Shown here: in pieces, positions 1-64,000 of the stretch
How positions within the stretch are numbered: the stretch's first letter is position 1
Layout of the letters: each line of letters starts with the position of its first letter
NCBI GenBank assembly: GCA_947625755.1
Contig: CANQPJ010000006.1
Coordinates: 1 to 64,000 of the forward strand
Origin: an uncultured Lachnospiraceae bacterium
GTDB lineage: Bacteria > Bacillota > Clostridia > Lachnospirales > Lachnospiraceae
DNA length: 64,000 nt
Reading direction: 5' to 3'
Notes under the pieces: model-generated
The model's database searches: none
Seen by the model: only the letters and a program-made list of their open reading frames with translations
Told to the model about the DNA's origin: nothing
Translations under genes and position numbers: made by a program

Positions 1-68
1 ATTCCACCTTGTGGAATTTAATCCTACAAGATAGAATTTAATCTTACAAAGTGGAATTTACTTTTACA
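1..68. repeat. Imperfect 20-bp tandem repeat with a palindrome at the window edge
   Basis: Three units of 20 bp (about 9-28, 29-48 and 49-68) share the core GGAATTTA followed by a TTACA-like end. Positions 1-17 form a perfect 7-bp inverted repeat (ATTCCAC / GTGGAAT) with a 3-nt centre. The last unit overlaps the stop codon of the acyltransferase gene at 64. The 12-mer AAGTGGAATTTA of unit three recurs at about 5845 between two other acyltransferase genes. The function is unknown; the array may continue to the left of the window. Confidence 0.6.
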
Positions 69-1068
69 AGTGACTAAAGTCATATATCACCTTACTAATT
101 CCATGCAAAAACCATGCTGCAATATAACTAAATATCAATGTCCCAACAATATATACAGGTACACTAAACCTTTCCATTAATAAGAACAAGATAAGTACAT
201 GAACAATATATACTTCATAGGAAATAGTATCAAAATGGGTTATTATCTTTATTGCTCTATCACTTTTAATATGTTTCCCCAGCCAATAGACAATTGTACA
301 TAACCATAAATCCATCACCAATAATCCATAATATATGATAATTCGATCATAAATAATCTGTCCGTCAAACTTACTATTAAAAATGATTACCATAACAGAG
401 GCAGCAACTGTAAGAACAGTAGTAATTACTATTCTTTTATTCTCTATACATTCAGGTAGAATTTTATTCCCAATAAAATATCCAACCACATAAACACCAA
501 TGGCAATAATACACCAACTTAACGTGTGACCTGCTACCATTCCAACATCTGTAAAATATGCTAGAAAAATTTGAGCAACCATTGCAAATAATACTGTTAA
601 AATTCCTATATTTTTGTTTAAATTTTTTTCTCTAATCCATTGCAACAAAGGGGTTATTATATAACAAATCATAATCAGAGTAAGAAACCAAAGTTGTCCT
701 GCCCCCCCCCTAGTATCTGCAGCCAATATGCCTTGCAAGTTAAATATATATATAAATACGTTTTTCAGATTAAATACATTCCAAACAACAGCACTCACAA
801 TAAAGTCAATTACCATAAAAATCCACATTGGAATGCAAATTCTTATCACTCTGTTTTTAAACCATTCCATCCATTTATTCACATGTTTATTTCCGTATAA
901 ATATCCTGATATAAACAAAAAAATTAAAACTCCTGAATTTGTAATCTGTATTACTATTGATTTCATGGAAAAAGATACATGCATTAATATATGGTCGCAT
1001 AAAATCATTGTCATTGCCATAACACGAATTAATTGGATTGAAATATTTCTCTTTTTTACAAAATTCAT
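64..1068 (-). CDS. Membrane O-acyltransferase (acyltransferase-3 family), poly-G tract in frame (ON)
   Basis: Probable integral-membrane acyltransferase that acetylates or otherwise acylates a surface polysaccharide. The protein is about 334 residues and almost entirely hydrophobic, with roughly ten membrane segments. The N-terminal pattern of a basic residue, IQLIRVMAM and a catalytic-type His in ILCDHILMH fits the acyltransferase-3 family, as does the FISGYL segment. The start ATG at 1068 is chosen because GAGG lies just upstream and the preceding LicD gene ends at 1088. A run of nine G on the coding strand (702-710) encodes RGG immediately before the conserved G-Q-LWFL stretch and is in frame here. 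It is the last gene of the minus-strand polysaccharide run visible in the window. The substrate cannot be told from sequence. Confidence 0.85.
   Translation of the reverse strand: MNFVKKRNISIQLIRVMAMTMILCDHILMHVSFSMKSIVIQITNSGVLIFLFISGYLYGNKHVNKWMEWFKNRVIRICIPMWIFMVIDFIVSAVVWNVFNLKNVFIYIFNLQGILAADTRGGAGQLWFLTLIMICYIITPLLQWIREKNLNKNIGILTVLFAMVAQIFLAYFTDVGMVAGHTLSWCIIAIGVYVVGYFIGNKILPECIENKRIVITTVLTVAASVMVIIFNSKFDGQIIYDRIIIYYGLLVMDLWLCTIVYWLGKHIKSDRAIKIITHFDTISYEVYIVHVLILFLLMERFSVPVYIVGTLIFSYIAAWFLHGISKVIYDFSHL
702..710 (-). repeat. Poly-G tract, 9 G (ON)
   Basis: Nine consecutive C on the plus strand, read as G on the coding strand, within the acyltransferase gene. The reading frame is open with nine. 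Loss or gain of one base would truncate the protein before the LWFL motif. Confidence 0.9.
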
Positions 1069-1087
1069 TTTAGTTGGTACCTCTTTT

Positions 1088-1916
1088 TTATTCTTCAATA
1101 GCTTTATTTTTTTCCTTTTCAACATCAAATATAACTCTCGTTGGATTATGGTTTCTTCTTTCCGATTGAGGAGGTAATTTCATATAATCACCATAGATTT
1201 GAGTTAATATCAAATCACTTTTTTGTGGTGCATAAAATTTTTTGTCTTCAAAATCAACTAAAACAGGTTCACCATACCAATCTATTGGCATTGTCTCTCT
1301 CACATAACCATACCAACTACCATAATCAATATAATAGTTTCCATTTTTGCATGACGCTGCAATTTTCTCACGTATTGACCAAATTGTTCTAATAGAAAGC
1401 GGTCGGGTTAGTCCATATAGAACTTTATGAAGCCATGAAACTTTTTTGGGACCCATAACCCTCATTAAAACAACATAGATAAATGACTGAATGAACCTGG
1501 ATTTTCCATGATACCATATTCCTTTGTTTTTCTTACTCTGATCCAATGGGAATATATCAATAAAAATTCCCTTATGACAATTCAAATTTCTCAATGCATA
1601 CTCATCAAACAAAGTATTATTCTTTCTTATCTTTGCATAAGAAAGATGGTGTTTTGGATCTGTAGATATATCCTGTAGCATATATTTCTTTCCTACCCCC
1701 CCTATGACATAATTTTATAAACTTACGATAATCTTTTCGGGGCATAGCAATATCAATATCATCATCCCATGGGATAAATCCTTTATGTCTAACCGCTCCT
1801 AATAAAGAACCTGCAGTCAAATAATAAGTAAGATTGTTTTTCTCACAAATGTTATGTACTACTTCAAGAATTTCCAACTCAACTTTTTGTAATTTTTTTA
1901 ATGTACTTACTTCCAT
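1088..1916 (-). pseudogene. licD: LicD-family phosphotransferase, frameshifted at a 7-G tract (phase-OFF)
   Basis: LicD-type nucleotidyl/phosphotransferases attach phosphocholine or similar phospho-substituents to surface glycans. The upstream part (start ATG 1916 after AAGGAG) carries the hallmark LTAGSLLGAVRHKGF-IPWDDDIDIAMPR motif. The frame breaks at seven G (1696-1702) and the rest of the family (TDPKHHLSYAKIRK, then CHKGIFIDIFPLD) continues in another frame down to 1088. With six or nine G the two pieces join into one protein of 275 or 276 residues, the usual family length. The frameshift coincides exactly with the homopolymer and both halves look otherwise undamaged, so a reversible OFF state is more likely than decay. 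It lies directly after a flippase gene and before an acyltransferase that has its own poly-G tract. An assembly error in the run is the main alternative. Confidence 0.85.
1696..1702 (-). repeat. Poly-G tract, 7 G (OFF)
   Basis: Seven G on the coding strand of licD. Six or nine would restore the frame and encode His-Arg-Gly-(Gly)-Val-Gly-Lys-Lys-Tyr. The frame breaks exactly at this run. Confidence 0.9.
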
Positions 1917-1943
1917 GATAATCTCCTTAATCACATATTTAAA

Positions 1944-3482
1944 TTATTTTTCAAAATTATCTTTCCCAATCATTTTCCTAACAAGCCGCACTGTTCCTTT
2001 TAATTCCTTTGATTTTAGATTACAAAGTGTAAATAAAGAAACTGAAATAACAACACTAATCACTAACTTGATGGCTATTTCACTCACCCCTTGAGCTGTG
2101 ACAAAGTTACACAGCAAACAGGATATAGAAGAGATTCCAATCATCTCTAATAAATAAACAACCATTTTTTTAATAAATGCAATTAATTCATCCTGATTAA
2201 ACGCCGTTGTAAAAAGATTATGTATAATCCATGGAATTCCAATAATTCCCATACTGATAACTGTTGACATCAACACTCCATAAATTCCCAATATTTTCAC
2301 TGTTGCTAAATTTAAGAACAGATTAATCATGGAAACAACAAATGGCCTGTATCGATCCTGATGCCATATTCCCGCTGCATCTTTAAACAATGTAAGCACT
2401 GCATTAATTTCATAAACCACAAAGTATAATGCAAAACAAACCACTGCATTCATGTCTAACATATTGGCTTTGCCCATCCATAATTGCATAAATGGCTGAA
2501 ACAAATTAAGAAAACAGCAGGTACACATGCAAACTGCCCACATAGAAATATATGTAATTACACCAAAATCATTATAGTTCTTCTCTTTACTTTCAGTCAT
2601 CAGGCTATTTCCGATTCCCGCGGTTAAAGAAGAATACCCAATAGCAGCCATGCCTATGATAGAAACAACTACATAATAATAATTATTATAGATGGCCAAA
2701 ACAGTTAGTCCTAAAAATGCAGAGATAACAATTGCATCTGCGGAATTTATAATTGTATCTCCTACTTTCATCATAAACAGGTCTTTGACTTTGTGATTAA
2801 TTTCTTTAATATCACTTTTTGGAAGTTTACCACCTGCCTCATATTCCGGATACATCTTACTGACAATCACTGTGGAAACAATATTAATAAAAAATTGTGC
2901 GCTCATGGCAAGCAAGATATACACATAATAATTTTTTAAAAAGATTAAAACAATAATCTGTCCAATATATAATGGTGTATCCACTAAAAGCGTTATTTTG
3001 CTCATAACATCCAGTCTCTGATAAGCAGACAACAATGATTTTTTATGTGCAAAAAATAAATATGATAACACCACAGCAATCAAATTGATATAATACAAAC
3101 CATATAGATTGATAGCTTCTGGAAAGTCTCCTTTAATCAAATAAGGTAAAAGTGGTGTAAGGCATAAACCTATTAGCAAAATAATAACTCCCACTATCCT
3201 ATAATAGAGTTTGTATAATCGCATTAATGAACAAATCTTATCCTTATCATCCTCTGCAATAGGCTTATACATGCTATATACAATCACACCTTCCACACCT
3301 AATTCTGCCAACGTTAAAATTGACAAAATCGACGTAAAAAAGCTATTTAATCCTATGTACTCCATACCTAAAAAATATAGCAATGCTGTCCGCATAAAAA
3401 ATGGAACCAGTACTTGATATATTTTTAGTATGACACCAAATATAATATTTCTTTTTGCATTTTTAGTTCTTTCCAGTTTCAT
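1944..3482 (-). CDS. Wzx/MATE-like polysaccharide flippase (oligosaccharide flippase family)
   Basis: A 512-residue integral-membrane protein with about 12-14 hydrophobic segments and the N-terminal pattern KNAKRNIIFGVILK-IYQVLVPF typical of the polysaccharide transporter (PST) branch of the MOP flippase superfamily. This family moves lipid-linked glycan repeat units across the membrane. The start is the ATG at 3482, with AAAGGAAAG upstream. It sits between an acyltransferase and licD. A second, sequence-distinct flippase lies at 7080-8534, so the locus carries two, which is unusual for one polysaccharide. The family assignment is solid; the transported substrate is unknown. Confidence 0.85.
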   Translation of the reverse strand: MKLERTKNAKRNIIFGVILKIYQVLVPFFMRTALLYFLGMEYIGLNSFFTSILSILTLAELGVEGVIVYSMYKPIAEDDKDKICSLMRLYKLYYRIVGVIILLIGLCLTPLLPYLIKGDFPEAINLYGLYYINLIAVVLSYLFFAHKKSLLSAYQRLDVMSKITLLVDTPLYIGQIIVLIFLKNYYVYILLAMSAQFFINIVSTVIVSKMYPEYEAGGKLPKSDIKEINHKVKDLFMMKVGDTIINSADAIVISAFLGLTVLAIYNNYYYVVVSIIGMAAIGYSSLTAGIGNSLMTESKEKNYNDFGVITYISMWAVCMCTCCFLNLFQPFMQLWMGKANMLDMNAVVCFALYFVVYEINAVLTLFKDAAGIWHQDRYRPFVVSMINLFLNLATVKILGIYGVLMSTVISMGIIGIPWIIHNLFTTAFNQDELIAFIKKMVVYLLEMIGISSISCLLCNFVTAQGVSEIAIKLVISVVISVSLFTLCNLKSKELKGTVRLVRKMIGKDNFEK

Positions 3483-3578
3483 ATATAATTAGTCTGCTTT
3501 CCTTTAATCAAGTTATTATATGGATAAAATTTAAGTTTTTAATAGTTAAACTTTACTCACAAAAATTGTTTCTTATAA

Positions 3579-4559
3579 TCATTTTATTTTTCCACCTACA
3601 AGAAAAGGACAATATCTTTTTAAAACGTATGCCATTAACATTGTTCCTGTCAAAGTACATACGAAATATACAATCGTACTTAACAATAAATTTGATATAT
3701 CTAAAATGTTATTTAAAATATAAATTACAGAATATTGAAGACAATATATCACTAATGAATTTATTCCAATAAACTGTAATATTTTATTTTCTTTCATATG
3801 CATACAAATTGTTATTATAATACCGGTGCCTCCAAGAATCGTAAAAAGCGCTATAATCGGATTGCCATAATCTCCCAGATATAAACTAATTCTCTCATTT
3901 CTAATAATCATAATATAGTTTCCGATAATAAACAAACCTACATAAATGGCAAACATACACCAATTAGTTATTTTATTTATTATATTTACTTCTTTTAGTA
4001 AATATCCTAGCAAAAGACAAAAAACTGCCATTATTACAACATCCAATGACCACGGTAATGCCTCATGTACATAACATGAATAAAGATGTCCTAATGTGTA
4101 AAATAAAAACATCCATAAAAAAATATGTTTTTTATTTTTTATCAAATATTTTGTCAGAATAAACATTATAATTTCAGATGTGAATAAACAGGTGAGAAAC
4201 CATGCGCCAAACTCATACCCCCCCCTCAACTGTAGCATTATACCAAAAACAATATTGATTGGAGAAATCTTATGGGAAATATTCATTATAACAGAACAAG
4301 CAGACTCAATTATCATATTTAAAACACCAAACAAGATAAAAGAAGGCCATATCAATGTTCTGGCTTTTTTCTTAATAAAGGAAAATATTGATTCCTCTTT
4401 TGGAGAGAAAGTCATACCGGACAAAATAAAAAACATTGGCAACACAAAAGAGTTAATAATCCCCTTAATAATAGGATAGGTAGGGATATGTAAACAAATC
4501 ACAAACATTGCTCCAAAAGCTTTTGTAAAATCTATCCATGTCAATCTTTTTACAGCCAT
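3579..4559 (-). CDS. Membrane acyltransferase, acyltransferase-3 family (NodC-adjacent/OatA-like), poly-G in frame (ON)
   Basis: A 326-residue multi-pass protein. It opens with LTWIDFTKAFGAMFVICLHI, the canonical acyltransferase-3 start with a catalytic-type His, followed by FVLPMFFILSGM. It probably transfers an acyl group to the surface glycan from the cytoplasmic side. The start ATG at 4559 follows AAGGAGG at good spacing. Eight G on the coding strand (4218-4225) encode RGG just before the conserved GAWFLT stretch and are in frame here. A promoter-like element that recurs elsewhere in this window lies upstream at 4633-4658, so this gene may start its own transcript. The polysaccharide context suggests glycan modification; the substrate is unknown. 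Confidence 0.85.
   Translation of the reverse strand: MAVKRLTWIDFTKAFGAMFVICLHIPTYPIIKGIINSFVLPMFFILSGMTFSPKEESIFSFIKKKARTLIWPSFILFGVLNMIIESACSVIMNISHKISPINIVFGIMLQLRGGYEFGAWFLTCLFTSEIIMFILTKYLIKNKKHIFLWMFLFYTLGHLYSCYVHEALPWSLDVVIMAVFCLLLGYLLKEVNIINKITNWCMFAIYVGLFIIGNYIMIIRNERISLYLGDYGNPIIALFTILGGTGIIITICMHMKENKILQFIGINSLVIYCLQYSVIYILNNILDISNLLLSTIVYFVCTLTGTMLMAYVLKRYCPFLVGGKIK
4218..4225 (-). repeat. Poly-G tract, 8 G (ON)
   Basis: Eight G on the coding strand, encoding Leu-Arg-Gly-Gly-Tyr just before GAWFL. The frame is open with eight. Confidence 0.9.
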
Positions 4560-4632
4560 ATTTTTCCTCCTTGATTTTGCTGCTTATCATTAATTTTATC
4601 CCTGTAATTTTTTATTTTTCAATCTAGTAAAG

Positions 4633-4658
4633 CATACCATACTTTTCTTTGATTTAAA
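4633..4658 (-). promoter_or_regulatory. Promoter-like element, copy 1 (extended -10)
   Basis: On the minus strand TTTAAA (4658-4653) is followed at 16 bp by GTATGGTATGCT, an extended -10 of the form TGnTATGCT, and then a conserved downstream GAAAAATA. Closely similar blocks occur at 18072-18098 and 20893-20919, each upstream of a polysaccharide gene. Promoter function is inferred from the boxes and their repetition. Confidence 0.55.
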
Positions 4659-4666
4659 AACATGAC

Positions 4667-4759
4667 TTACACATTTCTACTATTTTCGCATGATTGTAAA
4701 TTTTTTTCAATATTAAATATAACTCTTGTTGGATTATAATTTTTCTTTCTTCTTCGGGC
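4667..4759 (-). pseudogene. Remnant of a LicD gene 3' end
   Basis: On the minus strand, codons downstream of the acyltransferase stop read RRKKNYNPTRVIFNIEK and run to a stop at 4667. This closely matches the C terminus of the LicD gene at 1088 (RRNHNPTRVIFDVEK). The rest of the gene is missing. This indicates that a second licD once followed the acyltransferase at 4781-5794, or that recombination between licD ends reshuffled the locus. Confidence 0.75.
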
Positions 4760-4780
4760 AAAAAAAGTTTTCCCACTACT

Positions 4781-5794
4781 CTAAACAACTCCAAACCACT
4801 TACTTATTCTATTACCAAAAATTTTATGAAATATCATTACAAATGCCAGACTTACAGCAAAAACTAAAAAGCTATTTATTATGTACGGAACACATGAGTA
4901 GCCGGGTATCTTCTGCAAAACAGTTTTCATCATAAGATGAGAAAGATATATCCCAAAAGAATAATTTCCTACAGTCACCAACCATTTAGGACAAAACTTA
5001 TTTTTATCGTCCTTTATATAACAATACGCTATTAACAGAAACAACAAGCTGGTCAAATAATTAGATAATTGTAACTGAGAGCCAAAATTACTGTACCCTG
5101 CTCGCATTAAAATATAATTCTCTAGTATTTGTACTGGCAAAGACAGCATATAAAGTAAAATAATTCGTTGAATCTTATAATCCTTCTTTATCAAACCATT
5201 GCCCAGCATCAATCCAAAATAATAGAATATAACCCATGCCAGACAAGATACATTCAAAATTACTTGAGTATTCTTACCATATACATGACCTGTGAAAAAC
5301 GCAAAATACTTGTACGAAATTAGAAAAATTGGAGAAACAAGCCATCCAATCCATCTAAATCGGGAAAATATTAATTTTTTTAAAACGGGAGTTAAAATTA
5401 CAAGTTCTATGTATACAAAAATATAATAAAATGCATAATTTGCATTTGTAGTTATCAAAAGTTTCAGTAATACAAGGAACCCTTCTTTAATGTCCATATG
5501 TCTTATTATAGGAAATGCATACAAGATGGTCCAGATTATATATGGTATAATAACCCTGAAAATTCTTTTTTTATAAAAAGACCACCAGTCATTTCTATCA
5601 ATTTTAGTTAAATACCCTGATAAAAAAATAAACAAGGGTACTGCGTAATTTATAATCGGTCTACAGACAACCTGACACACACCACTTGGCGTTGTATGTA
5701 TTAAAATAACTGCAACAATTGCCAAGGCTCTTAAAACCTGTATTTTATCCTGTCTTGCTGAAGAACTGTACCCCCCCCTCATCATCCGTAACAT
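4781..5794 (-). CDS. Membrane acyltransferase, acyltransferase-3 family, poly-G next to the start codon (ON)
   Basis: A 337-residue multi-pass protein with the family opening DKIQVLRALAIVAVILIHT and the FIFLSGYL segment, followed by about ten membrane spans. It probably acylates a polysaccharide. The start ATG at 5794 lies behind AGGAGG with a fairly long 11-base spacer. Unlike the other acyltransferases here, the eight-G tract (5772-5779) lies within the first nine codons (MLRMMRGGY), before the conserved domain, so slippage would remove the entire protein. The tract is in frame. The gene is followed by a LicD remnant at 4667-4759. Upstream is a 178-bp AT-rich gap with no convincing gene. 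Confidence 0.85.
   Translation of the reverse strand: MLRMMRGGYSSSARQDKIQVLRALAIVAVILIHTTPSGVCQVVCRPIINYAVPLFIFLSGYLTKIDRNDWWSFYKKRIFRVIIPYIIWTILYAFPIIRHMDIKEGFLVLLKLLITTNANYAFYYIFVYIELVILTPVLKKLIFSRFRWIGWLVSPIFLISYKYFAFFTGHVYGKNTQVILNVSCLAWVIFYYFGLMLGNGLIKKDYKIQRIILLYMLSLPVQILENYILMRAGYSNFGSQLQLSNYLTSLLFLLIAYCYIKDDKNKFCPKWLVTVGNYSFGIYLSHLMMKTVLQKIPGYSCVPYIINSFLVFAVSLAFVMIFHKIFGNRISKWFGVV
5772..5779 (-). repeat. Poly-G tract, 8 G (ON)
   Basis: Eight G on the coding strand at codons 6-8, encoding Arg-Gly-Gly-Tyr just after the start. The frame is open with eight. Confidence 0.9.
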
Positions 5795-5972
5795 TATAAT
5801 TATTTCCTCCTATTTATGTATTAAACTTTTTCTAAATAACAGAAGTGGAATTTATACATATACAATATAAATCTCTTAAGTATTCAATTTTGGATTTTCT
5901 ATATTCTTTTATTATTTTCTCTCGTTATAGATAATTCATTAATAATAAATATTTCTATTATAAGTACAAATA

Positions 5973-7039
5973 TTATTTTTTATTTATTACCAGATGAAAA
6001 AATGTAATATGATTTATAAACCATTTAAAAAGCATCGCCAAAATTAACGTGGTCACTAGAGAAACGCAAAACAAAATATAGTCATTATCTATCATTCTGC
6101 TAAATATCATCAAAGGAATCCTTTGTAATATATATATCTCAAAAGTGTACTTTCCTAATAATCTTAATATTTTATTGTTCACAGATATTTTCATACTTAA
6201 AATAACAATGGTTAAAATAAAGAATATACTAAAAATCTGATAAAAGAAATCATCAGAATACCATACACCACCGTTAAAAATTCCTAGATGCACCATACAC
6301 AACAGACCTAGAACCAAAATTGTCAATAATACTCCAACACAATACCTAACATTGTTTTTCTGCAAAACCGCTTCTATCTGTTTTTTATACAGTTGATACA
6401 TCATTCCCGCAGGATATACCAAAATGGTATTATACCAATGGCTTCCCTTTCTGCTATAAGTTAAAACCACAATATATACACAGCACATAAAAATTAAAAA
6501 TATAACTGAATGTATTTTATTATTCCTTATAAATTTAAATGCAATATATGTAAAAAAATACAAGGATAACATTGCGAAAATATACCAATTACTGTTTCCA
6601 ATATCTGTCCATGCAAAAAAAGCAACTATGATTTTAAGCGGACTATAATAATTTCCAATACATATATCAACTAAAAGAAATAGTAGAATTGCAAATACAA
6701 ATTGAATCCAAACCTTGAATATCCTACTCTTTGGAATTGATTCAATATATTCCGAACCTTTTTTACATATCTGATACATAATTCCGTATCCGGAAAAAAA
6801 TAAAAAAGGTACTACAATCAGCTGTCCCATAAAAACATCTATGGCAATAGCTAAATTATCGTACCCCCCCCTATAGTTTCAGCGTACTGGGAATAATGCC
6901 TGTAAAAAACCAATAAAACAAAAATTCCGTTGATTGCCATCGTTTTATCTTTTGAAAGATAATCCGCAAAATAATTCTTACCCGAAAACTTTATGCCATA
7001 TAAACATAAAATAATAATAAGAAAATAAAATATATTCAT
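5973..7039 (-). pseudogene. Membrane acyltransferase, frameshifted at an 8-G tract (phase-OFF)
   Basis: The upstream part (ATG at 7039 after AAAGGATGAG) contains one membrane segment and the family opening MAINGIFVLLVFYRHYSQY with its His. It then hits eight G (6864-6871) and a stop at 6851. The continuation in the other frame (VVPFLFFSGYGIMYQ and about nine membrane spans, ending at 5973) is the rest of an acyltransferase-3 protein. With nine G the pieces join as ETIGGGYDNLAIAID into a single protein of 355 residues. No other damage is visible, so this looks like a reversible OFF state. It lies between a flippase and another acyltransferase. Confidence 0.85.
6864..6871 (-). repeat. Poly-G tract, 8 G (OFF)
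   Basis: Eight G on the coding strand of the acyltransferase. Nine or six would restore the frame. Translation as written stops about five codons after the tract. Confidence 0.9.
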
Positions 7040-7079
7040 ATCTCTCATCCTTTCTACATTTGTATTTTAAACTTATTTT

Positions 7080-8534
7080 TTATTTTCTCCTTACTATATT
7101 TTTTATCGTTTCTAAAACATACTGAAAAGAATCGAATCTACACAAGATAGAGCCGATAATATATATGACTGCACCGGCAACCACTTGAAACAATATAATA
7201 AAAATGTCCGAAATATTTAACAGACAAATTGGATAAATCATCAAAGCCATAACACATGACAAAACAATAGACGGTAAAATATCTAATATCTGCTCTAAAT
7301 AACTATATTGTAGTAGTTTTTTATTTGGAGACGCATTCAAAATACTTGCAATGAAAGAATATACAACTGTGCTGAATGCTATAGCCATTACTCCATGTGG
7401 CATTGCGATAAATAATATAATTAATCCAAGACTTTTTTTAATTATTTCTAATCTTAAAAATAAATCACTTCTTCCCATCGCCTTTATTGCATTCAAATTT
7501 GCAGTCTGTATCGGTTCCAATGCATATCCGATGCAGAACAATCTTAAGTAAGGCACAGCCATCAACCACTTTTCCGTGAGAATCAGCCGGACAACAGGTT
7601 CGGCACAGACCGCAAGACCAATCATCAAAGGCCACATAATATAACTGCTTGTCTTAATAGAACGTCTTGTCATATTTTTTACTTTTATATTATCATCCTG
7701 TTCCAAAGCCATGGCAGGCAGTAACACACTATCAATGGAAGAATTAATATTGACAACAATTAAATACGGAAACTGTTTTCCCCGATTAAAATAAGCTAAA
7801 TCAGCAGCAGAATACATTTTTCCTATCACAAGCTGCCTTATATTCTGATATACCGTATGAATCAGACTGGAGACCAAAATCTTCCAGCCAAAATTAAAGA
7901 GAGATTTCAACCTTCTTATAGAAAATACAGCTATCGGTCTCCACTTTACAGTAAACCACAGAACAATTGTATCAATTGTAGTATTAAAAAGATTTTGAGC
8001 CACCAATGCCCATACGCCAAATCCCATATAAGCCATTACAATACCAACAACTGCTGAACCTAATGTTCCACCTAATGTGGCATAAAAAAAGCGCTTAAAC
8101 ATCATATGTTTTGACACATAAGAATGTTGTATGTTTTTTACACCTGAAATTAAAATAGTAATGCCAAGAACTCTTATTACAGGAACCAGAGTACTATTCT
8201 TATAAAAATCCGCGATAAATGGTGCAGCAAAAAATAATAATAAATATAAAAAAGTACACCAAACGATATTAAAGTAAAAAACAGTAGAAAAATCTGTATT
8301 GTCAGCATTTTTTTTCTGAACAAGTGCAGTCCCCATTCCACTGTCTACAAAAACCTGTAAAATTGCAGTGAATACTGTGACTAACGCAATTATTCCATAA
8401 TCAGATGGAGAGAGCAATCTTGCAAGAACAATGGATACAACAAACGAAATTCCCTGTGCTCCGCATCTTTCAGCAAATCTCCATGTAAATCCTGTTACAG
8501 TTTTATTTTTTATATTTTTTTCTGTATCTACCAT
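7080..8534 (-). CDS. WzxC-like oligosaccharide flippase
   Basis: A 484-residue integral-membrane protein that starts KTVTGFTWRFAERCGAQGISFVVSIVLARLLSPSDYG-IIALV, the strong signature of the lipopolysaccharide/colanic-acid type flippase family. These carry lipid-linked repeat units across the membrane. About 12-14 hydrophobic segments are visible. The start ATG at 8534 follows AAAGG. It lies directly downstream of the CDP-glycerol transferase-like gene, with a 15-bp gap. It belongs to a different branch from the flippase at 1944-3482. Confidence 0.9.
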   Translation of the reverse strand: MVDTEKNIKNKTVTGFTWRFAERCGAQGISFVVSIVLARLLSPSDYGIIALVTVFTAILQVFVDSGMGTALVQKKNADNTDFSTVFYFNIVWCTFLYLLLFFAAPFIADFYKNSTLVPVIRVLGITILISGVKNIQHSYVSKHMMFKRFFYATLGGTLGSAVVGIVMAYMGFGVWALVAQNLFNTTIDTIVLWFTVKWRPIAVFSIRRLKSLFNFGWKILVSSLIHTVYQNIRQLVIGKMYSAADLAYFNRGKQFPYLIVVNINSSIDSVLLPAMALEQDDNIKVKNMTRRSIKTSSYIMWPLMIGLAVCAEPVVRLILTEKWLMAVPYLRLFCIGYALEPIQTANLNAIKAMGRSDLFLRLEIIKKSLGLIILFIAMPHGVMAIAFSTVVYSFIASILNASPNKKLLQYSYLEQILDILPSIVLSCVMALMIYPICLLNISDIFIILFQVVAGAVIYIIGSILCRFDSFQYVLETIKNIVRRK

Positions 8535-8549
8535 GACGTTTTTGCCTTT

Positions 8550-9824
8550 CTATTTTTTTGTATAATCCATAACAATATAATCAAGTATATTTTTTCCGAT
8601 ATTTCCATCCGAATCTGGAACAATCTTGTTGATTAATTCTTTTCTTCTTTCTGCTAAATCATCCCTTCCCTGAATCAATAATTCTAATTGCTTATTCAAT
8701 TGAGTCCAATTGTTTGCATGATATAAAGCAGAATATATTATTAACCCATCATCATTAAATCCCTGTGGCGTATCACAATAAATCGTAGGTTTATCTGCCA
8801 CAAACGCATCAGCTAGTAAAGAAGAATAATCAGAAATTACAATATCAGCTCTTTTCAAAGATATAATATAATCTTTTTCATTGTCAAATTCAACATTATC
8901 CATCGATTCAACTGTTTGAAAAATACTTTTCACTTCCTGTTCTGACATTACCCCCTTTTCAATAAAATTGGAAAACATTAATGGATGTGGACGGATAATA
9001 ATATTAACATTTTTATTCAACGTTGCATACTCAACTAAATGATAATAATAGTCTAAAAAATGGCTTTGCCTATTATGATCTGTCGGAGCAGTCCAACGTG
9101 GCAGCCATAATACCTGAAGCTTTTCTGATTTATTCTTATTCTCCGGTAAAGCATATAAATCAAAATTAGGATACCCTAAACAAACGAAACTTTTAGGAAC
9201 AAATAATCTTTTTAATCTATATCTTCTTTTACATTCTTTCATACATAATTCACTAGGCGTAAATGATATATATGTATCAGATATAAAACCAATATTATAT
9301 ACTACATCAAACAAATTTTTCTCTGATATATGATACGTGTATGGAATAAAACAAATTTTTGCATAACGGCAAACAGTACTGCTCTTATAATCCTGCGGAT
9401 ATAACGAATTATATGGTCTGGAATAAATTACATAATCGGGTTCATATGCCTTCATATCAAACCACTTTTCATTTTGCCATGCATTGATACAAATAACATT
9501 ATTCTTTAGACACAATTCATAAGCCTCGTTATTAAGACCCGTTCCTGATATATATTTACCTTTTTTATCATTAAATGTAGGAATACATAAAACAATGACT
9601 GAAAGTCCGGATTTTACTGCAGCATTATATACTGAACAAAATGAATTCCATGCAGCAGAAAATTGTAAAATAAATACAAGCTTGGGACCATTTATTAAAT
9701 CTCGTGGTTTTTTTTCTATTTTTTTTATACTTTTATTTAGCAAATATAATTTTCTTAAAACTTTCCTTCTATAAATTAAAGTCAATAACTTTTTAGGAAG
9801 TATTTTTTTTAATATTTTTTTCAT
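8550..9824 (-). CDS. CDP-glycerol glycerophosphotransferase family protein (TagB/TagF-like)
   Basis: A 424-residue cytoplasmic or membrane-associated enzyme. The C-terminal half contains NIIIRPHPLMF and then KRADIVISDYSSLLADAFVADKPTIYCD, the conserved pair of motifs of teichoic-acid glycerophosphotransferases. The usual reaction adds glycerol phosphate or a polyol phosphate from a CDP donor to a growing chain. The basic N terminus would suit membrane association. It starts with ATG after GAGAGGATTAAGTA. Its place between GT4 and flippase genes suggests that the surface polymer carries glycerol-phosphate-type units; the exact donor is inferred. Confidence 0.8.
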   Translation of the reverse strand: MKKILKKILPKKLLTLIYRRKVLRKLYLLNKSIKKIEKKPRDLINGPKLVFILQFSAAWNSFCSVYNAAVKSGLSVIVLCIPTFNDKKGKYISGTGLNNEAYELCLKNNVICINAWQNEKWFDMKAYEPDYVIYSRPYNSLYPQDYKSSTVCRYAKICFIPYTYHISEKNLFDVVYNIGFISDTYISFTPSELCMKECKRRYRLKRLFVPKSFVCLGYPNFDLYALPENKNKSEKLQVLWLPRWTAPTDHNRQSHFLDYYYHLVEYATLNKNVNIIIRPHPLMFSNFIEKGVMSEQEVKSIFQTVESMDNVEFDNEKDYIISLKRADIVISDYSSLLADAFVADKPTIYCDTPQGFNDDGLIIYSALYHANNWTQLNKQLELLIQGRDDLAERRKELINKIVPDSDGNIGKNILDYIVMDYTKK

Positions 9825-9864
9825 TACTTAATCCTCTCAATTATGAATTCATATAGAAACAGTT

Positions 9865-10986
9865 TTAAGACAAATAAATCTCTTCCAATTGTTTTGCTAC
9901 CTGTTTAATGTCATACCCAGCATTCACCACTTGCAATTTATAACTTTTTCTTTTTTTCTTATGAATCTTTATTAATTCATCAGCTTTTTTCGCCCATATG
10001 TGCATAGGAGTTTCCAGAGATAGATACTCTACCAGCCCCGTAATCCCCGCATCTTTTGGAACTCTATCGGAAGCCAGACAAGGAAGTCCAGATGTTTGAG
10101 CTTCAATTAATACAATCCCAAGTCCTTCAAATTTTGATGGAAACAATAAAATATCCATCGCCTGATACCATTCATTTGAGTTTTGTATTTTTCCCAAAAA
10201 AATCACATTTTGTGTAATACCATATTTATTTATCATTCTTTTCATGTCTTCACATAATTTGCCTTCACCGGCAAAGACAAATTTAGCATTTGGATCCATT
10301 TTGATATATTCTCTAAAAATATCTATAGCAAATAGTGGATTTTTTGTATCAACCAAGCGACCAACCATTCCAAATACAACATCGTTTTCAGATATATGAT
10401 ACTGTTTTCGCAATTTTTCTCTAATAAATTGATTATAATCAAACTTATCCACATTAATTCCATTCTTCAACAACGTATATGGCTTTCCGGGGAACATAAA
10501 ATCTGCCGCCATATCAGAGCATGCCAAATACTTTGTAGGAGTTCTCATGATTTCACGACGGACTTTGCATTTTCGGACTTTTGCCACTATTTTATTGAAT
10601 CCATATTTTGCAAAACTATTGTGTGAGTGAAGTATTCTCAATGGAATACCTGCCTTTTTTGCCATAGCCAACGGAAAAGCGTATTCAAAATTTGCGTTTA
10701 CATGAATTCCTACCACTTCAGGGTGTTCCTTAAAATAGTCTAGCCAACATTTCCGATATTTTATTAACGACTCTCTTTGTGAATATAATATTCTAAAAAC
10801 TCTTCCCCCCATTGCTATTATTTCATCCTCAAATGCAATCTTTCCATGATTATGAGAAGTCAAAAAATCAAATTGAATTTTTTTTCTATCAATGTTTTTA
10901 TATAAATTATATACTAAACACTCAATTCCACCATATCCACTTGAATAACCCCATATTGCTATTCTTTTTATATTATTACTTTCCAT
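9865..10986 (-). CDS. Glycosyltransferase family 4
   Basis: A 373-residue GT-B enzyme. The N-terminal acceptor domain opens RIAIWGYSSGYGGIECLVYNLYKN. The C-terminal nucleotide-sugar domain has VVFGMVGRLVDTKNPLFAIDIF, then FVFAGEGKL, then LFPSKFEGLGIVLIEAQTSGLP, with the E-x7-E pattern of GT4 retaining transferases. It probably adds one sugar to the lipid-linked repeat unit in the cytoplasm. ATG at 10986 follows TAAGGAG. A six-G run lies at 10805-10810 but the gene is in frame; it may be incidental. Confidence 0.88.
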   Translation of the reverse strand: MESNNIKRIAIWGYSSGYGGIECLVYNLYKNIDRKKIQFDFLTSHNHGKIAFEDEIIAMGGRVFRILYSQRESLIKYRKCWLDYFKEHPEVVGIHVNANFEYAFPLAMAKKAGIPLRILHSHNSFAKYGFNKIVAKVRKCKVRREIMRTPTKYLACSDMAADFMFPGKPYTLLKNGINVDKFDYNQFIREKLRKQYHISENDVVFGMVGRLVDTKNPLFAIDIFREYIKMDPNAKFVFAGEGKLCEDMKRMINKYGITQNVIFLGKIQNSNEWYQAMDILLFPSKFEGLGIVLIEAQTSGLPCLASDRVPKDAGITGLVEYLSLETPMHIWAKKADELIKIHKKKRKSYKLQVVNAGYDIKQVAKQLEEIYLS

Positions 10987-11012
10987 TTTACTCCTTACTC
11001 AATATCTGCTTT

Positions 11013-12002
11013 TTATCTGTGATATTCATTTTTCCCTTTCAACTTCATCATATAAAATATTTTTTTCATTCTCTCATATGTAATCGGTATAAAACAAAAA
11101 CATATGTATTTCAATTTAAAGAGAAGAGAAACTTCTTTATTTCGAATCGTTTTCCAAAAATACTTCCTTGTCTTTTTCTTATATTCTTTTATATACTTCT
11201 TCGGTGCATTAATAATTAATAGTCTGTACAGTACATCGTGAAAACCTTTCATTTTAAAATAATCTAAAGCAGTATTGTCACTATAGCCAATATCTTCCAA
11301 ATAATTGCACACTTTTTCCGTAACTTTAATTCTATCAAAAGTGTGTTCATTAAAATCTGATGATGTACATATAGAATTCTCCCTTACTCTATAAAAATAC
11401 ATTGGTCTTGGATCAAAATGAAGCCTATCTATTTTTGAATATAACACAGCATGTGTATATCTGTCTTCTTCATTTAATCCCAACGGAAATCTCAATTCAG
11501 TAAATAACTTTTTAGGAAACAGCTTATCCCACGTTCCACCTGCAAGACCATTTTTAAAATATAAAAAATCATGTAATGCCTGTTCTCCAGTGAATATTGT
11601 TTCAGGTAGTTGAGACTCTAGTTTATGATCCTTAAATACTTTACAAACACCAATTCTGGAAATATCTGCGTGATTTTTTATCAAATTATTATATAGAGTT
11701 TCATAAAACTTAACATCAACCCAATCATCGCTATCTATAAATCCGATATAGTCTCCGGTACAAATATCTAAACCTGCATTTCTAGCAGAAGATAATCCCC
11801 CATTTTGTTTGTGTATAACTTTTATTCTATTATCCCTTTTTGCCCAGTCATCACAAATTTGGGGACAATTATCGGGTGAGCCATCATCAACCAGAATTAT
11901 TTCAAGATTTTTGTAGGTCTGGTTAATAACACTTTCTACACACTCATTAAGATACTCTTCAACCTTATATATTGGAATAATAACACTAATTAATGGTTCC
12001 AT
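11013..12002 (-). CDS. Glycosyltransferase family 2
   Basis: A 329-residue GT-A enzyme with the classic start PLISVIIPIYKVEEYLNECVESV, nucleotide-binding ILVDDGSPDNCPQICD, GGLSSARNAGLD and the metal-binding IDSDDWVD. It probably transfers a sugar to the surface polysaccharide repeat unit. The C terminus has a hydrophobic and basic stretch (LLFKLKYICFCFIPITYER) that may sit at the membrane. The start lies 3 bp after the stop of the pyruvyl transferase gene, consistent with translational coupling. The sugar cannot be predicted. Confidence 0.92.
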   Translation of the reverse strand: MEPLISVIIPIYKVEEYLNECVESVINQTYKNLEIILVDDGSPDNCPQICDDWAKRDNRIKVIHKQNGGLSSARNAGLDICTGDYIGFIDSDDWVDVKFYETLYNNLIKNHADISRIGVCKVFKDHKLESQLPETIFTGEQALHDFLYFKNGLAGGTWDKLFPKKLFTELRFPLGLNEEDRYTHAVLYSKIDRLHFDPRPMYFYRVRENSICTSSDFNEHTFDRIKVTEKVCNYLEDIGYSDNTALDYFKMKGFHDVLYRLLIINAPKKYIKEYKKKTRKYFWKTIRNKEVSLLFKLKYICFCFIPITYERMKKIFYMMKLKGKNEYHR

Positions 12003-12004
12003 AT

Positions 12005-13165
12005 TTATGCCTCTATTACTTTCTTTAAATACTCTTTTGATTGCTTAATCCAATCATTTAATATATCATCTATTTTTCTATAATCTATATCGTTATTCCA
12101 TATAAGCAACATATCACTGTCACTTTCTACTCTTCTGTATTGCAATTCTAATTGACTAAGAAGAGACTCCAGGCGAGAATTTGTTGAGCCAGAACTTCCC
12201 TCCTTGAATCTATTGAATACAACAAATTTTTTATGAAACATAATCGAAAATATTGTTGCATGAAAAGAGTCCGCCAAGACATATTCTGCATTTGCAATCA
12301 AATTAATAAATTCTTCTGGTCCAGCTGTATTTACAGCAATATCTCCAAAACTATTATCTGACTTAATATATACAGCCGCATGGCGTATTGTCACTATCTT
12401 ATATCCCGTATTCTCTTTTAATTTTTCTGCCCACTTTCTATGTGATGGATTATTACCCAAAAAATGACAATAAATATATTTTTCTTTAATAATTGCTTCC
12501 TTTCCGGCAATATTTCTCCATTCATTTGCTTTTATCAATAATGTAGGATCAACTACTACCGGGACCTCTTTTCCCGTAAGACTATTATAGATTTTTGCTC
12601 CTTCTTTTTCTCTTGCAGAAAAACAATCAAATCTATTTAATTCCTTTTTTGCTTTCCTACGAACTGTAATTGGAAGTTTTGATAATCCAAAACTAGCTGC
12701 ATATGCTATTTTTTTTATATTGTCAGGAACAAAAGATAATGTATGATACCCAAATATAATATCTTTTGGACATAGTAACTGATCACTGCCTAACATTATC
12801 AAATCATATTTCTCACATTCTTTCGATATTTCATTCAAACATTTGTAGGGTTTTGATAATATCAAATTTTGGCTAATAAATTGATCAAACTTTTGATTTC
12901 TGATTGTTCGTATATTATTATACTCATCATTGTAGTTAGCGTTTTTAATATTTTTTAATTTTTTCAACACTGCTTTTGGTTTAAGCAGTTGTATTGATTT
13001 TAATCTTACATAATGCTGTATTTTAGCCTTTTTTGTAGGAATATTTTCGAATTGAATTGCTTCAATATCATAACCCATATCATGTATTGCCCTTTGCGTT
13101 GCATAACACTGTAGCAAACTTCCATAATTATGTATATAATAATTGCACACAAGACCTATCTTCAT
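12005..13165 (-). CDS. Polysaccharide pyruvyl transferase family protein
   Basis: A 386-residue protein of the CsaB/WcaK-type pyruvyl transferase family, which adds ketal pyruvate to glycans from phosphoenolpyruvate. The N terminus MKIGLVCNYYIHNYGSLLQ matches the G-x-N-x-G-S-x-LQ region of the family. Later parts include LIMLGSDQL, ICHFLGNNPSHRKW-like sugar-binding context and ANAEYVLADSFHATIFSIMFHKKFV, the conserved D-S-F-H-A motif. The start is ATG 13165 after AGGTAGAG. Pyruvylation would give the polymer a negative charge. The reaction is inferred from family membership. Confidence 0.85.
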   Translation of the reverse strand: MKIGLVCNYYIHNYGSLLQCYATQRAIHDMGYDIEAIQFENIPTKKAKIQHYVRLKSIQLLKPKAVLKKLKNIKNANYNDEYNNIRTIRNQKFDQFISQNLILSKPYKCLNEISKECEKYDLIMLGSDQLLCPKDIIFGYHTLSFVPDNIKKIAYAASFGLSKLPITVRRKAKKELNRFDCFSAREKEGAKIYNSLTGKEVPVVVDPTLLIKANEWRNIAGKEAIIKEKYIYCHFLGNNPSHRKWAEKLKENTGYKIVTIRHAAVYIKSDNSFGDIAVNTAGPEEFINLIANAEYVLADSFHATIFSIMFHKKFVVFNRFKEGSSGSTNSRLESLLSQLELQYRRVESDSDMLLIWNNDIDYRKIDDILNDWIKQSKEYLKKVIEA

Positions 13166-13174
13166 ATTTATACT

Positions 13175-14149
13175 CTACCTTTTAAATATTTTCTGATGTA
13201 TTCTTTTCATCCAAAATTTAAAATCATCCCTTATAATATTTTTTTTCTGGTTATTTTTGTATTTCCATTTAATTTGTTGATAATTTTCCAAAGTAATTTC
13301 CGAAACCTCTAAATTACTAAAATTATTAGCAGAAATCTTATATACCGGTACAAAAAGATTATCCATATTAATGCTCATCTTTCTGCTTTGTAGATGTATA
13401 TATAAAAATTCTCTGTGTAATAATTTTCCTTCTTCTATATAGTACTGTTCAATATTTCCATGATTCCATATAAACACCCCTTTCTGTTCCATTTCCCTAA
13501 CAAAGGTGTGACTTTTATCATCGTATTTAACTATTCCTAAATCAGTACCTCGTCTGCTAATATTAGCAGAAAAATCTTTTTCAAAAAGTGTGTGATTATT
13601 TTCTCTCCATATCCAATTTATATTATTTTCTAAAAAATCCTCATCAAATGTAAAAGCTCGTGGTTGAGAAAACGCATTTATATATGGTTGAATTCCATTT
13701 AAAGTGTCTTTAAAATACATGTTACATTCTTTAGTGTTTTTATATAGTGTACAATGCCCAAGACAAAATATTTTTTCGTATTTTTTTAACATGTCTTCGG
13801 TCACAAAATTATTAATATTTCCAAATATGACATCGCAGTCACAATGCCCCCAAAATTCATATTCCTTTAAATATTTCTCAAATATATATCCATAAGCTGG
13901 ACGAAAATCACATATTTTATGTGGTTTGTCTAAACTTATTTTAAAGTCAAATTTGGATTGTATAAGTTTTTTAATACTATCAAAATCTGTATAGTGTACA
14001 ATCACATTCTCCGGATACATATATTTTGTTTTATCATCTGTAAAAATCATCCAATCCCAATCTTCATTTTCTTTACAAGAATTTAGAAACAATTGAAAAT
14101 AATTATTAAATTTTCCTATATATGGTATTATAAATACGCCTTTCTTCAT
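13175..14149 (-). CDS. DUF6625-like putative glycosyltransferase
   Basis: A 324-residue soluble protein. It opens GVFIIPYIGKFNNYFQLFLNS and carries WDWMIFTDD, ICDFRPAYGYIF, then the acidic FWGHCDCDVIFGN, which resembles a DxD metal site, and later EDFLENNINW. This pattern fits the DUF6625 group found in polysaccharide loci and is compatible with a GT-A fold. Function is unproven; it is probably another sugar transferase of this locus. ATG 14149 follows TAGGAG. The gap to the following pyruvyl transferase gene is 9 bp, so the two are probably co-translated. Confidence 0.65.
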   Translation of the reverse strand: MKKGVFIIPYIGKFNNYFQLFLNSCKENEDWDWMIFTDDKTKYMYPENVIVHYTDFDSIKKLIQSKFDFKISLDKPHKICDFRPAYGYIFEKYLKEYEFWGHCDCDVIFGNINNFVTEDMLKKYEKIFCLGHCTLYKNTKECNMYFKDTLNGIQPYINAFSQPRAFTFDEDFLENNINWIWRENNHTLFEKDFSANISRRGTDLGIVKYDDKSHTFVREMEQKGVFIWNHGNIEQYYIEEGKLLHREFLYIHLQSRKMSINMDNLFVPVYKISANNFSNLEVSEITLENYQQIKWKYKNNQKKNIIRDDFKFWMKRIHQKIFKR

Positions 14150-14163
14150 TTTACTGTATTCTC

Positions 14164-15276
14164 CTATTCTGCTTTTTTATTATTCATCACTAATTGTAAT
14201 AAATCATTCCAATTCTTAATAATCGTTTGCAAATTAAATTTTTCCATATTCATTAATGCTTTTTTAGAAAAATTCACTCTTTTTACATCATCATGCATTA
14301 ACTTTGTCAATACTCTGCCCATTGCCTTTACATTCATTTCCACCAAATAACCATTCTCTCCATCTTCCACCAACTCTGCCGGTCCTGTCTTGCACCGGAA
14401 GCTAACAATTGGCAGCTTATAAGGCTTCGTTTCAAGCAATGTCATTGGTAAGCCTTCAAATCTAGACGTCATTACAAAAATTGCTGCATTCTCATAATAT
14501 TCTCCCACATTGTTGACATTACCTTTTAATATAACTTGCTCCTGCAGATTATACTCACTGATTTTATTTTCCAGTAACGCTCTATCTTCTCCCTCTCCTA
14601 AAATAATCCACTTCCACTGAGGATTTTCAAACATAATATCTTTTGCAACTTCCACTAACATATCAAATCCTTTTTGGTATGTTAATCTGCCAACACTAAG
14701 AAGAACTCTTGAATCTTTATTATAATAATGTTCCTTATTATCCCAAATCACAGGGTTATAAATACACTGAATGGGACATTTTATTTTGAGATTATCGTTA
14801 TAATAACCTTTATCCTCTTCTGTTAATGTAACAATCGCATCTGCCCATTTTGCAGCCATTCTTCTTGAGACTTTTCTATAAGAAACAAATGGATTCTGAT
14901 AAAAATTAAAATGCTCCCATGATATTACTTTTACTCCTGTAAACAATTTTGCCGGCAGAGAATATAAGTCTAAAATACCATCAATATCCACTAACACATC
15001 AATGTTGCTTTTTTTTATAAATTTAATCAGCCTGTGGATAATACCGACAATATGAGTAATGCTTCTCTCTAAATAAGCATATAATTTATATGTTGTTATG
15101 TTAGAATCTATCTCATAAAAAGACTCTTCTCTACGTTCTTCTAAGCTTAAAAAAGATACATTATATTTTTCATTCTTACATAATTCATTTGCTATAATAA
15201 TTGAAACTCTTTCGGTACCACCGCTTCTTGTAATATCGCCTGAAAAGAAGCATAGATTAATTTTTTCTTTTTTCAT
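14164..15276 (-). CDS. Glycosyltransferase family 4
   Basis: A 370-residue GT-B enzyme. It begins KINLCFFSGDITRSGGTERVSIIIA and has the donor-binding VLLSVGRLTYQKGFDMLVEVAKD, WIILGEGEDRALLE and TSRFEGLPMTLLETKPYKLP with the E-x7-E motif. The start ATG at 15276 is preferred over an earlier in-frame ATG because GGAG lies just upstream and the homologous region starts here. It is transcribed with the genes on either side. Donor and acceptor sugars are unknown. Confidence 0.9.
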   Translation of the reverse strand: MKKEKINLCFFSGDITRSGGTERVSIIIANELCKNEKYNVSFLSLEERREESFYEIDSNITTYKLYAYLERSITHIVGIIHRLIKFIKKSNIDVLVDIDGILDLYSLPAKLFTGVKVISWEHFNFYQNPFVSYRKVSRRMAAKWADAIVTLTEEDKGYYNDNLKIKCPIQCIYNPVIWDNKEHYYNKDSRVLLSVGRLTYQKGFDMLVEVAKDIMFENPQWKWIILGEGEDRALLENKISEYNLQEQVILKGNVNNVGEYYENAAIFVMTSRFEGLPMTLLETKPYKLPIVSFRCKTGPAELVEDGENGYLVEMNVKAMGRVLTKLMHDDVKRVNFSKKALMNMEKFNLQTIIKNWNDLLQLVMNNKKAE

Positions 15277-15411
15277 ATAATACTCCATTTTAAGCATTAC
15301 CAGCCATGTATTTTCAAATGTTTTTAAATAAAAAGTAAATATTTTAAAATAGAAACATATCAATCTGGCATTAGATAAATAATCACTTATGATTACACTA
15401 ATACATCTTTT

Positions 15412-16494
15412 TTATCCACGTATACCCCAATTATCTGTATTAAAAATCAGTATATATAGAAGTGGAAAAGTTGACGCTTCATGGCGGACAAAAGAACCAA
15501 AATCTGGCTCGAACAACACAGAGCCCATAAAATATGCAATAAAAACACTCAATGCCAAAATCTGTTTAAAATCCATTCTATAAAGGCGAAAAAATGCTTT
15601 TACAAGATAGAAAATCAGGAAAATTTCAAATACAACAAATGGCAAATAGTAAATTCCTCCTTTTAGTAATTCAATCGGAATTGCCATTCGCAAGCTATTA
15701 ATAATATAGTTTGCCATAAACAACGAAAGTTTACCATTGTGTTCTATCTTATCATCAATCACGGAATCTGCTCCTAATTGAGTAGTATTTTCTTTACATA
15801 CCATGACAGCATCATAATCCTCCGGCATAGTTTCTCTTGCTATACCTAAAAAGGCAAATACAACCGTATACAATATAAGCACAATCATGACACCCTTTAT
15901 GAAACTAATCTTTACATTTTTCTTTCTTAAAAACCATATTCCCAATACAAGAACCAAAAAGAAAAAAGCAATAATAATATAATAATTTTTATAAAAAGTA
16001 CTTTCCCAATATAAAACTGCAAAGCAGCCCGCAATTTTAAACGCTTTTTTTATCTTTAAGTTAATCACTATAAACAACAAAATAAAAAATAATAGCTGTA
16101 TTGCATCTTTACCCACATTATAAATATAAATATTTAATATTCCGGTATACATCAGAGCAAAAACTATCTGCTTAAGGTCCAAACCTTTATTTTTTATAAA
16201 AAGTATAATAAACAAAATATTAAATATAATCCCTAAACAAATACTCCATTGCAACCTTGTGGTAAAATGAAATATATTTATATTTCTAAAAAAATCTGCT
16301 GCTATTTTATATGAGCCTCCCCAGCTGTAAATATATTTAGGGTTATTTATCATATTCAAAATACGATTACTATCATAAAAATACTTTGCCGGCAAATAAA
16401 GATGCTCTATTAGTTTTGCAAAAAACGCCACAAGAATCATGAGCGGAATTATATACCTGACATTTTCCTGATATGTTTTTTCTACTTTATTCAC
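15412..16494 (-). CDS. Polymerase-like membrane protein, copy A
   Basis: A 360-residue integral-membrane protein of about ten spans, starting with GTG at 16494 after ATGGAGAAC. I do not recognise a precise family. The size, topology and setting recall Wzy/EpsG-type polysaccharide polymerases, which link repeat units outside the membrane. A diverged duplicate at 19657-20794 keeps a very similar sequence throughout (for example MVCKE-TTQLG, and LYILIFN-DNW near the end). It directly follows the GT39-like gene with a 25-bp gap. Polymerase function is inference. Confidence 0.65.
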   Translation of the reverse strand: MNKVEKTYQENVRYIIPLMILVAFFAKLIEHLYLPAKYFYDSNRILNMINNPKYIYSWGGSYKIAADFFRNINIFHFTTRLQWSICLGIIFNILFIILFIKNKGLDLKQIVFALMYTGILNIYIYNVGKDAIQLLFFILLFIVINLKIKKAFKIAGCFAVLYWESTFYKNYYIIIAFFFLVLVLGIWFLRKKNVKISFIKGVMIVLILYTVVFAFLGIARETMPEDYDAVMVCKENTTQLGADSVIDDKIEHNGKLSLFMANYIINSLRMAIPIELLKGGIYYLPFVVFEIFLIFYLVKAFFRLYRMDFKQILALSVFIAYFMGSVLFEPDFGSFVRHEASTFPLLYILIFNTDNWGIRG

Positions 16495-16519
16495 AAAATG
16501 TTCTCCATTTCCATATTTT

Positions 16520-17992
16520 TTATTTTTTCTTTAATAATCTTAAATTTTGTGTTTTATATACTTCCTCATAATTCTGAAATATTACATCATCAAATACATT
16601 TTCCCCATTTGTACTAAGAACGATATATTCGGCTTTTCGTGAAGCAAAAAAATCCTTTAGTTCATTCTGCATATCGGAACTGGCACTGCTTTGCCAATCC
16701 TGTAATATAAAATATTTGTAACACGGTTTTATTTCAGTCACTAGATAAAAATATGCATTAACGTTATAGGCAATAGTTGCATTCCTATTCTGTTTCGGAA
16801 TTTGTTCTAAAATTTCATTGGCCTCTTTCTCATATAGCGCTGCGCTACTACTTGTTTGTGTGTTATAGCAATTCTGATAGATTCTGACATACTTATATGC
16901 AACTAATACAATACACACTGACAGTATTATCATTGTTATTCTCTTTAATTTTTCCTCTTGCAAAATCTCTTTTATTTGACCAATCGCAACAAATAATATA
17001 GGAATATAAGCAATCATATAATGTGTATACATTAAACCAGATAACTGATAAACAATGCAACATATACTTGTAAAGATAATCAGATAAGAAATCCATTTAT
17101 CTTTTTTGAAACATTTGACATGTAATATTCCTACAATCACTGCAACAAAAAACAAGTGGAAATAATATACTATATTTATGATATAATCATACAGACTAAA
17201 ATGACAAACCGTTTTAGATGCATACATTATATTATAAATAAGTGTTCCATAAATCATATCATATAATGCGTCATGATATGTAAAATAAACAAGAAAAGGA
17301 ATACAAATACATACCATCCCCATCAAAAAAAATATAATATTTATAATAATATTTCCCCATTGTTTATTTTTGATTAGGATTATAAAGCCAATAAAAATTG
17401 CACAACATAAGACCAATGCATTTGTTATTCTTGTCAATAAACATACCGCAAATGTAATACCATAAAAGAAGGAATACCATTTATTATGTTTTACCCCCCC
17501 CTCACTATTCTGGATAAATTTAACAGCAAAGTACATACTCCACATTAAAAAAGGAAGACAGTAAGACTCTGTCAATCCCCCTACTCCATATAATCTAAAA
17601 ATAATAAGGCTTAAAGCAGTTAAAATCACCCGTATCTTGTGTTGATAAAACAACCCCAAAATTTTATATACACCACCTAGAGACACAGTAACAATTATTA
17701 TTGTTACTATCATTGCTCCGATTTTAGGATTAGTAAAAATTTCTATCAAATAATTCACAAGTACGGTTATTGGTCCTTTATGATCAAAGAAATCCTTATA
17801 CGGAATCATTCCTTTTTTTAAGAACAAACCTAGACACAAAAAAATATCTCCATCACCACCGTAATTTCCTTTGTCAAATAACAGTGATAGCCATCTGAAA
17901 TGGCTCATATAATATACACTGGAAAATAGAAACAAAAATAAAATTGTTATATATTTATTTGTTTCCATCTTTTTCAATAAATTATGCATCAT
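16520..17992 (-). CDS. GT39-like membrane glycosyltransferase, poly-G tract in frame (ON)
   Basis: A 490-residue multi-pass protein. The first loop has YGGDGDIFLCLGLFLKKG and then YKDFFDHKGP, an acidic luminal loop typical of GT-C enzymes of the GT39/ArnT type that use polyprenyl-phosphate sugars outside the membrane. About eleven spans follow, and a small soluble C-terminal domain. The ATG pair at 17992 follows GAAAGGATA. An eight-G tract (17494-17501) encodes SEGGVKHNKW and is in frame. It lies first in the polysaccharide run, behind a promoter-like element at 18072-18098. A switch here could add or remove a side-chain sugar. Confidence 0.75.
   Translation of the reverse strand: MMHNLLKKMETNKYITILFLFLFSSVYYMSHFRWLSLLFDKGNYGGDGDIFLCLGLFLKKGMIPYKDFFDHKGPITVLVNYLIEIFTNPKIGAMIVTIIIVTVSLGGVYKILGLFYQHKIRVILTALSLIIFRLYGVGGLTESYCLPFLMWSMYFAVKFIQNSEGGVKHNKWYSFFYGITFAVCLLTRITNALVLCCAIFIGFIILIKNKQWGNIIINIIFFLMGMVCICIPFLVYFTYHDALYDMIYGTLIYNIMYASKTVCHFSLYDYIINIVYYFHLFFVAVIVGILHVKCFKKDKWISYLIIFTSICCIVYQLSGLMYTHYMIAYIPILFVAIGQIKEILQEEKLKRITMIILSVCIVLVAYKYVRIYQNCYNTQTSSSAALYEKEANEILEQIPKQNRNATIAYNVNAYFYLVTEIKPCYKYFILQDWQSSASSDMQNELKDFFASRKAEYIVLSTNGENVFDDVIFQNYEEVYKTQNLRLLKKK
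17494..17501 (-). repeat. Poly-G tract, 8 G (ON)
   Basis: Eight G on the coding strand, encoding Ser-Glu-Gly-Gly-Val in a loop between membrane spans. The frame is open with eight. Confidence 0.9.
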
Positions 17993-18069
17993 TATAGTTT
18001 ATCCTTTCTGAAAAAATTATATCATTTACTGAATATTCCCCCTTAATTTTCTATTTTTCGACCCAATAA

Positions 18070-18098
18070 ATCATACCATACATTGTTAATAATTTAAA
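18070..18098 (-). promoter_or_regulatory. Promoter-like element, copy 2 (extended -10)
   Basis: On the minus strand TTTAAA (18098-18093), a 17-bp spacer and TATGAT preceded by TGG form a sigma-A-like extended -10 promoter. A conserved block (TTTATTGGGTCGAAAAATA) follows. It lies between aroDK and the GT39-like gene, so it may drive the polysaccharide run. Copies occur at 4633-4658 and 20893-20919. Confidence 0.6.
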
Positions 18099-18118
18099 GC
18101 ATTATTTTCACATTTCCA

Positions 18119-19357
18119 TCAATTTACATGAACATAACCCATCTCTTCTAAAACTGTCAAAATATTATAGCAGGTTAAAATTCTGTCGTTCGCATCCACA
18201 CTAATTTTCACATCTGCTACTTCCTTATATCTGGGTTCCCTTTCTGCCATCAACTGTCTTACATGTTTCAGGCTCATATCACGATTCAGGATTGGTCTGT
18301 GCGTGTGATCTTTTACCCGGTCAAAAATTGTTTCTGGCGTTGCTGTAAGAAGAACAATCACGCCTCTTTTCTTTAGAATATCCACATTTTCATCTTTCAG
18401 GACAGCTCCGCCACCACAGGAAATAATCTGACCACTTTTCTCTGATACCTCTTTCAAAGCATTTGTTTCCAATTTTCTGAAATATTCTTCTCCCTTACTT
18501 TCAAATATCTCACTGATACTTCTCCCCTGCTTCTCTACGATATACGCATCGACATCAATTTCCTTAAATCCTGTAATTCTTGATAACGCCTTTGAGACCG
18601 TAGTCTTTCCTGTCCCCATAAATCCGATAAGTATTATATTTCCTTTTAATCCGCATCCCTGATTTACTTTCAACAATTTTCTAGCCATGCCCACATCAAT
18701 CTGTCCCGGTGCCGAAGCATGCACCCCTACAGCAAATGTAACACAAGAACCCGTTTGGGCAGTACATACTCTGGTAACGGAACCCAGTTCTCCCATAGAC
18801 ATTGTAATAATCGGTGTTGAAATAATATTTTTTAACCAGGCTGACACCTGAATCAGCCTTTCCACATCTTCCTTATCCTGCGGCATAACGGCAATTTTAC
18901 ATATATCTGCGCCGGCGCCTTCCATTTTTTTCATAATTTCAATAATCTTTTCATTATCAGGCGTATGATCAAAATAATGACTTGACCCGATTACTTTTGC
19001 CCCCTGGTTATGTATTTCAGAAACTATTTTTTCTGCAATTTCTAAATGTCCGATAATTTCCACATCCACATAATGGCAAACAGACGCTGCACTTACACAG
19101 ATTTCTTTATACTGTGATTCATTGATTTCACACTCTCCACCTTCCCTTTTTGTTCTTAATGTAAATATCAGTTCTATCTTCCCTAAAACTTCCTTTACTT
19201 TCTTTGTGATTTCAACGACCATATCCGGGCTGATTTCATCAAAACCATCTGCCCGAAGTTCCACCATATCCGGCTTTTTTTCAAGCACTTGTTCTGCCTG
19301 TTTTATGATTTCATTGCTGTCTCGTCCCATAATAGGAACACAAATTTTAGTACGCAT
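18119..19357 (-). CDS. aroDK: Bifunctional 3-dehydroquinate dehydratase (type I) / shikimate kinase fusion
   Basis: A 412-residue fusion of two shikimate-pathway enzymes. Residues 1 to about 240 are type I dehydroquinate dehydratase: VELRADGFD, then the catalytic-type His in SSHYFDHTPDN and the Schiff-base Lys in GADICKIAVMPQD. Residues from about 245 are shikimate kinase: P-loop GFMGTGKTT, DVDAYIVEKQG, FRKLET, SCGGGAVL and the lid DHTHRPILN. All key motifs of both enzymes are present. The ATG at 19357 is preferred because GGAGGGA sits inside the codons of an upstream ATG. It is divergent from aroE-derived sequence and has a clear sigma-A promoter at 19386-19414. The dehydratase and kinase flank the AroE step, encoded separately at 21144. 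Confidence 0.92.
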   Translation of the reverse strand: MRTKICVPIMGRDSNEIIKQAEQVLEKKPDMVELRADGFDEISPDMVVEITKKVKEVLGKIELIFTLRTKREGGECEINESQYKEICVSAASVCHYVDVEIIGHLEIAEKIVSEIHNQGAKVIGSSHYFDHTPDNEKIIEIMKKMEGAGADICKIAVMPQDKEDVERLIQVSAWLKNIISTPIITMSMGELGSVTRVCTAQTGSCVTFAVGVHASAPGQIDVGMARKLLKVNQGCGLKGNIILIGFMGTGKTTVSKALSRITGFKEIDVDAYIVEKQGRSISEIFESKGEEYFRKLETNALKEVSEKSGQIISCGGGAVLKDENVDILKKRGVIVLLTATPETIFDRVKDHTHRPILNRDMSLKHVRQLMAEREPRYKEVADVKISVDANDRILTCYNILTVLEEMGYVHVN

Positions 19358-19385
19358 GATTCCCTCCATGTTACATATTACTTAA

Positions 19386-19414
19386 AGTATATCCTTAGAG
19401 ATATTTTTAGTCAA
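19386..19414 (-). promoter_or_regulatory. Sigma-A promoter for aroDK
   Basis: On the minus strand TTGACT (19414-19409), a 17-bp spacer and TATACT (19391-19386), about 30 bp before the aroDK start. The same promoter is kept in the second copy near 21040-21066, where it now leads only into an aroK remnant. Confidence 0.75.
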
Positions 19415-19491
19415 TGCGAAAAGATTTACTTTTTGTAGAAAAATCATATACTTTAGAAAGCAGTCTATTTATAAATATACAGAGGTATCTT

Positions 19492-19672
19492 ATGGGATGC
19501 ATTAACAAAATTATAGGACATACAAAACTAACAGAACTTTTAAACAGTCCTGTTAGTTTTGTATGTCCCTTCTCATGCACAAAGAAGCATTCCAGCAATT
19601 GGAGGCTTGACTATGTTAATCTATGTTTTGAGCTGAAGTAAAGAAGATTAATGTATTCAATCTTGATAAGCT
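19492..19672 (+). pseudogene. aroE remnant with an internal deletion
   Basis: The upstream region, promoter, ribosome binding site and first codons match the intact aroE at 21144 closely (MGCIN-I-GHTKLT-LL-SPV). The frame survives about 50 codons to a stop at 19641. Sequence from about 19633 matches intact aroE from about 21594, so roughly 300 bp has been deleted. A stretch after SPV is replaced by the reverse complement of nearby sequence. It is clearly non-functional. Confidence 0.85.
19516..19568. repeat. Perfect 19-bp inverted repeat in the aroE remnant
   Basis: The arm GGACATACAAAACTAACAG at 19516-19534 has its exact reverse complement at 19550-19568, with a 15-nt loop. The intact aroE has only a weak quasi-palindrome here. 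Confidence 0.9.
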
Positions 19673-20794
19673 CTTTCATGGATGCGCTTATCTCCCTCTT
19701 TATGATAATTTATTGTCCTAACATTCCAATTATCCCTATTAAATATCAAAATATATAGAACCGGAAACGTTGCTGCCTCATGGCGCACAAAAGATCCAAA
19801 ATCCGGTTCAAACAATACAGAATTCATAAAATATGCAACAAAGATACTTAATGCAAGAACCTGACTAAAATCCATTTTATAGAGGTTGGAAATTATTTTC
19901 ACCAAATAATAAATCAAAAAAATTTCAAATACTACAAAAGGCAAATAAAATATCCCACCCTTTAATAATTCTAGAGGAAATGCCATTCGAATACTATTAA
20001 TAAAATAATTTTCCATGAATAACGGAAGTTTTCCTTTATGCTCAATTTTGTCATCGATGGTAGTATCTGCCCCCCAGTTGTGTAGTTTGTTCTTTACATA
20101 CCATCACTTCATTATATTCTTTAGGCACAATCACACTTGCAACACCTAGAAAGGCATACACAATGATATATAATGTCAAAAAAATAAGAATTCCATTTAT
20201 TAAATTAATTTTTTTATGCTTTCTTCTTAACCAACATACTCCAAATATAACAGCTAAAAATAAAAATGCTATAATAGTATAGTAATTTCGATAAAAACTG
20301 CCTTCCCAACATAGAATTGCAAAACACCCTATTACCTTTAATATTTTACTGATATTCAAATGAATCACAATAAATATCAGAATGAAAAACAAAAGTTGTA
20401 TGGAATCCTTACCAACATTATAAATATATATATTTAATATTCCAGTACACATTAGAGCAAAAATGATTTGCTTCAAATCTAGTCCTTTGTTCTTCAAAAA
20501 TAGCATAATAAACAAACTGTTGAAAATTAAACCTAAAAACAGACTCCATTCTAACATGGTAGTAAAATGAAATATATTGATACTTCTAAAAAAATTTGCA
20601 GCAATCTCATAGGAATTCGGCCATCTGGCATAAAATTTGGAATCATTAATCATACGAAGAATACGATTGTTATCAAAATAATACTTTTCCGGTAAATAAA
20701 GGTGCTGAATTAGTTTTGCACAAATCGCTACAACAACAATAAGGGGAATAATATATTTGACATTTTCCCTATATATTTTTTCTATTTTTTCCAC
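19657..20794 (-). pseudogene. Polymerase-like membrane protein, copy B, frameshifted
   Basis: A diverged duplicate of the membrane protein at 15412-16494, starting with GTG at 20794 after ATGGAGAAA. The frame breaks at six G (20070-20075): the read frame ends QLGGRYYHR-stop, whereas copy A has QLGADSVIDDK and copy B would read QLGADTTIDDK with five G. The second part (19657-20016 and upstream codons) is intact in the other frame. The extreme C terminus (INYHKEGDKRIHE) runs into the aroE remnant and has no match in copy A. It may be a decaying duplicate or an incipient switch; the run is shorter than the other tracts. Confidence 0.8.
20070..20075 (-). repeat. Six-G run at the frameshift in the duplicate membrane gene
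   Basis: Six G on the coding strand. Five would restore alignment with copy A, which has the mixed sequence GGAGCA at this place. Confidence 0.75.
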
Positions 20795-20892
20795 AGGTTT
20801 TTCTCCATCTGTTATATCTATAATTTATATAATAATAACTTTATTTTTTGTATTCCCATCCCCATAATCTCTTATTTTTCGACCCAATAAAT

Positions 20893-20919
20893 CATACCAT
20901 ACATTTATAATAATTTAAA
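20893..20919 (-). promoter_or_regulatory. Promoter-like element, copy 3
   Basis: A near-identical copy of the element at 18072-18098: TTTAAA (20919-20914), 17 bp, TATGAT with TGG before it. It lies about 100 bp upstream of the frameshifted duplicate membrane gene. Confidence 0.6.
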
Positions 20920-21030
20920 GCATAATTTTCACATTTCCATCAATTTACATGAACATAATCCATCTCTTCTAAAACTGTCAAAATATTACAGCAGGTTAAA
21001 ATTCTATCGTTCGCATCCACACTAACTTTT
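20920..21030 (-). pseudogene. 3' remnant of aroDK
   Basis: About 90 bp here match the last 30 codons of aroDK (18119-18209) almost base for base, including the end reading EEM-YVHVN. The sequence then jumps at about 21030 to the region upstream of the aroDK start, so almost the whole gene has been deleted from this copy of the duplication. Confidence 0.85.
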
Positions 21031-21075
21031 ACTTAAAGTATATCCTTACAGATTTTTTTAGTCAATGCGAAAAGG

Positions 21076-21104
21076 TTTACTTTTTTGTAGAAAAATCATA
21101 TACT
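21076..21104 (+). promoter_or_regulatory. Sigma-A promoter for aroE
   Basis: TTTACT (21076-21081), a 17-bp spacer and TATACT (21099-21104), about 40 bp before the aroE ATG, with GGAGG at good spacing before the start. Confidence 0.7.
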
Positions 21105-21143
21105 TTAAAAAGCAGTCTATTTATAAATATACGGAGGTATCTT

Positions 21144-22019
21144 ATGGGATGCATTAACGAAATTACGGGACATACAAAACTAACAGGGCTTTTAGGCAGT
21201 CCTGTTGCACATAGCATATCCCCTCTCATGCATAATGAGTCATTCCGGCAGTTGGGGCTTGACTATGTTTATCTATGTTTTGATGTTCCTGAAAATAATT
21301 TAAAAACAGCTTTTGAAGGTTTAAAAAAATTAAATGCAGCCGGTTTTAACTGTACGATGCCTGACAAAACTTTAATCTGTCAGTTCTTGGATGAATTATC
21401 ACCTGCCGCTTCTATGATTGGCGCTGTCAATACCGTAATCAACGACAATGGTAAATTTATCGGTCACAATACAGACGGAATCGGATATATGCAATCTGCG
21501 GTAAATGCCGGATTTGATATTATCGGAAGCACCATGACTCTGTTAGGAGCCGGCGGCGCAGCTTCTTCCATTTTGGTTCAGGCTGCCATCGATGGAGTAA
21601 AGAAAATCAATGTATTCAGTCTCAAAGATAAATTTTGGAATAAGGCAGAACGGATGGTAGAGTCAGTCAATCAAAACACGGATTGTGAGGTCAGCCTTTT
21701 TGAACTGGGAAATGATAGCGTTTTAGCTGATTCCATTGCAAATAGCCAGATACTTACCAATGCTACCTCTGCCGGCATGGCGCCGAATACAGAGCTTTGC
21801 CTGATTCATGACAAAGAGATGCTTCGGAAAGATTTGATTGTATCTGATATTATCTATAATCCTATGGAAACAAAACTGCTGAAATTAGCAAAAGAACAGG
21901 GATGCCGGACATTTAATGGTCTGTATATGCTTTTATATCAGGGAGCTGCGGCATTTAAAATCTGGACCGGCAAAGAAATGCCTGTAGAACATATTAAGAA
22001 GTTATATTTTGACAAATAA
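21144..22019 (+). CDS. aroE: Shikimate dehydrogenase
   Basis: A 291-residue enzyme that reduces 3-dehydroshikimate to shikimate with NADPH. The N-terminal substrate domain has LLGSPVAHSISPLMHN and FNCTMPDK with the catalytic Lys, then GHNTDGIGYM with the catalytic Asp. The Rossmann part has TLLGAGGAASSILVQAAIDG, and the end has the family's G-LYMLLYQGAAAFKIWTG. It is a normal length and starts with ATG after CGGAGG. It is transcribed away from aroDK and ends in a strong inverted repeat shared with the convergent yqeG. Together with aroDK it supplies three steps of the shikimate pathway. A degenerate copy lies at 19492. Confidence 0.95.
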   Translation: MGCINEITGHTKLTGLLGSPVAHSISPLMHNESFRQLGLDYVYLCFDVPENNLKTAFEGLKKLNAAGFNCTMPDKTLICQFLDELSPAASMIGAVNTVINDNGKFIGHNTDGIGYMQSAVNAGFDIIGSTMTLLGAGGAASSILVQAAIDGVKKINVFSLKDKFWNKAERMVESVNQNTDCEVSLFELGNDSVLADSIANSQILTNATSAGMAPNTELCLIHDKEMLRKDLIVSDIIYNPMETKLLKLAKEQGCRTFNGLYMLLYQGAAAFKIWTGKEMPVEHIKKLYFDK

Positions 22020-22036
22020 CTGATTTTTAGCAATAA

Positions 22037-22109
22037 ATCAAACAGACAGTTATATATTTGAAAAAATGAATTCTTTCACTTATTACATATATATAACTGT
22101 CTGTTTGAT
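22037..22109. terminator. Bidirectional terminator or long hairpin between aroE and yqeG
   Basis: A perfect 21-bp inverted repeat (22037-22057 and 22089-22109, core AAACAGACAGTTATATAT) with a 31-nt loop lies between two convergent genes. It has no clean U-run after the stem, so it is longer and less canonical than a normal terminator, but its place fits termination for both. Confidence 0.65.
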
Positions 22110-22119
22110 AAAACTCTAT

Positions 22120-22620
22120 TTAAACATGCCTGCTTTTTTTCCAGCGCCACATTATGAATTTTTCCGGTATTCGCTTTAACACAATCTGAATTTCTTCTTT
22201 TGGATGAATCTTTTCTAACATAACAGACTTTATTCCTGCCCTGTTTGCACCCCATATATCTGTAAATATCTGATCGCCCAAAAACAAAGTAGAATGTTTG
22301 TCCGTTTTCATTAGCTCCATTGCTTTTATATAATTTTTTTTGCAGGGTTTATGAGCATTACATATGTATTTTGACTGCACTGCATCTGCAAATGGTTTTA
22401 CCCTTGGTTCCTTATTATTTGATATTAAGCATGTATCAATGCCCAAATTATGTATCTTCCGGAATAATTTTATTATATGCTCATCCGCCGGAAATCCATG
22501 TGGAACTAATGTGTTATCAATATCTGAAATAATTCCGCGAATTCCCTGCTTGTAATATGCTTCAAAGTCAATTTCATCAATGGACTTTAAATATTCATCC
22601 GGGTATAATCCTTCCAGCAT
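22120..22620 (-). CDS. YqeG-family HAD phosphatase
   Basis: A 166-residue protein of the haloacid-dehalogenase superfamily, IIIA subfamily (YqeG). The nucleophile motif is ISDIDNTLVPHG, followed by LISNN, then K-x7-A...LGDQIFTDIWGANRAG with the acidic third motif. Family members are probable phosphatases; in some bacteria related proteins act on phosphatidylglycerol phosphate, but the substrate here is unknown. ATG 22620 follows AGGAGAATGAT. It lies downstream of nrdR on the same strand. Confidence 0.85.
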   Translation of the reverse strand: MLEGLYPDEYLKSIDEIDFEAYYKQGIRGIISDIDNTLVPHGFPADEHIIKLFRKIHNLGIDTCLISNNKEPRVKPFADAVQSKYICNAHKPCKKNYIKAMELMKTDKHSTLFLGDQIFTDIWGANRAGIKSVMLEKIHPKEEIQIVLKRIPEKFIMWRWKKSRHV

Positions 22621-22645
22621 ATCATTCTCCTAATTCCTATCACTA

Positions 22646-23095
22646 TTATTTTAATAATTTTGTCAACTCATCCATAAAAGTGTTGACATCCTTGAATTCC
22701 CTATATACAGAAGCAAATCTCACATATGCTACCTGGTCTAATTTTTTTAGTCTTTCCATGACCAGTTCACCTATAACGGCACTGGATATTTCTTTTTGCT
22801 CCATATTAAAAATTGCATTTTCAACATCTTCTACCGCTTCCACAATCTGCTCATATGAAACCGGTCTTTTGTGACATGAGCTTAAAATACCAGCCTCGAT
22901 TTTTTCCCGGTTATACTGCTCACGTATATTCCCTTTCTTAATGACAATTAAAGGAATTGTTTCCACCTTTTCATAAGTCGTAAATCTTTTTTTACATTTT
23001 ACGCATTGTCTTCTACGCCTTATTGCATTATTTTCCTCTGCCGGTCTGGAATCAATTACCTTTGTATTTTCTTCTCCACAATATGGACATTTCAT
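22646..23095 (-). CDS. nrdR: Transcriptional repressor NrdR
   Basis: A 149-residue repressor of ribonucleotide reductase genes. It has the N-terminal zinc ribbon (MKCPYCGEENTKVIDSRP ... CVKCKKRFTTYE) and the ATP-cone domain (IVIKKGNIREQYNREKIEAGI ... V-F-EFKDVNTF). ATG 23095 is chosen because GGAGGC lies in front and all NrdR proteins start with the zinc ribbon; earlier in-frame codons are leader. Family knowledge: dATP/ATP bind the cone and set operator binding. Confidence 0.95.
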   Translation of the reverse strand: MKCPYCGEENTKVIDSRPAEENNAIRRRRQCVKCKKRFTTYEKVETIPLIVIKKGNIREQYNREKIEAGILSSCHKRPVSYEQIVEAVEDVENAIFNMEQKEISSAVIGELVMERLKKLDQVAYVRFASVYREFKDVNTFMDELTKLLK

Positions 23096-23166
23096 CAGCC
23101 TGCCTCCTACAATATATTGTAATTTCGGTTCACATAACATCATTATATAGAAACAGACAGATTTGG

Positions 23167-23430
23167 TCAAGACATTTTAATTTTATGTTTTACCTCTTTT
23201 TCATCTACCTTGACGAGAATAATATCCGGTCCAACCTGTACAATACATTGAAAAGGTATCACATACTCATAGTCACTGCAAACCAATCCACACCACTTAC
23301 TCGGTCCCTGTACGATAACAGCCTTAATACATCCGGTACAAATATCAAATTCCAAATCATTGACACATCCTAATATTTTGCAATCACAACTGTTGATAAC
23401 CTCTTTCCTTTTTAATTCCTCTATCCGCAT
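23167..23430 (-). CDS. YlmC/YmxH-type PRC-barrel sporulation protein
   Basis: A small protein of about 87 residues beginning MRIEELKRKEVINSCDCKILG and continuing DLEFDICTGCIKAVIV, the PRC-barrel pattern of the YlmC/YmxH family in spore formers. A start at 23460 is also possible; neither has a strong ribosome binding site, but family alignment favours 23430. It follows sigG directly, a frequent arrangement in Clostridia. Its function is not established; related genes are expressed during sporulation. Confidence 0.8.
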   Translation of the reverse strand: MRIEELKRKEVINSCDCKILGCVNDLEFDICTGCIKAVIVQGPSKWCGLVCSDYEYVIPFQCIVQVGPDIILVKVDEKEVKHKIKMS

Positions 23431-23498
23431 ATGAATACCATTTTTATTTATACTATTCATATCGTTCTATTATGTTTCGTTTTGTTCCACTTTAACAA

Positions 23499-24275
23499 TT
23501 ATTTAATATAATCCCGCATACTTTTGATTGCATTTTTTTCCAGTCTGCTGACCTGTGCCTGGGAGATTCCAATTTCATCTGCTATCTCCATCTGGGTCTT
23601 TCCATTAAAAAATCTCATATCAATAATTTTTCTTTCCCGTTCGTTCAGTCCGTCCAAAGCCTCTTTCAGTACAATATTTTCTACCCAGTTTTCTTCTTTA
23701 TTCTTTTTATCACTAATCTGGTCCATAACATAAAGAGTATCCCCACCCTGATCATATACCGGGTCATACAAAGACACCGGGCTTTGAATCGCATCCAGCG
23801 CATAGATTACTTCATCCGCTGTAGCTCCTATATTTTCCGCAATTTCATTAATGCTGGGCTCACGGTTACTTGTTTTCATAATATTTTCTTTGCAATAAAT
23901 TGCCTTATATGCAGTATCTTTAATGGAACGGCTTACCCGGATAGCTGCATTATCTCTTAAAAACCTTTTCAGTTCGCCTGAAATCATAGGTACTGCATAA
24001 GTTGAAAATTTTACATTCAATGTATCATCAAAATTATCCACTGCTTTGATTAATCCAATACACCCTATTTGAAACAAATCATCTACGTTTTCATTACTGT
24101 TAGAAAACCTTTGTAATATACTAAGAACGAGCCTTAAGTTTCCCCGAATGTATTTTTCTCTTGCTTCCTTGTTGCCTTTTTTTATTTCCTGAAATAATTC
24201 TTTCTTCTCCTCTTCTGTCAGCAAAGGTAGTTTTGATGTATTTACCCCACATATTTCCACTTTAAAAAGAGCCAT
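23499..24275 (-). CDS. sigG: RNA polymerase sporulation sigma factor G
   Basis: The late forespore sigma factor, about 258 residues. The start MALFKVEICGVNTSKLP matches the conserved SigG N terminus and follows GGAAG, so ATG 24275 is preferred over one 30 bases upstream. Region 2 reads AREKYIRGNLRLVLSILQRFSN-ENVDDLFQIGCIGLIKAVDNFD. Region 3 and region 4 (ERERKIIDMRFFNGKTQMEIADEIGISQAQVSRLE) are complete. It lies behind sigE, the usual clostridial order. Family role: transcribes late genes inside the forespore. Confidence 0.96.
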   Translation of the reverse strand: MALFKVEICGVNTSKLPLLTEEEKKELFQEIKKGNKEAREKYIRGNLRLVLSILQRFSNSNENVDDLFQIGCIGLIKAVDNFDDTLNVKFSTYAVPMISGELKRFLRDNAAIRVSRSIKDTAYKAIYCKENIMKTSNREPSINEIAENIGATADEVIYALDAIQSPVSLYDPVYDQGGDTLYVMDQISDKKNKEENWVENIVLKEALDGLNERERKIIDMRFFNGKTQMEIADEIGISQAQVSRLEKNAIKSMRDYIK

Positions 24276-24374
24276 ATTTCTTCCTACTTTCCATACTTTC
24301 TTCATAAATATGTTGTCCGAAATATCAGCTCTTTATACTTAATTTATATATATTTATTTTATTTTTGACATCCG

Positions 24375-25103
24375 TCATTCATATTTGACAATTTCTCTTT
24401 TAAGCCGCCTGATTATCTTTTTTTCCAGTCTTGATATGTATGATTGCGATATTCCCAAACTGTCTGCCACTTCTTTTTGCGTCATTTCCTCTCCGTCAGC
24501 ATTGTTCAGACCATATCTCATTTCAACAATTACGCGCTCTCTGTGATTTAATTTCCCAATGGCTTTATACAGTAGTTTTTTTTCCACTTCACTTTCAATA
24601 TCCTTGGAAATTACGTCCTCTTCCGTCCCTAAAATATCGGATAACAACAACTCATTGCCATCCCAGTCTACATTTAACGGTTCATCAATAGAAACCTCCA
24701 GTTTGGTCTTATTATTTTTCCTTAAATACATCAAAATCTCATTTTCAATACATCTTGATGCATAAGTGGCAAGCTTTATGTTTTTTGACGGATTAAATGT
24801 GTTTATCCCCTTTATTAATCCAATAGAGCCTATGGATATTAAATCCTCCACTCCTACTCCCGTATTATCAAATTTTTTTGCAATATAGACAACAAGCCTT
24901 AAATTATGTTCTATCAACTTTGCCCTGCTGTCTTTATCATCATTTTCAATGACATTCTGAATGCATCTTGCCTCTTCCTCACTCTCAAGAGGCGGCGGCA
25001 GAACATCATTTCCTCCAATGTAATATATTTCTCCCTTATCGGAATAAAGCATTCCCTTCAATAAGGAAATTTTCCTAAAATAAAATTTTTTCAAACTAGT
25101 CAT
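24375..25103 (-). CDS. sigE: RNA polymerase sporulation sigma factor E (pro-sigma-E)
   Basis: The mother-cell early sigma factor, 242 residues from ATG 25103, which lies one base after the spoIIGA stop; GGGGGAGAAG inside the spoIIGA end is the ribosome binding site. An amphipathic pro-sequence ([18 protein letters not shown]) precedes the [13 protein letters not shown] motif, where SpoIIGA cleaves in characterised species. Region 2 ([35 protein letters not shown]) and region 4 ([13 protein letters not shown] ... [21 protein letters not shown]) are complete. Translation appears coupled to spoIIGA, its activating protease. Confidence 0.96.
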
Positions 25104-25104
25104 A

Positions 25105-25923
25105 TTAATCAAATTCTTCTCCCCCTGGCTCAAATAATTTTGGATGCAAGATCATATTATACTCATTATTTTTACTTAAATTGCCCTCAAATAAACCAAT
25201 AACAGCATTTTTATATTTTCTGCCTTCTACTTCTAACTGCTCCACGATACATGCCTTCATCATGCCGTGATTTTTTCCTACCGACTTATATGGTACATAT
25301 ATTATTTTCGTTTTTTCTGATATTAATTTATTTATGACATCTTTTTCTATAATGGAAACCGGCTTTTTGGTCTGTGGATCAATTAAGTGGTTGCCTGTGT
25401 CTTTCAATGCCTTGACACTGATTGTATTATCCTCTTCTGTTATTTTTATTATGTACATTACTGCCTGTTCCTCCAAAATCTCAAAGATTCTTCTCACACC
25501 CACAATGAGCAGGCTGCAGACAGCAAAAACAATTATCAGAACTTTCCACATATGATTTCCTATGTGGAAAGCGTTTATAATTCCATTTAACACAAATGCC
25601 ACCAGATAAATAAATAACACTATTTTTATATTTTCTCTTATTTCTACTTTTCCAAATGCAATCAGCACCATAAATTCCAGAGAAATTATGTATGTTAATA
25701 AGGCTCCTATAATCATTATATGAGGCAAAAACAGCTGGGTTACGGCATACAGACTGCCAAATGCTGCTGAAAAAAATAATCTGATAACTGATTTTTTTAT
25801 TTTCAATACATTACGTACAACGAACAAAATACAGAAATCCAGGATAAAATTATAGAAAAAATAAACGTCTAAATATATTTGTATCTCTCTCACCCCTTTG
25901 ATACATATTATATAATTAGTCAT
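25105..25923 (-). CDS. spoIIGA: Sporulation sigma-E factor processing peptidase SpoIIGA
   Basis: A membrane aspartic-type protease that activates pro-sigma-E. Five N-terminal membrane segments lead to a C-terminal domain with [14 protein letters not shown], where D-T-G is the catalytic aspartate motif. The first ATG (25923) lies only a few bases from the -10 box and has no ribosome binding site. A near-perfect site AAAGGGGTGA (25900-25891) precedes an ATA codon at 25885 which aligns with the initiator Met of homologues ([13 protein letters not shown]). The real start may therefore be ATA, giving about 259 residues. Two perfect Spo0A boxes lie upstream. Confidence 0.9.
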
Positions 25924-25972
25924 AAAAAAAGTCTGTCGAAGGGAGAAAAAAGATTATAAAATTCGTTCGACA
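25907..25972 (-). promoter_or_regulatory. Spo0A boxes and promoter of spoIIGA
   Basis: Two perfect 0A boxes (TGTCGAA) lie in opposite orientation: 25966-25972 and 25934-25940. On the minus strand the nearer reads TTCGACA and overlaps a -35 position; a TATAAT -10 lies at 25912-25907, about 21 bp downstream. The unusually long spacer with a 0A box over the -35 is like the known Bacillus spoIIG promoter. An alternative TATAAT at 25958-25953 exists. Confidence 0.75.
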
Positions 25973-25974
25973 AT

Positions 25975-26025
25975 AAAAAAGAGAAAGCCCTCTTGAAACT
26001 ATCTTTCAGAAGAGCTTTCTCTTTT
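25975..26025 (-). terminator. Terminator after ftsZ
   Basis: A long near-perfect stem (AAAGAGAAAGCTCTTCTGAA against its partner, loop ATAG) followed by a T-run on the minus strand. It separates ftsZ transcripts from spoIIGA, which has its own Spo0A promoter. Confidence 0.85.
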
Positions 26026-26055
26026 AATTTATGTATGGTTTATTACCGGAGTATT

Positions 26056-27192
26056 TTATCTGTTTCTTAAAAAATCCGGTATATTTAATGGTTTTTCTTC
26101 CACATTACTCTGTGGTTTTAATCCGGAATTGGTATCTCTGCCCATATCATTGCGGGAACCGGCGGATGCCGAAGAAGTTGTGTTAAATGAAAATGTCTTT
26201 TTCATATTTCCCATTCCGAATGGTGCAGCCTTTGGCGCATCAGCATCACCAATACCTGTTGCCATTACTGTAATAGAACATTCATCCGGATATGCATCAT
26301 CATATCTTACACCAAAGATAATATTTGCCTCATCTCCTGCAAGTTCCTGTACATAGCTGGCAGCTTCATTTGCCTCAAACAGGCTGACATCACCGGTAAT
26401 ATTGATAATGACATTTTTTGCTCCATCAATCTTTGTTTCAAGAAGTGGAGATGTAACAGCCTGCTGTACAGCCTCTGACGCTTTATCATCTCCGGTAGCT
26501 TCACCAATACCGATATGTGCAATGCCTGCATCTCTCATGACGGTCTGAACATCAGCAAAGTCAAGGTTAATTAATGCAGGTACGTTAATCAAATCTGTAA
26601 TACCCTGAACAGACTGCTGTAATACTTCATCAGCCTTCTTTAATGCCTCCGGCATTGTTGTTCTCTTATCTACAATTTCAAGTAATTTATCATTTGGGAT
26701 AACAATCAATGTATCTACATTTGGTCTTAATCTTCCAATTCCTGCAAGGGCATTGTTCATACGTGTTTTTGACTCAAATCTGAAAGGCTTTGTGACAACG
26801 CCTACTGTAAGAGCTCCCTGCTCTCTTGCAACACGGGCAACCACCGGTGCGGCACCTGTTCCGGTTCCGCCTCCCATACCACATGTGACAAATACCATGT
26901 CAGCACCTTTTAACAACTGTGCCAATTCTTCCACATTTTCTTCTGCAGCTGCTTCACCAACCTCAGGCTTTGCACCTGCACCAAGACCTTTTGTTATCTT
27001 TTCACCAATCTGTAATGTCGTTGGCGCTTTGCTTCTCTTTAATACCTGTGCATCAGAATTCACCGATATAAATTCAACGCCCCCGATATTTTCATCTATC
27101 ATTCTGTTTACGGCATTGTTTCCTGCTCCACCAACGCCTACAACTATAATTTTTGCAACCGCTTCGCTTTCGTTTGTAGTAATTTCTAACAA
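26056..27192 (-). CDS. ftsZ: Cell division protein FtsZ (TTG start)
   Basis: The tubulin-like GTPase that forms the division ring, about 378 residues. GTP-binding motifs are [18 protein letters not shown] and [19 protein letters not shown]; the T7 loop is [13 protein letters not shown]. The end is [10 protein letters not shown], the conserved peptide that binds partners such as SepF and FtsA. The start is TTG at 27192: AAAGGAGG lies 8 bases before it and the resulting LEITTNE N terminus matches other Firmicute FtsZ proteins; a longer frame upstream has no homology. It follows divIB. Confidence 0.96.
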
Positions 27193-27302
27193 GAGTTCAT
27201 CCTCCTTTGTTTTTACATAAAATTTGGCTTGTCCACAATAGGTGGACATAATATTAGCTATATACAATATAATATAATTATTTGAAGAAAATATCAACAC
27301 TT

Positions 27303-28073
27303 TTATTTATTTTGTTGCGTTTTTCCTTCGATTTTTTTTACTGTATAACTGCCATCTTCACTGACATGTTTCATATTAAGCACACCGTTTTGTTGAATCA
27401 CTTTACTATACATATCGCTAAATGCATGCAGTTTTTTATCAAGATTTGTGTTTTTTCCTAATTGTACCTGCAGTTTTTTAATATAAATGCTTACTTCGTT
27501 TGATTTGTTAATGTGTACTTTCCTGACATGATAGCTGAATTGTTCTATGCCGGATATAACATCTAACACGGACTGTAATGCCTTTTCATCTTTGACTTTT
27601 ATTTTATGATATATTTTTAACTCATTCAGTTCCAGTCCGCTTACTTTTGGAATTCCCTTTAACTTATCTTTGCTCACCTTTAAAATCGTACCATACTCAT
27701 CAAAATAATAATACAGTCCGTCTTTTACGATTGCGCCTTTTAGTTTTTTTTCATAACCGCTTATTTTTACTTCAAAAGGAGACAGCAGTTTGACCTGATA
27801 CTCATCCAGTAATTCAATTTTCGTACTGCTTCCCACTTTATTTTTCAGCCACAAAATCAAAGTGTTATCAATCCCCTTTTCATCCATATAGGACTTTACT
27901 TCCTGACTGGTATACTGCCCGGGTTTTAAAGAAATTCTGACGGTTTTTAATTGAAAACCATATATTATAATCAGAACAATCGCAGTAACAGCCAAAACTG
28001 TAATCATGAATATTTTAAATCCTGTTTTAAGCCGTCTTCTTCTTTTTCTCTTTAATTTCCTGGTTTGTCTCAT
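27303..28073 (-). CDS. divIB: Cell division protein DivIB/FtsQ
   Basis: A 256-residue single-pass protein: a very basic cytoplasmic tail ([13 protein letters not shown]), one membrane segment ([19 protein letters not shown]) and an extracytoplasmic part that starts with a POTRA domain ([22 protein letters not shown] ... [14 protein letters not shown]). It is part of the divisome with FtsL and the septal PBP. ATG follows CAGGAG. It sits between ftsW/spoVE and ftsZ. Confidence 0.88.
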
Positions 28074-28089
28074 ATATAACTCCTGGTAA

Positions 28090-29268
28090 TTATCGGATCC
28101 TCTTTATCCTTCTTGAAACAGATAAAACCAACCCCATTTCCAGCATCAGAAACAAGAGGGAGGTTCCGCCATAACTGATAAAAGGAAGAGAGACTCCTGT
28201 ATTCGGTATAAAATTAGTTACTACTGCAATATTTAAGACCACCTGTAGTGAAATATGCGCCAGCACTCCTATTACAATCATTGAGCCGAATAAATCAGGA
28301 GCATTGCTTGCGATAACACGCATTCTTCTCATCATAAATATAAACAGTGCAATGATGCAGATTGCACCAAAGATGCCTAATTCCTCACATATAATTGAAA
28401 AAATCATATCATTTGTTGCCTCCGGCACAAACCCCAGCTTCTGGGCGCTTTGCCCCAGTCCTTTTCCAAAAAGTCCGCCGGATCCTATGGCATACAGTCC
28501 CTGCATAACCTGATATCCTGCGCCGTCCATATAGGCTTCCGGGTTTCTCCACACTGCAATACGGTGCAATCTAAATCCAAGATTCGAAAACCGCCCCAGG
28601 AAAAAAAGAGACACTGTCCCGAGTGCAACTCCTCCCAGGATTACGCCGGTAAAATATTTGCATGCTCCCGCTACCATAATCATCACAGCGCTGATTCCAA
28701 GTACAATCAGGGCTGAACTTAAATTAGAAGTCAAAAGGTACAGTAAAGCGGCACCCACAATGGAAACGCTATATATCTGCCAGCATATTTTTCCATGCCT
28801 TAATGCCGTACTGCCGCATTTTGCGAGCATATGTGCCGTCATAATAATAACAGCTATTTTTACCAGCTCTGCCGGCTGAAACTGAATCACTTTTAAATTA
28901 ACCCACCTTCTGGCACCGTTTGCTTCCACGCCAAGAGGCGTAATTACCAAAACAACGGTAGCCACGGATACTATGTAAATCAGCTTGTTAAATTTTCTCC
29001 AAAATCTATAGTCTATCATAATTACAGGAATCATTACCACGCATCCCAGTAATGTAGCTTTCATCTGATTTTTTAAAAAATAAGCAGAATCGTTGTATTT
29101 GTTCAATGCTGTGTAGGAGCTGGCACTATATAGAAGAACATATCCTAAAAGCATAATAAAAATCCATACAAAAAGTAAGCTATAATCAAAATAGCTGTCG
29201 GATCTGCGTTTTTTCATTTTTGATACTTTCTTTTCCTCACCGGAAACCGGATCATATTCTCTTTTCAC
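28090..29268 (-). CDS. ftsW: SEDS peptidoglycan polymerase, FtsW/SpoVE family
   Basis: A SEDS glycosyltransferase of about 392 residues with ten membrane segments, which polymerises lipid II together with a class B PBP. Motifs include VEANGARRWVNLKVIQFQPAELVKIAVI, VMQGLYAIGSGGLFGKGLGQS, FVPEATNDMIFSIICEELG and TGVSLPFISYGGTSLLFLM. The GTG at 29268 is preferred because GGAG lies 8 bases before it. The order murD-ftsW-divIB in a spore former would also suit the name SpoVE; sequence alone does not separate the two. Confidence 0.93.
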   Translation of the reverse strand: MKREYDPVSGEEKKVSKMKKRRSDSYFDYSLLFVWIFIMLLGYVLLYSASSYTALNKYNDSAYFLKNQMKATLLGCVVMIPVIMIDYRFWRKFNKLIYIVSVATVVLVITPLGVEANGARRWVNLKVIQFQPAELVKIAVIIMTAHMLAKCGSTALRHGKICWQIYSVSIVGAALLYLLTSNLSSALIVLGISAVMIMVAGACKYFTGVILGGVALGTVSLFFLGRFSNLGFRLHRIAVWRNPEAYMDGAGYQVMQGLYAIGSGGLFGKGLGQSAQKLGFVPEATNDMIFSIICEELGIFGAICIIALFIFMMRRMRVIASNAPDLFGSMIVIGVLAHISLQVVLNIAVVTNFIPNTGVSLPFISYGGTSLLFLMLEMGLVLSVSRRIKRIR

Positions 29269-29300
29269 TATGCTCACTCCAAAATTCAGATTTTAATATT

Positions 29301-30656
29301 TTATATTTTTCTTACTAATTCCTTGAACATATCTCCGCGCTGTTCGTAACTGTCAAACATATCCCAGCTGGCGCATGCAGGCGATAATAAAACTGCATCT
29401 CCCGGCTCTGCCTTTTCTTTACAGACTTTCACAGCCTCTTCCAGAGATTCGGTAAACACAATGTTTTCGAACCCATATTTTCTGACTGTTTCTGCAATTT
29501 GCCCTGATGTCTCTCCCAACAGAACCAAACACTTAATCTTACCGGATAATTGTTTTGCCCAGTCATCAAAAAGTACCTTTTTATCATATCCGCCGGCAAT
29601 CAGTATCGTCGGTCTTGACATTGCCTGAATTGCTTTAATGGATGCATCTGTATTGGTTCCTTTGGAATCGTTGTAATAAATTACATCATGAATGGTATCT
29701 ACATATTCTATTCTATGCGCTACAGCTTTAAATTTACTTATCGCTTTTTTTATAATATCTGCCGGAACCTGCATGCTCATGGCAATTCCTATGGCAGCCA
29801 TAATATTTTCTATATTATGAATCCCTACCAGAGTAGTATCTTCCGTTGTAGTGATTACCTGTTTTTTGCCTCCCATGGCATAAATAATGTCTTTTCCCTC
29901 TAAATAAATACCTTCTTCCAGTGCGCGTTTGGCGCTGAACCATATGATTTTATTATGTAATTTTGGCGCATATTCCCTTAAGATTTTGTCTTCATAGTTT
30001 AAAATAACCGGTTCGTTTTCTGACTGATTTTTTGTTATACTCATCTTTACATCCGTATAACACTCCATTGTGTAATGCCGGTTGAGATGATCCGGAGTAA
30101 TATTCAGTACTGCACTCACATTTGGTTGAAATGTATGGATTGTTTCCAGCTGAAAACTGCTTATCTCTGCAACCGTCACGGTATCTTCTGTTGAATCCAA
30201 TGCGGTGTGCGTATAAGGAATTCCAATATTTCCAACAACCTTTACATCATTATAATATGCGGCAAGTATTTCTCCTACCAGTGCTGTTGTGGTCGTTTTT
30301 CCATTCGTTCCGGTGATGGCTGCAATCTTTCCTTTTCCTACCACATATGCCAGTTCAACCTCTCCCCAGATTGGTACGCCGGCATCCCTGACTAAATTTA
30401 CAAAAGGGGCATCAATAGCTATGCCCGGACTTAATACCATCAAATCTGTATGGTTAATAACAGTATCTGGAAGCTCTCCTAATATTATTTCTACATCTTT
30501 TTTATCTTCCAGTTTTGCTGCAACCGCATCCCGGTCTAATTGTTCATTGCCATCATAAATTGTAACCTTTGCTCCGGCTTTCTTTAACAAATCTGCAGCG
30601 CTAATTCCGCTTTTTCCCGAACCTGCCACTAAAACCTTCTTATCCTTTAGTTCCAT
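29301..30656 (-). CDS. murD: UDP-N-acetylmuramoylalanine-D-glutamate ligase
   Basis: The ATP-dependent ligase that adds D-Glu to UDP-MurNAc-L-Ala, 451 residues. N-terminal Rossmann VLVAGSGKSGISAADLL, central ATP loop AAITGTNGKTTTTALVGEI, then ISSFQLETI, LNITPDHLNRH and the C-terminal YNDSKGTNTDASIKAIQ and LLSPACASWDMFDSYEQRGDMF are all present. ATG 30656 follows GGAG; a longer upstream frame overlaps mraY and lacks homology. It belongs to the cell-wall cluster between mraY and ftsW. Confidence 0.96.
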   Translation of the reverse strand: MELKDKKVLVAGSGKSGISAADLLKKAGAKVTIYDGNEQLDRDAVAAKLEDKKDVEIILGELPDTVINHTDLMVLSPGIAIDAPFVNLVRDAGVPIWGEVELAYVVGKGKIAAITGTNGKTTTTALVGEILAAYYNDVKVVGNIGIPYTHTALDSTEDTVTVAEISSFQLETIHTFQPNVSAVLNITPDHLNRHYTMECYTDVKMSITKNQSENEPVILNYEDKILREYAPKLHNKIIWFSAKRALEEGIYLEGKDIIYAMGGKKQVITTTEDTTLVGIHNIENIMAAIGIAMSMQVPADIIKKAISKFKAVAHRIEYVDTIHDVIYYNDSKGTNTDASIKAIQAMSRPTILIAGGYDKKVLFDDWAKQLSGKIKCLVLLGETSGQIAETVRKYGFENIVFTESLEEAVKVCKEKAEPGDAVLLSPACASWDMFDSYEQRGDMFKELVRKI

Positions 30657-30706
30657 AATTACACTCCATAATCTTTTACTATACCCAATTAGAAACTCTG
30701 TCTGCA

Positions 30707-31687
30707 CTACATTGCTGCATACGCCACAAGGCAAAGGATTGCCGTGATAATGGCAAAAGCGGCAACAACCTGTGTCTCTGCATATCCGCTTTCCTGAAAA
30801 TGATGATGAAGCGGCGCCATTTTAAATACCCTTCTTCCCTCACCATATTTTTTCTTCGTATATTTAAACCAAAATACCTGAATAATATCTGATAATGCTT
30901 CAACCAGATAGATAAATGCAAAAATCACAATAAAAATCGGAATTTTCAGCATAAATGCCATACCTGCCACAAATCCTCCCAGTGCAAGGGAACCCGTATC
31001 CCCCATAAATACTCTGGCAGGATAAACATTATACAGGAAAAATCCCATCAAGGCTCCTACTAATGCTGCAGAAACAGGCTCTAATCCGGTTCCAATGCAA
31101 ACAGTTGTAAAAAATACTGAAATAATAATTGTGACGCTGGTCGCCAGACCATCCAGACCATCTGTTAAATTTGCTCCGTTTACTGTACCGAGAACTACAA
31201 TAAACAAAAACGGAATAAACAGCCAGACGGGCATTTCCACTGCCATGCCACCTGTAAAAGGGATAATAGTGGCTGTTCCCATTCCGGAATACTTCAACAG
31301 ATAAAAACAGAAAATTCCTGTCACAATAAACTGTGCAACAATTTTTTGAACCTCTGTCAATCCCAGATTTCTTTTCTTCACTACTTTAATGTAGTCATCA
31401 GCAAAACCTATAATTCCAAACCCGACAATCATAAACAGTACCGGTATAATCTTTGTATTTTTACATACAAACATAAAAATAAGAGAAGTTATAATGATAC
31501 TGGCAAGAATAATCATTCCACCCATTGTAGGTGTTCCCGCCTTACTCTGATGAGAGCGGGGACCTTCCTCCCTTATGTATTGTCCGAATTTCAGTTTTTT
31601 TAACATTGGTATCACTATCGGGCATAAAATTACACTCACTGCGAAAGAAATAATAATTGCCACGATAATCGTTGTACTTATACTCAT
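30707..31687 (-). CDS. mraY: Phospho-N-acetylmuramoyl-pentapeptide transferase
   Basis: A 326-residue membrane enzyme that makes lipid I from UDP-MurNAc-pentapeptide and undecaprenyl phosphate. Signature motifs: GPRSHQSKAGTPTMGGM, FADDYIKV-KKRNLGL, NLTDGLDGLA, VFMGDTGSLALGG and KMAPLHHHFQ. About ten membrane segments. ATG follows AAGGAGAG. It lies immediately after the class B PBP gene with a 1-bp gap, so translation is probably coupled. Confidence 0.97.
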   Translation of the reverse strand: MSISTTIIVAIIISFAVSVILCPIVIPMLKKLKFGQYIREEGPRSHQSKAGTPTMGGMIILASIIITSLIFMFVCKNTKIIPVLFMIVGFGIIGFADDYIKVVKKRNLGLTEVQKIVAQFIVTGIFCFYLLKYSGMGTATIIPFTGGMAVEMPVWLFIPFLFIVVLGTVNGANLTDGLDGLATSVTIIISVFFTTVCIGTGLEPVSAALVGALMGFFLYNVYPARVFMGDTGSLALGGFVAGMAFMLKIPIFIVIFAFIYLVEALSDIIQVFWFKYTKKKYGEGRRVFKMAPLHHHFQESGYAETQVVAAFAIITAILCLVAYAAM

Positions 31688-31688
31688 T

Positions 31689-33422
31689 TTACTCTCCTTG
31701 TTCTTTTTCCTCCAACAAATACGGAAGAATATTTGTGTATAACCTGCTTATAACCGGAGCGGCAACCTGACCGCCATAATATATTCCCTTTGGTTCATCT
31801 ATAATTGCCATTGCTATCACTTCAGGGTTATCCGCCGGAGCAAATCCCATAAAAGATGCTATGTATTTTCCTGAACCCCGGGGGAGTTTCTGGGATGTAG
31901 CGGTCTTTCCGCCTACTTTATACCCTTCCACCTTACCTTTACTTCCGGTTCCTTCAGATATAACTTTTTCAAGCACATATTTCATTGTATCAGATGTTCC
32001 TTTGGATACAACACCTTTTTTTTCTGTATAGCTGTATTTTTTTACTACTTCGCCATCCCCGTTTACAGATTTAATACCAAAATGCGGAGTAATAAGTTTT
32101 CCTCCATTAACCACTGCACTGGCTGCAACCAGATACTGCATCGGAGTTATCTGAAATGACTGACCAAAAGACATTGTGGCAAGTTCTACATTTCCCACAT
32201 TTTTTATCTGATGAATAATAGTTCCCGCCTCGCCCGGCACATCAATGCCGGTTTTGTTCATCAGCCCCAGTTTGTTCATCTGCTGATAAAATTTTTTGAC
32301 GCCTACTTTCAGTCCGACATCAATAAAAACAGGATTGCATGAATTCATTGTTCCCTGAAGAAACGTTTCACTGCCATGTCCTGTCGTCTTATGACATCTG
32401 ATTCTTCTGTCATCCACCACCCGGAAACCGGGGCAGCTGAATTTTGTATTTAAATCTACAACGTTATTTTCCAACGCTGCTGTAGCTGTCACCACCTTAA
32501 ACGTAGAACCCGGCTCATATGTGTCATTTGTACACTGATTTCTCCACATTTTATTTAATAAATCCTGTTTTTCCTTTGCGGAAACACTGTGATTTAACTG
32601 ATAATTCAAAGTATATGGATTATTTAAATCAAACTCGGGAGCATTTACCATTGCAAATATTTCTCCATTATTAGGATTCATTACAATAATTGATACATAA
32701 TTTGCCTGTTTTGCTTCCAAAGTATTATATGCAATCTGTTCGGCATATTTTTGTATATTGACATCTATGCTTGTTACCAAATCATTTCCCGATACAGGCT
32801 CCTGTCTCTGTTCCAGTGCATTTTCCATTTCTATCCCTCTGGAATCTGTAGGAGTCATAATCATACCGTCTATGCCTTTCAGATATTCTTCATACTGCAC
32901 TTCCAGACCAATAATACCTTGATTATCTGCTCCTGTAAAGCCCAGCACTTTGGAGGCAAGACTTCCATAAGGATAATATCTTTTATAATCTTCGTCAACT
33001 TTTACTCCTGCCAGATTATATTCTCTGATTTTATCCCCGACTTCTTTTGGAATATTGGATTTTATTTTTTCCCTGACACTTCTTTTTTCAACTTTTTTTC
33101 TTACTTCTTCTTTATCCATCTCTAATTCTTTAGATAAAGCCTCTGTAACCTTATCAGGATTTTTTATCTGATTATATATAACAGAAACGGTACACACTGT
33201 CTTATTACTTGCAATGACTTTACCGTTTCTATCCAAAATCTGCCCCCGTGGGGCTTTTATTTTTCTTTCTCTTTCCTGAACTTCTAACGCTTTTTCTGTA
33301 TAGTATTCTGACTGAAAAATCATTATATATGCCAGTTTTCCAACAATAAGCAGGCAAAATAATGCGATACCCCAGACGTATATCAACAGCATTCTTCTGT
33401 GAACTGTTTTTACCTTATTCAA
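31689..33422 (-). CDS. Class B penicillin-binding protein (SpoVD/FtsI-like), KTA in place of KTG
   Basis: A transpeptidase of about 577 residues with one N-terminal membrane anchor and no visible C-terminal PASTA domain. Active-site motifs: EPGSTFKVVT (catalytic Ser), NSCN, and VGGKTATSQKLPRG. The third motif, normally K-T-G, reads K-T-A here. A TTG at 33422 is the likely start because AGGGG lies 7 bases before it; an ATG 21 bases upstream has no ribosome binding site. It cross-links septal or spore-cortex peptidoglycan with its SEDS partner. It is adjacent to another class B PBP. Confidence 0.88.
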   Translation of the reverse strand: MNKVKTVHRRMLLIYVWGIALFCLLIVGKLAYIMIFQSEYYTEKALEVQERERKIKAPRGQILDRNGKVIASNKTVCTVSVIYNQIKNPDKVTEALSKELEMDKEEVRKKVEKRSVREKIKSNIPKEVGDKIREYNLAGVKVDEDYKRYYPYGSLASKVLGFTGADNQGIIGLEVQYEEYLKGIDGMIMTPTDSRGIEMENALEQRQEPVSGNDLVTSIDVNIQKYAEQIAYNTLEAKQANYVSIIVMNPNNGEIFAMVNAPEFDLNNPYTLNYQLNHSVSAKEKQDLLNKMWRNQCTNDTYEPGSTFKVVTATAALENNVVDLNTKFSCPGFRVVDDRRIRCHKTTGHGSETFLQGTMNSCNPVFIDVGLKVGVKKFYQQMNKLGLMNKTGIDVPGEAGTIIHQIKNVGNVELATMSFGQSFQITPMQYLVAASAVVNGGKLITPHFGIKSVNGDGEVVKKYSYTEKKGVVSKGTSDTMKYVLEKVISEGTGSKGKVEGYKVGGKTATSQKLPRGSGKYIASFMGFAPADNPEVIAMAIIDEPKGIYYGGQVAAPVISRLYTNILPYLLEEKEQGE

Positions 33423-33454
33423 ATTATAACCCCTGCAAAGCATTTATTATAATT

Positions 33455-35320
33455 TTATTCTTTTGCTGTTTTTTCTATTCCCATATACGGCAATACCTGT
33501 TTCATAATATATGTCCAAAGATCTGTATTATATGCTGTCGCCTCTGTATTACCTTTCGGACTATCCATTAATGTGTAACATACCACTTCCGGATTTTCAC
33601 ATGGAACACATCCGATAAAAGACAAAATATACTGATTACTAATTCTTCCGATTCCATTTCCGGAAGTATTTACTTTTTCAGCAGTACCTGTTTTCCCACC
33701 TACCGTATATCCGTCTATTGCTGCCGTTGTACCGGTACCTGTCAAAACTACCTGCCGCAGACATTTTTTAACGAAATCAGATGTTTCTTTCGTTATGGTC
33801 TCTTTTACCAATGTTTTTGAATAATTTTTTACCAGATTTCCTTCTTTTGTCACAATTTGCTTTACAACATGCGGTTCATAATAATATCCACCATTTATCA
33901 GCGAGGAAAAGCCTGACACCATTTGTATCATGTTCACTGTAAAGTTTTGTCCAAAGGAATTGGTTGCAAGAGTAGCCTGTCCCATTCCGGTTTCTTTGTT
34001 ATATATGATTCCTCTGGTTTCACCCGGAAGGTCTATACCTGTTTTCATCCCAAATCCGTATCTTGCCTGATACTTCATAAATTCATCTGCTTTCAAAAGA
34101 CGTCCCACATACATCATGTAGTCGTTGCACGATTCCGCAACTGCCTGTATTGCATCAATGGTTCCGTGGCCATCTGTATTATGACAGTTAATGTCAAATA
34201 CATCCACTTTTTCATGGCCATCGCAGGTAAAAGTGGTATTTTCATTAATGACCCCTTCCTCAATTCCTGCGGCTACTGTAAATGCCTTTGCTGTTGAACC
34301 CGGTTCAAAGGAATCCGTAATACAATAATTACTCCAGATGGAATTTAATACTTCCGACTGCTTTGATTTTGACAATTTTTTCCATTCTGCATTGGTATAT
34401 CCGCCATGTGCATGGGTAGGTTTATTTAAATTAAAAGTTTTATCATCACCCATTGCCAGTATTTCACCGGTATTAGGATCTGCAATTACCACTGCTATTC
34501 TTTTGGGTTGATATTTTTTCATGTACTTTGCTATGGCATTTTGGACAATCCTTTGAATATTCATATCTATGGAGGAAATGACACTGTTACCGTCCTCTGC
34601 ATCCTTAATTACCATTTCCATGTTATTTTCAGCATCCATGTACCCGTATTCACGACCTTCCACACCATTTAATTCGTCACTGTAGCTGCTCTCTATTCCA
34701 ATGGAAGCTTCGTTGTTTGCATTGGAAAATCCTAATACACTGCACGCCAGAGTATTGTAGGGATACATTCTTTTATACTGTTTTTCAAACCAGACGCCTT
34801 TTGTATTTTTTACTTCTTCTTTTTCATCTTCAGTATCGGCGTATTTTCCCTCCAGATATTTTTGAAATTTTTCTATTTTTTTGTAACTGAGTTCTTTTTT
34901 TGCAATCCAATAATTTCCATTTTTGTGTTCACGGATACCGGTTTTTAAATCTTCTTCTTTAAATCCGAAATATTTTACCAATGCGTCAATGGTTGGCTCT
35001 AAATATTCTTCTTCATCCGACATAATTAACTTTGAATCAATAATCAGATTGTACACCATAACGCTCGTTGCCAGTACGTTTCCATTTCTATCCTTAATAT
35101 CACCTCTTTTGTAAGGTATTACCCTGCTGGTAAAGCTCTGCTGTTTGAGCACCTGAATGGAAAAATTATCGCCTTCTGCAACATTCCAATATGCAATAAC
35201 ACCACACAGCACAAATAGGAATCCAACGAAAAATGCATAAGCCAATCCGAGATTCCTACTCATAATTTTATTAAATCTTAATTTTGGTTTTTTCCTTCTG
35301 ATAACTCTTCTTTCACTCAT
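33455..35320 (-). CDS. Class B penicillin-binding protein, FtsI-like
   Basis: A 621-residue transpeptidase. A basic cytoplasmic tail and one membrane segment are followed by the dimerisation domain and the catalytic domain with EPGSTAKAFTVAAG, ESCN and VGGKTGTAEKVN. No PASTA repeats are visible. It lies after ftsL and before the second class B PBP, the usual place for the divisome enzyme. The ATG directly follows the ftsL stop. Division (FtsI/PBP2B) is the most likely role for this one and spore cortex (SpoVD) for its neighbour, but the split is inferred. Confidence 0.9.
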   Translation of the reverse strand: MSERRVIRRKKPKLRFNKIMSRNLGLAYAFFVGFLFVLCGVIAYWNVAEGDNFSIQVLKQQSFTSRVIPYKRGDIKDRNGNVLATSVMVYNLIIDSKLIMSDEEEYLEPTIDALVKYFGFKEEDLKTGIREHKNGNYWIAKKELSYKKIEKFQKYLEGKYADTEDEKEEVKNTKGVWFEKQYKRMYPYNTLACSVLGFSNANNEASIGIESSYSDELNGVEGREYGYMDAENNMEMVIKDAEDGNSVISSIDMNIQRIVQNAIAKYMKKYQPKRIAVVIADPNTGEILAMGDDKTFNLNKPTHAHGGYTNAEWKKLSKSKQSEVLNSIWSNYCITDSFEPGSTAKAFTVAAGIEEGVINENTTFTCDGHEKVDVFDINCHNTDGHGTIDAIQAVAESCNDYMMYVGRLLKADEFMKYQARYGFGMKTGIDLPGETRGIIYNKETGMGQATLATNSFGQNFTVNMIQMVSGFSSLINGGYYYEPHVVKQIVTKEGNLVKNYSKTLVKETITKETSDFVKKCLRQVVLTGTGTTAAIDGYTVGGKTGTAEKVNTSGNGIGRISNQYILSFIGCVPCENPEVVCYTLMDSPKGNTEATAYNTDLWTYIMKQVLPYMGIEKTAKE

Positions 35321-35322
35321 AA

Positions 35323-35811
35323 CTACTTATTGGGAATATTCCCATATTGTAATGTGTATCCGCTGTCACTTGCCTTATAATAATAAATTTGCTTGTCTGT
35401 TGCCTGTTTCATCCCCAGTTTCTTGGTTGCCACCTTATATACATGGTCAACATTTACATAATTGTTAATCGAATAATTCAGGGCATTATTATATGACTGA
35501 ACGGTATTAATTTCATTCTTTAATTCAGAAATGCTTTCTCTTGTCGCTGTTATATTAGATTGTACATAGAGATATGCTACACACACCACAAGACATATAA
35601 CAGATACCACAACCAAAAAAGCAACGTGCGGGGCACTCATACTCAGAGCTTTTGCTCTCCTGAGTTCTTCTTTTGTTACCGTATGTCTTCTTTGTCTGAC
35701 ATCATTCTGCGGCTTTCTCTCCGGTCGTATCTGCCTTGCCGTACTTTCTCTTTTTACCGTATTACCGTCAACGTATTCACTTCTGTAATAACTATTTTTT
35801 GCCCCGTTCAT
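35323..35811 (-). CDS. ftsL: FtsL-like septum protein
   Basis: A 162-residue bitopic protein: a basic N-terminal region of about 75 residues, one membrane segment (VAFLVVVSVICLVVCVAYLYV), then a short coiled coil (TRESISELKNEINTVQSYNNAL). This architecture and the position between rsmH and the PBP gene identify an FtsL/DivIC-type protein even though sequence is poorly conserved. ATG 35811 follows AAAGGTG, 2 bp behind the rsmH stop. It would join DivIB and the septal PBP in the divisome. Confidence 0.82.
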   Translation of the reverse strand: MNGAKNSYYRSEYVDGNTVKRESTARQIRPERKPQNDVRQRRHTVTKEELRRAKALSMSAPHVAFLVVVSVICLVVCVAYLYVQSNITATRESISELKNEINTVQSYNNALNYSINNYVNVDHVYKVATKKLGMKQATDKQIYYYKASDSGYTLQYGNIPNK

Positions 35812-35812
35812 C

Positions 35813-36751
35813 TTATTTACACCTTTCAAATATTCTTAATTTTGAGCTTTTTGCCCTTGTATTTATTTCGATTTCATTTTCTGACGGAATAATGGGTTTA
35901 CGGGTAATCACTTTCCCTTTTGATTTTTTTCCACATACGCACACTGGAAAATCTGGCGGGCAAGTGCATGGATTCTCGTTTTCCCTAAATTTTGTTTTTA
36001 CAATTCTGTCTTCCAGAGAATGAAATGTAATAATACAAATTCTTCCACCCGGATTTAACCGTTCTATCATTTTATCTATAGACTCATTCAACACTGTCAG
36101 TTCTTTGTTTACTTCAATTCTGATTGCCTGAAACGTCTTTTTTGCCGGATGTCCGCCCTTTGCCTGGATTTTCATTGGGATAGCCCTTTTTATTACCGCG
36201 CTCAATTCCCCGGTTGTATGAAAAGGCTTGTCCTTTCTTGCTAAAACAATATGTTTTGCAATATTTTTCGCAAATCTGTCTTCCCCATAATCCCTTATGA
36301 TTTTAAATAATTCATTTTCGGAATATGTGTTTACAACATCTGCAGCTGTCAAATCCTGTCTGGTATCCATCCTCATATCCAATGGTGCATCCGATTTATA
36401 TGAAAATCCTCTCTCAAGATTATCCAGTTGATATGAGGAAACACCAATGTCTAACAGAATGCCGTCTACTTTTTCTATATTTAAATCTTTTAATATCCTT
36501 TCAATTTCAGAATAATTGTCTCTGACAAGTGTGACCTGTTCTCCGAATTCTTTTAACCGCTTACCTGCCGCTTTCAGTGCTTCGCCGTCCTGATCAATTC
36601 CTATCAGCCTTCCCTTTGGAGATAATCTTTTAAGCACTTCATAGGCATGTCCGCCGCCGCCTAATGTTCCATCGACATAGATTCCATCAGGTTTTATATT
36701 CAAACCGGCAATGGTTTCATCCAGGAGAACCGATACATGTTTGAAATCCAT
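35813..36751 (-). CDS. rsmH: 16S rRNA (cytosine(1402)-N(4))-methyltransferase RsmH
   Basis: A 312-residue SAM-dependent methyltransferase acting on C1402 of 16S rRNA. It has [51 protein letters not shown] and [15 protein letters not shown], then [11 protein letters not shown] at the end, the standard order. A C-rich stretch ([14 protein letters not shown]) follows as in other Firmicute RsmH. It lies between mraZ and ftsL in the cluster. Confidence 0.97.
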
Positions 36752-36777
36752 ATGAACCTTCTTTCCAAAGTTTCAAA

Positions 36778-37227
36778 CTATACGCCCAGTTCAGCCATGT
36801 AATCAGCTAACTCTTCTATCTTTTCTTCCGCATCATCGCTTTCCAAATATTCATTCATCTGTGCATTCCACTGCTCTATATCCCAAATTTCAATACGATT
36901 TCCTACACCTACCCAGACAACTTCTTTGTCTAACGATGCGTATTCCCTTAATGTAGACGGAACAAGAACACGACCCTGCTTGTCTGCATCAAGGGGCTCC
37001 GCACCACCGAGGAAAAATCGATTGAAACTTCTTACCTTTTTATCCGTAAAAGGAAGACTGCTCAGCTTTTCCTGCAATGCAGTCCATGAGGATTCCGGAT
37101 ACGCAAAAAGACACTTGTCAATACCTCTGGTAACAACAAGTCTTTCACCAAGATTATCTCTAATCTTGGAAGGGATAACAGTTCTTCCCTTAACATCAAT
37201 TTTTTGAGTTTGTTCGCCTGTAAACAT
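36778..37227 (-). CDS. mraZ: Transcriptional regulator MraZ
   Basis: A 149-residue protein with two SpoVT/AbrB-type half-domains (IDVKGRTVIPSKIRD and LDADKQGRVLVPSTLREYA), the MraZ hallmark. ATG 37227 follows AGGTGA by 5 bases. Family knowledge: a ring-forming repressor of its own operon that binds short direct repeats upstream of itself. Such repeats are visible at 37272-37308, so autoregulation of the cluster is likely. Confidence 0.95.
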   Translation of the reverse strand: MFTGEQTQKIDVKGRTVIPSKIRDNLGERLVVTRGIDKCLFAYPESSWTALQEKLSSLPFTDKKVRSFNRFFLGGAEPLDADKQGRVLVPSTLREYASLDKEVVWVGVGNRIEIWDIEQWNAQMNEYLESDDAEEKIEELADYMAELGV

Positions 37228-37271
37228 GAAACTCACCTACTCTTATCTTTCACGTGAAATCCTCTTTGAAA

Positions 37272-37308
37272 TCACCACTTTTCACCACAAAATGGTTAAT
37301 TTCACCAC
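37272..37308 (-). promoter_or_regulatory. Helically phased GTGGTGA repeats before mraZ (putative MraZ operator)
   Basis: On the minus strand GTGGTGA occurs at 37278-37272, 37288-37282 and 37308-37302, spaced 10 and 20 bp, i.e. on one face of the helix. They lie between the promoter and the mraZ start, where MraZ boxes lie in characterised bacteria. Binding is inferred. Confidence 0.65.
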
Positions 37309-37320
37309 TCATATGTACAT

Positions 37321-37341
37321 AGTATACCATTTTCGCCACGA
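37321..37341 (-). promoter_or_regulatory. Candidate promoter for the mraZ cluster
   Basis: On the minus strand an extended -10, TGGTATACT (TATACT at 37326-37321), has weak -35-like TTGCAA at 15 bp upstream. The transcript would start just before the GTGGTGA repeats. Confidence 0.5.
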
Positions 37342-37381
37342 TTGCAACTACTTTTTTTATTAATTTTATATTTTTTTCCAT

Positions 37382-37414
37382 AAAAAAAAGACATTCCCAA
37401 ACTCTTTGGAAATG
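37382..37414 (-). terminator. Terminator after lgt
   Basis: On the minus strand CATTTCCAAA, a GAG loop, TTTGGGAATG and then a run of T: a compact rho-independent terminator between lgt and mraZ. Confidence 0.85.
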
Positions 37415-37443
37415 CCTGAAAATTTTCTAAATCTTGATAATAA

Positions 37444-38313
37444 TTATGCTGTACGGACTCTCTTTATCACCACAACAATCAATGAGACAGCTGCTACTAC
37501 GATAGACAAAGCCTGTGATACCGGCCATCCCGTCACCGGCATAATCAGCTGGTCTGTTCTCATTCCTTCTATAATTCCTCTACCAATTCCATATCCAATG
37601 AAATACCATAATACTATTTCACCATCAAACTTCTTTTTTTTGCGGAAAACGAGCATTAATATAAGAATAAGTAAATTCCACAAAGATTCATAAAGAAAAG
37701 TAGGCTGTACCTGAATATACCCAATTTCACTTAAATCAATACCCTTCCATGTTTCCATCCCATGCCTTATTACATCCGGCACTTGAGACGCATTATATTC
37801 GTCCCCGAAAAAAATTCTCATTGCAAAAGGATTATTATCTCCGGCTATACCGCCAAAAGCTTCTCTATTAAAAAAGTTTCCCCAGCGACCGATAATCTGT
37901 CCTAAAATGAGTCCATAGACTCCCGTATCTGCCACTTTTCTAAAAGACATTTTTTTGATTCGGGTATATAAAAAACAGGTAATTCCCCCTGCAATAACTC
38001 CGCCATAAATAGCAAGGCCTCCCTGTCGGATATGAATAATCTCTTCAGGATGCGAGCCATAATAATCCCAGCTGAATACTACATAATAAAGCCTTGCCCC
38101 AATAATACTGAATATGATTGCATAAATAGCAAAATCAATGTACTGATTGTAATCCTGTCCTGTACTCTTTGCGATATAACACGCCATGATAATGCCTGCC
38201 AGCATGCCAAAAGCAATAATGCAGCCATAAAAAGCAATATCCACTCCAAATACACTAAATGTTTTGGGCAGATTTTCTATATTAATATGCAAATTAGGAA
38301 ACTGTATATCCAT
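37444..38313 (-). CDS. lgt: Prolipoprotein diacylglyceryl transferase
   Basis: A 289-residue membrane enzyme that adds diacylglycerol to lipobox cysteines. The Lgt signature GRWGNFFNREAFGG is present, as are IRQGGLAIYGGVIAG and the late FYESLWNL-type segment, with seven membrane spans. ATG 38313 is preferred because GGAGGG stands 5 bases before it. It ends in a strong terminator, so it is probably transcribed separately from the division cluster. Confidence 0.95.
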   Translation of the reverse strand: MDIQFPNLHINIENLPKTFSVFGVDIAFYGCIIAFGMLAGIIMACYIAKSTGQDYNQYIDFAIYAIIFSIIGARLYYVVFSWDYYGSHPEEIIHIRQGGLAIYGGVIAGGITCFLYTRIKKMSFRKVADTGVYGLILGQIIGRWGNFFNREAFGGIAGDNNPFAMRIFFGDEYNASQVPDVIRHGMETWKGIDLSEIGYIQVQPTFLYESLWNLLILILMLVFRKKKKFDGEIVLWYFIGYGIGRGIIEGMRTDQLIMPVTGWPVSQALSIVVAAVSLIVVVIKRVRTA

Positions 38314-38432
38314 ATTTCCCTCCATTTTCCTCATTATATTTCTTACCCATTATATCGGTTATCAATTATAATTTCAACTTACTATTCTCATATAAAAGTC
38401 AGAATCTTCTGAAGGTTTTCTTATATAGAATA

Positions 38433-38461
38433 TTGAGATAAATTTATTTTTGTAGTAGAAT
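38433..38461 (+). promoter_or_regulatory. Sigma-A promoter for ychF
   Basis: TTGAGA (38433-38438), a 17-bp spacer and TAGAAT (38456-38461), 40 bp before the ychF start. Confidence 0.65.
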
Positions 38462-38500
38462 AAAAAACTATATTAGTAAACAAAGGAGATAAAGAAAAAT

Positions 38501-39598
38501 ATGAAGCTTGGTATTGTTGGTTTACCCAATGTAGGCAAAAGCACTTTATTTAATTCTTTAACAAAAGCCGGAGCGGAATCAGCAAACTATCCGTTTTGTA
38601 CCATTGATCCAAATGTCGGAGTGGTATCAGTCCCGGATGAAAGATTAGATAAATTAACAACTTTATATCATTCAGCAAAGACTATTCCTGCTGTAATTGA
38701 ATTTGTCGATATTGCAGGACTTGTAAAAGGCGCATCGAAAGGCGAAGGTCTGGGCAACCAGTTTCTTGCCAACATCCGTGAAGTCGATGCGATTGTCCAT
38801 GTGGTAAGATGTTTTGAAGATACAAACGTTATTCACGTTGATGGAAATATTAACTCTATCCGGGATATAGAAACGATTAATCTGGAACTTATTTTTTCAG
38901 ATATAGAAATTTTGGAAAGACGGATTGCAAAAACTACCCGTGGCGCACGAAACAATAAAACCCTGGCAAAAGAATTAGCTTTTCAGGAGAAAATCAAAAA
39001 ATTTCTGGAAGATGGAAATCTTGCTATCAGGTATAAAACTGATGATGAAGATGAAATCAGCTGGATGGGCGAATACAATCTTCTGACCGCAAAACCGGTC
39101 ATCTTTGCCGCCAATGTTTCGGAAGATGACCTTGCAGATGACGGTAATTCTAATGACCATGTGGCAGCTGTCAGAAAATTTGCCTCCGAAAACGGATGTG
39201 AGGCTTTTGTAATCAGCGCCGAAATTGAGCAGGAAATTGCCGAATTAGAAGACGAAGAAAAACAAATGTTTTTAGAGGATTTAGGCATCAAGCAGTCAGG
39301 TCTGGATAAATTGATAAAAGCAAGTTATTCTCTTCTGGGACTTATCAGCTACCTTACATCCGGAGAAGATGAAACCAGAGCATGGACAATCAAAGAGGGA
39401 ACAAAGGCTCCCCAGGCTGCGGGCAAAATTCACACTGACTTTGAACGAGGCTTTATTTGCGCTGAAGTTGTTTCCTATGATGACCTGATGAAATGTGGCT
39501 CGATGAAGAACGCAAAAGAAGCCGGACTGGTAGGACTTCAGGGAAAAGATTATATCGTAAAAGACGGAGATGTCATAACCTTCCGCTTCAACGTGTAA
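38501..39598 (+). CDS. ychF: Redox-regulated ATPase/GTPase YchF
   Basis: A 365-residue Obg-family P-loop protein. It has [56 protein letters not shown] in place of the usual G4 NKxD (YchF proteins have this and prefer ATP), and a C-terminal TGS domain from about residue 280 ([30 protein letters not shown]). ATG follows AAAGGAGA. The gene stands alone on the plus strand and is convergent with rpe. Confidence 0.96.
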
Positions 39599-39600
39599 AA

Positions 39601-39815
39601 GCAATGAGCCATGCTAAATGAAAAAAGATAAGACTTGTCGAAAGTTTACTTTCGTAAAAGTCTTATCTTTTTTCATTTAATACGGCGAATGCCGTACATG
39701 AGTGTGTATACGGAGTATACACCGAATGGGCATGGCTCATTGTGAGAGCATGCGTTTGAGTGTGTATACGGAGTATACACCGAATGGGCATGGCTCATTG
39801 TGAGAGCATGCGTTT
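39601..39815. repeat. Nested palindromes and a 58-bp direct repeat between ychF and rpe
   Basis: The stretch contains a long terminator-like hairpin (39616-39680, arms AAATGAAAAAAGATAAGACT), then TACGGC-GAAT-GCCGTA (39681-39696), then two copies of a 58-bp unit (39700-39757, 39758-39815), each carrying the palindrome GTGTATACGGAGTATACAC. CAATGAGCCATGC near 39602 is the reverse complement of GCATGGCTCATTG in both units. The second unit overlaps the last codons of rpe. Confidence 0.85.
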
Positions 39816-40448
39816 GAATTTATGAACATTTTCCTCGGCATTTCCTTTAAAAATTGCAGAACCCGCTACAATTACATCTGCCCCCGCCTCAAGAGGAGCT
39901 GACACATTATCAAGGGTTACTCCTCCATCTGCCTGAATAAGCAGGTCTAATCCTTTTTCATTGGCTGCCTCCCGAACCAATTTTATTTTTTCCGTACATT
40001 CAGTAATATATGCCTGTCCCCCAAATCCCGGATGTACCGTCATAATCAATATCATCTCCACATCTTCCATGTATGAAAGCACTTCTCTTACATCAGTTTC
40101 CGGGTTGCAGGCAATACCTGCCTGCATGCCTTCGGCATGAATAAGGTCAATCGTTTCTTTTATATTTTCGCATGCCTCAACATGAACCGTCAAAAGGTCA
40201 GCGCCTGCATTTTTAAATTCTTTAATATATCTGGCAGGTTCTTTTATCATCAGATGAACATCAAAAAACTTGTCTGTACAGCTTCTGACTGCCTTGATTA
40301 CCGGCATTCCAAAAGAAATATTCGGAACAAATATTCCATCCATAACATCAATGTGTATCCAATCACATCCTGCCTTATCTATTTTTTTCACATCCGCTCC
40401 AAGATTTGCAAAGTCCGCTGATAATATTGACGGTGACAATTTAATCAT
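39795..40448 (-). CDS. rpe: Ribulose-phosphate 3-epimerase
   Basis: A 217-residue TIM-barrel enzyme that interconverts ribulose-5-P and xylulose-5-P. Motifs: LSPSILSADFANLG, HIDVMDGIFVPNISFG, FDVHLMIKEPARYI, VHPGFGGQAYI and LIQADGGVTLDN, ending AGSAIFKGN. ATG follows AAGGAGAAAC and overlaps the rsgA end. The last codons fall in a 58-bp repeat, of which another copy lies just downstream, so the duplicated unit includes a gene end. Confidence 0.96.
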   Translation of the reverse strand: MIKLSPSILSADFANLGADVKKIDKAGCDWIHIDVMDGIFVPNISFGMPVIKAVRSCTDKFFDVHLMIKEPARYIKEFKNAGADLLTVHVEACENIKETIDLIHAEGMQAGIACNPETDVREVLSYMEDVEMILIMTVHPGFGGQAYITECTEKIKLVREAANEKGLDLLIQADGGVTLDNVSAPLEAGADVIVAGSAIFKGNAEENVHKFKRMLSQ

Positions 40449-41361
40449 ATCGTTTCTCCTTTTCTTTTAATTCCCGGTACATCAGTTTATAATTTTCATA
40501 TCTGCTGTTTGAAATTTTTCCACTTTCCAGAGCTTCTTTGACTGCACAATCCGGTTCGTTCATGTGCGCACATCCTATAAATCTGCATTGATCTATATAT
40601 TTTTCAAATTCCGGAAAGCAATTCTCCAGTTTTTCTTTAACCATGCCGGGTACAAGCAGGGAGCTAAATCCCGGCGTATCAAAAACAAATGAATTCTCAT
40701 CTATTTCAAATAACTGGGAATGTCTGGTGGTATGTTTTCCTCTTCCAATTTTTTCGCTGACACTCCCTGTTTCCATGGTATAATTTTTTGTCAGCGCATT
40801 CAACATCGAAGATTTTCCCACACCGGAAGGTCCTGCAAAAACCGTTGTCTTGTTTTTCATAAGATTTTTTATAATCTCTATTCCCTCTTCTTCTGTTGCG
40901 CTGGTGAACACAATCGGGTATCCTGCGTTCTGGTATATGGATTTCAGTTGTTCCATATATGCTTCATCTACAATATCTTTTTTATTGAAACAAATAATGG
41001 TCTCAATATTTTGAAACTCCATCATGACAAGAAACTTATCTAATAAATTCAGATTTGGATTAGGCTGCTTTAATGCAAATACAATCATTGCCTGATCGAC
41101 ATTTGATATTGCCGGTCGAATCAGTTCATTTTTTCGTTCTTTAATAGAGATAACATTTCCTTTTTTCTCATTTTCATCAATTACATCTATTGTCACGTTA
41201 TCTCCTACTAACGGCTTGATACTTTTATTTCTGAAAACGCCCTTTGCCTTACATTCATATAAATTTTCTTCTGCCAGAACATAATAAAACCCTGCAATTC
41301 CTTTTATAATTTTCCCCTGTTTTTTAATAATATCACCCTCACTTGTCCAAACGCATTTCAT
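40441..41361 (-). CDS. rsgA: Ribosome small subunit-dependent GTPase RsgA
   Basis: A 306-residue circularly permuted GTPase that helps mature the 30S subunit. An OB-fold (GKIIKGIAGFYYVLAEENLYECKAKG) is followed by FNKKD (G4), FAGPSGVGKSSMLNAL (G1), DTPGFSS (G3) and a zinc site (CRFIGCAHMNEPDC). The ATG start at 41361 lacks a good ribosome binding site, sits just behind the prkC terminator and gives about 14 extra N-terminal residues relative to family members, so the start is uncertain. It overlaps rpe by 8 bp. Confidence 0.93.
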   Translation of the reverse strand: MKCVWTSEGDIIKKQGKIIKGIAGFYYVLAEENLYECKAKGVFRNKSIKPLVGDNVTIDVIDENEKKGNVISIKERKNELIRPAISNVDQAMIVFALKQPNPNLNLLDKFLVMMEFQNIETIICFNKKDIVDEAYMEQLKSIYQNAGYPIVFTSATEEEGIEIIKNLMKNKTTVFAGPSGVGKSSMLNALTKNYTMETGSVSEKIGRGKHTTRHSQLFEIDENSFVFDTPGFSSLLVPGMVKEKLENCFPEFEKYIDQCRFIGCAHMNEPDCAVKEALESGKISNSRYENYKLMYRELKEKEKRYD

Positions 41362-41377
41362 ATATCTTTCATATAAA

Positions 41378-41402
41378 AGTCCACCCTTTCGGGTGGGCTC
41401 TT
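41378..41402 (-). terminator. Terminator after prkC
   Basis: On the minus strand GCCCACCC, a GAAA tetraloop and GGGTGGAC followed by TTTT: a compact rho-independent hairpin. Some read-through into rsgA is likely since rsgA starts only about 20 bp later. Confidence 0.8.
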
Positions 41403-41405
41403 ATA

Positions 41406-43424
41406 TTATTTTAATTTCACTGTATCTTTAATTACACTCTTTCCATCTACAAATAATTCTATCGTGGCTTTTCCCTGCTTATCTCCTACAAGTTTCATCT
41501 TGTAATCTCCCTGCCACATGGAAACATCTGCATATTTTGGATCCACTTTTTGCAGAACATCATTCAATGCCACGGAAACTACGCCTTCTGTAATAGGATT
41601 CCCGTCAGAATCCAGTAAATTTTCAAGAGCAAAAGTATATGTTCCTTTATATTTTTCACCATCTTCAGGACCTTTGCTGATAACAATTCCTATAGATGCC
41701 CCTACAGGAGCGGAACTTCCACCTTTTACCAGCTGTCTGATAACTTTTCCTTTATCTACTTCGTCGCTATATATTTCTCTGACTATACCTACACTAAAAC
41801 CTGTGTTTGAAATCTTCTCCTGTGCCTTGCTCTGATCATAACCTACAACATTTGGAACTGTAGCAACTTTTTCTCCTGTCTTATCCTTTCCACGGCTTAC
41901 CTTTAAATGCACAATATCTGCTTTTGATATTGAGGCACGCTCTGTCGGAGAACAGGAAATGACAATACCAACGCTCTTTTCGCTGTATTCATATGAGATT
42001 TCTGTTTTTACTCCCAGCTTATCTAATGCTTCCATCGCTGAATCTAAATCAGAATTAATAATTCCTGACGGAACAGACAGTCTCTTTGGTCCTTTACTCA
42101 CAACCAATTTGACTGTTTTATTTCTGTCCACTACGGTACCTGCATCAATAGACTGATTCACTATGGTATCCTGTGGATAAATATCACTGTATACATAATC
42201 GGAATTATATTCAAATCCTAAATGTTTTTCATTCAGCATGCTTTCAGCTTCGTCAGATGTTCTGCCAACGACATTTGGTACAACTGTTTTATCAGGAGCT
42301 ACTGTCTCCTCCTGTCCCTTGTCAGCTTCTTTTGGTAATTTAATTTTGTTGTCACATAATACCCATGTCAATATAACAGCCACAATAACCAAGGCTGCAA
42401 CACCTGCTATCACACCCCCTACAGTAACCAGCCGGTCCATTTTAGGGCTGAGTACATCAATATCATCCTGATCATTTTCATCATAGTCTATCGGCTCCAG
42501 TTCTTTTGCACCGGCTTCTTCACGAATATGATTGATCTCTTCATCCGTAATCATCACTGTAGAACCACCCGTATCTGATGTATCCAATTGAACAAAATCT
42601 ACATCCGGTTCTGAAAGCGCTCTCTTCAAATCAGATATAAGGAGTGAAATCTTCGGATAACGTTTTTCCGCTTTATTTTGTGTACATTTTAATATGATTT
42701 TTTCTAAACTGACCGGAACATTATCAATATATTCCTTAACATTTGGAACATTACTCTGAATATGTTTCAAAGCAATGGTTACAGTGGACTCTCCATCAAA
42801 AGGAACCGTACCCGTAAGCATTTCAAACATAGTAATACCCAGAGAATAAATATCACTCTTTTCGTCTACATATTTTCCGCCTGCCTGTTCCGGCGAAATA
42901 TAATGAACGGAACCCATGGCATTTCCATTAATGGTATTGGCTGATGCTGCCCTCGCAATACCAAAATCCGTAACTTTGACCTTTCCTTCTCTGGAAATCA
43001 TAATATTTTGAGGTTTAATATCACGATGAACAATCTGATTGTTGTGGGCACATTCAATACCATTAGCAATCTGAATAGCAATACTGATTGTCTCCCTGTA
43101 AGTAAGTTTTTCTTTTTTTTCAATATAGTGCTTTAACGTGATTCCCTCAATCAACTCCATCACTATGTAATATAATCCGTCATCCTCGCCTACATCATAT
43201 ACATTCACAATATTAGGATGAATCAGGCTGGCAGCTGATTGTGCTTCCACCCTAAATTTTGAAACAAAATTTTTATCTTTGCTATATTCCTGTTTCAAAA
43301 CCTTCATGGCAACATTTCTATTTAATTTATGATCTTTCGCCTTATAAACGTCTGACATTCCCCCGGCGCCTACTCTGCCTATTATCTCGTATCGATTATT
43401 AATAAAATTCCCTTTTTCTAACAT
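41406..43424 (-). CDS. prkC: Serine/threonine protein kinase with PASTA domains (PrkC/Stk1)
   Basis: A 672-residue receptor-like kinase. Residues 1 to about 275 are the Hanks-type kinase: GRVGAGGMSDVYKAKD, VAMKVLK, HRDIKPQNIM, DFGIA, SPEQAGG. One membrane segment follows near residue 340 (VGGVIAGVAALVIVAVILTWVL). Outside are three PASTA repeats (VVPNVVGRTSDEAESML; SVPSGIINSDLDSAMEAL; TVPNVVGYDQSKAQEKI) that bind muropeptides in the family, then a C-terminal domain of about 90 residues of unknown role. It controls growth, wall synthesis or spore germination in related bacteria. Its phosphatase prpC is upstream by 5 bp. Confidence 0.95.
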   Translation of the reverse strand: MLEKGNFINNRYEIIGRVGAGGMSDVYKAKDHKLNRNVAMKVLKQEYSKDKNFVSKFRVEAQSAASLIHPNIVNVYDVGEDDGLYYIVMELIEGITLKHYIEKKEKLTYRETISIAIQIANGIECAHNNQIVHRDIKPQNIMISREGKVKVTDFGIARAASANTINGNAMGSVHYISPEQAGGKYVDEKSDIYSLGITMFEMLTGTVPFDGESTVTIALKHIQSNVPNVKEYIDNVPVSLEKIILKCTQNKAEKRYPKISLLISDLKRALSEPDVDFVQLDTSDTGGSTVMITDEEINHIREEAGAKELEPIDYDENDQDDIDVLSPKMDRLVTVGGVIAGVAALVIVAVILTWVLCDNKIKLPKEADKGQEETVAPDKTVVPNVVGRTSDEAESMLNEKHLGFEYNSDYVYSDIYPQDTIVNQSIDAGTVVDRNKTVKLVVSKGPKRLSVPSGIINSDLDSAMEALDKLGVKTEISYEYSEKSVGIVISCSPTERASISKADIVHLKVSRGKDKTGEKVATVPNVVGYDQSKAQEKISNTGFSVGIVREIYSDEVDKGKVIRQLVKGGSSAPVGASIGIVISKGPEDGEKYKGTYTFALENLLDSDGNPITEGVVSVALNDVLQKVDPKYADVSMWQGDYKMKLVGDKQGKATIELFVDGKSVIKDTVKLK

Positions 43425-43429
43425 AGTTC

Positions 43430-44185
43430 CTACTCCTCGCTTATTTCAGGTTGTATCAGAATTGCTGATATATTGTCTTTTCCGCCATTTTCATTTGCCT
43501 GATCAATAAGTGCTCTTACGGCATCTTCTATTCTTTCGCTTTTATTAACTATCTTTTTGATTTCATAGTCATCTACCATATTTGTAAGTCCATCTGAACA
43601 TAATAGCAGTTTTTCACCTTGAGAGATTTCTATTTCGAATATATCCGGCGTTGCAGTTCTGTCTTCCGCTACGCCAATGGCTTTCGTGATAACATTCTTT
43701 TTGTAATGGGATTTTGCTTCTTCTTTATCTATCATACCCATTCTTACCATATCCTCAACCAGCGAATGGTCTCTCGTTATCTGCCTGATTTCCCTTCCGA
43801 TTAGATACAGTCTGCTGTCTCCTACGTTGGAAATGTAAACATGATTTCCTGCAATCGTACATGCTACAAAAGTAGTACCCATTCCGCTATAATCCTTATT
43901 GGATATTGCCATATCATATATTTCTTTGTTAATGGAAATAATACCGGAATCCAATATATTGGCAGGATCTGACATATGTGTTGAACATGCGTATTTTACA
44001 AATTTTTCAATGGCTGCTCTGGATGCCACATCCCCTGCCTTATGACCACCCATGCCATCAGCCACAATAAAAAGATTAGGAAGTTTACCTATCGGTTCTG
44101 CCGACAGAAAGATGCTGTCTTGATTAATTGTTCTCATAAGTCCTACATCTGTTTTGCCAAAAGCGTTTATCATCTGTTTAGACAT
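43430..44185 (-). CDS. prpC: PP2C-type protein phosphatase (Stp/PrpC)
   Basis: A 251-residue metal-dependent phosphatase that reverses PrkC phosphorylation. Metal-binding motifs: TDVGLMRTINQDSIF, FIVADGMGGHKAGD, SNVGDSRLYLI, LLCSDGLTNMV and KDNISAILI. ATG follows AAAGGAG and overlaps the rlmN end by 8 bp. The rlmN-prpC-prkC-rsgA-rpe order is the standard Firmicute arrangement. Confidence 0.95.
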   Translation of the reverse strand: MSKQMINAFGKTDVGLMRTINQDSIFLSAEPIGKLPNLFIVADGMGGHKAGDVASRAAIEKFVKYACSTHMSDPANILDSGIISINKEIYDMAISNKDYSGMGTTFVACTIAGNHVYISNVGDSRLYLIGREIRQITRDHSLVEDMVRMGMIDKEEAKSHYKKNVITKAIGVAEDRTATPDIFEIEISQGEKLLLCSDGLTNMVDDYEIKKIVNKSERIEDAVRALIDQANENGGKDNISAILIQPEISEE

Positions 44186-45236
44186 CTCTTTTCTCCTTTC
44201 TTCCTTTCATTGCCTCATTGCGAAGTTGTCCACAGGCACCATTAATATCTCTGCCCATTTCTCTTCTTATAGTAACATTTATATTGTTTTTTTCAAGTCT
44301 TGATTTGAACTGTTCCACTGCCTTTTTACCGGATTGAACATAATTTCTTTCTTTTATGGGATTTACCGGTATTAAATTTACATGGCAATTCATTCCTTTA
44401 ATCAGTGCTGACAGTCTGTCTGCCTCCATTACTGTATCATTTTCACCTGCCACAAGACTGTATTCAAATGTAATTCTTCTGCCTGTTTTTGCAAAGTATT
44501 CCTTACATGCATCTAAAATTTCATCAATCGAATACCGGTAGGCTATCGGCATAAGGCTCTTTCTTGTTTTATCATCGGATGCGTGCAGTGATATTGCCAA
44601 TGTAATTTGAAAATGCAGGTCTGCCAATTCTTTTATTTTCGGTACGATTCCACAGGTGGAAAGCGTAATATTTCTCTGACTTATATTTGCTCCGTTTTCA
44701 TCCGAAATCAACCGGATAAATCTAACAACATTTTCAAAATTATCGAATGGCTCTCCACTTCCCATCAAAACAACATTGGATACTTTTTCTCCTATATTTT
44801 TTTCTATTTCATATATTTGTGAAAGCAGCTCGGATGCGGTCAGGTTTCTTTCCAGCCCGTTCAATGTAGAGGCACAGAATTTACATCCCATTCTACAGCC
44901 CGCCTGCGTGGAAATACAAACAGCATTTCCGTGATGATAGCGCATCAGGACGCTTTCTATGACAGAACCTCCTTTGACTTCAAACAGATACTTCCGGGTT
45001 CCATCCAAATCTGATATAAGTATATCCACCAGTTTTACATTTCGGATTTCATATATTTCATCCAGTTTTTGTCTTAACTCCTTTGATAAATTCGTCATTT
45101 CTTCAAAACTTGTGACTTTTTCTTTATGCAGCCACCGGTAAATCTGACTTGCGCGAAATCCCTTCTCATTCAGCTTTTCCATCTGCTCTGTTAATTCTGT
45201 TAAATTGTAAGATTTAATATCCTGTTTTTCGCCCAT
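44178..45236 (-). CDS. rlmN: 23S rRNA/tRNA adenine-C2 methyltransferase RlmN
   Basis: A 352-residue radical SAM enzyme that methylates A2503 of 23S rRNA and A37 of some tRNAs. The 4Fe-4S motif is TQAGCRMGCKFCAS; other features are MGSGEPFDNFENV, LSTCGIVPKI, LAISLHASDD and the C-terminal GACGQLRNE with the second catalytic Cys. ATG follows AAAGGATAA. It lies between rsmB and prpC. Confidence 0.96.
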   Translation of the reverse strand: MGEKQDIKSYNLTELTEQMEKLNEKGFRASQIYRWLHKEKVTSFEEMTNLSKELRQKLDEIYEIRNVKLVDILISDLDGTRKYLFEVKGGSVIESVLMRYHHGNAVCISTQAGCRMGCKFCASTLNGLERNLTASELLSQIYEIEKNIGEKVSNVVLMGSGEPFDNFENVVRFIRLISDENGANISQRNITLSTCGIVPKIKELADLHFQITLAISLHASDDKTRKSLMPIAYRYSIDEILDACKEYFAKTGRRITFEYSLVAGENDTVMEADRLSALIKGMNCHVNLIPVNPIKERNYVQSGKKAVEQFKSRLEKNNINVTIRREMGRDINGACGQLRNEAMKGRKEKRDV

Positions 45237-45240
45237 AAAA

Positions 45241-46587
45241 TTATCCTTTTATCTTTTCAAAAGTAGAAATAAAAAATCCATCCATTCCATAATCACCTGT
45301 AAATATCTGAATATAACCTTTTTCTGACCTTAATGCAGCCGGCACCTGCTTATCAAAGGCTTTCCGCCTAAATGGTAAATTCTGCTCTATCCACTCGACA
45401 TTGTCATCATTCTCAAATGTATTCACAGTACATGTGCTAAATACGAGTGTACCGCCGGGCTTTACATATTGGCTTACCACGGATAATATATTCCGCTGCA
45501 ACTTTACCAGTTGAAAAATCTGATGTTCTGACACATTGTATTTAATATCACTTTTATTTCCAATAACCCCCAAACCGGAGCATGGTAAATCAGCAATGAC
45601 AATATCTGCTTTTTCAACCGAATCTTCATCCAATTTTACAGCATCCATAACTGAAGTCTTTATATTTTTTACACCAATTCTTTTTATGTTTTCTTTGAGC
45701 AAACCTATTTTGTAGTCAGACACATCTCTGGAATCCACACATCCGGTACCATTCATTAATTCACAAATATGTAAACTTTTTCCTCCGGGAGCAGCGCAAA
45801 CATCAATAACATAATCTCCCGGTCTGACTCCACTTGCCAGTCCGGCTATCATAGAGCTTTCATCTTGAACTGTAATCAGCCCTGCCTTAAATGCATCCAG
45901 TTTTTCCAGACTGTCATATCCTTTGATGTGTAAAGCGTTTTCATAGATTCCTGACTGTTCCACCTGTACTCCCTGCGCGTTTAGATTTTCAATAATTTCC
46001 GACAGAGTCGCTTTCCTTGTATTACATCTTACGGTTGTGGTTTTTTGCAGATACAGGCTTTCAAGCATGGCCGTCGTTTTCTTATCCCCATACTGTTTCT
46101 TCCACATTCCAACAATCCACTTCGGTATTGAATATTGTATGGAAAGTCTCTCTGTTTCCTTTTGGGGATAGCTTATATTTTCTATATTTCTGGCAATATT
46201 TCGTAGAACGCCGTTAACAAATCCCGTTAATCCTGCTATTTTTCTTTTGCGTGTGATTTTGACTGCTTCGTTACAGACCGCTGATACCGGTACGGAATCC
46301 ATATACTTCAACTGATAAACGGACATAATCAGTATCCAGCGTATCATTGGTTTCATTTTGCCGGTGGGTGTTGTGGAAAATTGATTGATAATATATTCCA
46401 TTTCAATTTTCCTCTCAATACTCCCGCGAAACAAAACCGTAACAAAAGCTCTCTGCTGTTTATCCAGAAAACTATAAGAATCCAGAGATTTTTTTAAAAT
46501 AATATGACTTTTTTCTCCTGCCTCTAATTCCATCAGCATAGAGAGAACCATATTCCGCAAATTGACCTGCGTTTTGACGTTAGTCAT
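45241..46587 (-). CDS. rsmB: 16S rRNA (cytosine(967)-C(5))-methyltransferase RsmB
   Basis: A 448-residue protein: an N-terminal NusB-like RNA-binding domain (VNLRNMVLSMLMELEAG to about residue 140), then the SAM domain with VCAAPGGKSLHICELM, DLPCSGLGVIG and the catalytic VFSTCTVNTFENDDNV. ATG 46587 is preferred since GGAGGC stands just in front, inside the end of the zinc-peptidase gene; the two genes overlap by 8 bp. Confidence 0.95.
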   Translation of the reverse strand: MTNVKTQVNLRNMVLSMLMELEAGEKSHIILKKSLDSYSFLDKQQRAFVTVLFRGSIERKIEMEYIINQFSTTPTGKMKPMIRWILIMSVYQLKYMDSVPVSAVCNEAVKITRKRKIAGLTGFVNGVLRNIARNIENISYPQKETERLSIQYSIPKWIVGMWKKQYGDKKTTAMLESLYLQKTTTVRCNTRKATLSEIIENLNAQGVQVEQSGIYENALHIKGYDSLEKLDAFKAGLITVQDESSMIAGLASGVRPGDYVIDVCAAPGGKSLHICELMNGTGCVDSRDVSDYKIGLLKENIKRIGVKNIKTSVMDAVKLDEDSVEKADIVIADLPCSGLGVIGNKSDIKYNVSEHQIFQLVKLQRNILSVVSQYVKPGGTLVFSTCTVNTFENDDNVEWIEQNLPFRRKAFDKQVPAALRSEKGYIQIFTGDYGMDGFFISTFEKIKG

Positions 46588-47287
46588 TATCTCTGCCTCC
46601 GAATAATAACACAAGCCTGAGTAACTGCAATATGGAAGATGCTGCAGCTGCAACATAAGTAAGCGCTGCTGCTCCCAACACTTTCCGTGTATATTTCAGT
46701 TCCTGATTACCAAAAATTCCTGTAGACTCCAATACTCTGACAGCCCGGTTGGAAGCATTAAATTCTACCGGTAATGTGACAAGCTGGAATAAAACCGCCA
46801 AGGAAAAAGCAAATATTCCGATGTCAATCATTGTCTGTCCTGTTCCCTGTCCATAAAACAAGATTCCGATAATAATCAATATCCATGATAATCTGGAACC
46901 CCAGTTAGCAAATGGTACCAATGCATTTCTAACCGATATAGGCACATAACCTTTATGGTGCTGCAGGGCATGACCACACTCGTGAGCTGCCACGCCAATG
47001 GCCGCCACACTGGTGCTTGCATATGTGGCATCTGACAGACTTAATACTTTATTTTTAGGATTGTAATTATCTGTTAAATCTCCACCAATATGCTGGATTG
47101 TAACATCATATATTCCCTGTGATTCTAATATTCTTGCGGCTGCCTGCGCACCTGTCATGCCCGAATTACTCGCCACTTTAGAATATTTCCTAAATGTCGA
47201 ATTGACATGTGCCGATGCCGCCAGACATAGCAGCATACCGATAATAATTAATACATATGTTGGATCAAAATAAAAACCATATAACAT
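46580..47287 (-). CDS. YugP-type neutral zinc metallopeptidase (membrane)
   Basis: A 235-residue membrane protein of the zinc_peptidase_2 family. It has an N-terminal membrane segment, the substrate region SGMTGAQAARILESQGIYDVTIQ, the metal site VAAHECGHALQHHKGYV (HExxH) and two or three more membrane spans. It probably cleaves membrane or secreted proteins; no substrate is established. ATG follows AAGGAGG. It lies between fmt and rsmB, the common Clostridial place. Confidence 0.9.
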   Translation of the reverse strand: MLYGFYFDPTYVLIIIGMLLCLAASAHVNSTFRKYSKVASNSGMTGAQAAARILESQGIYDVTIQHIGGDLTDNYNPKNKVLSLSDATYASTSVAAIGVAAHECGHALQHHKGYVPISVRNALVPFANWGSRLSWILIIIGILFYGQGTGQTMIDIGIFAFSLAVLFQLVTLPVEFNASNRAVRVLESTGIFGNQELKYTRKVLGAAALTYVAAAASSILQLLRLVLLFGGRDND

Positions 47288-47298
47288 AACTTCCTCCT

Positions 47299-48222
47299 TT
47301 ATTCCCCTAACTGAACCGCATGCATCTGGTATCCGTTGAGAAAAGATGTAACATCCATGCGCTTCTTTCCTTCTAATTGTAATTCTTTAATATCCAAATA
47401 ACCTTCTCCGGTGGCTACCTGCAATGACTTATTTTTTTTGCATATTGTACCCGGCTCTTCTTTTACCGGTTCGTCAATTACATCTGCATCCCATATTTTT
47501 AATACTTTCCCATCAAGAAATGTAAATGCACTTGGCCATGGATTAAGTCCCCTGATTAGTCTTTCAATCTCTACAGCCGGTTTTCGAAAGTCAATATGCC
47601 CTAATTCCTTTGTGATTTTTCCGGCATAGGTAGACGCTTCCTCATTTTGTGGAATACGCTTTACGGTATTATTTTCAAGCTGCTCAAGCGTCTTTAATAT
47701 CAGCTCTCCCCCTTTTATTGACAATTTATCAAATAAACTGCCGCCTGTTTCTTTCTTATCCAGTCTGATAATTGTTTTATCAATAATATCTCCGGTATCC
47801 AGTCCTTCTGCCATATACATTGTGGTTACTCCACTGAACTCTTCTCCATCAATGACTGCCCATTGTATCGGTGCCGCTCCTCTGTATTTTGGAAGCAGTG
47901 ATGCATGAACATTGATACAGCCATATTTTGGCAAATCCAATATTTCCTTTGAAAGCAGCTGTCCAAAAGCTATTACAACAATTACATCCGGAGCTAACTG
48001 TTTTAGTATATCCACAAATTCTGAATTTCTTACCCGGTCGGGCTGAAAAACCGGAATATCCAGTTCTATTGCTTTTTCCTTAACCGGTGTAAACTGCATT
48101 TTATGACCTCTTCCCTTTGGTCGGTCCTGCTGTGTGACAACGGCTGCGACCTGATGCTTTTGTGCAATTTTCTCCAAAGCGGGAACAGAAAAATCAGGTG
48201 TTCCCATAAATACAACTCTCAT
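47299..48222 (-). CDS. fmt: Methionyl-tRNA formyltransferase
   Basis: A 307-residue enzyme that formylates initiator Met-tRNA using 10-formyl-THF. It starts MRVVFMGTPDFSVPALEKI, has FGQLLSKEILDLPKYGCINVHASLLPKYRGAAPIQWA with the catalytic N-H-x-S pattern, and GLDTGDIID. The C-terminal OB-like domain follows. ATG follows AGAGGT. It sits next to def, the deformylase, and the formyl donor genes folD and fhs lie about 3 kb upstream. Confidence 0.97.
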   Translation of the reverse strand: MRVVFMGTPDFSVPALEKIAQKHQVAAVVTQQDRPKGRGHKMQFTPVKEKAIELDIPVFQPDRVRNSEFVDILKQLAPDVIVVIAFGQLLSKEILDLPKYGCINVHASLLPKYRGAAPIQWAVIDGEEFSGVTTMYMAEGLDTGDIIDKTIIRLDKKETGGSLFDKLSIKGGELILKTLEQLENNTVKRIPQNEEASTYAGKITKELGHIDFRKPAVEIERLIRGLNPWPSAFTFLDGKVLKIWDADVIDEPVKEEPGTICKKNKSLQVATGEGYLDIKELQLEGKKRMDVTSFLNGYQMHAVQLGE

Positions 48223-48244
48223 ACGTTACCTCTGACATTTTTAA

Positions 48245-48742
48245 TCAATTATTTTCATTTTTATATAATTCTTCGTTATTGTATAGTTTTCCTTCTACTT
48301 TATCTACATATACTACACCATCCAAATGGTCATTTTCGTGAAGAATACACCGGGCAAGCAATCCCTCTGCTTCCATTTCAAATTCTTCCATTTTTTCATT
48401 CATTGCCTTTACCTTTATCCGGCTGGATCTGGTAACCAAGCCTGATTTTCCGGGTACGCTTAAACACCCCTCATAATCTGTCTGACTTCCTTCTCTGTCT
48501 ATAATTTCCGGATTGATAAAGACATAAGGAACACTGTTGCCCTCCTCATCTCCACAGTCAATTACAAAAATTCGTTTTAAAATTCCCACCTGTGGCGCCG
48601 CCAGTCCTACTCCGTTTGCCTCATACATCGTGTCAAACATATCTCCAATAAGAATTTTGGTTCTCAAATTCATCTCTTTGACCGGTTTACAAACCTTCCG
48701 GAGACATCCTTCGCCTAATTCTCTAATATTTCTAATTGCCAT
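48245..48742 (-). CDS. def: Peptide deformylase
   Basis: A 165-residue metalloenzyme that removes the N-formyl group from nascent proteins. The three motifs are present: GVGLAAPQVGI, EGCLSVPG and the HENDHLDG metal site. ATG 48742 follows GGGAGAG and fits the family start (MAIRNIREL-G). An open frame extends further upstream to 48826, but that part is a copied repeat (see 48777-48968) and has no homology. Confidence 0.95.
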   Translation of the reverse strand: MAIRNIRELGEGCLRKVCKPVKEMNLRTKILIGDMFDTMYEANGVGLAAPQVGILKRIFVIDCGDEEGNSVPYVFINPEIIDREGSQTDYEGCLSVPGKSGLVTRSSRIKVKAMNEKMEEFEMEAEGLLARCILHENDHLDGVVYVDKVEGKLYNNEELYKNENN

Positions 48743-48776
48743 AATTCTCTCCCTTTCACTATTATTATCAACTTCT

Positions 48777-48975
48777 GCCATCAGCTCAAAAATTTTTTCC
48801 AAATTTTTTTCGCTGTGCTGAATCATCTTTTTTTTCTTCCGCCATCAGCTCAAAAATTTCTTCCAAATTTTTTCGCTGTGCTGAATCATCATATGATTCA
48901 GCACAAGCTATAAGATATTACGATGGAAAATTCTGCAAGTAGCCTTTTCCATCGTAATATCTTATAGCTGATGGC
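48777..48975. repeat. Direct repeat and nested palindromes between priA and def
   Basis: A 50-bp unit (GCCATCAGCTCAAAAATT... to GCTGAATCATC) occurs at 48777-48827 and 48841-48890. Next are a perfect 13-bp inverted repeat (48877-48889 / 48893-48905, arm TGTGCTGAATCAT), then a perfect 24-bp inverted repeat (48907-48930 / 48945-48968) with a 14-nt loop. The outer AGCTGATGGC at 48966-48975 pairs with GCCATCAGCT at 48841-48850, so the whole block can fold as one branched hairpin. Confidence 0.85.
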
Positions 48976-48983
48976 AGAACGCA

Positions 48984-51215
48984 TTATGCTTTGAAATCAT
49001 ATTGTACACTTACTTTTTTGAATTTTTGTGAACAATTTATTACATCTTCTAAATAATCTTTTAGAGCAACCATCTTTATCCTGTCACTGCTTTTTAAATA
49101 GACTATTTTTCTAAATGTATCATTAATCTTTGCTATCGGTGGATCTGCCGGTCCGATAACAGTTAAATTATTAAAGTTTTTATCTTTATATTCTCTTATA
49201 ATATTGACAAACTCCTCTGTAACCATAGAAAGTTCTTTTTGCTCTTTACATTGCAATAACACAGAAACCATATTAGAAGCGGGTGGATACTGCATTAACT
49301 TTCTATAAGCTATCTCTTCTTCGAAAAATTCTTCATAATTCTGATGACTGGCAGTCTCAATGCTGTAATTATCCGGAGAATATGTCTGAATTACTACATG
49401 ACCCGGCAATTCACTCCGCCCTGCTCGTCCTGCTGCCTGACACAATAACTGAAAAGTTTTTTCCGTGGCACTGTAGTCCGATGCATAAAGGGACATGTCG
49501 GCTGCAATCACACCTACAAGGGTAACCCCCGGAAAATCATGCCCTTTAACAATCATCTGGGTTCCCACCAGTATGTCTGCCTCTCTATTTGCAAAAGCTG
49601 AAAGAATTGCTTCATGACCGCCTTTTCTGGATGTGGTATCTGCATCCATCCGAAGAACTCTTGCATCAGGAAACATTTTCTTAACAGACGCCTCAATCTG
49701 CTGTGTGCCTATTCCAAATGCGCCAAGATATTTTGAACCGCATTTTGGACAAACATTCGGTAAATCTTCCGTATGTCCACAGTAATGGCATATTAATTTT
49801 TTATTTCTATGTAATTTTAACGTGACATCACAATGAGGACATTTCATCGCCTCTCCACAATCCCTGCAGGACACAAATCCGGCATATCCTCTTCTGTTAA
49901 TGAACAGCATGGTCTGTTGTTTTTTATCTAATCTGTCACGGATTAGTTCTTGCAGTTTTTCACTAAAAATTGATTTATTATCTTTTTTCAGTTCTTCCCT
50001 TAAATCCACCACAGATACATCAGGAAGCCTTCCTTTTTCTCTTTGAGTTAATCTGTGTAAATAATATATGCCATTCTTTGCTCTGTAAAAAGATTCTATG
50101 GAAGGGGTTGCTGACCCAAGCACTAAAGCTGCCCCTTCATCTTTTGCACGTTTTATTGCCACCTCCACAGAATGGTATTTGGGAACTGACTCGCTTTTAT
50201 ATGCGCTTTCGTGCTCCTCATCTATCACAATCAGTCCGAGGTTTTTAAATGGTGTAAACAATGCGGACCTTGGTCCTATCATAATGGAAATATCCCCTTT
50301 TTTTGCACGTTCAAACTGGTCATATCGTTCTCCCTTGGAGAGTTTTGAATTGACAATCGATACTTTATCTCCAAATCTTCTGGTAAATCTCATCACAGTC
50401 TGATATGTCAGCGCAATCTCGGGAATTAATACAATCGCTGCTTTTTTCGCCCTGATTGTATAGTCGATTAAATCCATATAAACTTCTGTCTTCCCACTTC
50501 CCGTGATACCATAAATCAAATGAATATTGGGCTTTGTCCTTTTTTGAAAGTCCATGGTTTTCTTTATGCTTTCAGCGACCTCTCTCTGCTGTCTGCTCAA
50601 TACAATATCATATTCTCCCTGCCTGGCTGATTTCACAGGTCTTCTGTAATCTGTATCACTATGTATAACAATATCTCCCAGCTGTTCCATTGTTTTCAAA
50701 GTGCTGGCAGAAATGTTCAACTTGTTTACTACAAGATTTTTAGGCAGGCTTTTTGATGTCTTTAACTCTTCTAAAAGCCGTACCCTTGCTTTTGCATTTC
50801 TTTTTTGATAGGCATTTATTTTTTCTTCTGTCTCTGTATCTGACAGTTTCAGAATAACCGTCTTTTTTTCTACACTCCTTATTGTTTTTTTAACCGGTAT
50901 AACTGTCTTTAATGCCTGATTCATAGTGGATGCATAATTTTCTTTGATCCACCACGCCAGTTTTATCAGTTCACTCTCCACGGATGCAGCATCTTCTACA
51001 ACAGAGTCAATCTCTTTCATTTTTTCAATTTCAAACCCCGGTTTATCCATTATTTCTATCACATATCCTGTTATCAGACGATTTCCTCTTCCAAAAGGAA
51101 TGATTACTGCCGTGCCTACTTTTACACTGTCCGTTAATTTTTCAGGAATAATGTATCCGAAAGGATGGTCTAACTTTTCATGTGAAATATCAACAATAAC
51201 ATTTGCAAACTTCAT
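48984..51215 (-). CDS. priA: Primosomal replication restart helicase PriA
   Basis: A 743-residue 3'-5' helicase that reloads the replisome. N-terminal DNA-binding domain (FANVIVDISHEKLDHPFGYIIP), Walker A YGITGSGKTEVYMDLI, DEEHESAYK, LGSATPSIES, then eight zinc-binding cysteines (CRDCGEAMKCPHCDVTL ... CHYCGH ... CPKCGS) and QAAGRAGRS. ATG 51215 follows AAAGGGGGC and fits the family; an ATG 33 bases upstream is not needed. Confidence 0.96.
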   Translation of the reverse strand: MKFANVIVDISHEKLDHPFGYIIPEKLTDSVKVGTAVIIPFGRGNRLITGYVIEIMDKPGFEIEKMKEIDSVVEDAASVESELIKLAWWIKENYASTMNQALKTVIPVKKTIRSVEKKTVILKLSDTETEEKINAYQKRNAKARVRLLEELKTSKSLPKNLVVNKLNISASTLKTMEQLGDIVIHSDTDYRRPVKSARQGEYDIVLSRQQREVAESIKKTMDFQKRTKPNIHLIYGITGSGKTEVYMDLIDYTIRAKKAAIVLIPEIALTYQTVMRFTRRFGDKVSIVNSKLSKGERYDQFERAKKGDISIMIGPRSALFTPFKNLGLIVIDEEHESAYKSESVPKYHSVEVAIKRAKDEGAALVLGSATPSIESFYRAKNGIYYLHRLTQREKGRLPDVSVVDLREELKKDNKSIFSEKLQELIRDRLDKKQQTMLFINRRGYAGFVSCRDCGEAMKCPHCDVTLKLHRNKKLICHYCGHTEDLPNVCPKCGSKYLGAFGIGTQQIEASVKKMFPDARVLRMDADTTSRKGGHEAILSAFANREADILVGTQMIVKGHDFPGVTLVGVIAADMSLYASDYSATEKTFQLLCQAAGRAGRSELPGHVVIQTYSPDNYSIETASHQNYEEFFEEEIAYRKLMQYPPASNMVSVLLQCKEQKELSMVTEEFVNIIREYKDKNFNNLTVIGPADPPIAKINDTFRKIVYLKSSDRIKMVALKDYLEDVINCSQKFKKVSVQYDFKA

Positions 51216-51271
51216 GGAAGCCCCCTTTATTACAAATGGGTCTATCAAATGATGGACCCATTAAAATCTGA

Positions 51272-52117
51272 CTATTTATTCTGTTCCACACTTTTTAGAC
51301 AATTTACTAATAACATTGTTACTGTCATTGGTCCTACACCGCCCGGAACCGGAGTAATGGCACCGGCCTTTGGTTCTACGGATGCAAAGTCCACATCTCC
51401 ACATAACTTTCCGTTTTCATCTCTGTCCATTCCCACATCAATAATGACTGCGCCTTCTTTTACATAGTCATCCGTAATATATTTTGCTTTACCAATCGCT
51501 GCAATCAAAATGTCGGCACGTTTTGTAACCTCTTTTAAATCTTTTGTTCTGGAATGGGTAATCGTGACTGTGGCATTTTCTTTTAACATCAGCATCGCCA
51601 TTGGTTTTCCAACAATATTGCTTCGTCCAATGATAACACATTCCCTGCCTGCAATATCAACGCCGCTTCTTTTTAACATTTCAATAATACCTGCCGGCGT
51701 ACATGGAAGAAATGTATCTTCGCCAATGACCATCTTTCCAACATTAACCGGATGAAATCCATCCACATCCTTTTTACTGTCAATGGCAAGCAGAATCCTG
51801 CTTTCATCAATGTGCTTTGGAAGCGGCAGTTGAACCAGAATTCCATTAACGGTATTATCCTGATTCAGGTCGTTTACTACCTGCAGCAGCTCTTCCTCTG
51901 TGGTTTCCTCCGGAAGTGCCAGTGTTCTTGATGTAATACCGATATACTCACACGCCTTTTCCTTATTGCGGACATATACTGCTGATGCAGGATCATTTCC
52001 CACCTTTACCACAGCAAGAGTAATCTCTACTCCCTGTTGTTTATATACTGCAACCTGCTCTTTTAATTCATCTTTTATCGCAGCTGATATTGCCCTTCCA
52101 TCTATGATTTTCGCCAT
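51272..52117 (-). CDS. folD: Bifunctional methylenetetrahydrofolate dehydrogenase/cyclohydrolase
   Basis: A 281-residue enzyme that converts 5,10-methylene-THF to 10-formyl-THF in two steps. Motifs: YVRNKEKACEYIGI with the catalytic Lys, ILVQLPLPKHI, KDVDGFHPVNVG, IIGRSNIVGKPMAMLML and the end PGGVGPMTVTMLL. ATG follows AAAGGAAAG. It is downstream of fhs on the same strand, a one-carbon pair that supplies purines and Fmt. Confidence 0.97.
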   Translation of the reverse strand: MAKIIDGRAISAAIKDELKEQVAVYKQQGVEITLAVVKVGNDPASAVYVRNKEKACEYIGITSRTLALPEETTEEELLQVVNDLNQDNTVNGILVQLPLPKHIDESRILLAIDSKKDVDGFHPVNVGKMVIGEDTFLPCTPAGIIEMLKRSGVDIAGRECVIIGRSNIVGKPMAMLMLKENATVTITHSRTKDLKEVTKRADILIAAIGKAKYITDDYVKEGAVIIDVGMDRDENGKLCGDVDFASVEPKAGAITPVPGGVGPMTVTMLLVNCLKSVEQNK

Positions 52118-52168
52118 GATTCTTTCCTTTCCGTCCGTTTTCCAAACTTAATATATGCCATATTTCTA

Positions 52169-53839
52169 TTAGAATAATCCCTGAATTTGTCCATCATCTG
52201 TCAAATCAATTCCAAATGCCGCAGGTTTTTTTGACAATCCGGGCATCGTCATAATACTTCCGGTAATTGCCACAATAAACCCTGCCCCTGCTGAAATATA
52301 TACTTCTCTGATATTGATTGTAAATCCTGTCGGACGTCCTAATTTATTTTTATCGTCAGACAATGAATACTGTGTTTTTGCCATACATACAGGATAATCC
52401 GCATACCCTAATTTTTCTATATTGGTAATTGCTTTTTCTGCCTCCGGTGAATATGTTACATGATCTGCACCGTAGATTTTCTTTGCAACTGTCTCAATCT
52501 TTTGTTTGATTGCCATATCATCCGGATATAACGGTGCGTAATGAGAAGGCTTGGTTTCTATTGTTTCAATAACCTTTTGGGCAAGTTCTATGCCACCTTT
52601 ACCGCCTTTTTCCCATACCTCTGCCAGAGCAAAAGCGCAATCTCTCTCTTTACAGAAATTTTTGACAAACTCGTATTCTGCCTCTGTATCCGTAATAAAT
52701 TGATTTAATGTAACAACAACCGGTACACCAAACTGCTGTAAATTTTCGATATGTTTTTCGAGGTTTACGATTCCTTTCTTTAATGCCTCTATATTTTCCT
52801 CCGATAAATTTTCTTTAGCCACACCACCGTTGTATTTCAATGCCCTGACTGTGGCAACCAATACAACGCAATCCGGTTTGAGTCCTGCTTTTCTACACTT
52901 AATATCTAAAAATTTCTCTGCGCCGAGATCCGCGCCAAATCCTGCTTCCGTAATAACATAATCTGCCATCTTTAAAGCTGTCTTTGTTGCCTTCACGGAA
53001 TTACAGCCATGGGCAATATTAGCAAACGGTCCACCGTGAACCAGCGCCGGTGTATGTTCCAGCGTCTGAATCAGGTTTGGTTTCATGGCATCCTTTAAAA
53101 GTACTGCCATAGAGCCTACTGCCTTAATATCCTTTGCAGTAACAGGTTTTCCATCATATGTATATGCAACGATAATTTTTCCCAGTCTGTCTTTTAAATC
53201 TGCATAATCAGTAGCCAGACATAGAATTGCCATAATTTCTGATGCGACAGTGATTACAAAATGATCCTCCCGGACCACTCCGTCCACTTTTCTTCCCAGA
53301 CCTACTACAATATTTCTTAATACTCTGTCGTTTATATCAACGCATCTTTTCCATACTACCTGATTCGGGTCAATATTTAACTCATTTCCCTGCTGGATTG
53401 AATTATCTAACATGGCAGCCAGGAGATTGTTTGCTGAAGTAATTGCATGGAAATCACCGGTAAAATGTAAGTTTAAATCTTCCATAGGCACAACCTGTGC
53501 ATATCCACCGCCTGCTGCGCCGCCTTTAATTCCAAAACATGGTCCAAGAGACGGTTCTCTCAAAGCAATAACAGCCTTCTTATTCAACTGTCCAAACGCC
53601 TCTCCCAGTCCTACAGTTACTGTTGTCTTACCTTCTCCTGCCGGCGTTGGATTAATGGCGGTAACAAGGATTAATTTACCATCCTCGTTATCCTTAATTC
53701 TATCGTAGTACGCATTAGAGATTTTTGCTTTATACTTTCCGTATAATTCAATATCATCTTCCTGCAAGCCAATCTTTTCTGCTATTTCTTTGATTGGCAG
53801 CATTACTGCCTCCTGTGCAATCTCTATATCTGTCTTCAT
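52169..53839 (-). CDS. fhs: Formate-tetrahydrofolate ligase
   Basis: A 556-residue ATP-dependent enzyme that makes 10-formyl-THF from formate. It contains the P-loop [72 protein letters not shown] and the end [24 protein letters not shown], all standard. ATG follows AAGGAGAGG. It suggests formate or one-carbon use typical of anaerobic Clostridia. Confidence 0.98.
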
Positions 53840-53899
53840 AAATCCTCTCCTTATCTTTTTTCTTTTGCTTTATGATTCATATTTACTTTATTATTTATT

Positions 53900-56419
53900 T
53901 TATTGATTATTACAAATTTGTTCGAACTGTTCCATAGACATAATTACTTTTCGCGGCTTATTTGTCTCTTCCTGTCCCACTACACCGGCATCATATAATT
54001 GTTCCATGATACGGGCTGCCCGGTTAAATCCAACGCGGAACTGCCTTTGAAGCATGCTGGTGGAACCTTTTTGCTTTTCAATACATAGTCTTCCTGCGTC
54101 CACAAACAGCGGATCTCTGGAATTATCTCCTCCACCGCTCATTGCTTCCTGATCTGTAGCCAATTTTGCATCTATGGATGAATCATATTCTGCTTCACTA
54201 CTGTTGTTTTTAATAAATTCAACTGTATTTATTATCTCCTGTTCTGATACATATGCGCCTTGTACTCTGACCGGTTTTACATAGCCGGCAGGATAAAACA
54301 GCATATCACCATTGCCTAGAAGTTTTTCTGCGCCATTCATATCAATAATGGTTCTGGAATCAGTTCCTGAAGCCACAGTCAATGCAACTCTGGATGGGAT
54401 ATTTGCCTTAATCAGACCGGTAATAACATCAACAGAAGGTCTCTGTGTGGCGATAACCATGTGAATACCTGCCGCCCTTGCCAGCTGTGCCAGTCTGCAT
54501 ATTGCCTCTTCCACTTCTTTTGCAGCCACCATCATCAAATCTGCCAACTCATCAATGACAATCAGAATCTGCGGCATCTTCTCTGCAGGTTCTTCACCGT
54601 CTAACTGACCGCTTTCCACTTTTGCATTGTAACTTCCAATATCCCTTGCACCTGCCTTGGCAAACTTATTATATCGGGAAGTCATTTCTGCCACTGCCCA
54701 ATTCAGTATGCCTGCAGCCTTTTTTGCATCTGTGACAACATCATATAGCAGATGAGGAATTTTATTATAAACCTGAAATTCTACATACTTTGGATCAATG
54801 ACAATCAGTCTTACATCCTCTGGTGTAGTACGATATAATATACTCATAATAATAGAGTTCGTAAACACTGATTTTCCGGAGCCTGTAGTTCCTGCAATAA
54901 GCATATGGGGCATTTTTGCAATGTCAGCCACAACTACTTTTCCCGCAATATCTTTTCCTGCCGGAAATGCCAGATTCGATTTATGATTTTTCAATTCTTT
55001 TGAAAGCAGAAGTTCTTTCAAGCATACAGAATCCTTCTCATCATTCGGAATCTCTATACCAACTGCCGCTTTTCCCGGAATCGGCGCCTCAATACGAATA
55101 TCGGCTGCCGCCATATTCAGCTTAATATCATCAGCAAGTCCCGTAATCCTGCTAACCTTTGTTCCCATCTCCGGCTGCAATTCATATCTTGTGACAGATG
55201 GACCTTTACTTACATTGGTAACTTCTACTTTTACACCAAAATTTGCTAAAACCTGTTTTAACTTATTTGCTGTTTTCATCAAAGTAGCTCTGGTCATTTT
55301 GCTGGAACTGCCGCTGCTGTCATTTAAGAGATTATAACCTGGTTTTTTGTATTTTATTTTTTTCTTTGCCGGTGCAATAATTTTTCCTTCTGAAGCCGCC
55401 TTCTTTGGTGCATCATCATGTACAGCATTTTCCTGCATCAGCTCTGTTGCATTAACACTTCCCTCTGTTGCAAAAGGTTTCCGCTGCATTGTCTTCTTTG
55501 CTTCTTCACTGACAATAATCCGTTCTTTTGGTTGAAACTCAACATCTGTATGCTTTATGTTATCTGAAGCCAGATTATCTGAACCAAAATCCTCTATGCC
55601 CTCAATATGTATTTCATGAACATTCTGATCGTTATCTTCTGCATCTGCTATCTCTTTATGGTCGTTTTCTCCCAAAACAGAATGTTCAAAATCTACACCG
55701 ACTGCCCTGCTTCGTTTATGCTCTCTCTCCATGGCACGGCGCTTTTCTTTTTCTTCACGTTTTCTTTGCTTTTCAATGGCACTCGCTTCTCTTCTTGCCT
55801 TTGTATCTTCCAATGCAGATTCATATGCTTTATAACTCTTATTCCGGATTGCTGACATAATGGATTTTTCTGTAAGAATCACTATGCATATAATCAATAG
55901 GACAATCGCTATAATATATGCTCCTGTTAATCCCAGCGAAGCATGAAGTCCCTTTCCGAATACTCCGCCTACGATTCCTCCACCAAAGGTTCCGGAGGCT
56001 CCCTCTGTATAGAAAAATATCAGAGATGCATTACTTCCTCCAAAGCTGAATAAATGGAAAAATAATCCAAAGTCAAGAAACAATACAATTACAGCAATAA
56101 TCTTCCGCACAATGTCGGCATTGATTTCATTATAAGCAATAATGCCGACTATAACTGCCACAACAATAGGAAAGATATAGCCCATCCATCCAAATGCTCC
56201 TAACATAACTGATCTTAGGGCATTTCCTACAATTCCACAAATTCCAAAATTACTTAAAAACAGGAATAGTGCTACAGCAACAGCTATCCATAAATTAACT
56301 TCCCGGACTACCTTTTTGCGGCGTTTTGCCATCTCTGCATTTCTTTTTCTTGTCTGTGCACCTTTTTTTGCACTGCTATTTGTTTTTCTGCCTCCATTTT
56401 TCTTTTTTGTATTGGTCAC
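53900..56419 (-). CDS. spoIIIE: DNA translocase FtsK/SpoIIIE
   Basis: An 839-residue septal DNA pump. A basic N terminus is followed by four membrane segments up to about residue 185, a charged linker (about 190-330) and the motor: FtsK alpha (VKVEVTNVSKGPSVTRYELQP), Walker A LIAGTTGSGKSVFTN, Walker B LIVIDELADLMM, and the C-terminal gamma DNA-reading domain (DPLFVDAGRLCIEKQKGSTSMLQRQFRVGFNRAARIM). The start is GTG after GAGGTGTAAA. In a spore former it would move chromosome into the forespore; FtsK or SpoIIIE naming is not resolvable by sequence. Confidence 0.95.
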   Translation of the reverse strand: MTNTKKKNGGRKTNSSAKKGAQTRKRNAEMAKRRKKVVREVNLWIAVAVALFLFLSNFGICGIVGNALRSVMLGAFGWMGYIFPIVVAVIVGIIAYNEINADIVRKIIAVIVLFLDFGLFFHLFSFGGSNASLIFFYTEGASGTFGGGIVGGVFGKGLHASLGLTGAYIIAIVLLIICIVILTEKSIMSAIRNKSYKAYESALEDTKARREASAIEKQRKREEKEKRRAMEREHKRSRAVGVDFEHSVLGENDHKEIADAEDNDQNVHEIHIEGIEDFGSDNLASDNIKHTDVEFQPKERIIVSEEAKKTMQRKPFATEGSVNATELMQENAVHDDAPKKAASEGKIIAPAKKKIKYKKPGYNLLNDSSGSSSKMTRATLMKTANKLKQVLANFGVKVEVTNVSKGPSVTRYELQPEMGTKVSRITGLADDIKLNMAAADIRIEAPIPGKAAVGIEIPNDEKDSVCLKELLLSKELKNHKSNLAFPAGKDIAGKVVVADIAKMPHMLIAGTTGSGKSVFTNSIIMSILYRTTPEDVRLIVIDPKYVEFQVYNKIPHLLYDVVTDAKKAAGILNWAVAEMTSRYNKFAKAGARDIGSYNAKVESGQLDGEEPAEKMPQILIVIDELADLMMVAAKEVEEAICRLAQLARAAGIHMVIATQRPSVDVITGLIKANIPSRVALTVASGTDSRTIIDMNGAEKLLGNGDMLFYPAGYVKPVRVQGAYVSEQEIINTVEFIKNNSSEAEYDSSIDAKLATDQEAMSGGGDNSRDPLFVDAGRLCIEKQKGSTSMLQRQFRVGFNRAARIMEQLYDAGVVGQEETNKPRKVIMSMEQFEQICNNQ

Positions 56420-56477
56420 TTTACACCTCGATAATTATTTTATATTTAGTCTGTTTTTATTAACCATAGTCTGTTTT

Positions 56478-56506
56478 ATTTTACTATTTTTCAGACTTTT
56501 ATTCAA
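56478..56506 (-). promoter_or_regulatory. Candidate sigma-A promoter for spoIIIE
   Basis: On the minus strand TTGAAT (56506-56501), a 17-bp spacer and TAAAAT (56483-56478), about 60 bp before the GTG start. Confidence 0.5.
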
Positions 56507-56533
56507 GGTATAGTGCGTGTTTATATAACATTT

Positions 56534-57175
56534 TTACTTTTCTATCAGTTCATACAGCTTTTTCATTGCATCTTTCAGACCGCCAATCTCATTAATTATC
56601 CCCTCTTGTACCGCCTGCTTTCCAACCAGAATACTGCCGACATCCTTTGTCATGACCTCCGTTTCGGTCATTAACTCCATAAATCTCTTTTCTTTTATGT
56701 CACAATGATGAATTACAAAATGATTAATCCTTTCCTGTATTTTTTTAAAATATTTATAAGTCTGCGGCACTCCTATAAACATCCCATTCATTCGAACCGG
56801 ATGTATTACCATGGTCCCTGTTTCTACAATAAATGAATAATCTGTAGAAACCGCCAGAGGAACACCAATAGAATGGCTTCCACCCAATACAAGAGAAACC
56901 GTGGGTTTACTCAGGCTTGCTATCATTTCTGCAATTGCCAGTCCGCATTCCACATCTCCTCCTACTGTATTTAATATAATTAATAGTCCGTCTGTCTCTT
57001 CGTCATCTTCCACTTGCGCTAATTGCGGCAGAACATGTTCGTACTTTGTGGCTTTTGTTCCGGAAGCAACATTTTCGTGTCCCTCTATCTCACCAATGAT
57101 ATTTAATAAATGTATTTTCCTATGTTTTTTATTTTTTTTTAAATCTGTTTGTCCATATTCTTTGATTTCGTCCAT
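56534..57175 (-). CDS. tepA: ClpP-family serine protease TepA
   Basis: A 213-residue cytosolic protein of the ClpP/crotonase fold, TepA branch. It has LLIILNTVGGDVECGLAIAEMIASL, the nucleophile loop LVLGGSHSIGVPLAVS and the His segment GTMVIHPVRMNG. In the family it helps protein export or spore functions; the substrate is unknown. Its ribosome binding site (GGAGG, 57187-57183) is buried in the hairpin that terminates the upstream gene, with seven U and then the AUG. Confidence 0.88.
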   Translation of the reverse strand: MDEIKEYGQTDLKKNKKHRKIHLLNIIGEIEGHENVASGTKATKYEHVLPQLAQVEDDEETDGLLIILNTVGGDVECGLAIAEMIASLSKPTVSLVLGGSHSIGVPLAVSTDYSFIVETGTMVIHPVRMNGMFIGVPQTYKYFKKIQERINHFVIHHCDIKEKRFMELMTETEVMTKDVGSILVGKQAVQEGIINEIGGLKDAMKKLYELIEK

Positions 57176-57215
57176 AAAAAAACCTCCATACCTTGATAGT
57201 ATGGAAGTTTTTTTT
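57176..57215 (-). terminator. Terminator of the glycosidase gene overlapping the tepA ribosome binding site
   Basis: On the minus strand CUUCCAUAC (57207-57199), a 7-nt loop and GUAUGGAGG (57191-57183) pair along nine bases with one G-U, followed by seven U and immediately the tepA AUG at 57175. The 3' arm is the GGAGG of tepA. Confidence 0.8.
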
Positions 57216-57250
57216 AGAATTATTTATTCGTTGGTCTGTTTCTGTCAGAA

Positions 57251-60200
57251 TTATTTTTTAATTTTGACTCTCCTGACAGCAGACCACTTCTTACTGTAAT
57301 ATGTCTTTCCTTTTACTCTAATATATGCCTTCATACGAATATATAAAACCTTTTTACGTCTCAATTTTCTATGTCTTACAGTAAATTTCTTTTTATTTTT
57401 CCTGTATTTGATTTTCAGAATGGCTTTTTTGTTCTTTTTTGCATTCTTTCTTGTCTTATAAAAACATATCTGATAACCTTTCGCATTCCTGCATATCTTC
57501 TTCAGCCGGATTTTCACCTTTTTAGATGATTTCTTTTTGATGGCAGATTTTATTTTTACTCTGGACGGCAGGGTTACTTTGTCAATTTTCGTAGTCTGGT
57601 CCGGGGTAAAGCTTTCTGTTTCTTTAACATCAGATGTCTCCGATTTGGTTGTTTTACTCTCTTCCGAAACAGATGGTTTTTCTGTCTGCGTTGGAGCGGT
57701 CTCATCCGGAAGTTTTTCCTCCGGACCCACCTCACTATATGCCATTCCTTCTTCTGTCAGGTCTCCTGTATTAATATCATACAGTCTGGTATATTCGGTT
57801 CCTGAAATATCATCAGAATAATCAACAAACCACGCATAACGTTCTACATAGTCCAGAGATTCCAACATTTTTCCTACTTCTTTAATATATTTTACAGCAA
57901 GTTCATGGGACATTGGATTTGCCAGTTTATAACCCTGCCACTGTGTAGAAACATCCACATTACCGATTTCTGTAATCCAGATAGGAATCTGATATTTATT
58001 GTGTAATCTTTCCAATGCCTGCCGGAAAGATTCCACAGAGCCCGGATGGGTGAAATCCTGATATACATGCAATGTCAAAAAGTCCACCCGGTATCCTAAT
58101 TCTTTTGCACGTGCCATAAATTCAGATACCCATGCATCCTCGACAGCTGCACCTGCCGGGCTTCCCAGACGCAATCCTGTAGACTCTAATTGCGGCCATA
58201 GCTCTATTGCCTGATCCACTGTCATGTTAGACTGATCGTTCAAATCGGGTTCATTGAATGCCAGCAGGTTTTTATAAATTCCTGACTTTGCACCATCTTT
58301 TAGTTTGTTTATTTCCGTTGTATTTACATACGCTGCACCCCAGACCATCGGAACATATTCCAATCCTGCTTCTTTTGCCTCTGATGCGACCTCTTCTGTT
58401 GCGCCCCAGTTATACAGCCATGTAGCTCCAATCTTATTGAAAAGAGATACATTTCTCTGACTCGGAATATTCCCGCTTGCGTAGTACCAGCTACCGATTC
58501 CTTTCTTTTCTGATACAAGCGGCTCTTTCTGTGGCGCTTTATTTTCTTTCAATCCCTTATATGAAGCAGTCAGCTGATTTTCTGCATTGTAAATATCATT
58601 GGCATCTGCCTGCATATCATCATAAACAGAACCGGCATCTGTCAGCGCATCCTGAAATTTCTTCCATGCTTCATCCGTGGCATCTTCTTTCTGCGTATTC
58701 TCATACTGCTCGATGATACCCTTTAATTCTTCTTTTAAAAACTCAATATCCTCACAATAAATGTTAATACCAACTTTCGCACCCGTCTCGGAAATTCCAC
58801 CGGTACCGACAGAGCCTCCCTGACCGTTTACAATATGGGTAACCTTTCCTTTCCCATCCGGATTCGTACCACTGAGAGATACCGTACAGGCATTCATCAC
58901 TTTTGTTCCGTGGGACACTTCCATGGCATTATCAAGCGTCATAAATTCTTTTGTGTGGATAAATACTTCATAAATCCCAAGGGCAGTCGCTTCATGATGT
59001 TCTACTTCGTCTGCCACTTTGTAAGATGCATATCCATTGGCTCCATTATCCGGTATCCAGTCTTTCTGATATGGTACATCATATGGCAGTTCGCTTTGAT
59101 AAAAGTATGTTCTTCCATTATTTCCATTCCATAACGTCTGATACTGTTGGAAATGTTCTACAAATAATCCATAAACCGTCACATCATCTCCATTGACAAC
59201 CAGTCCGTTCTTTGCAGTACTTTCATTCCAGTTTGCTCCGGCGCCATGATCTGCTCTCCAAATCCAGAAATGATCGCCGATTACATCATCACTATTGATT
59301 TCAAGACATTTTTCTGTCTTTCCGATTCTTGCTCCGCCGACACGGAAGAACAAATCGCTTAACAGTACCGGATTATCACTGTGGTCCGTTTCAGAATTTT
59401 CCGCGCCAACCTGTATCAGTGTATCAGAGCCCTGCGCTCCTGCCTCAATTACCAATCCCGCAATGCTTATGCCATCAACATCTGCGGTCTTAATTGCCGT
59501 ATCCGTATTTTTGCACACAAGGGTTGCAAGACCCAGACCCAGAATAACAGTATCCGGATTTGTTACCTCCAATGGTTTTTCTATCTCATAAATTCCCGGT
59601 GTAAATAGAATATGCTTTCCCTCCTGAAGGGCTGCGTTTAATGTTTCAGCATTATCAGTATCTGCCTTTGCTACATAGAAATCACGGAGATTGATGGATT
59701 TTCCTCCACCCATATCATCTTTTGCCCATGAAATATCTGCAGCATTTTTTCTGATTCCCGGAACAAAAACTGCATATTCTCCATTATCATCTACATATAA
59801 AAATGGTTTTTCACGGATAACAGGCGTATTATCGATTGTTGTATATGCCTTAATGCTTGTGTTTGCCCAGTCTGTCGAAGATGCCGGTGCATTATAACAG
59901 CCTAGGAACAGCATATTCCAGCAGGAATCATACCAGCTGTCTGTCATGTGTGTATTTCTGACAAAAAACTGCTGCTGGGACCATGAACCTGTCTGCCCGG
60001 TCACATAAGTATCCGCCAGAAATCCACCGCTGGCAGTTCTTCCAATATCATCTAAATGCAGTTTGCCATTCACATAAAGACGTCTCATTGGCGCAGCTTG
60101 AGAAGCACCGTATTTTACTTCATTCTCCGGACTTCCCGACTCTATGTAAAGATTTTCAATTCCTCTCCAGAAATTAATCAGTACGTTTTCACTTTCGTTC

Positions 60201-61339
60201 TTGTCTACGTTGATATTTCTAATTTTTGTCTCATATGGCGTTTTTCCAAGTCCCAATACCTGCGTGTAAAAACCGATATTTACCGTGTTGATATTATAGT
60301 CTCCCGGTTTAAATACAATCGCATACCGGTTATCAGTAAATTCGGAAAGAGACGCTTTCATCTGCACATCAGAAATTGCTTTCAACTGACTGTTAATTGT
60401 ATTTACATCATCCGTAGGGCTGTATAAATTAAGCGTATTTCCAAATAATTTAATATCCAGAGCCATTGCTTCTGACTGCTCTGATGCAATTTTTTCGGCA
60501 TTGACCGCCGTCACTTTGTAATAATATTTATAAACCGAATCTGTTACAGTATCCGTAAAGCTTGTCGTATCGGATGTTCCGATTTTTTTGTAAGTACTGT
60601 ATTTCCCGGTGGAACGGTAAATCTCATAGGTGACAGCATTTTGTACCGCCTCCCATGTCAATGTTATGTTCTTCTGCTGATAAGAAATATCGAGATTTTC
60701 AGGAATAGCCGGTCTCTCTGCAGAACTTTCAAAAGTTGTATCTTCTTCGTATCCCTCCGGAAAAACCACAATAAATTTTTCTGCTTCGGCAATATTTGTA
60801 TTTCCCGGAATCAGTTCATTATTTTCATCAAGCTGTACATAGGCTCCCTGACTAATATCATTAGAGTATCCGTTCGCAGTTCTGATTGCATAAGTACCAT
60901 CTCCTGCAGTTTCAAACCGCATTACCTCCCAGCCGCTCGTGGACTGTCCGCCATTGGCACGAAGTCCCCCTTCATTTACACTTCTTGCCGAAACTGCCTG
61001 ATGATTAAATACAGACCGGAAAGATTTGTATCCCACAAATCTGTTGTCTGTAGAATCAACAAAATCAAACAATGCATTATCCGGCATACTCTCCACATTT
61101 TCCAACATGGAAAGGTCTCCATCTGCTGTTAAATCTGTCGTGGTCTCATTAACCGTAACCACTTTTCCTGTACTCTGTGATATTAGGTACAGATATTTTG
61201 AATGTCTTGTATAGATTGTTTTTTCCATGGCTGCTCCATCCGCATAAGTATAAAATGTTATTGATGTAATCACAAGTGACAATGCCATGACAAAAGCAAT
61301 GAATTTTTTCATTCTTTTCTTTCTGCTTTTTTCCACCAT
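57251..61339 (-). CDS. Large secreted glycosidase: beta-helix + FIVAR + GH128-like domains
   Basis: A 1362-residue exported protein. Signal peptide KKFIAFVMALSLVITSITFYTYA (cut near residue 33); an N-terminal region to about 200 of unassigned fold; a fibronectin III-like domain (about 210-295); a long right-handed beta-helix region (about 300-860) resembling GH55/pectate-lyase-type proteins; a FIVAR domain (about 866-940); then a GH128-like TIM barrel (about 945-1205) with putative catalytic Glu 1030 (LLAFNEPD) and Glu 1124 (IWITEIGN). A Ser/Thr-rich linker and a very basic C-terminal domain (about 1255-1362) may anchor it to the wall. GH128 enzymes cleave beta-1,3-glucan, so laminarin, fungal or cereal glucan is a plausible substrate. 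Divergent AraC regulator next door. Confidence 0.8.
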   Translation of the reverse strand: MVEKSRKKRMKKFIAFVMALSLVITSITFYTYADGAAMEKTIYTRHSKYLYLISQSTGKVVTVNETTTDLTADGDLSMLENVESMPDNALFDFVDSTDNRFVGYKSFRSVFNHQAVSARSVNEGGLRANGGQSTSGWEVMRFETAGDGTYAIRTANGYSNDISQGAYVQLDENNELIPGNTNIAEAEKFIVVFPEGYEEDTTFESSAERPAIPENLDISYQQKNITLTWEAVQNAVTYEIYRSTGKYSTYKKIGTSDTTSFTDTVTDSVYKYYYKVTAVNAEKIASEQSEAMALDIKLFGNTLNLYSPTDDVNTINSQLKAISDVQMKASLSEFTDNRYAIVFKPGDYNINTVNIGFYTQVLGLGKTPYETKIRNINVDKNESENVLINFWRGIENLYIESGSPENEVKYGASQAAPMRRLYVNGKLHLDDIGRTASGGFLADTYVTGQTGSWSQQQFFVRNTHMTDSWYDSCWNMLFLGCYNAPASSTDWANTSIKAYTTIDNTPVIREKPFLYVDDNGEYAVFVPGIRKNAADISWAKDDMGGGKSINLRDFYVAKADTDNAETLNAALQEGKHILFTPGIYEIEKPLEVTNPDTVILGLGLATLVCKNTDTAIKTADVDGISIAGLVIEAGAQGSDTLIQVGAENSETDHSDNPVLLSDLFFRVGGARIGKTEKCLEINSDDVIGDHFWIWRADHGAGANWNESTAKNGLVVNGDDVTVYGLFVEHFQQYQTLWNGNNGRTYFYQSELPYDVPYQKDWIPDNGANGYASYKVADEVEHHEATALGIYEVFIHTKEFMTLDNAMEVSHGTKVMNACTVSLSGTNPDGKGKVTHIVNGQGGSVGTGGISETGAKVGINIYCEDIEFLKEELKGIIEQYENTQKEDATDEAWKKFQDALTDAGSVYDDMQADANDIYNAENQLTASYKGLKENKAPQKEPLVSEKKGIGSWYYASGNIPSQRNVSLFNKIGATWLYNWGATEEVASEAKEAGLEYVPMVWGAAYVNTTEINKLKDGAKSGIYKNLLAFNEPDLNDQSNMTVDQAIELWPQLESTGLRLGSPAGAAVEDAWVSEFMARAKELGYRVDFLTLHVYQDFTHPGSVESFRQALERLHNKYQIPIWITEIGNVDVSTQWQGYKLANPMSHELAVKYIKEVGKMLESLDYVERYAWFVDYSDDISGTEYTRLYDINTGDLTEEGMAYSEVGPEEKLPDETAPTQTEKPSVSEESKTTKSETSDVKETESFTPDQTTKIDKVTLPSRVKIKSAIKKKSSKKVKIRLKKICRNAKGYQICFYKTRKNAKKNKKAILKIKYRKNKKKFTVRHRKLRRKKVLYIRMKAYIRVKGKTYYSKKWSAVRRVKIKK

Positions 61340-61373
61340 AATATTTTACCTCGTTCTTTTTTGATATTTATAT

Positions 61374-61389
61374 TGTAAATGATTTTACA
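61374..61389. promoter_or_regulatory. Perfect palindrome in the divergent region (putative operator)
   Basis: TGTAAA-TGAT-TTTACA, a perfect 16-bp palindrome 35 bp upstream of the secreted glycosidase start and 109 bp before the AraC-family start. It could be the regulator's binding site. The length and symmetry are visible; the binding protein is inferred. Confidence 0.45.
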
Positions 61390-61421
61390 CAAATATGGTA
61401 TGGAATATAATGTCAATATTA

Positions 61422-61450
61422 TTGATGTTTTATGACTTTTCTGATATATT
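61422..61450 (+). promoter_or_regulatory. Sigma-A promoter for the AraC-family gene
   Basis: TTGATG (61422-61427), a 17-bp spacer and TATATT (61445-61450), about 48 bp before the ATG. Confidence 0.6.
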
Positions 61451-61497
61451 ATTTATAGTCCATCAGAGTGATTCAATTATTACAGGGAGAAGAGAAA

Positions 61498-62553
61498 ATG
61501 AATATAACAACACTAATAGAAGAACTGAAACAGTTCAATGAAGATGAAATATTGTATAAAAAATACTATGATTATCAACAGGCAGGAAAAACTAATTGGA
61601 AATCGGCTGCAGATGACATGGGTGTTTCTTATGCTTTTTTCAAAAAACATTTTCTTCCTGATGTGGAAGGAGGCTTTCTTCCTACAATAATTTCTGATAA
61701 TAATTTTTTTCAGGGAGAAGACAAAAACAATGTGGTCATCACAAAACACAATCGTTACACACCGGTGTTTGCTCACAAACATCTGTTGTTTGAACTGATT
61801 TATGTGCTTTCCGGTTCCTGTGTCCAGCACATTGAACATTCCACCATTACATTGCACGAAGGGCAGTTCTGCCTTGTTGCTCCCGGCTCTGTACATTCCA
61901 TTTCAGTATTTGACCAGAGTATCATCTTAAACATTCTGATTCGGAGAAATACATTCGAGGACATTTTCTATCATATTCTAAGAAATACAAATGTAATTTC
62001 TTCTTTTTTTAACAAGACGCTGTATACCCGGAATCAAAATGCATACCTGATAATTGATTCAAAAAAAGATCCCTATATCCGGGAACATGTTCTATCCATG
62101 TTACTCGAATATAGGGAAAAAAATAAATATTATGAAGAAATTCTAAATGGTTCCATTACCATATTGTTTTCCAAACTGTTACAACGCTACGAAAATACCA
62201 TCTATGTCTCCGATAATACCAAAAAGACAAGTGTGGAATTTTCAGATATGCTGGCATATATTGACAACAATTATCAGCATGTGACACTCCACGAAGTGGC
62301 TTCCCACTTCCATTTTTCCGATGCCTACTGTTCAAGATTAATCAAAAAACATACAGGCAAATCTTTTACGCAGCTTCAACAGAATATCCGATTCCGTATG
62401 GCTTTATTCTTTCTGGAAAACACAAATAAAACTATCGCTGAAATCAGTTCCGATATTGGTTTTCAAAATGTAGAACACTTTAACCGGCTTTTTAAAAAAC
62501 GATATGGCATCACTCCGAGCGCCCACCGCAAAATGACATCTGTAACGCACTAA
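61498..62553 (+). CDS. AraC-family transcriptional regulator
   Basis: A 351-residue regulator: an N-terminal region of about 60 residues, a cupin sensor (RYTPVFAHKHLLFELIYVLSGSCVQHIEHSTITLHEGQFCLVAPGSVHSI) and a C-terminal double helix-turn-helix (VTLHEVASHFHFSDAYCSRLIKKHTGKSFTQLQ ... TIAEISSDIGFQNVEHFNRLFKKRYGITPSAHR). ATG 61498 follows AGGGAGAAGAG and is preferred over an ATG 30 bases earlier. It is divergent from the large secreted glycosidase, so local control of glucan use is likely. The inducer would be a sugar bound by the cupin. Confidence 0.92.
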   Translation: MNITTLIEELKQFNEDEILYKKYYDYQQAGKTNWKSAADDMGVSYAFFKKHFLPDVEGGFLPTIISDNNFFQGEDKNNVVITKHNRYTPVFAHKHLLFELIYVLSGSCVQHIEHSTITLHEGQFCLVAPGSVHSISVFDQSIILNILIRRNTFEDIFYHILRNTNVISSFFNKTLYTRNQNAYLIIDSKKDPYIREHVLSMLLEYREKNKYYEEILNGSITILFSKLLQRYENTIYVSDNTKKTSVEFSDMLAYIDNNYQHVTLHEVASHFHFSDAYCSRLIKKHTGKSFTQLQQNIRFRMALFFLENTNKTIAEISSDIGFQNVEHFNRLFKKRYGITPSAHRKMTSVTH

Positions 62554-62562
62554 ATCAGAAGA

Positions 62563-63330
62563 TTATAGAGAAATTACCTTTGCATATTCCAAAGTTCCAC
62601 CGAACAAATCCAATGCACTTCCAATCGTATAATCCAGTCTGCCATTACTAATCTTTTTAAAAGTATCAATCTGGGAAATCGAGGAAATGCCGCCGGCATA
62701 AGTAATTGGATTTCCATGGTAAGACGAAAGAGTTTTTACCAATGCCTCTTCCATACCGTTTCCTTTTCCTTCTACGTCTACCCCATGAACCAGAAACTCA
62801 TCACAATAAGCAGACAGTTTGTCCAGTAATTCCGGACTGACTCTCTCCTCGGTGAATTTCTGCCAGCGGTCTGTCACTATATAGTATGCATTTTCATGTT
62901 TCCGACAGCTTAAATCCAGCACAATATGTTCTTTTCCTACTGCCTCAACCAGTTTCTGCAGATTTTCATAGTTGATTTTACCATCCTTAAATACAAAAGA
63001 AGTAACAATTACATGACTGGCACCGGCAGCAATCCACCATGCCGCATTTTTGTCATTCACTCCTCCGCCAATCTGCATTCCGCCGGCATAAACTTTTAAT
63101 GCCTTCCATGCCTCCTGTCTGTCCGCTTCATAATATTCCGAATCCACAGCATTTAATAAAATAATATGGCCTCCGGTCAATCCGTCTTTTTTATAAAGCT
63201 CTGCAAATTCCGCTGCACTTTTTTCTGACACAAAATTTTCCTTTGCCAGATTGCCTTCATCATTCAGGCTGCCGCCTACCAACTGTTTTACTTTTCCATT
63301 ATGAATATCTATACACGGTCTGAATTTCAC
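62563..63330 (-). CDS. hisA: HisA, phosphoribosyl-ProFAR isomerase, eukaryotic type
   Basis: A 255-residue TIM-barrel enzyme of histidine synthesis. Sequence matches the eukaryotic (yeast His6/plant) branch rather than ordinary bacterial HisA: FRPCIDIHNGKVKQLVGGSL, QIGGGVNDKNAAWW, IVLDLSCRK, EFLVHGVDVEGKGNGMEE, YAGGISSISQ and the end DYTIGSALDLFGG. The start is GTG with GGAGC upstream. It stands beside a sulfhydrylase gene, not other his genes, in the visible stretch. The assignment is from memory of the family motifs. Confidence 0.88.
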   Translation of the reverse strand: MKFRPCIDIHNGKVKQLVGGSLNDEGNLAKENFVSEKSAAEFAELYKKDGLTGGHIILLNAVDSEYYEADRQEAWKALKVYAGGMQIGGGVNDKNAAWWIAAGASHVIVTSFVFKDGKINYENLQKLVEAVGKEHIVLDLSCRKHENAYYIVTDRWQKFTEERVSPELLDKLSAYCDEFLVHGVDVEGKGNGMEEALVKTLSSYHGNPITYAGGISSISQIDTFKKISNGRLDYTIGSALDLFGGTLEYAKVISL

Positions 63331-63368
63331 CTGCTTGCTCCTAACTCTTTATTCTGTCTTTTCACAGT

Positions 63369-64000
63369 TTATGCATTTAATGCCTGTTCTAAATCTGCAA
63401 TAATATCTTCTGCATCTTCAATTCCAACAGAAAATCGAATTAAATCCGGCTGTACACCTGCCTCCAGCAGCTGCTGATCCGTCATCTGTCTGTGCGTATG
63501 ACTTGCAGGATGAAGCACGCAAGACCTGGCATCTGCTACATGAGTTACAATCGCTACGAATTTTAAATTATCCATAAACTTAATCGATGCTTCTCTGCCG
63601 CCTTTAATTCCAAACGTTAATACACCGCATGTCCCATTCGGCATGTATTTTTGTGCCCTATCGTAATATTTATCTCCTTTTAAGCCCGGATAGTTCACCC
63701 ACGCCACTTTATCATTATTGGACAGCCATTTTGCAACTTTTAATGCATTTTCACAATGTCTTGGCATTCTCAGATGGAGCGTTTCCAAGCCTACATTCAA
63801 AAGAAATGCATTCATCGGTGATGGAATGGAGCCAAGGTCTCTCATAATCTGGGCTGTAGCCTTTGTAATATATCCTGCCTTACCAAAATCCTTGGCATAG
63901 ATTAATCCATGATAGGAATCATCCGGTTCCGTCAGACCAGGGAATTTTTCTTTATTTGCTTCCCAGTCAAAATTTCCACTATCCACAATTGCGCCACCGA
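63369..64000 (-). CDS. metY: O-acetylhomoserine aminocarboxypropyltransferase (MetY-like), 3' part
   Basis: The C-terminal 210 residues of a PLP-dependent Cys/Met metabolism enzyme; the gene begins beyond the right edge. It reads GGAIVDSGNFDWEANKEKFP, DSYHGLIYAKDFG, LMRDLGSIPSPMNAFLLNVGLETLHLRMPRHCENAL and ends RFSVGIEDAEDIIADLEQAL, the pattern of O-acetylhomoserine sulfhydrylases. The family makes homocysteine from O-acetylhomoserine and sulfide. The PLP lysine lies outside the window. Confidence 0.93.
   Translation of the reverse strand, partial: GGAIVDSGNFDWEANKEKFPGLTEPDDSYHGLIYAKDFGKAGYITKATAQIMRDLGSIPSPMNAFLLNVGLETLHLRMPRHCENALKVAKWLSNNDKVAWVNYPGLKGDKYYDRAQKYMPNGTCGVLTFGIKGGREASIKFMDNLKFVAIVTHVADARSCVLHPASHTHRQMTDQQLLEAGVQPDLIRFSVGIEDAEDIIADLEQALNA

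Follow-up and report, generated by a model that had tools for sequence, protein, structure and literature searches.

Poly-G tracts in surface-polysaccharide genes of a Lachnospiraceae-like bacterium: candidate loci of phase variation

Six genes of a polysaccharide cluster each carry a long run of G within the first 18,000 bp of the window (i.e., the whole stretch of DNA analysed, 64,000 nucleotides). The locus raises the question of whether these runs are switches or have a more trivial origin. The comparisons of sequences described below make it very probable that the six runs are contingency loci, at which slipped-strand mispairing of poly-G would cause phase variation of a surface glycan in this Lachnospiraceae-like bacterium.

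The run search located six runs of G7–G9, each in a different gene (table 1). All of them read as C on the plus strand and are thus G on the coding (minus) strand. The next longest runs of the window are two of G6, at positions 10805 and 20070, and over the 20 kb of contig that follow the window no run reaches G6. A first-pass annotation of this DNA had listed the six coding-strand runs and stated that the longest runs elsewhere do not exceed six. All six runs and the limit of six stand, with the exception of one coordinate, 5772–5779, which is really 5771–5778.

Table 1. Poly-G tracts, their genes, and the remaining genes of the polysaccharide cluster.
Position	Strand	Feature	Basis
64..1128	-	AT3 membrane acyltransferase, open through G9, putative ON	ORF; Pfam PF01757 2.5e-27
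702..710	-	G9 tract, codons RGG, just before AT3 G-x-x-W-F motif	Run search, alignment
1088..1681	-	LicD downstream part, profile 57-227, frame unlike upstream part	ORF; Pfam PF04991 1.4e-15
1617..1934	-	LicD upstream part, profile 1-48; gene split at tract, putative OFF	ORF; Pfam PF04991 1e-25
1696..1702	-	G7 tract, same place as G8 of LicD homologues in G021 and G020	Run search, comparison
1944..3482	-	512-aa membrane protein, apparently flippase-like, no Pfam match	ORF
3579..4559	-	AT3 acyltransferase, open through G8, putative ON	ORF; Pfam 8.5e-22
4218..4225	-	G8 tract, RGG codons preceding GAWFL motif	Run search, alignment
4781..5794	-	AT3 acyltransferase, putative ON	ORF; Pfam 9.6e-29
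5771..5778	-	N-terminal G8 tract, ATG five codons upstream	Run search, ORF list
5973..6830	-	AT3 acyltransferase downstream part, profile 45-325	ORF; Pfam 8.1e-13
6851..7048	-	Presumed N-terminal part of same AT3 gene, other frame, putative OFF	Position; no Pfam match alone
6864..6871	-	G8 tract at frame break of split AT3	Run search, frame analysis
7080..16494	-	Cluster stretch without G7+ tracts (next eight rows)	Pfam
7080-8534	-	Flippase	Pfam
8550-9824	-	Glyphos_transf-like	Pfam
9865-10986	-	GT4	Pfam
11013-12002	-	GT2	Pfam
12005-13165	-	Pyruvyltransferase	Pfam
13175-14149	-	DUF6625	Pfam
14164-15363	-	GT4	Pfam
15412-16494	-	Presumed polymerase-like membrane protein, no Pfam match
16520..17992	-	GT-C type membrane glycosyltransferase, open through G8, putative ON	ORF; homology
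17494..17501	-	G8 tract in unconserved loop	Run search, alignment

Dinucleotide shuffles of positions 1–18,000, a stretch picked because the runs lie in it, gave on average 0.09 runs of G8+ (maximum 2) against five observed, and 0.37 runs of G7+ (maximum 4) against six, with none of 1,000 shuffles reaching either count. When the whole window was shuffled (n = 300), the mean for G8+ was 0.67 (maximum 4, observed 5), but G7+ alone was weak (mean 2.7, maximum 9, observed 6). Synonymous recoding, based on the window's own codon usage, was applied to the four genes that are in frame; it produced 0.019 runs of G8+ on average and never more than one, against four observed (0 of 2,000). The respective recoding of 50 window genes (n = 300) gave a mean of 0.19 and a maximum of 3 for G8+, again with four observed, and a mean of 0.70 for G7+, where the maximum of 4 equals the observed number, so the G7 level is reached. 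Intragenic runs of at least seven G are in excess of chance, firmly so for G8+ and weakly for G7 alone over the whole window. The improbability of six such runs, as asserted in the first-pass annotation, is borne out by both the shuffles and the recoding, especially for G8+.

The in-frame runs encode RGG, EGG, KGG or GGG, and a single synonymous change can create a run. For instance, two GT-C genes with 93% identical DNA carry G8 and GGCGGGG, respectively, through a synonymous change. Such cases would suit the explanation that the G-runs are a harmless by-product of Gly-Gly codons or of local composition, with no switching role. However, this is very unlikely, since recoding hardly ever recreates the four runs observed, and the GC content of the locus (29.5%) lies below that of its surroundings (37.6% at positions 18,000–64,000 of the window). 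Moreover, all 25 other homologues in the alignment lack the Gly-Gly pair at the GT-C tract of the window, and two genes are broken exactly at their runs. GGG accounts for 11% of the Gly codons, the tract codons counted in.

As for the reading frames, the ORF list and frame analysis agree with the first-pass annotation that four genes are in frame through the tract (702, 4218, 5771, and 17494) and two are split exactly at the run (LicD at 1696 and AT3 at 6864). Past each of the six runs, one frame is open for 202–330 codons and the two others close within 1–26 codons, i.e., at all six tracts a change of one base in length leads to early termination. The downstream parts of the two split genes are open for 202 and 297 codons, whereas the off-frames of nine neighboring genes never exceed 62. 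The halves of both split genes are otherwise open, with no second frame break in either.

The types of the genes also agree with the first-pass annotation, tentatively so for the GT-C gene. The four AT3 genes exceed the curated PF01757 cut-off of 31 (96.3, 78.1, 100.9, and 48.6 bits), and both LicD parts exceed the PF04991 cut-off of 22.6 (91.6 and 58.4 bits), matching consecutive stretches of the profile. LicD is a family of phosphocholine-type transferases. The GT-C gene has no direct Pfam match and was tentatively typed through a 59% identical relative in the sister species G021, which matches PMT_2 (PF13231, 2.4e-10). Probably all six tract genes build or decorate surface sugars. The cluster stops at the contig end and, therefore, genes may be missing.

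The split LicD and AT3 genes could also be decaying pseudogenes or assembly errors, in which case the tracts would be incidental mutation hotspots. Homopolymers attract indel mutations and base-call errors, and the draft assembly consists of 51 contigs, one of which begins with an overlap of 77 bases, as would fit an assembly graph of k = 77. This explanation is nevertheless very unlikely. Besides the lack of a second frame break in both genes, the two halves of LicD are constrained codon by codon against G021: identity by codon position is 0.64/0.73/0.43 for the downstream part (193 codons) and 0.72/0.80/0.53 for the upstream part (75 codons). In two further genes of the host, an AT3 (L037) and an ornithine-cyclodeaminase-like gene (L038), a tract likewise divides the gene into two parts that match the same Pfam family. 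The LicD tract position is common to three species and differs in state, with G7 split, G8 split and G8 open. Putative ON and OFF states are seen in LicD of three species and in the two split window genes, and the OFF genes seem otherwise intact; the states in other genomes are approximate, because the automatic ON/OFF classification is crude near gene ends. A LicD paralogue of G021 without a tract is intact.

In the search of the assembly with positions 1–9,000 of the window (the tract at 17494 lies outside), no second copy or alternative allele was found among the 40 of 171 candidates scored, and nothing matched apart from short repeats at contig ends and the overlap of 77 bases mentioned above. 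Viral contigs were scanned twice, for two of the six tracts, and no strain variants were found. With one genome covered per species, the tracts showed no variation in length.

According to pattern searches, the host genome (G000) contains 13 tracts of G8+, five of which lie within 0.8% of the sequence (binomial 4e-8, for a region chosen after the fact), and no run of G14. For its sister species the count of G8+ runs is 34 (G021) and 22 (G020), and 16 of the 34 in G021 are located within 48 kb, all on one strand. In these three genomes, 38 of the 69 G8+ tracts are in genes typed as glycan genes by Pfam or GT-C homology; the remaining 31 are in mobile-element genes, other enzymes, repeats and some untyped places. 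Of the AT3 loci, six of the seven in the host genome carry a G8+ run, and a lower share in its relatives by coordinate comparison (5/10 in G021, 5/15 in G020, and 1/5 in G019). On the other hand, G8 is altogether absent from eight of the 23 genomes of the genus. The first-pass annotation had spoken of a spore-forming Clostridium, which is unsupported. Among named relatives, the closest is a MAG recorded as "uncultured Eubacterium sp.", with 69% identity over AroD-AroK; in its syntenic stretch (L039, 12.6 kb) the runs do not exceed G6. The family as sampled comprises at least 250 genera, which would fit Lachnospiraceae.

The GT-C family is present in 17 of the 23 genomes, including the host. 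Of its 29 places, 26 were aligned and three (L097, L098, and L103) were left out as partial or distant. G8 occurs in four of the 26 aligned genes, at four different columns, and no run is found at the column of the window tract in the 25 other homologues. This shows a repeated origin in related species. L103 (G021:C7) has its own G8 run at 31320. In view of these findings, the multi-gene set of poly-G tracts in surface-glycan genes, as first annotated, goes beyond chance and beyond protein sequence, and recurs in sister species.

The tracts would also suit a role in recoding, in which the ribosome or the RNA polymerase would slip on the G-run, so that some full-length protein is made from the split genes and the ratio of products is tuned with no genetic switch. 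Recoding is reported at Neisseria contingency loci (PMC9187656, title of its reference 28). It is the least probable of the explanations considered and hardly to be expected here, since runs at different positions in one gene family would fit slippage of DNA better. Recoding could coexist with phase variation.

Loss of mismatch repair was considered, by way of MutS1, as a driver of the tracts and is unsupported. MutS1 is full length in the host genome, so no MutS loss explains slippage. Its score exceeds the family cut-off in 19 of the 23 genomes of the genus (including G000, G019, G020, and G021). The four genomes below the cut-off (G003, G013, G016, and G017) have few G8 matches (1, 1, 0, and 0, respectively); MutS1 gives only a weak match in two of the four, matches as mere fragments in a third and not at all in the fourth.

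At broader scale, a G9 run is found in 161 of 250 genomes of the family, and the class-wide run count is 88 of 196 genomes. These counts were not taken as evidence of phase variation because such runs may be artefacts or other elements; in several genomes the long runs lie at contig ends or in repeated CGGGGGGGGG contexts.

In phase variation of this kind, a G-tract would slip during replication and gain or lose one base. The slip would shift downstream translation between the one long frame and the two that close within 26 codons, and each tract gene would toggle between a full-length (ON) and a truncated (OFF) protein, presumably in a reversible way. The four AT3 O-acyltransferases, LicD and the GT-C glycosyltransferase would be affected and, as they toggle, the surface polysaccharide would vary among the cells of one clone in its acyl groups, its phosphodiester substituents and one of its sugars. 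Any benefit might lie, for example, in escape from phage or host recognition. The set had been called coordinated in the first-pass annotation; nothing was found that links the tracts, and independent change is the default. Likewise, the figure of up to 64 glycan states is unsupported and represents arithmetic only.

The mechanism is already known. The Campylobacter poly-G phasome, as described in the PhasomeIt text excerpted from PMC6321876, is similarly a multi-gene set of intragenic, coding-strand tracts, with a cut-off of at least 7 G and a tract-length peak at 9–10. The window tracts reach this cut-off, LicD barely with G7 and most others with G8. They differ from the Campylobacter phasome in belonging to a different phylum, in being slightly shorter (mostly 8) and known from the sequence of one genome, in their targets (AT3, LicD, and GT-C of what is presumably a Gram-positive polysaccharide), and in the presence of MutS1 in the host. 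The sortase-pilus switch of Bifidobacterium breve (PMC9187656, in part) is also based on replication slippage of intragenic G-tracts with ON/OFF states in a Gram-positive gut commensal. That case concerns two pilus clusters of an actinobacterium and was shown experimentally, whereas many glycan-enzyme genes are predicted to switch here. Phase-variable AT3 O-acetyltransferases of surface glycans are exemplified by oafA of Haemophilus influenzae and oafB of Salmonella in the relevant part of PMC9558356. These are single genes of Gram-negatives under tetranucleotide repeats (title of its reference 73) or epigenetic control, in contrast to the poly-G in nearly all AT3 loci of the host.

In the open-licence PMC literature, as far as its searched text extends, no report of multi-gene poly-G phase variation in Lachnospiraceae was found, in line with the first-pass annotation, which knew of no description of such a set. 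The only match with all three search terms (PMC6437147) deals, in its matching text, with C. jejuni tracts. Two reviews of gut surface glycans (PMC12355684 and PMC12413058) treat capsule phase variation of Bacteroides, with no poly-G case of Lachnospiraceae in the portions available. Part of another review gives long simple repeats in 246 species, and thus it is not unusual to meet candidate repeats in a new genus. What stands out here is the concentration in one gene class together with the repeated origin. If the host is a commensal, the three species with 13, 34 and 22 runs of G8+ would be a counter-example to a statement quoted in that review. Work on strain typing, phages or antibodies in such bacteria would, moreover, be dealing with a moving surface.

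The chances appear about even that poly-G contingency loci are a recurrent and repeatedly reinvented strategy of commensal-type Lachnospiraceae. Their phasomes would comprise tens of genes, with runs of G8–G11 formed from the Gly codons or inserted loops of surface-glycan enzymes; in other genera solute-binding lipoproteins and response regulators would also be included, as would a DNA methylase in one sister species.

The assembly carrying the window (2.25 Mb in 51 contigs, completeness 99.5%) starts its contig 6 with a polysaccharide cluster, which fills the first 18 kb and is poorer in GC than the rest of the window (29.5% vs 37.6% in positions 18,000-64,000). One membrane protein of the cluster seems to be polymerase-like. 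Just upstream of the cluster lies an AroD-AroK fusion gene, whose nearest named match, at 69% identity, comes from an uncultured Eubacterium sp. MAG. Contig C16 opens with the same 77 bases as the window (1-77), and sequence similar to bases 34-71 is present at five further contig ends; therefore, the cluster may extend past the contig start.

Features of the polysaccharide cluster (AT3, PF01757 membrane acyltransferase)
Feature	Window position	Strand	Content or state
Cluster genes	1-18,000	-	Polysacc_synt-type flippase, GT4 and GT2 glycosyltransferases, pyruvyltransferase, Glyphos_transf-like, LicD, GT-C type enzyme and four AT3, assigned by Pfam and homology
Tract in AT3	702-710	-	open through tract, putative ON
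Tract in LicD	1696-1702	-	split at tract, putative OFF
Tract in AT3	4218-4225	-	open through tract, putative ON
Tract in AT3	5771-5778	-	open through tract, putative ON
Tract in AT3	6864-6871	-	split at tract, putative OFF
Tract in GT-C gene (16520-17992)	17494-17501	-	open through tract, putative ON

Six runs of 7-9 G are located in six cluster genes, all on the coding strand, and the longest run in the rest of the window is G6. A run search of the window thus agrees with the first-pass annotation, which had placed six such runs in glycan genes. No run of G6 or longer occurs in the 20 kb of contig that follow. Run lengths are bimodal (exact lengths, both strands: G4 79, G5 21, G6 2, G7 1, G8 4, G9 1).

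The annotation had also considered the runs unlikely to arise by chance, which holds for runs of at least eight G (G8+) but is weak for G7+ alone over the whole window. Of 1000 dinucleotide shuffles of the 18-kb locus, none reached the five observed G8+ runs (mean 0.09, or 0.055 with the tracts collapsed beforehand). Whole-window shuffles (n = 300) gave a G8+ mean of 0.67 and a maximum of 4, and for G7+ a mean of 2.7 and a maximum of 9 against six observed. When synonymous codons of the four in-frame genes were redrawn, G8+ averaged 0.019 with at most one in 2000 draws, so the protein does not need the runs. Over 50 window genes (300 draws), G8+ averaged 0.19 (maximum 3) vs four observed, and G7+ averaged 0.70 with a maximum equal to the observed four. 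The whole genome has 16 G7+ and 13 G8+ runs, and five of the latter fall within the locus (binomial 4e-8, for a region picked after the fact).

Downstream of each tract, a single frame runs on for 202-330 codons, whereas the other two end within 1-26; slippage by one base in an open gene would therefore truncate the product. Frame analysis confirmed the earlier reading of four genes in frame and two broken exactly at the run. The two LicD halves match profile positions 1-48 and 57-227 (Pfam), and both retain codon-position constraint against the homologue of G021, a tract-rich sister species. Past the tract, the two split genes remain open for 202 and 297 codons; off-frames of nine neighboring genes do not exceed 62. 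The tract is therefore the sole frame break in LicD and in the AT3 gene at 6864, as expected of an OFF phase. Separately, a second copy (19657-20794) of the membrane-protein gene at 15412-16494 is split exactly at a G6 (20070-20075), where the intact copy reads LGAD, into frames of 247 and 119 aa; this may be an incipient tract that is still short, or else the copy is a pseudogene.

The GT-C family has 29 loci, spread over 17 of the 23 genus genomes; 26 of these loci were aligned after three partial or distant matches, one with its own G8, were dropped. Four aligned genes carry a G8, all in frame and at different columns (170, 232, 273, and 506); the remaining members have no run above G6. Column 170, that of the window gene, lies within an unconserved loop. 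At column 273 the copies of G021 and its relative G019 (93% DNA identity) read G8 and GGCGGGG, a synonymous change. The LicD tract occupies one shared position in three species (window G7, split; G021 G8, split; the other tract-rich sister, G020, G8, open), and a LicD paralogue of G021 is intact without a tract. AT3 tracts are found at the N-terminus, before the G-x-W-F motif, where they cluster, in the middle, and at the C-terminus. Such apparently independent arising at different sites of one family suggests selection for mutability, which accounts for the pattern better than common descent or the demands of the protein.

At least one G8 run occurs in 15 of the 23 species of the genus and none in eight. 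In the genome G002, every match lay within 100 bases of the start of a single contig, and the genome was left out. G021 has 34 G8+ tracts, 16 of them within 48 kb of one contig on the same strand, and G020 has 22. Of the AT3 loci, 6/7 carry a G8+ tract in the window's genome and, by comparison of coordinates, 5/10 in G021, 5/15 in G020, and 1/5 in G019. Across the window's genome, G020, and G021, 38 of 69 G8+ tracts (7, 13, and 18, respectively) lie in genes typed as glycan genes, with tract genes typed by Pfam in part only (five sets of ten pieces and ten more). The types counted were AT3, LicD, GT2, GT4, GT8, PMT_2 or GT-C homologues, hexapeptide acetyltransferase, sugar 2,3-dehydratase, sulfatase-type, and nucleotidyltransferase-aminotransferase. 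The remaining 31 lie in enzymes of other kinds (including aldo-keto reductases, AMP-binding, ornithine-cyclodeaminase-like, TPP enzyme, and DNA methylase), in two genes of mobile elements, in genes with no Pfam match, in no clear gene, or in untyped genes.

Several single runs deserve mention. A G9 splits a DNA methylase gene (N6_N4_Mtase; G021:C5:29394, L168:1895), a possible phase-variable candidate judging by its frame. The same G9 with the same near flanks lies outside any long frame in G019 (contig C2, L058:6723) and G021 (C42, L178:2055), with two AT3 genes nearby in each, and is possibly a promoter-type tract. In the window's genome, G8-G9 runs lie outside long genes at C17:36568, C20:22581, and C11:355; two adjoin ATATATGTAAAT-type repeat units and one is in a small inverted repeat. 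A G8 and a G9 (C23:27622 and 27886, L034) are in AAA_25 and NikA-like (mobilization) genes close to a contig end. The genome's longest run, G11 (C36:2402, L038:2402), splits an ornithine-cyclodeaminase-like gene adjoining a TupA-like ATP-grasp gene with its own G7.

Most likely, slipped-strand mispairing would alter tract length, and translation past the tract would then toggle, presumably reversibly, between full-length and truncated protein. Each enzyme would thereby add or leave out one decoration or sugar, a glycan change which may be beneficial. Loss of MutS was considered as a source of the tracts; MutS1 scores above the family cut-off in 19/23 genus genomes, the window's included, and none of the four that lack it is rich in tracts, so the tracts are no sign of lost MutS. 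The set had been called coordinated, but no link among tracts was found, and independent switching is taken as the default.

The set has the sequence features of the Campylobacter poly-G phasome and would work like it. In excerpts of PMC6321876, seven is the cut-off for poly-G/C tracts, switching is mediated by tracts of at least eight for a subset of genes, and 77% of tracts lie inside ORFs, few with C on the coding strand. Excerpts of two further papers describe G-tracts of the B. breve pilus, a Gram-positive precedent (PMC9187656), and AT3 phase variation in Haemophilus and Salmonella, but via other mechanisms (PMC9558356). A phase variation review (PMC11868660, in excerpt) records long simple repeats for 246 species, names the Gardnerella sialidase as switched by a simple repeat, and describes multi-locus phase-variable genomes as seemingly confined to pathogens. 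No report of poly-G phase variation in Lachnospiraceae was recognized among open-licence PMC papers.

Beyond the genus, G9 runs occur very unevenly, part of them contig-end or repeat-like, in 161/250 sampled genomes of the family and 88/196 of the class. The size of this family, at least 250 genera as sampled, would be consistent with Lachnospiraceae. G123, a genome of another genus, has 22 runs of at least G8 in 20 stretches read, including a G23 where a contig ends. Typing of ten gene pieces from that genus gave no match for one; among the others were solute-binding proteins, regulators of the AraC type, a methyltransferase, GT4, and WcbI-type. Tracts in other genera are a lead to a wider phenomenon rather than its demonstration. 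In the G123 genus, G9 runs were typed in solute-binding proteins (stretches L147, L152, and L160) and AraC-type regulators (L151, L153, and L155), and in untyped genes of L126 and L134 a G9 follows a stretch that, by eye, is lipobox-like.
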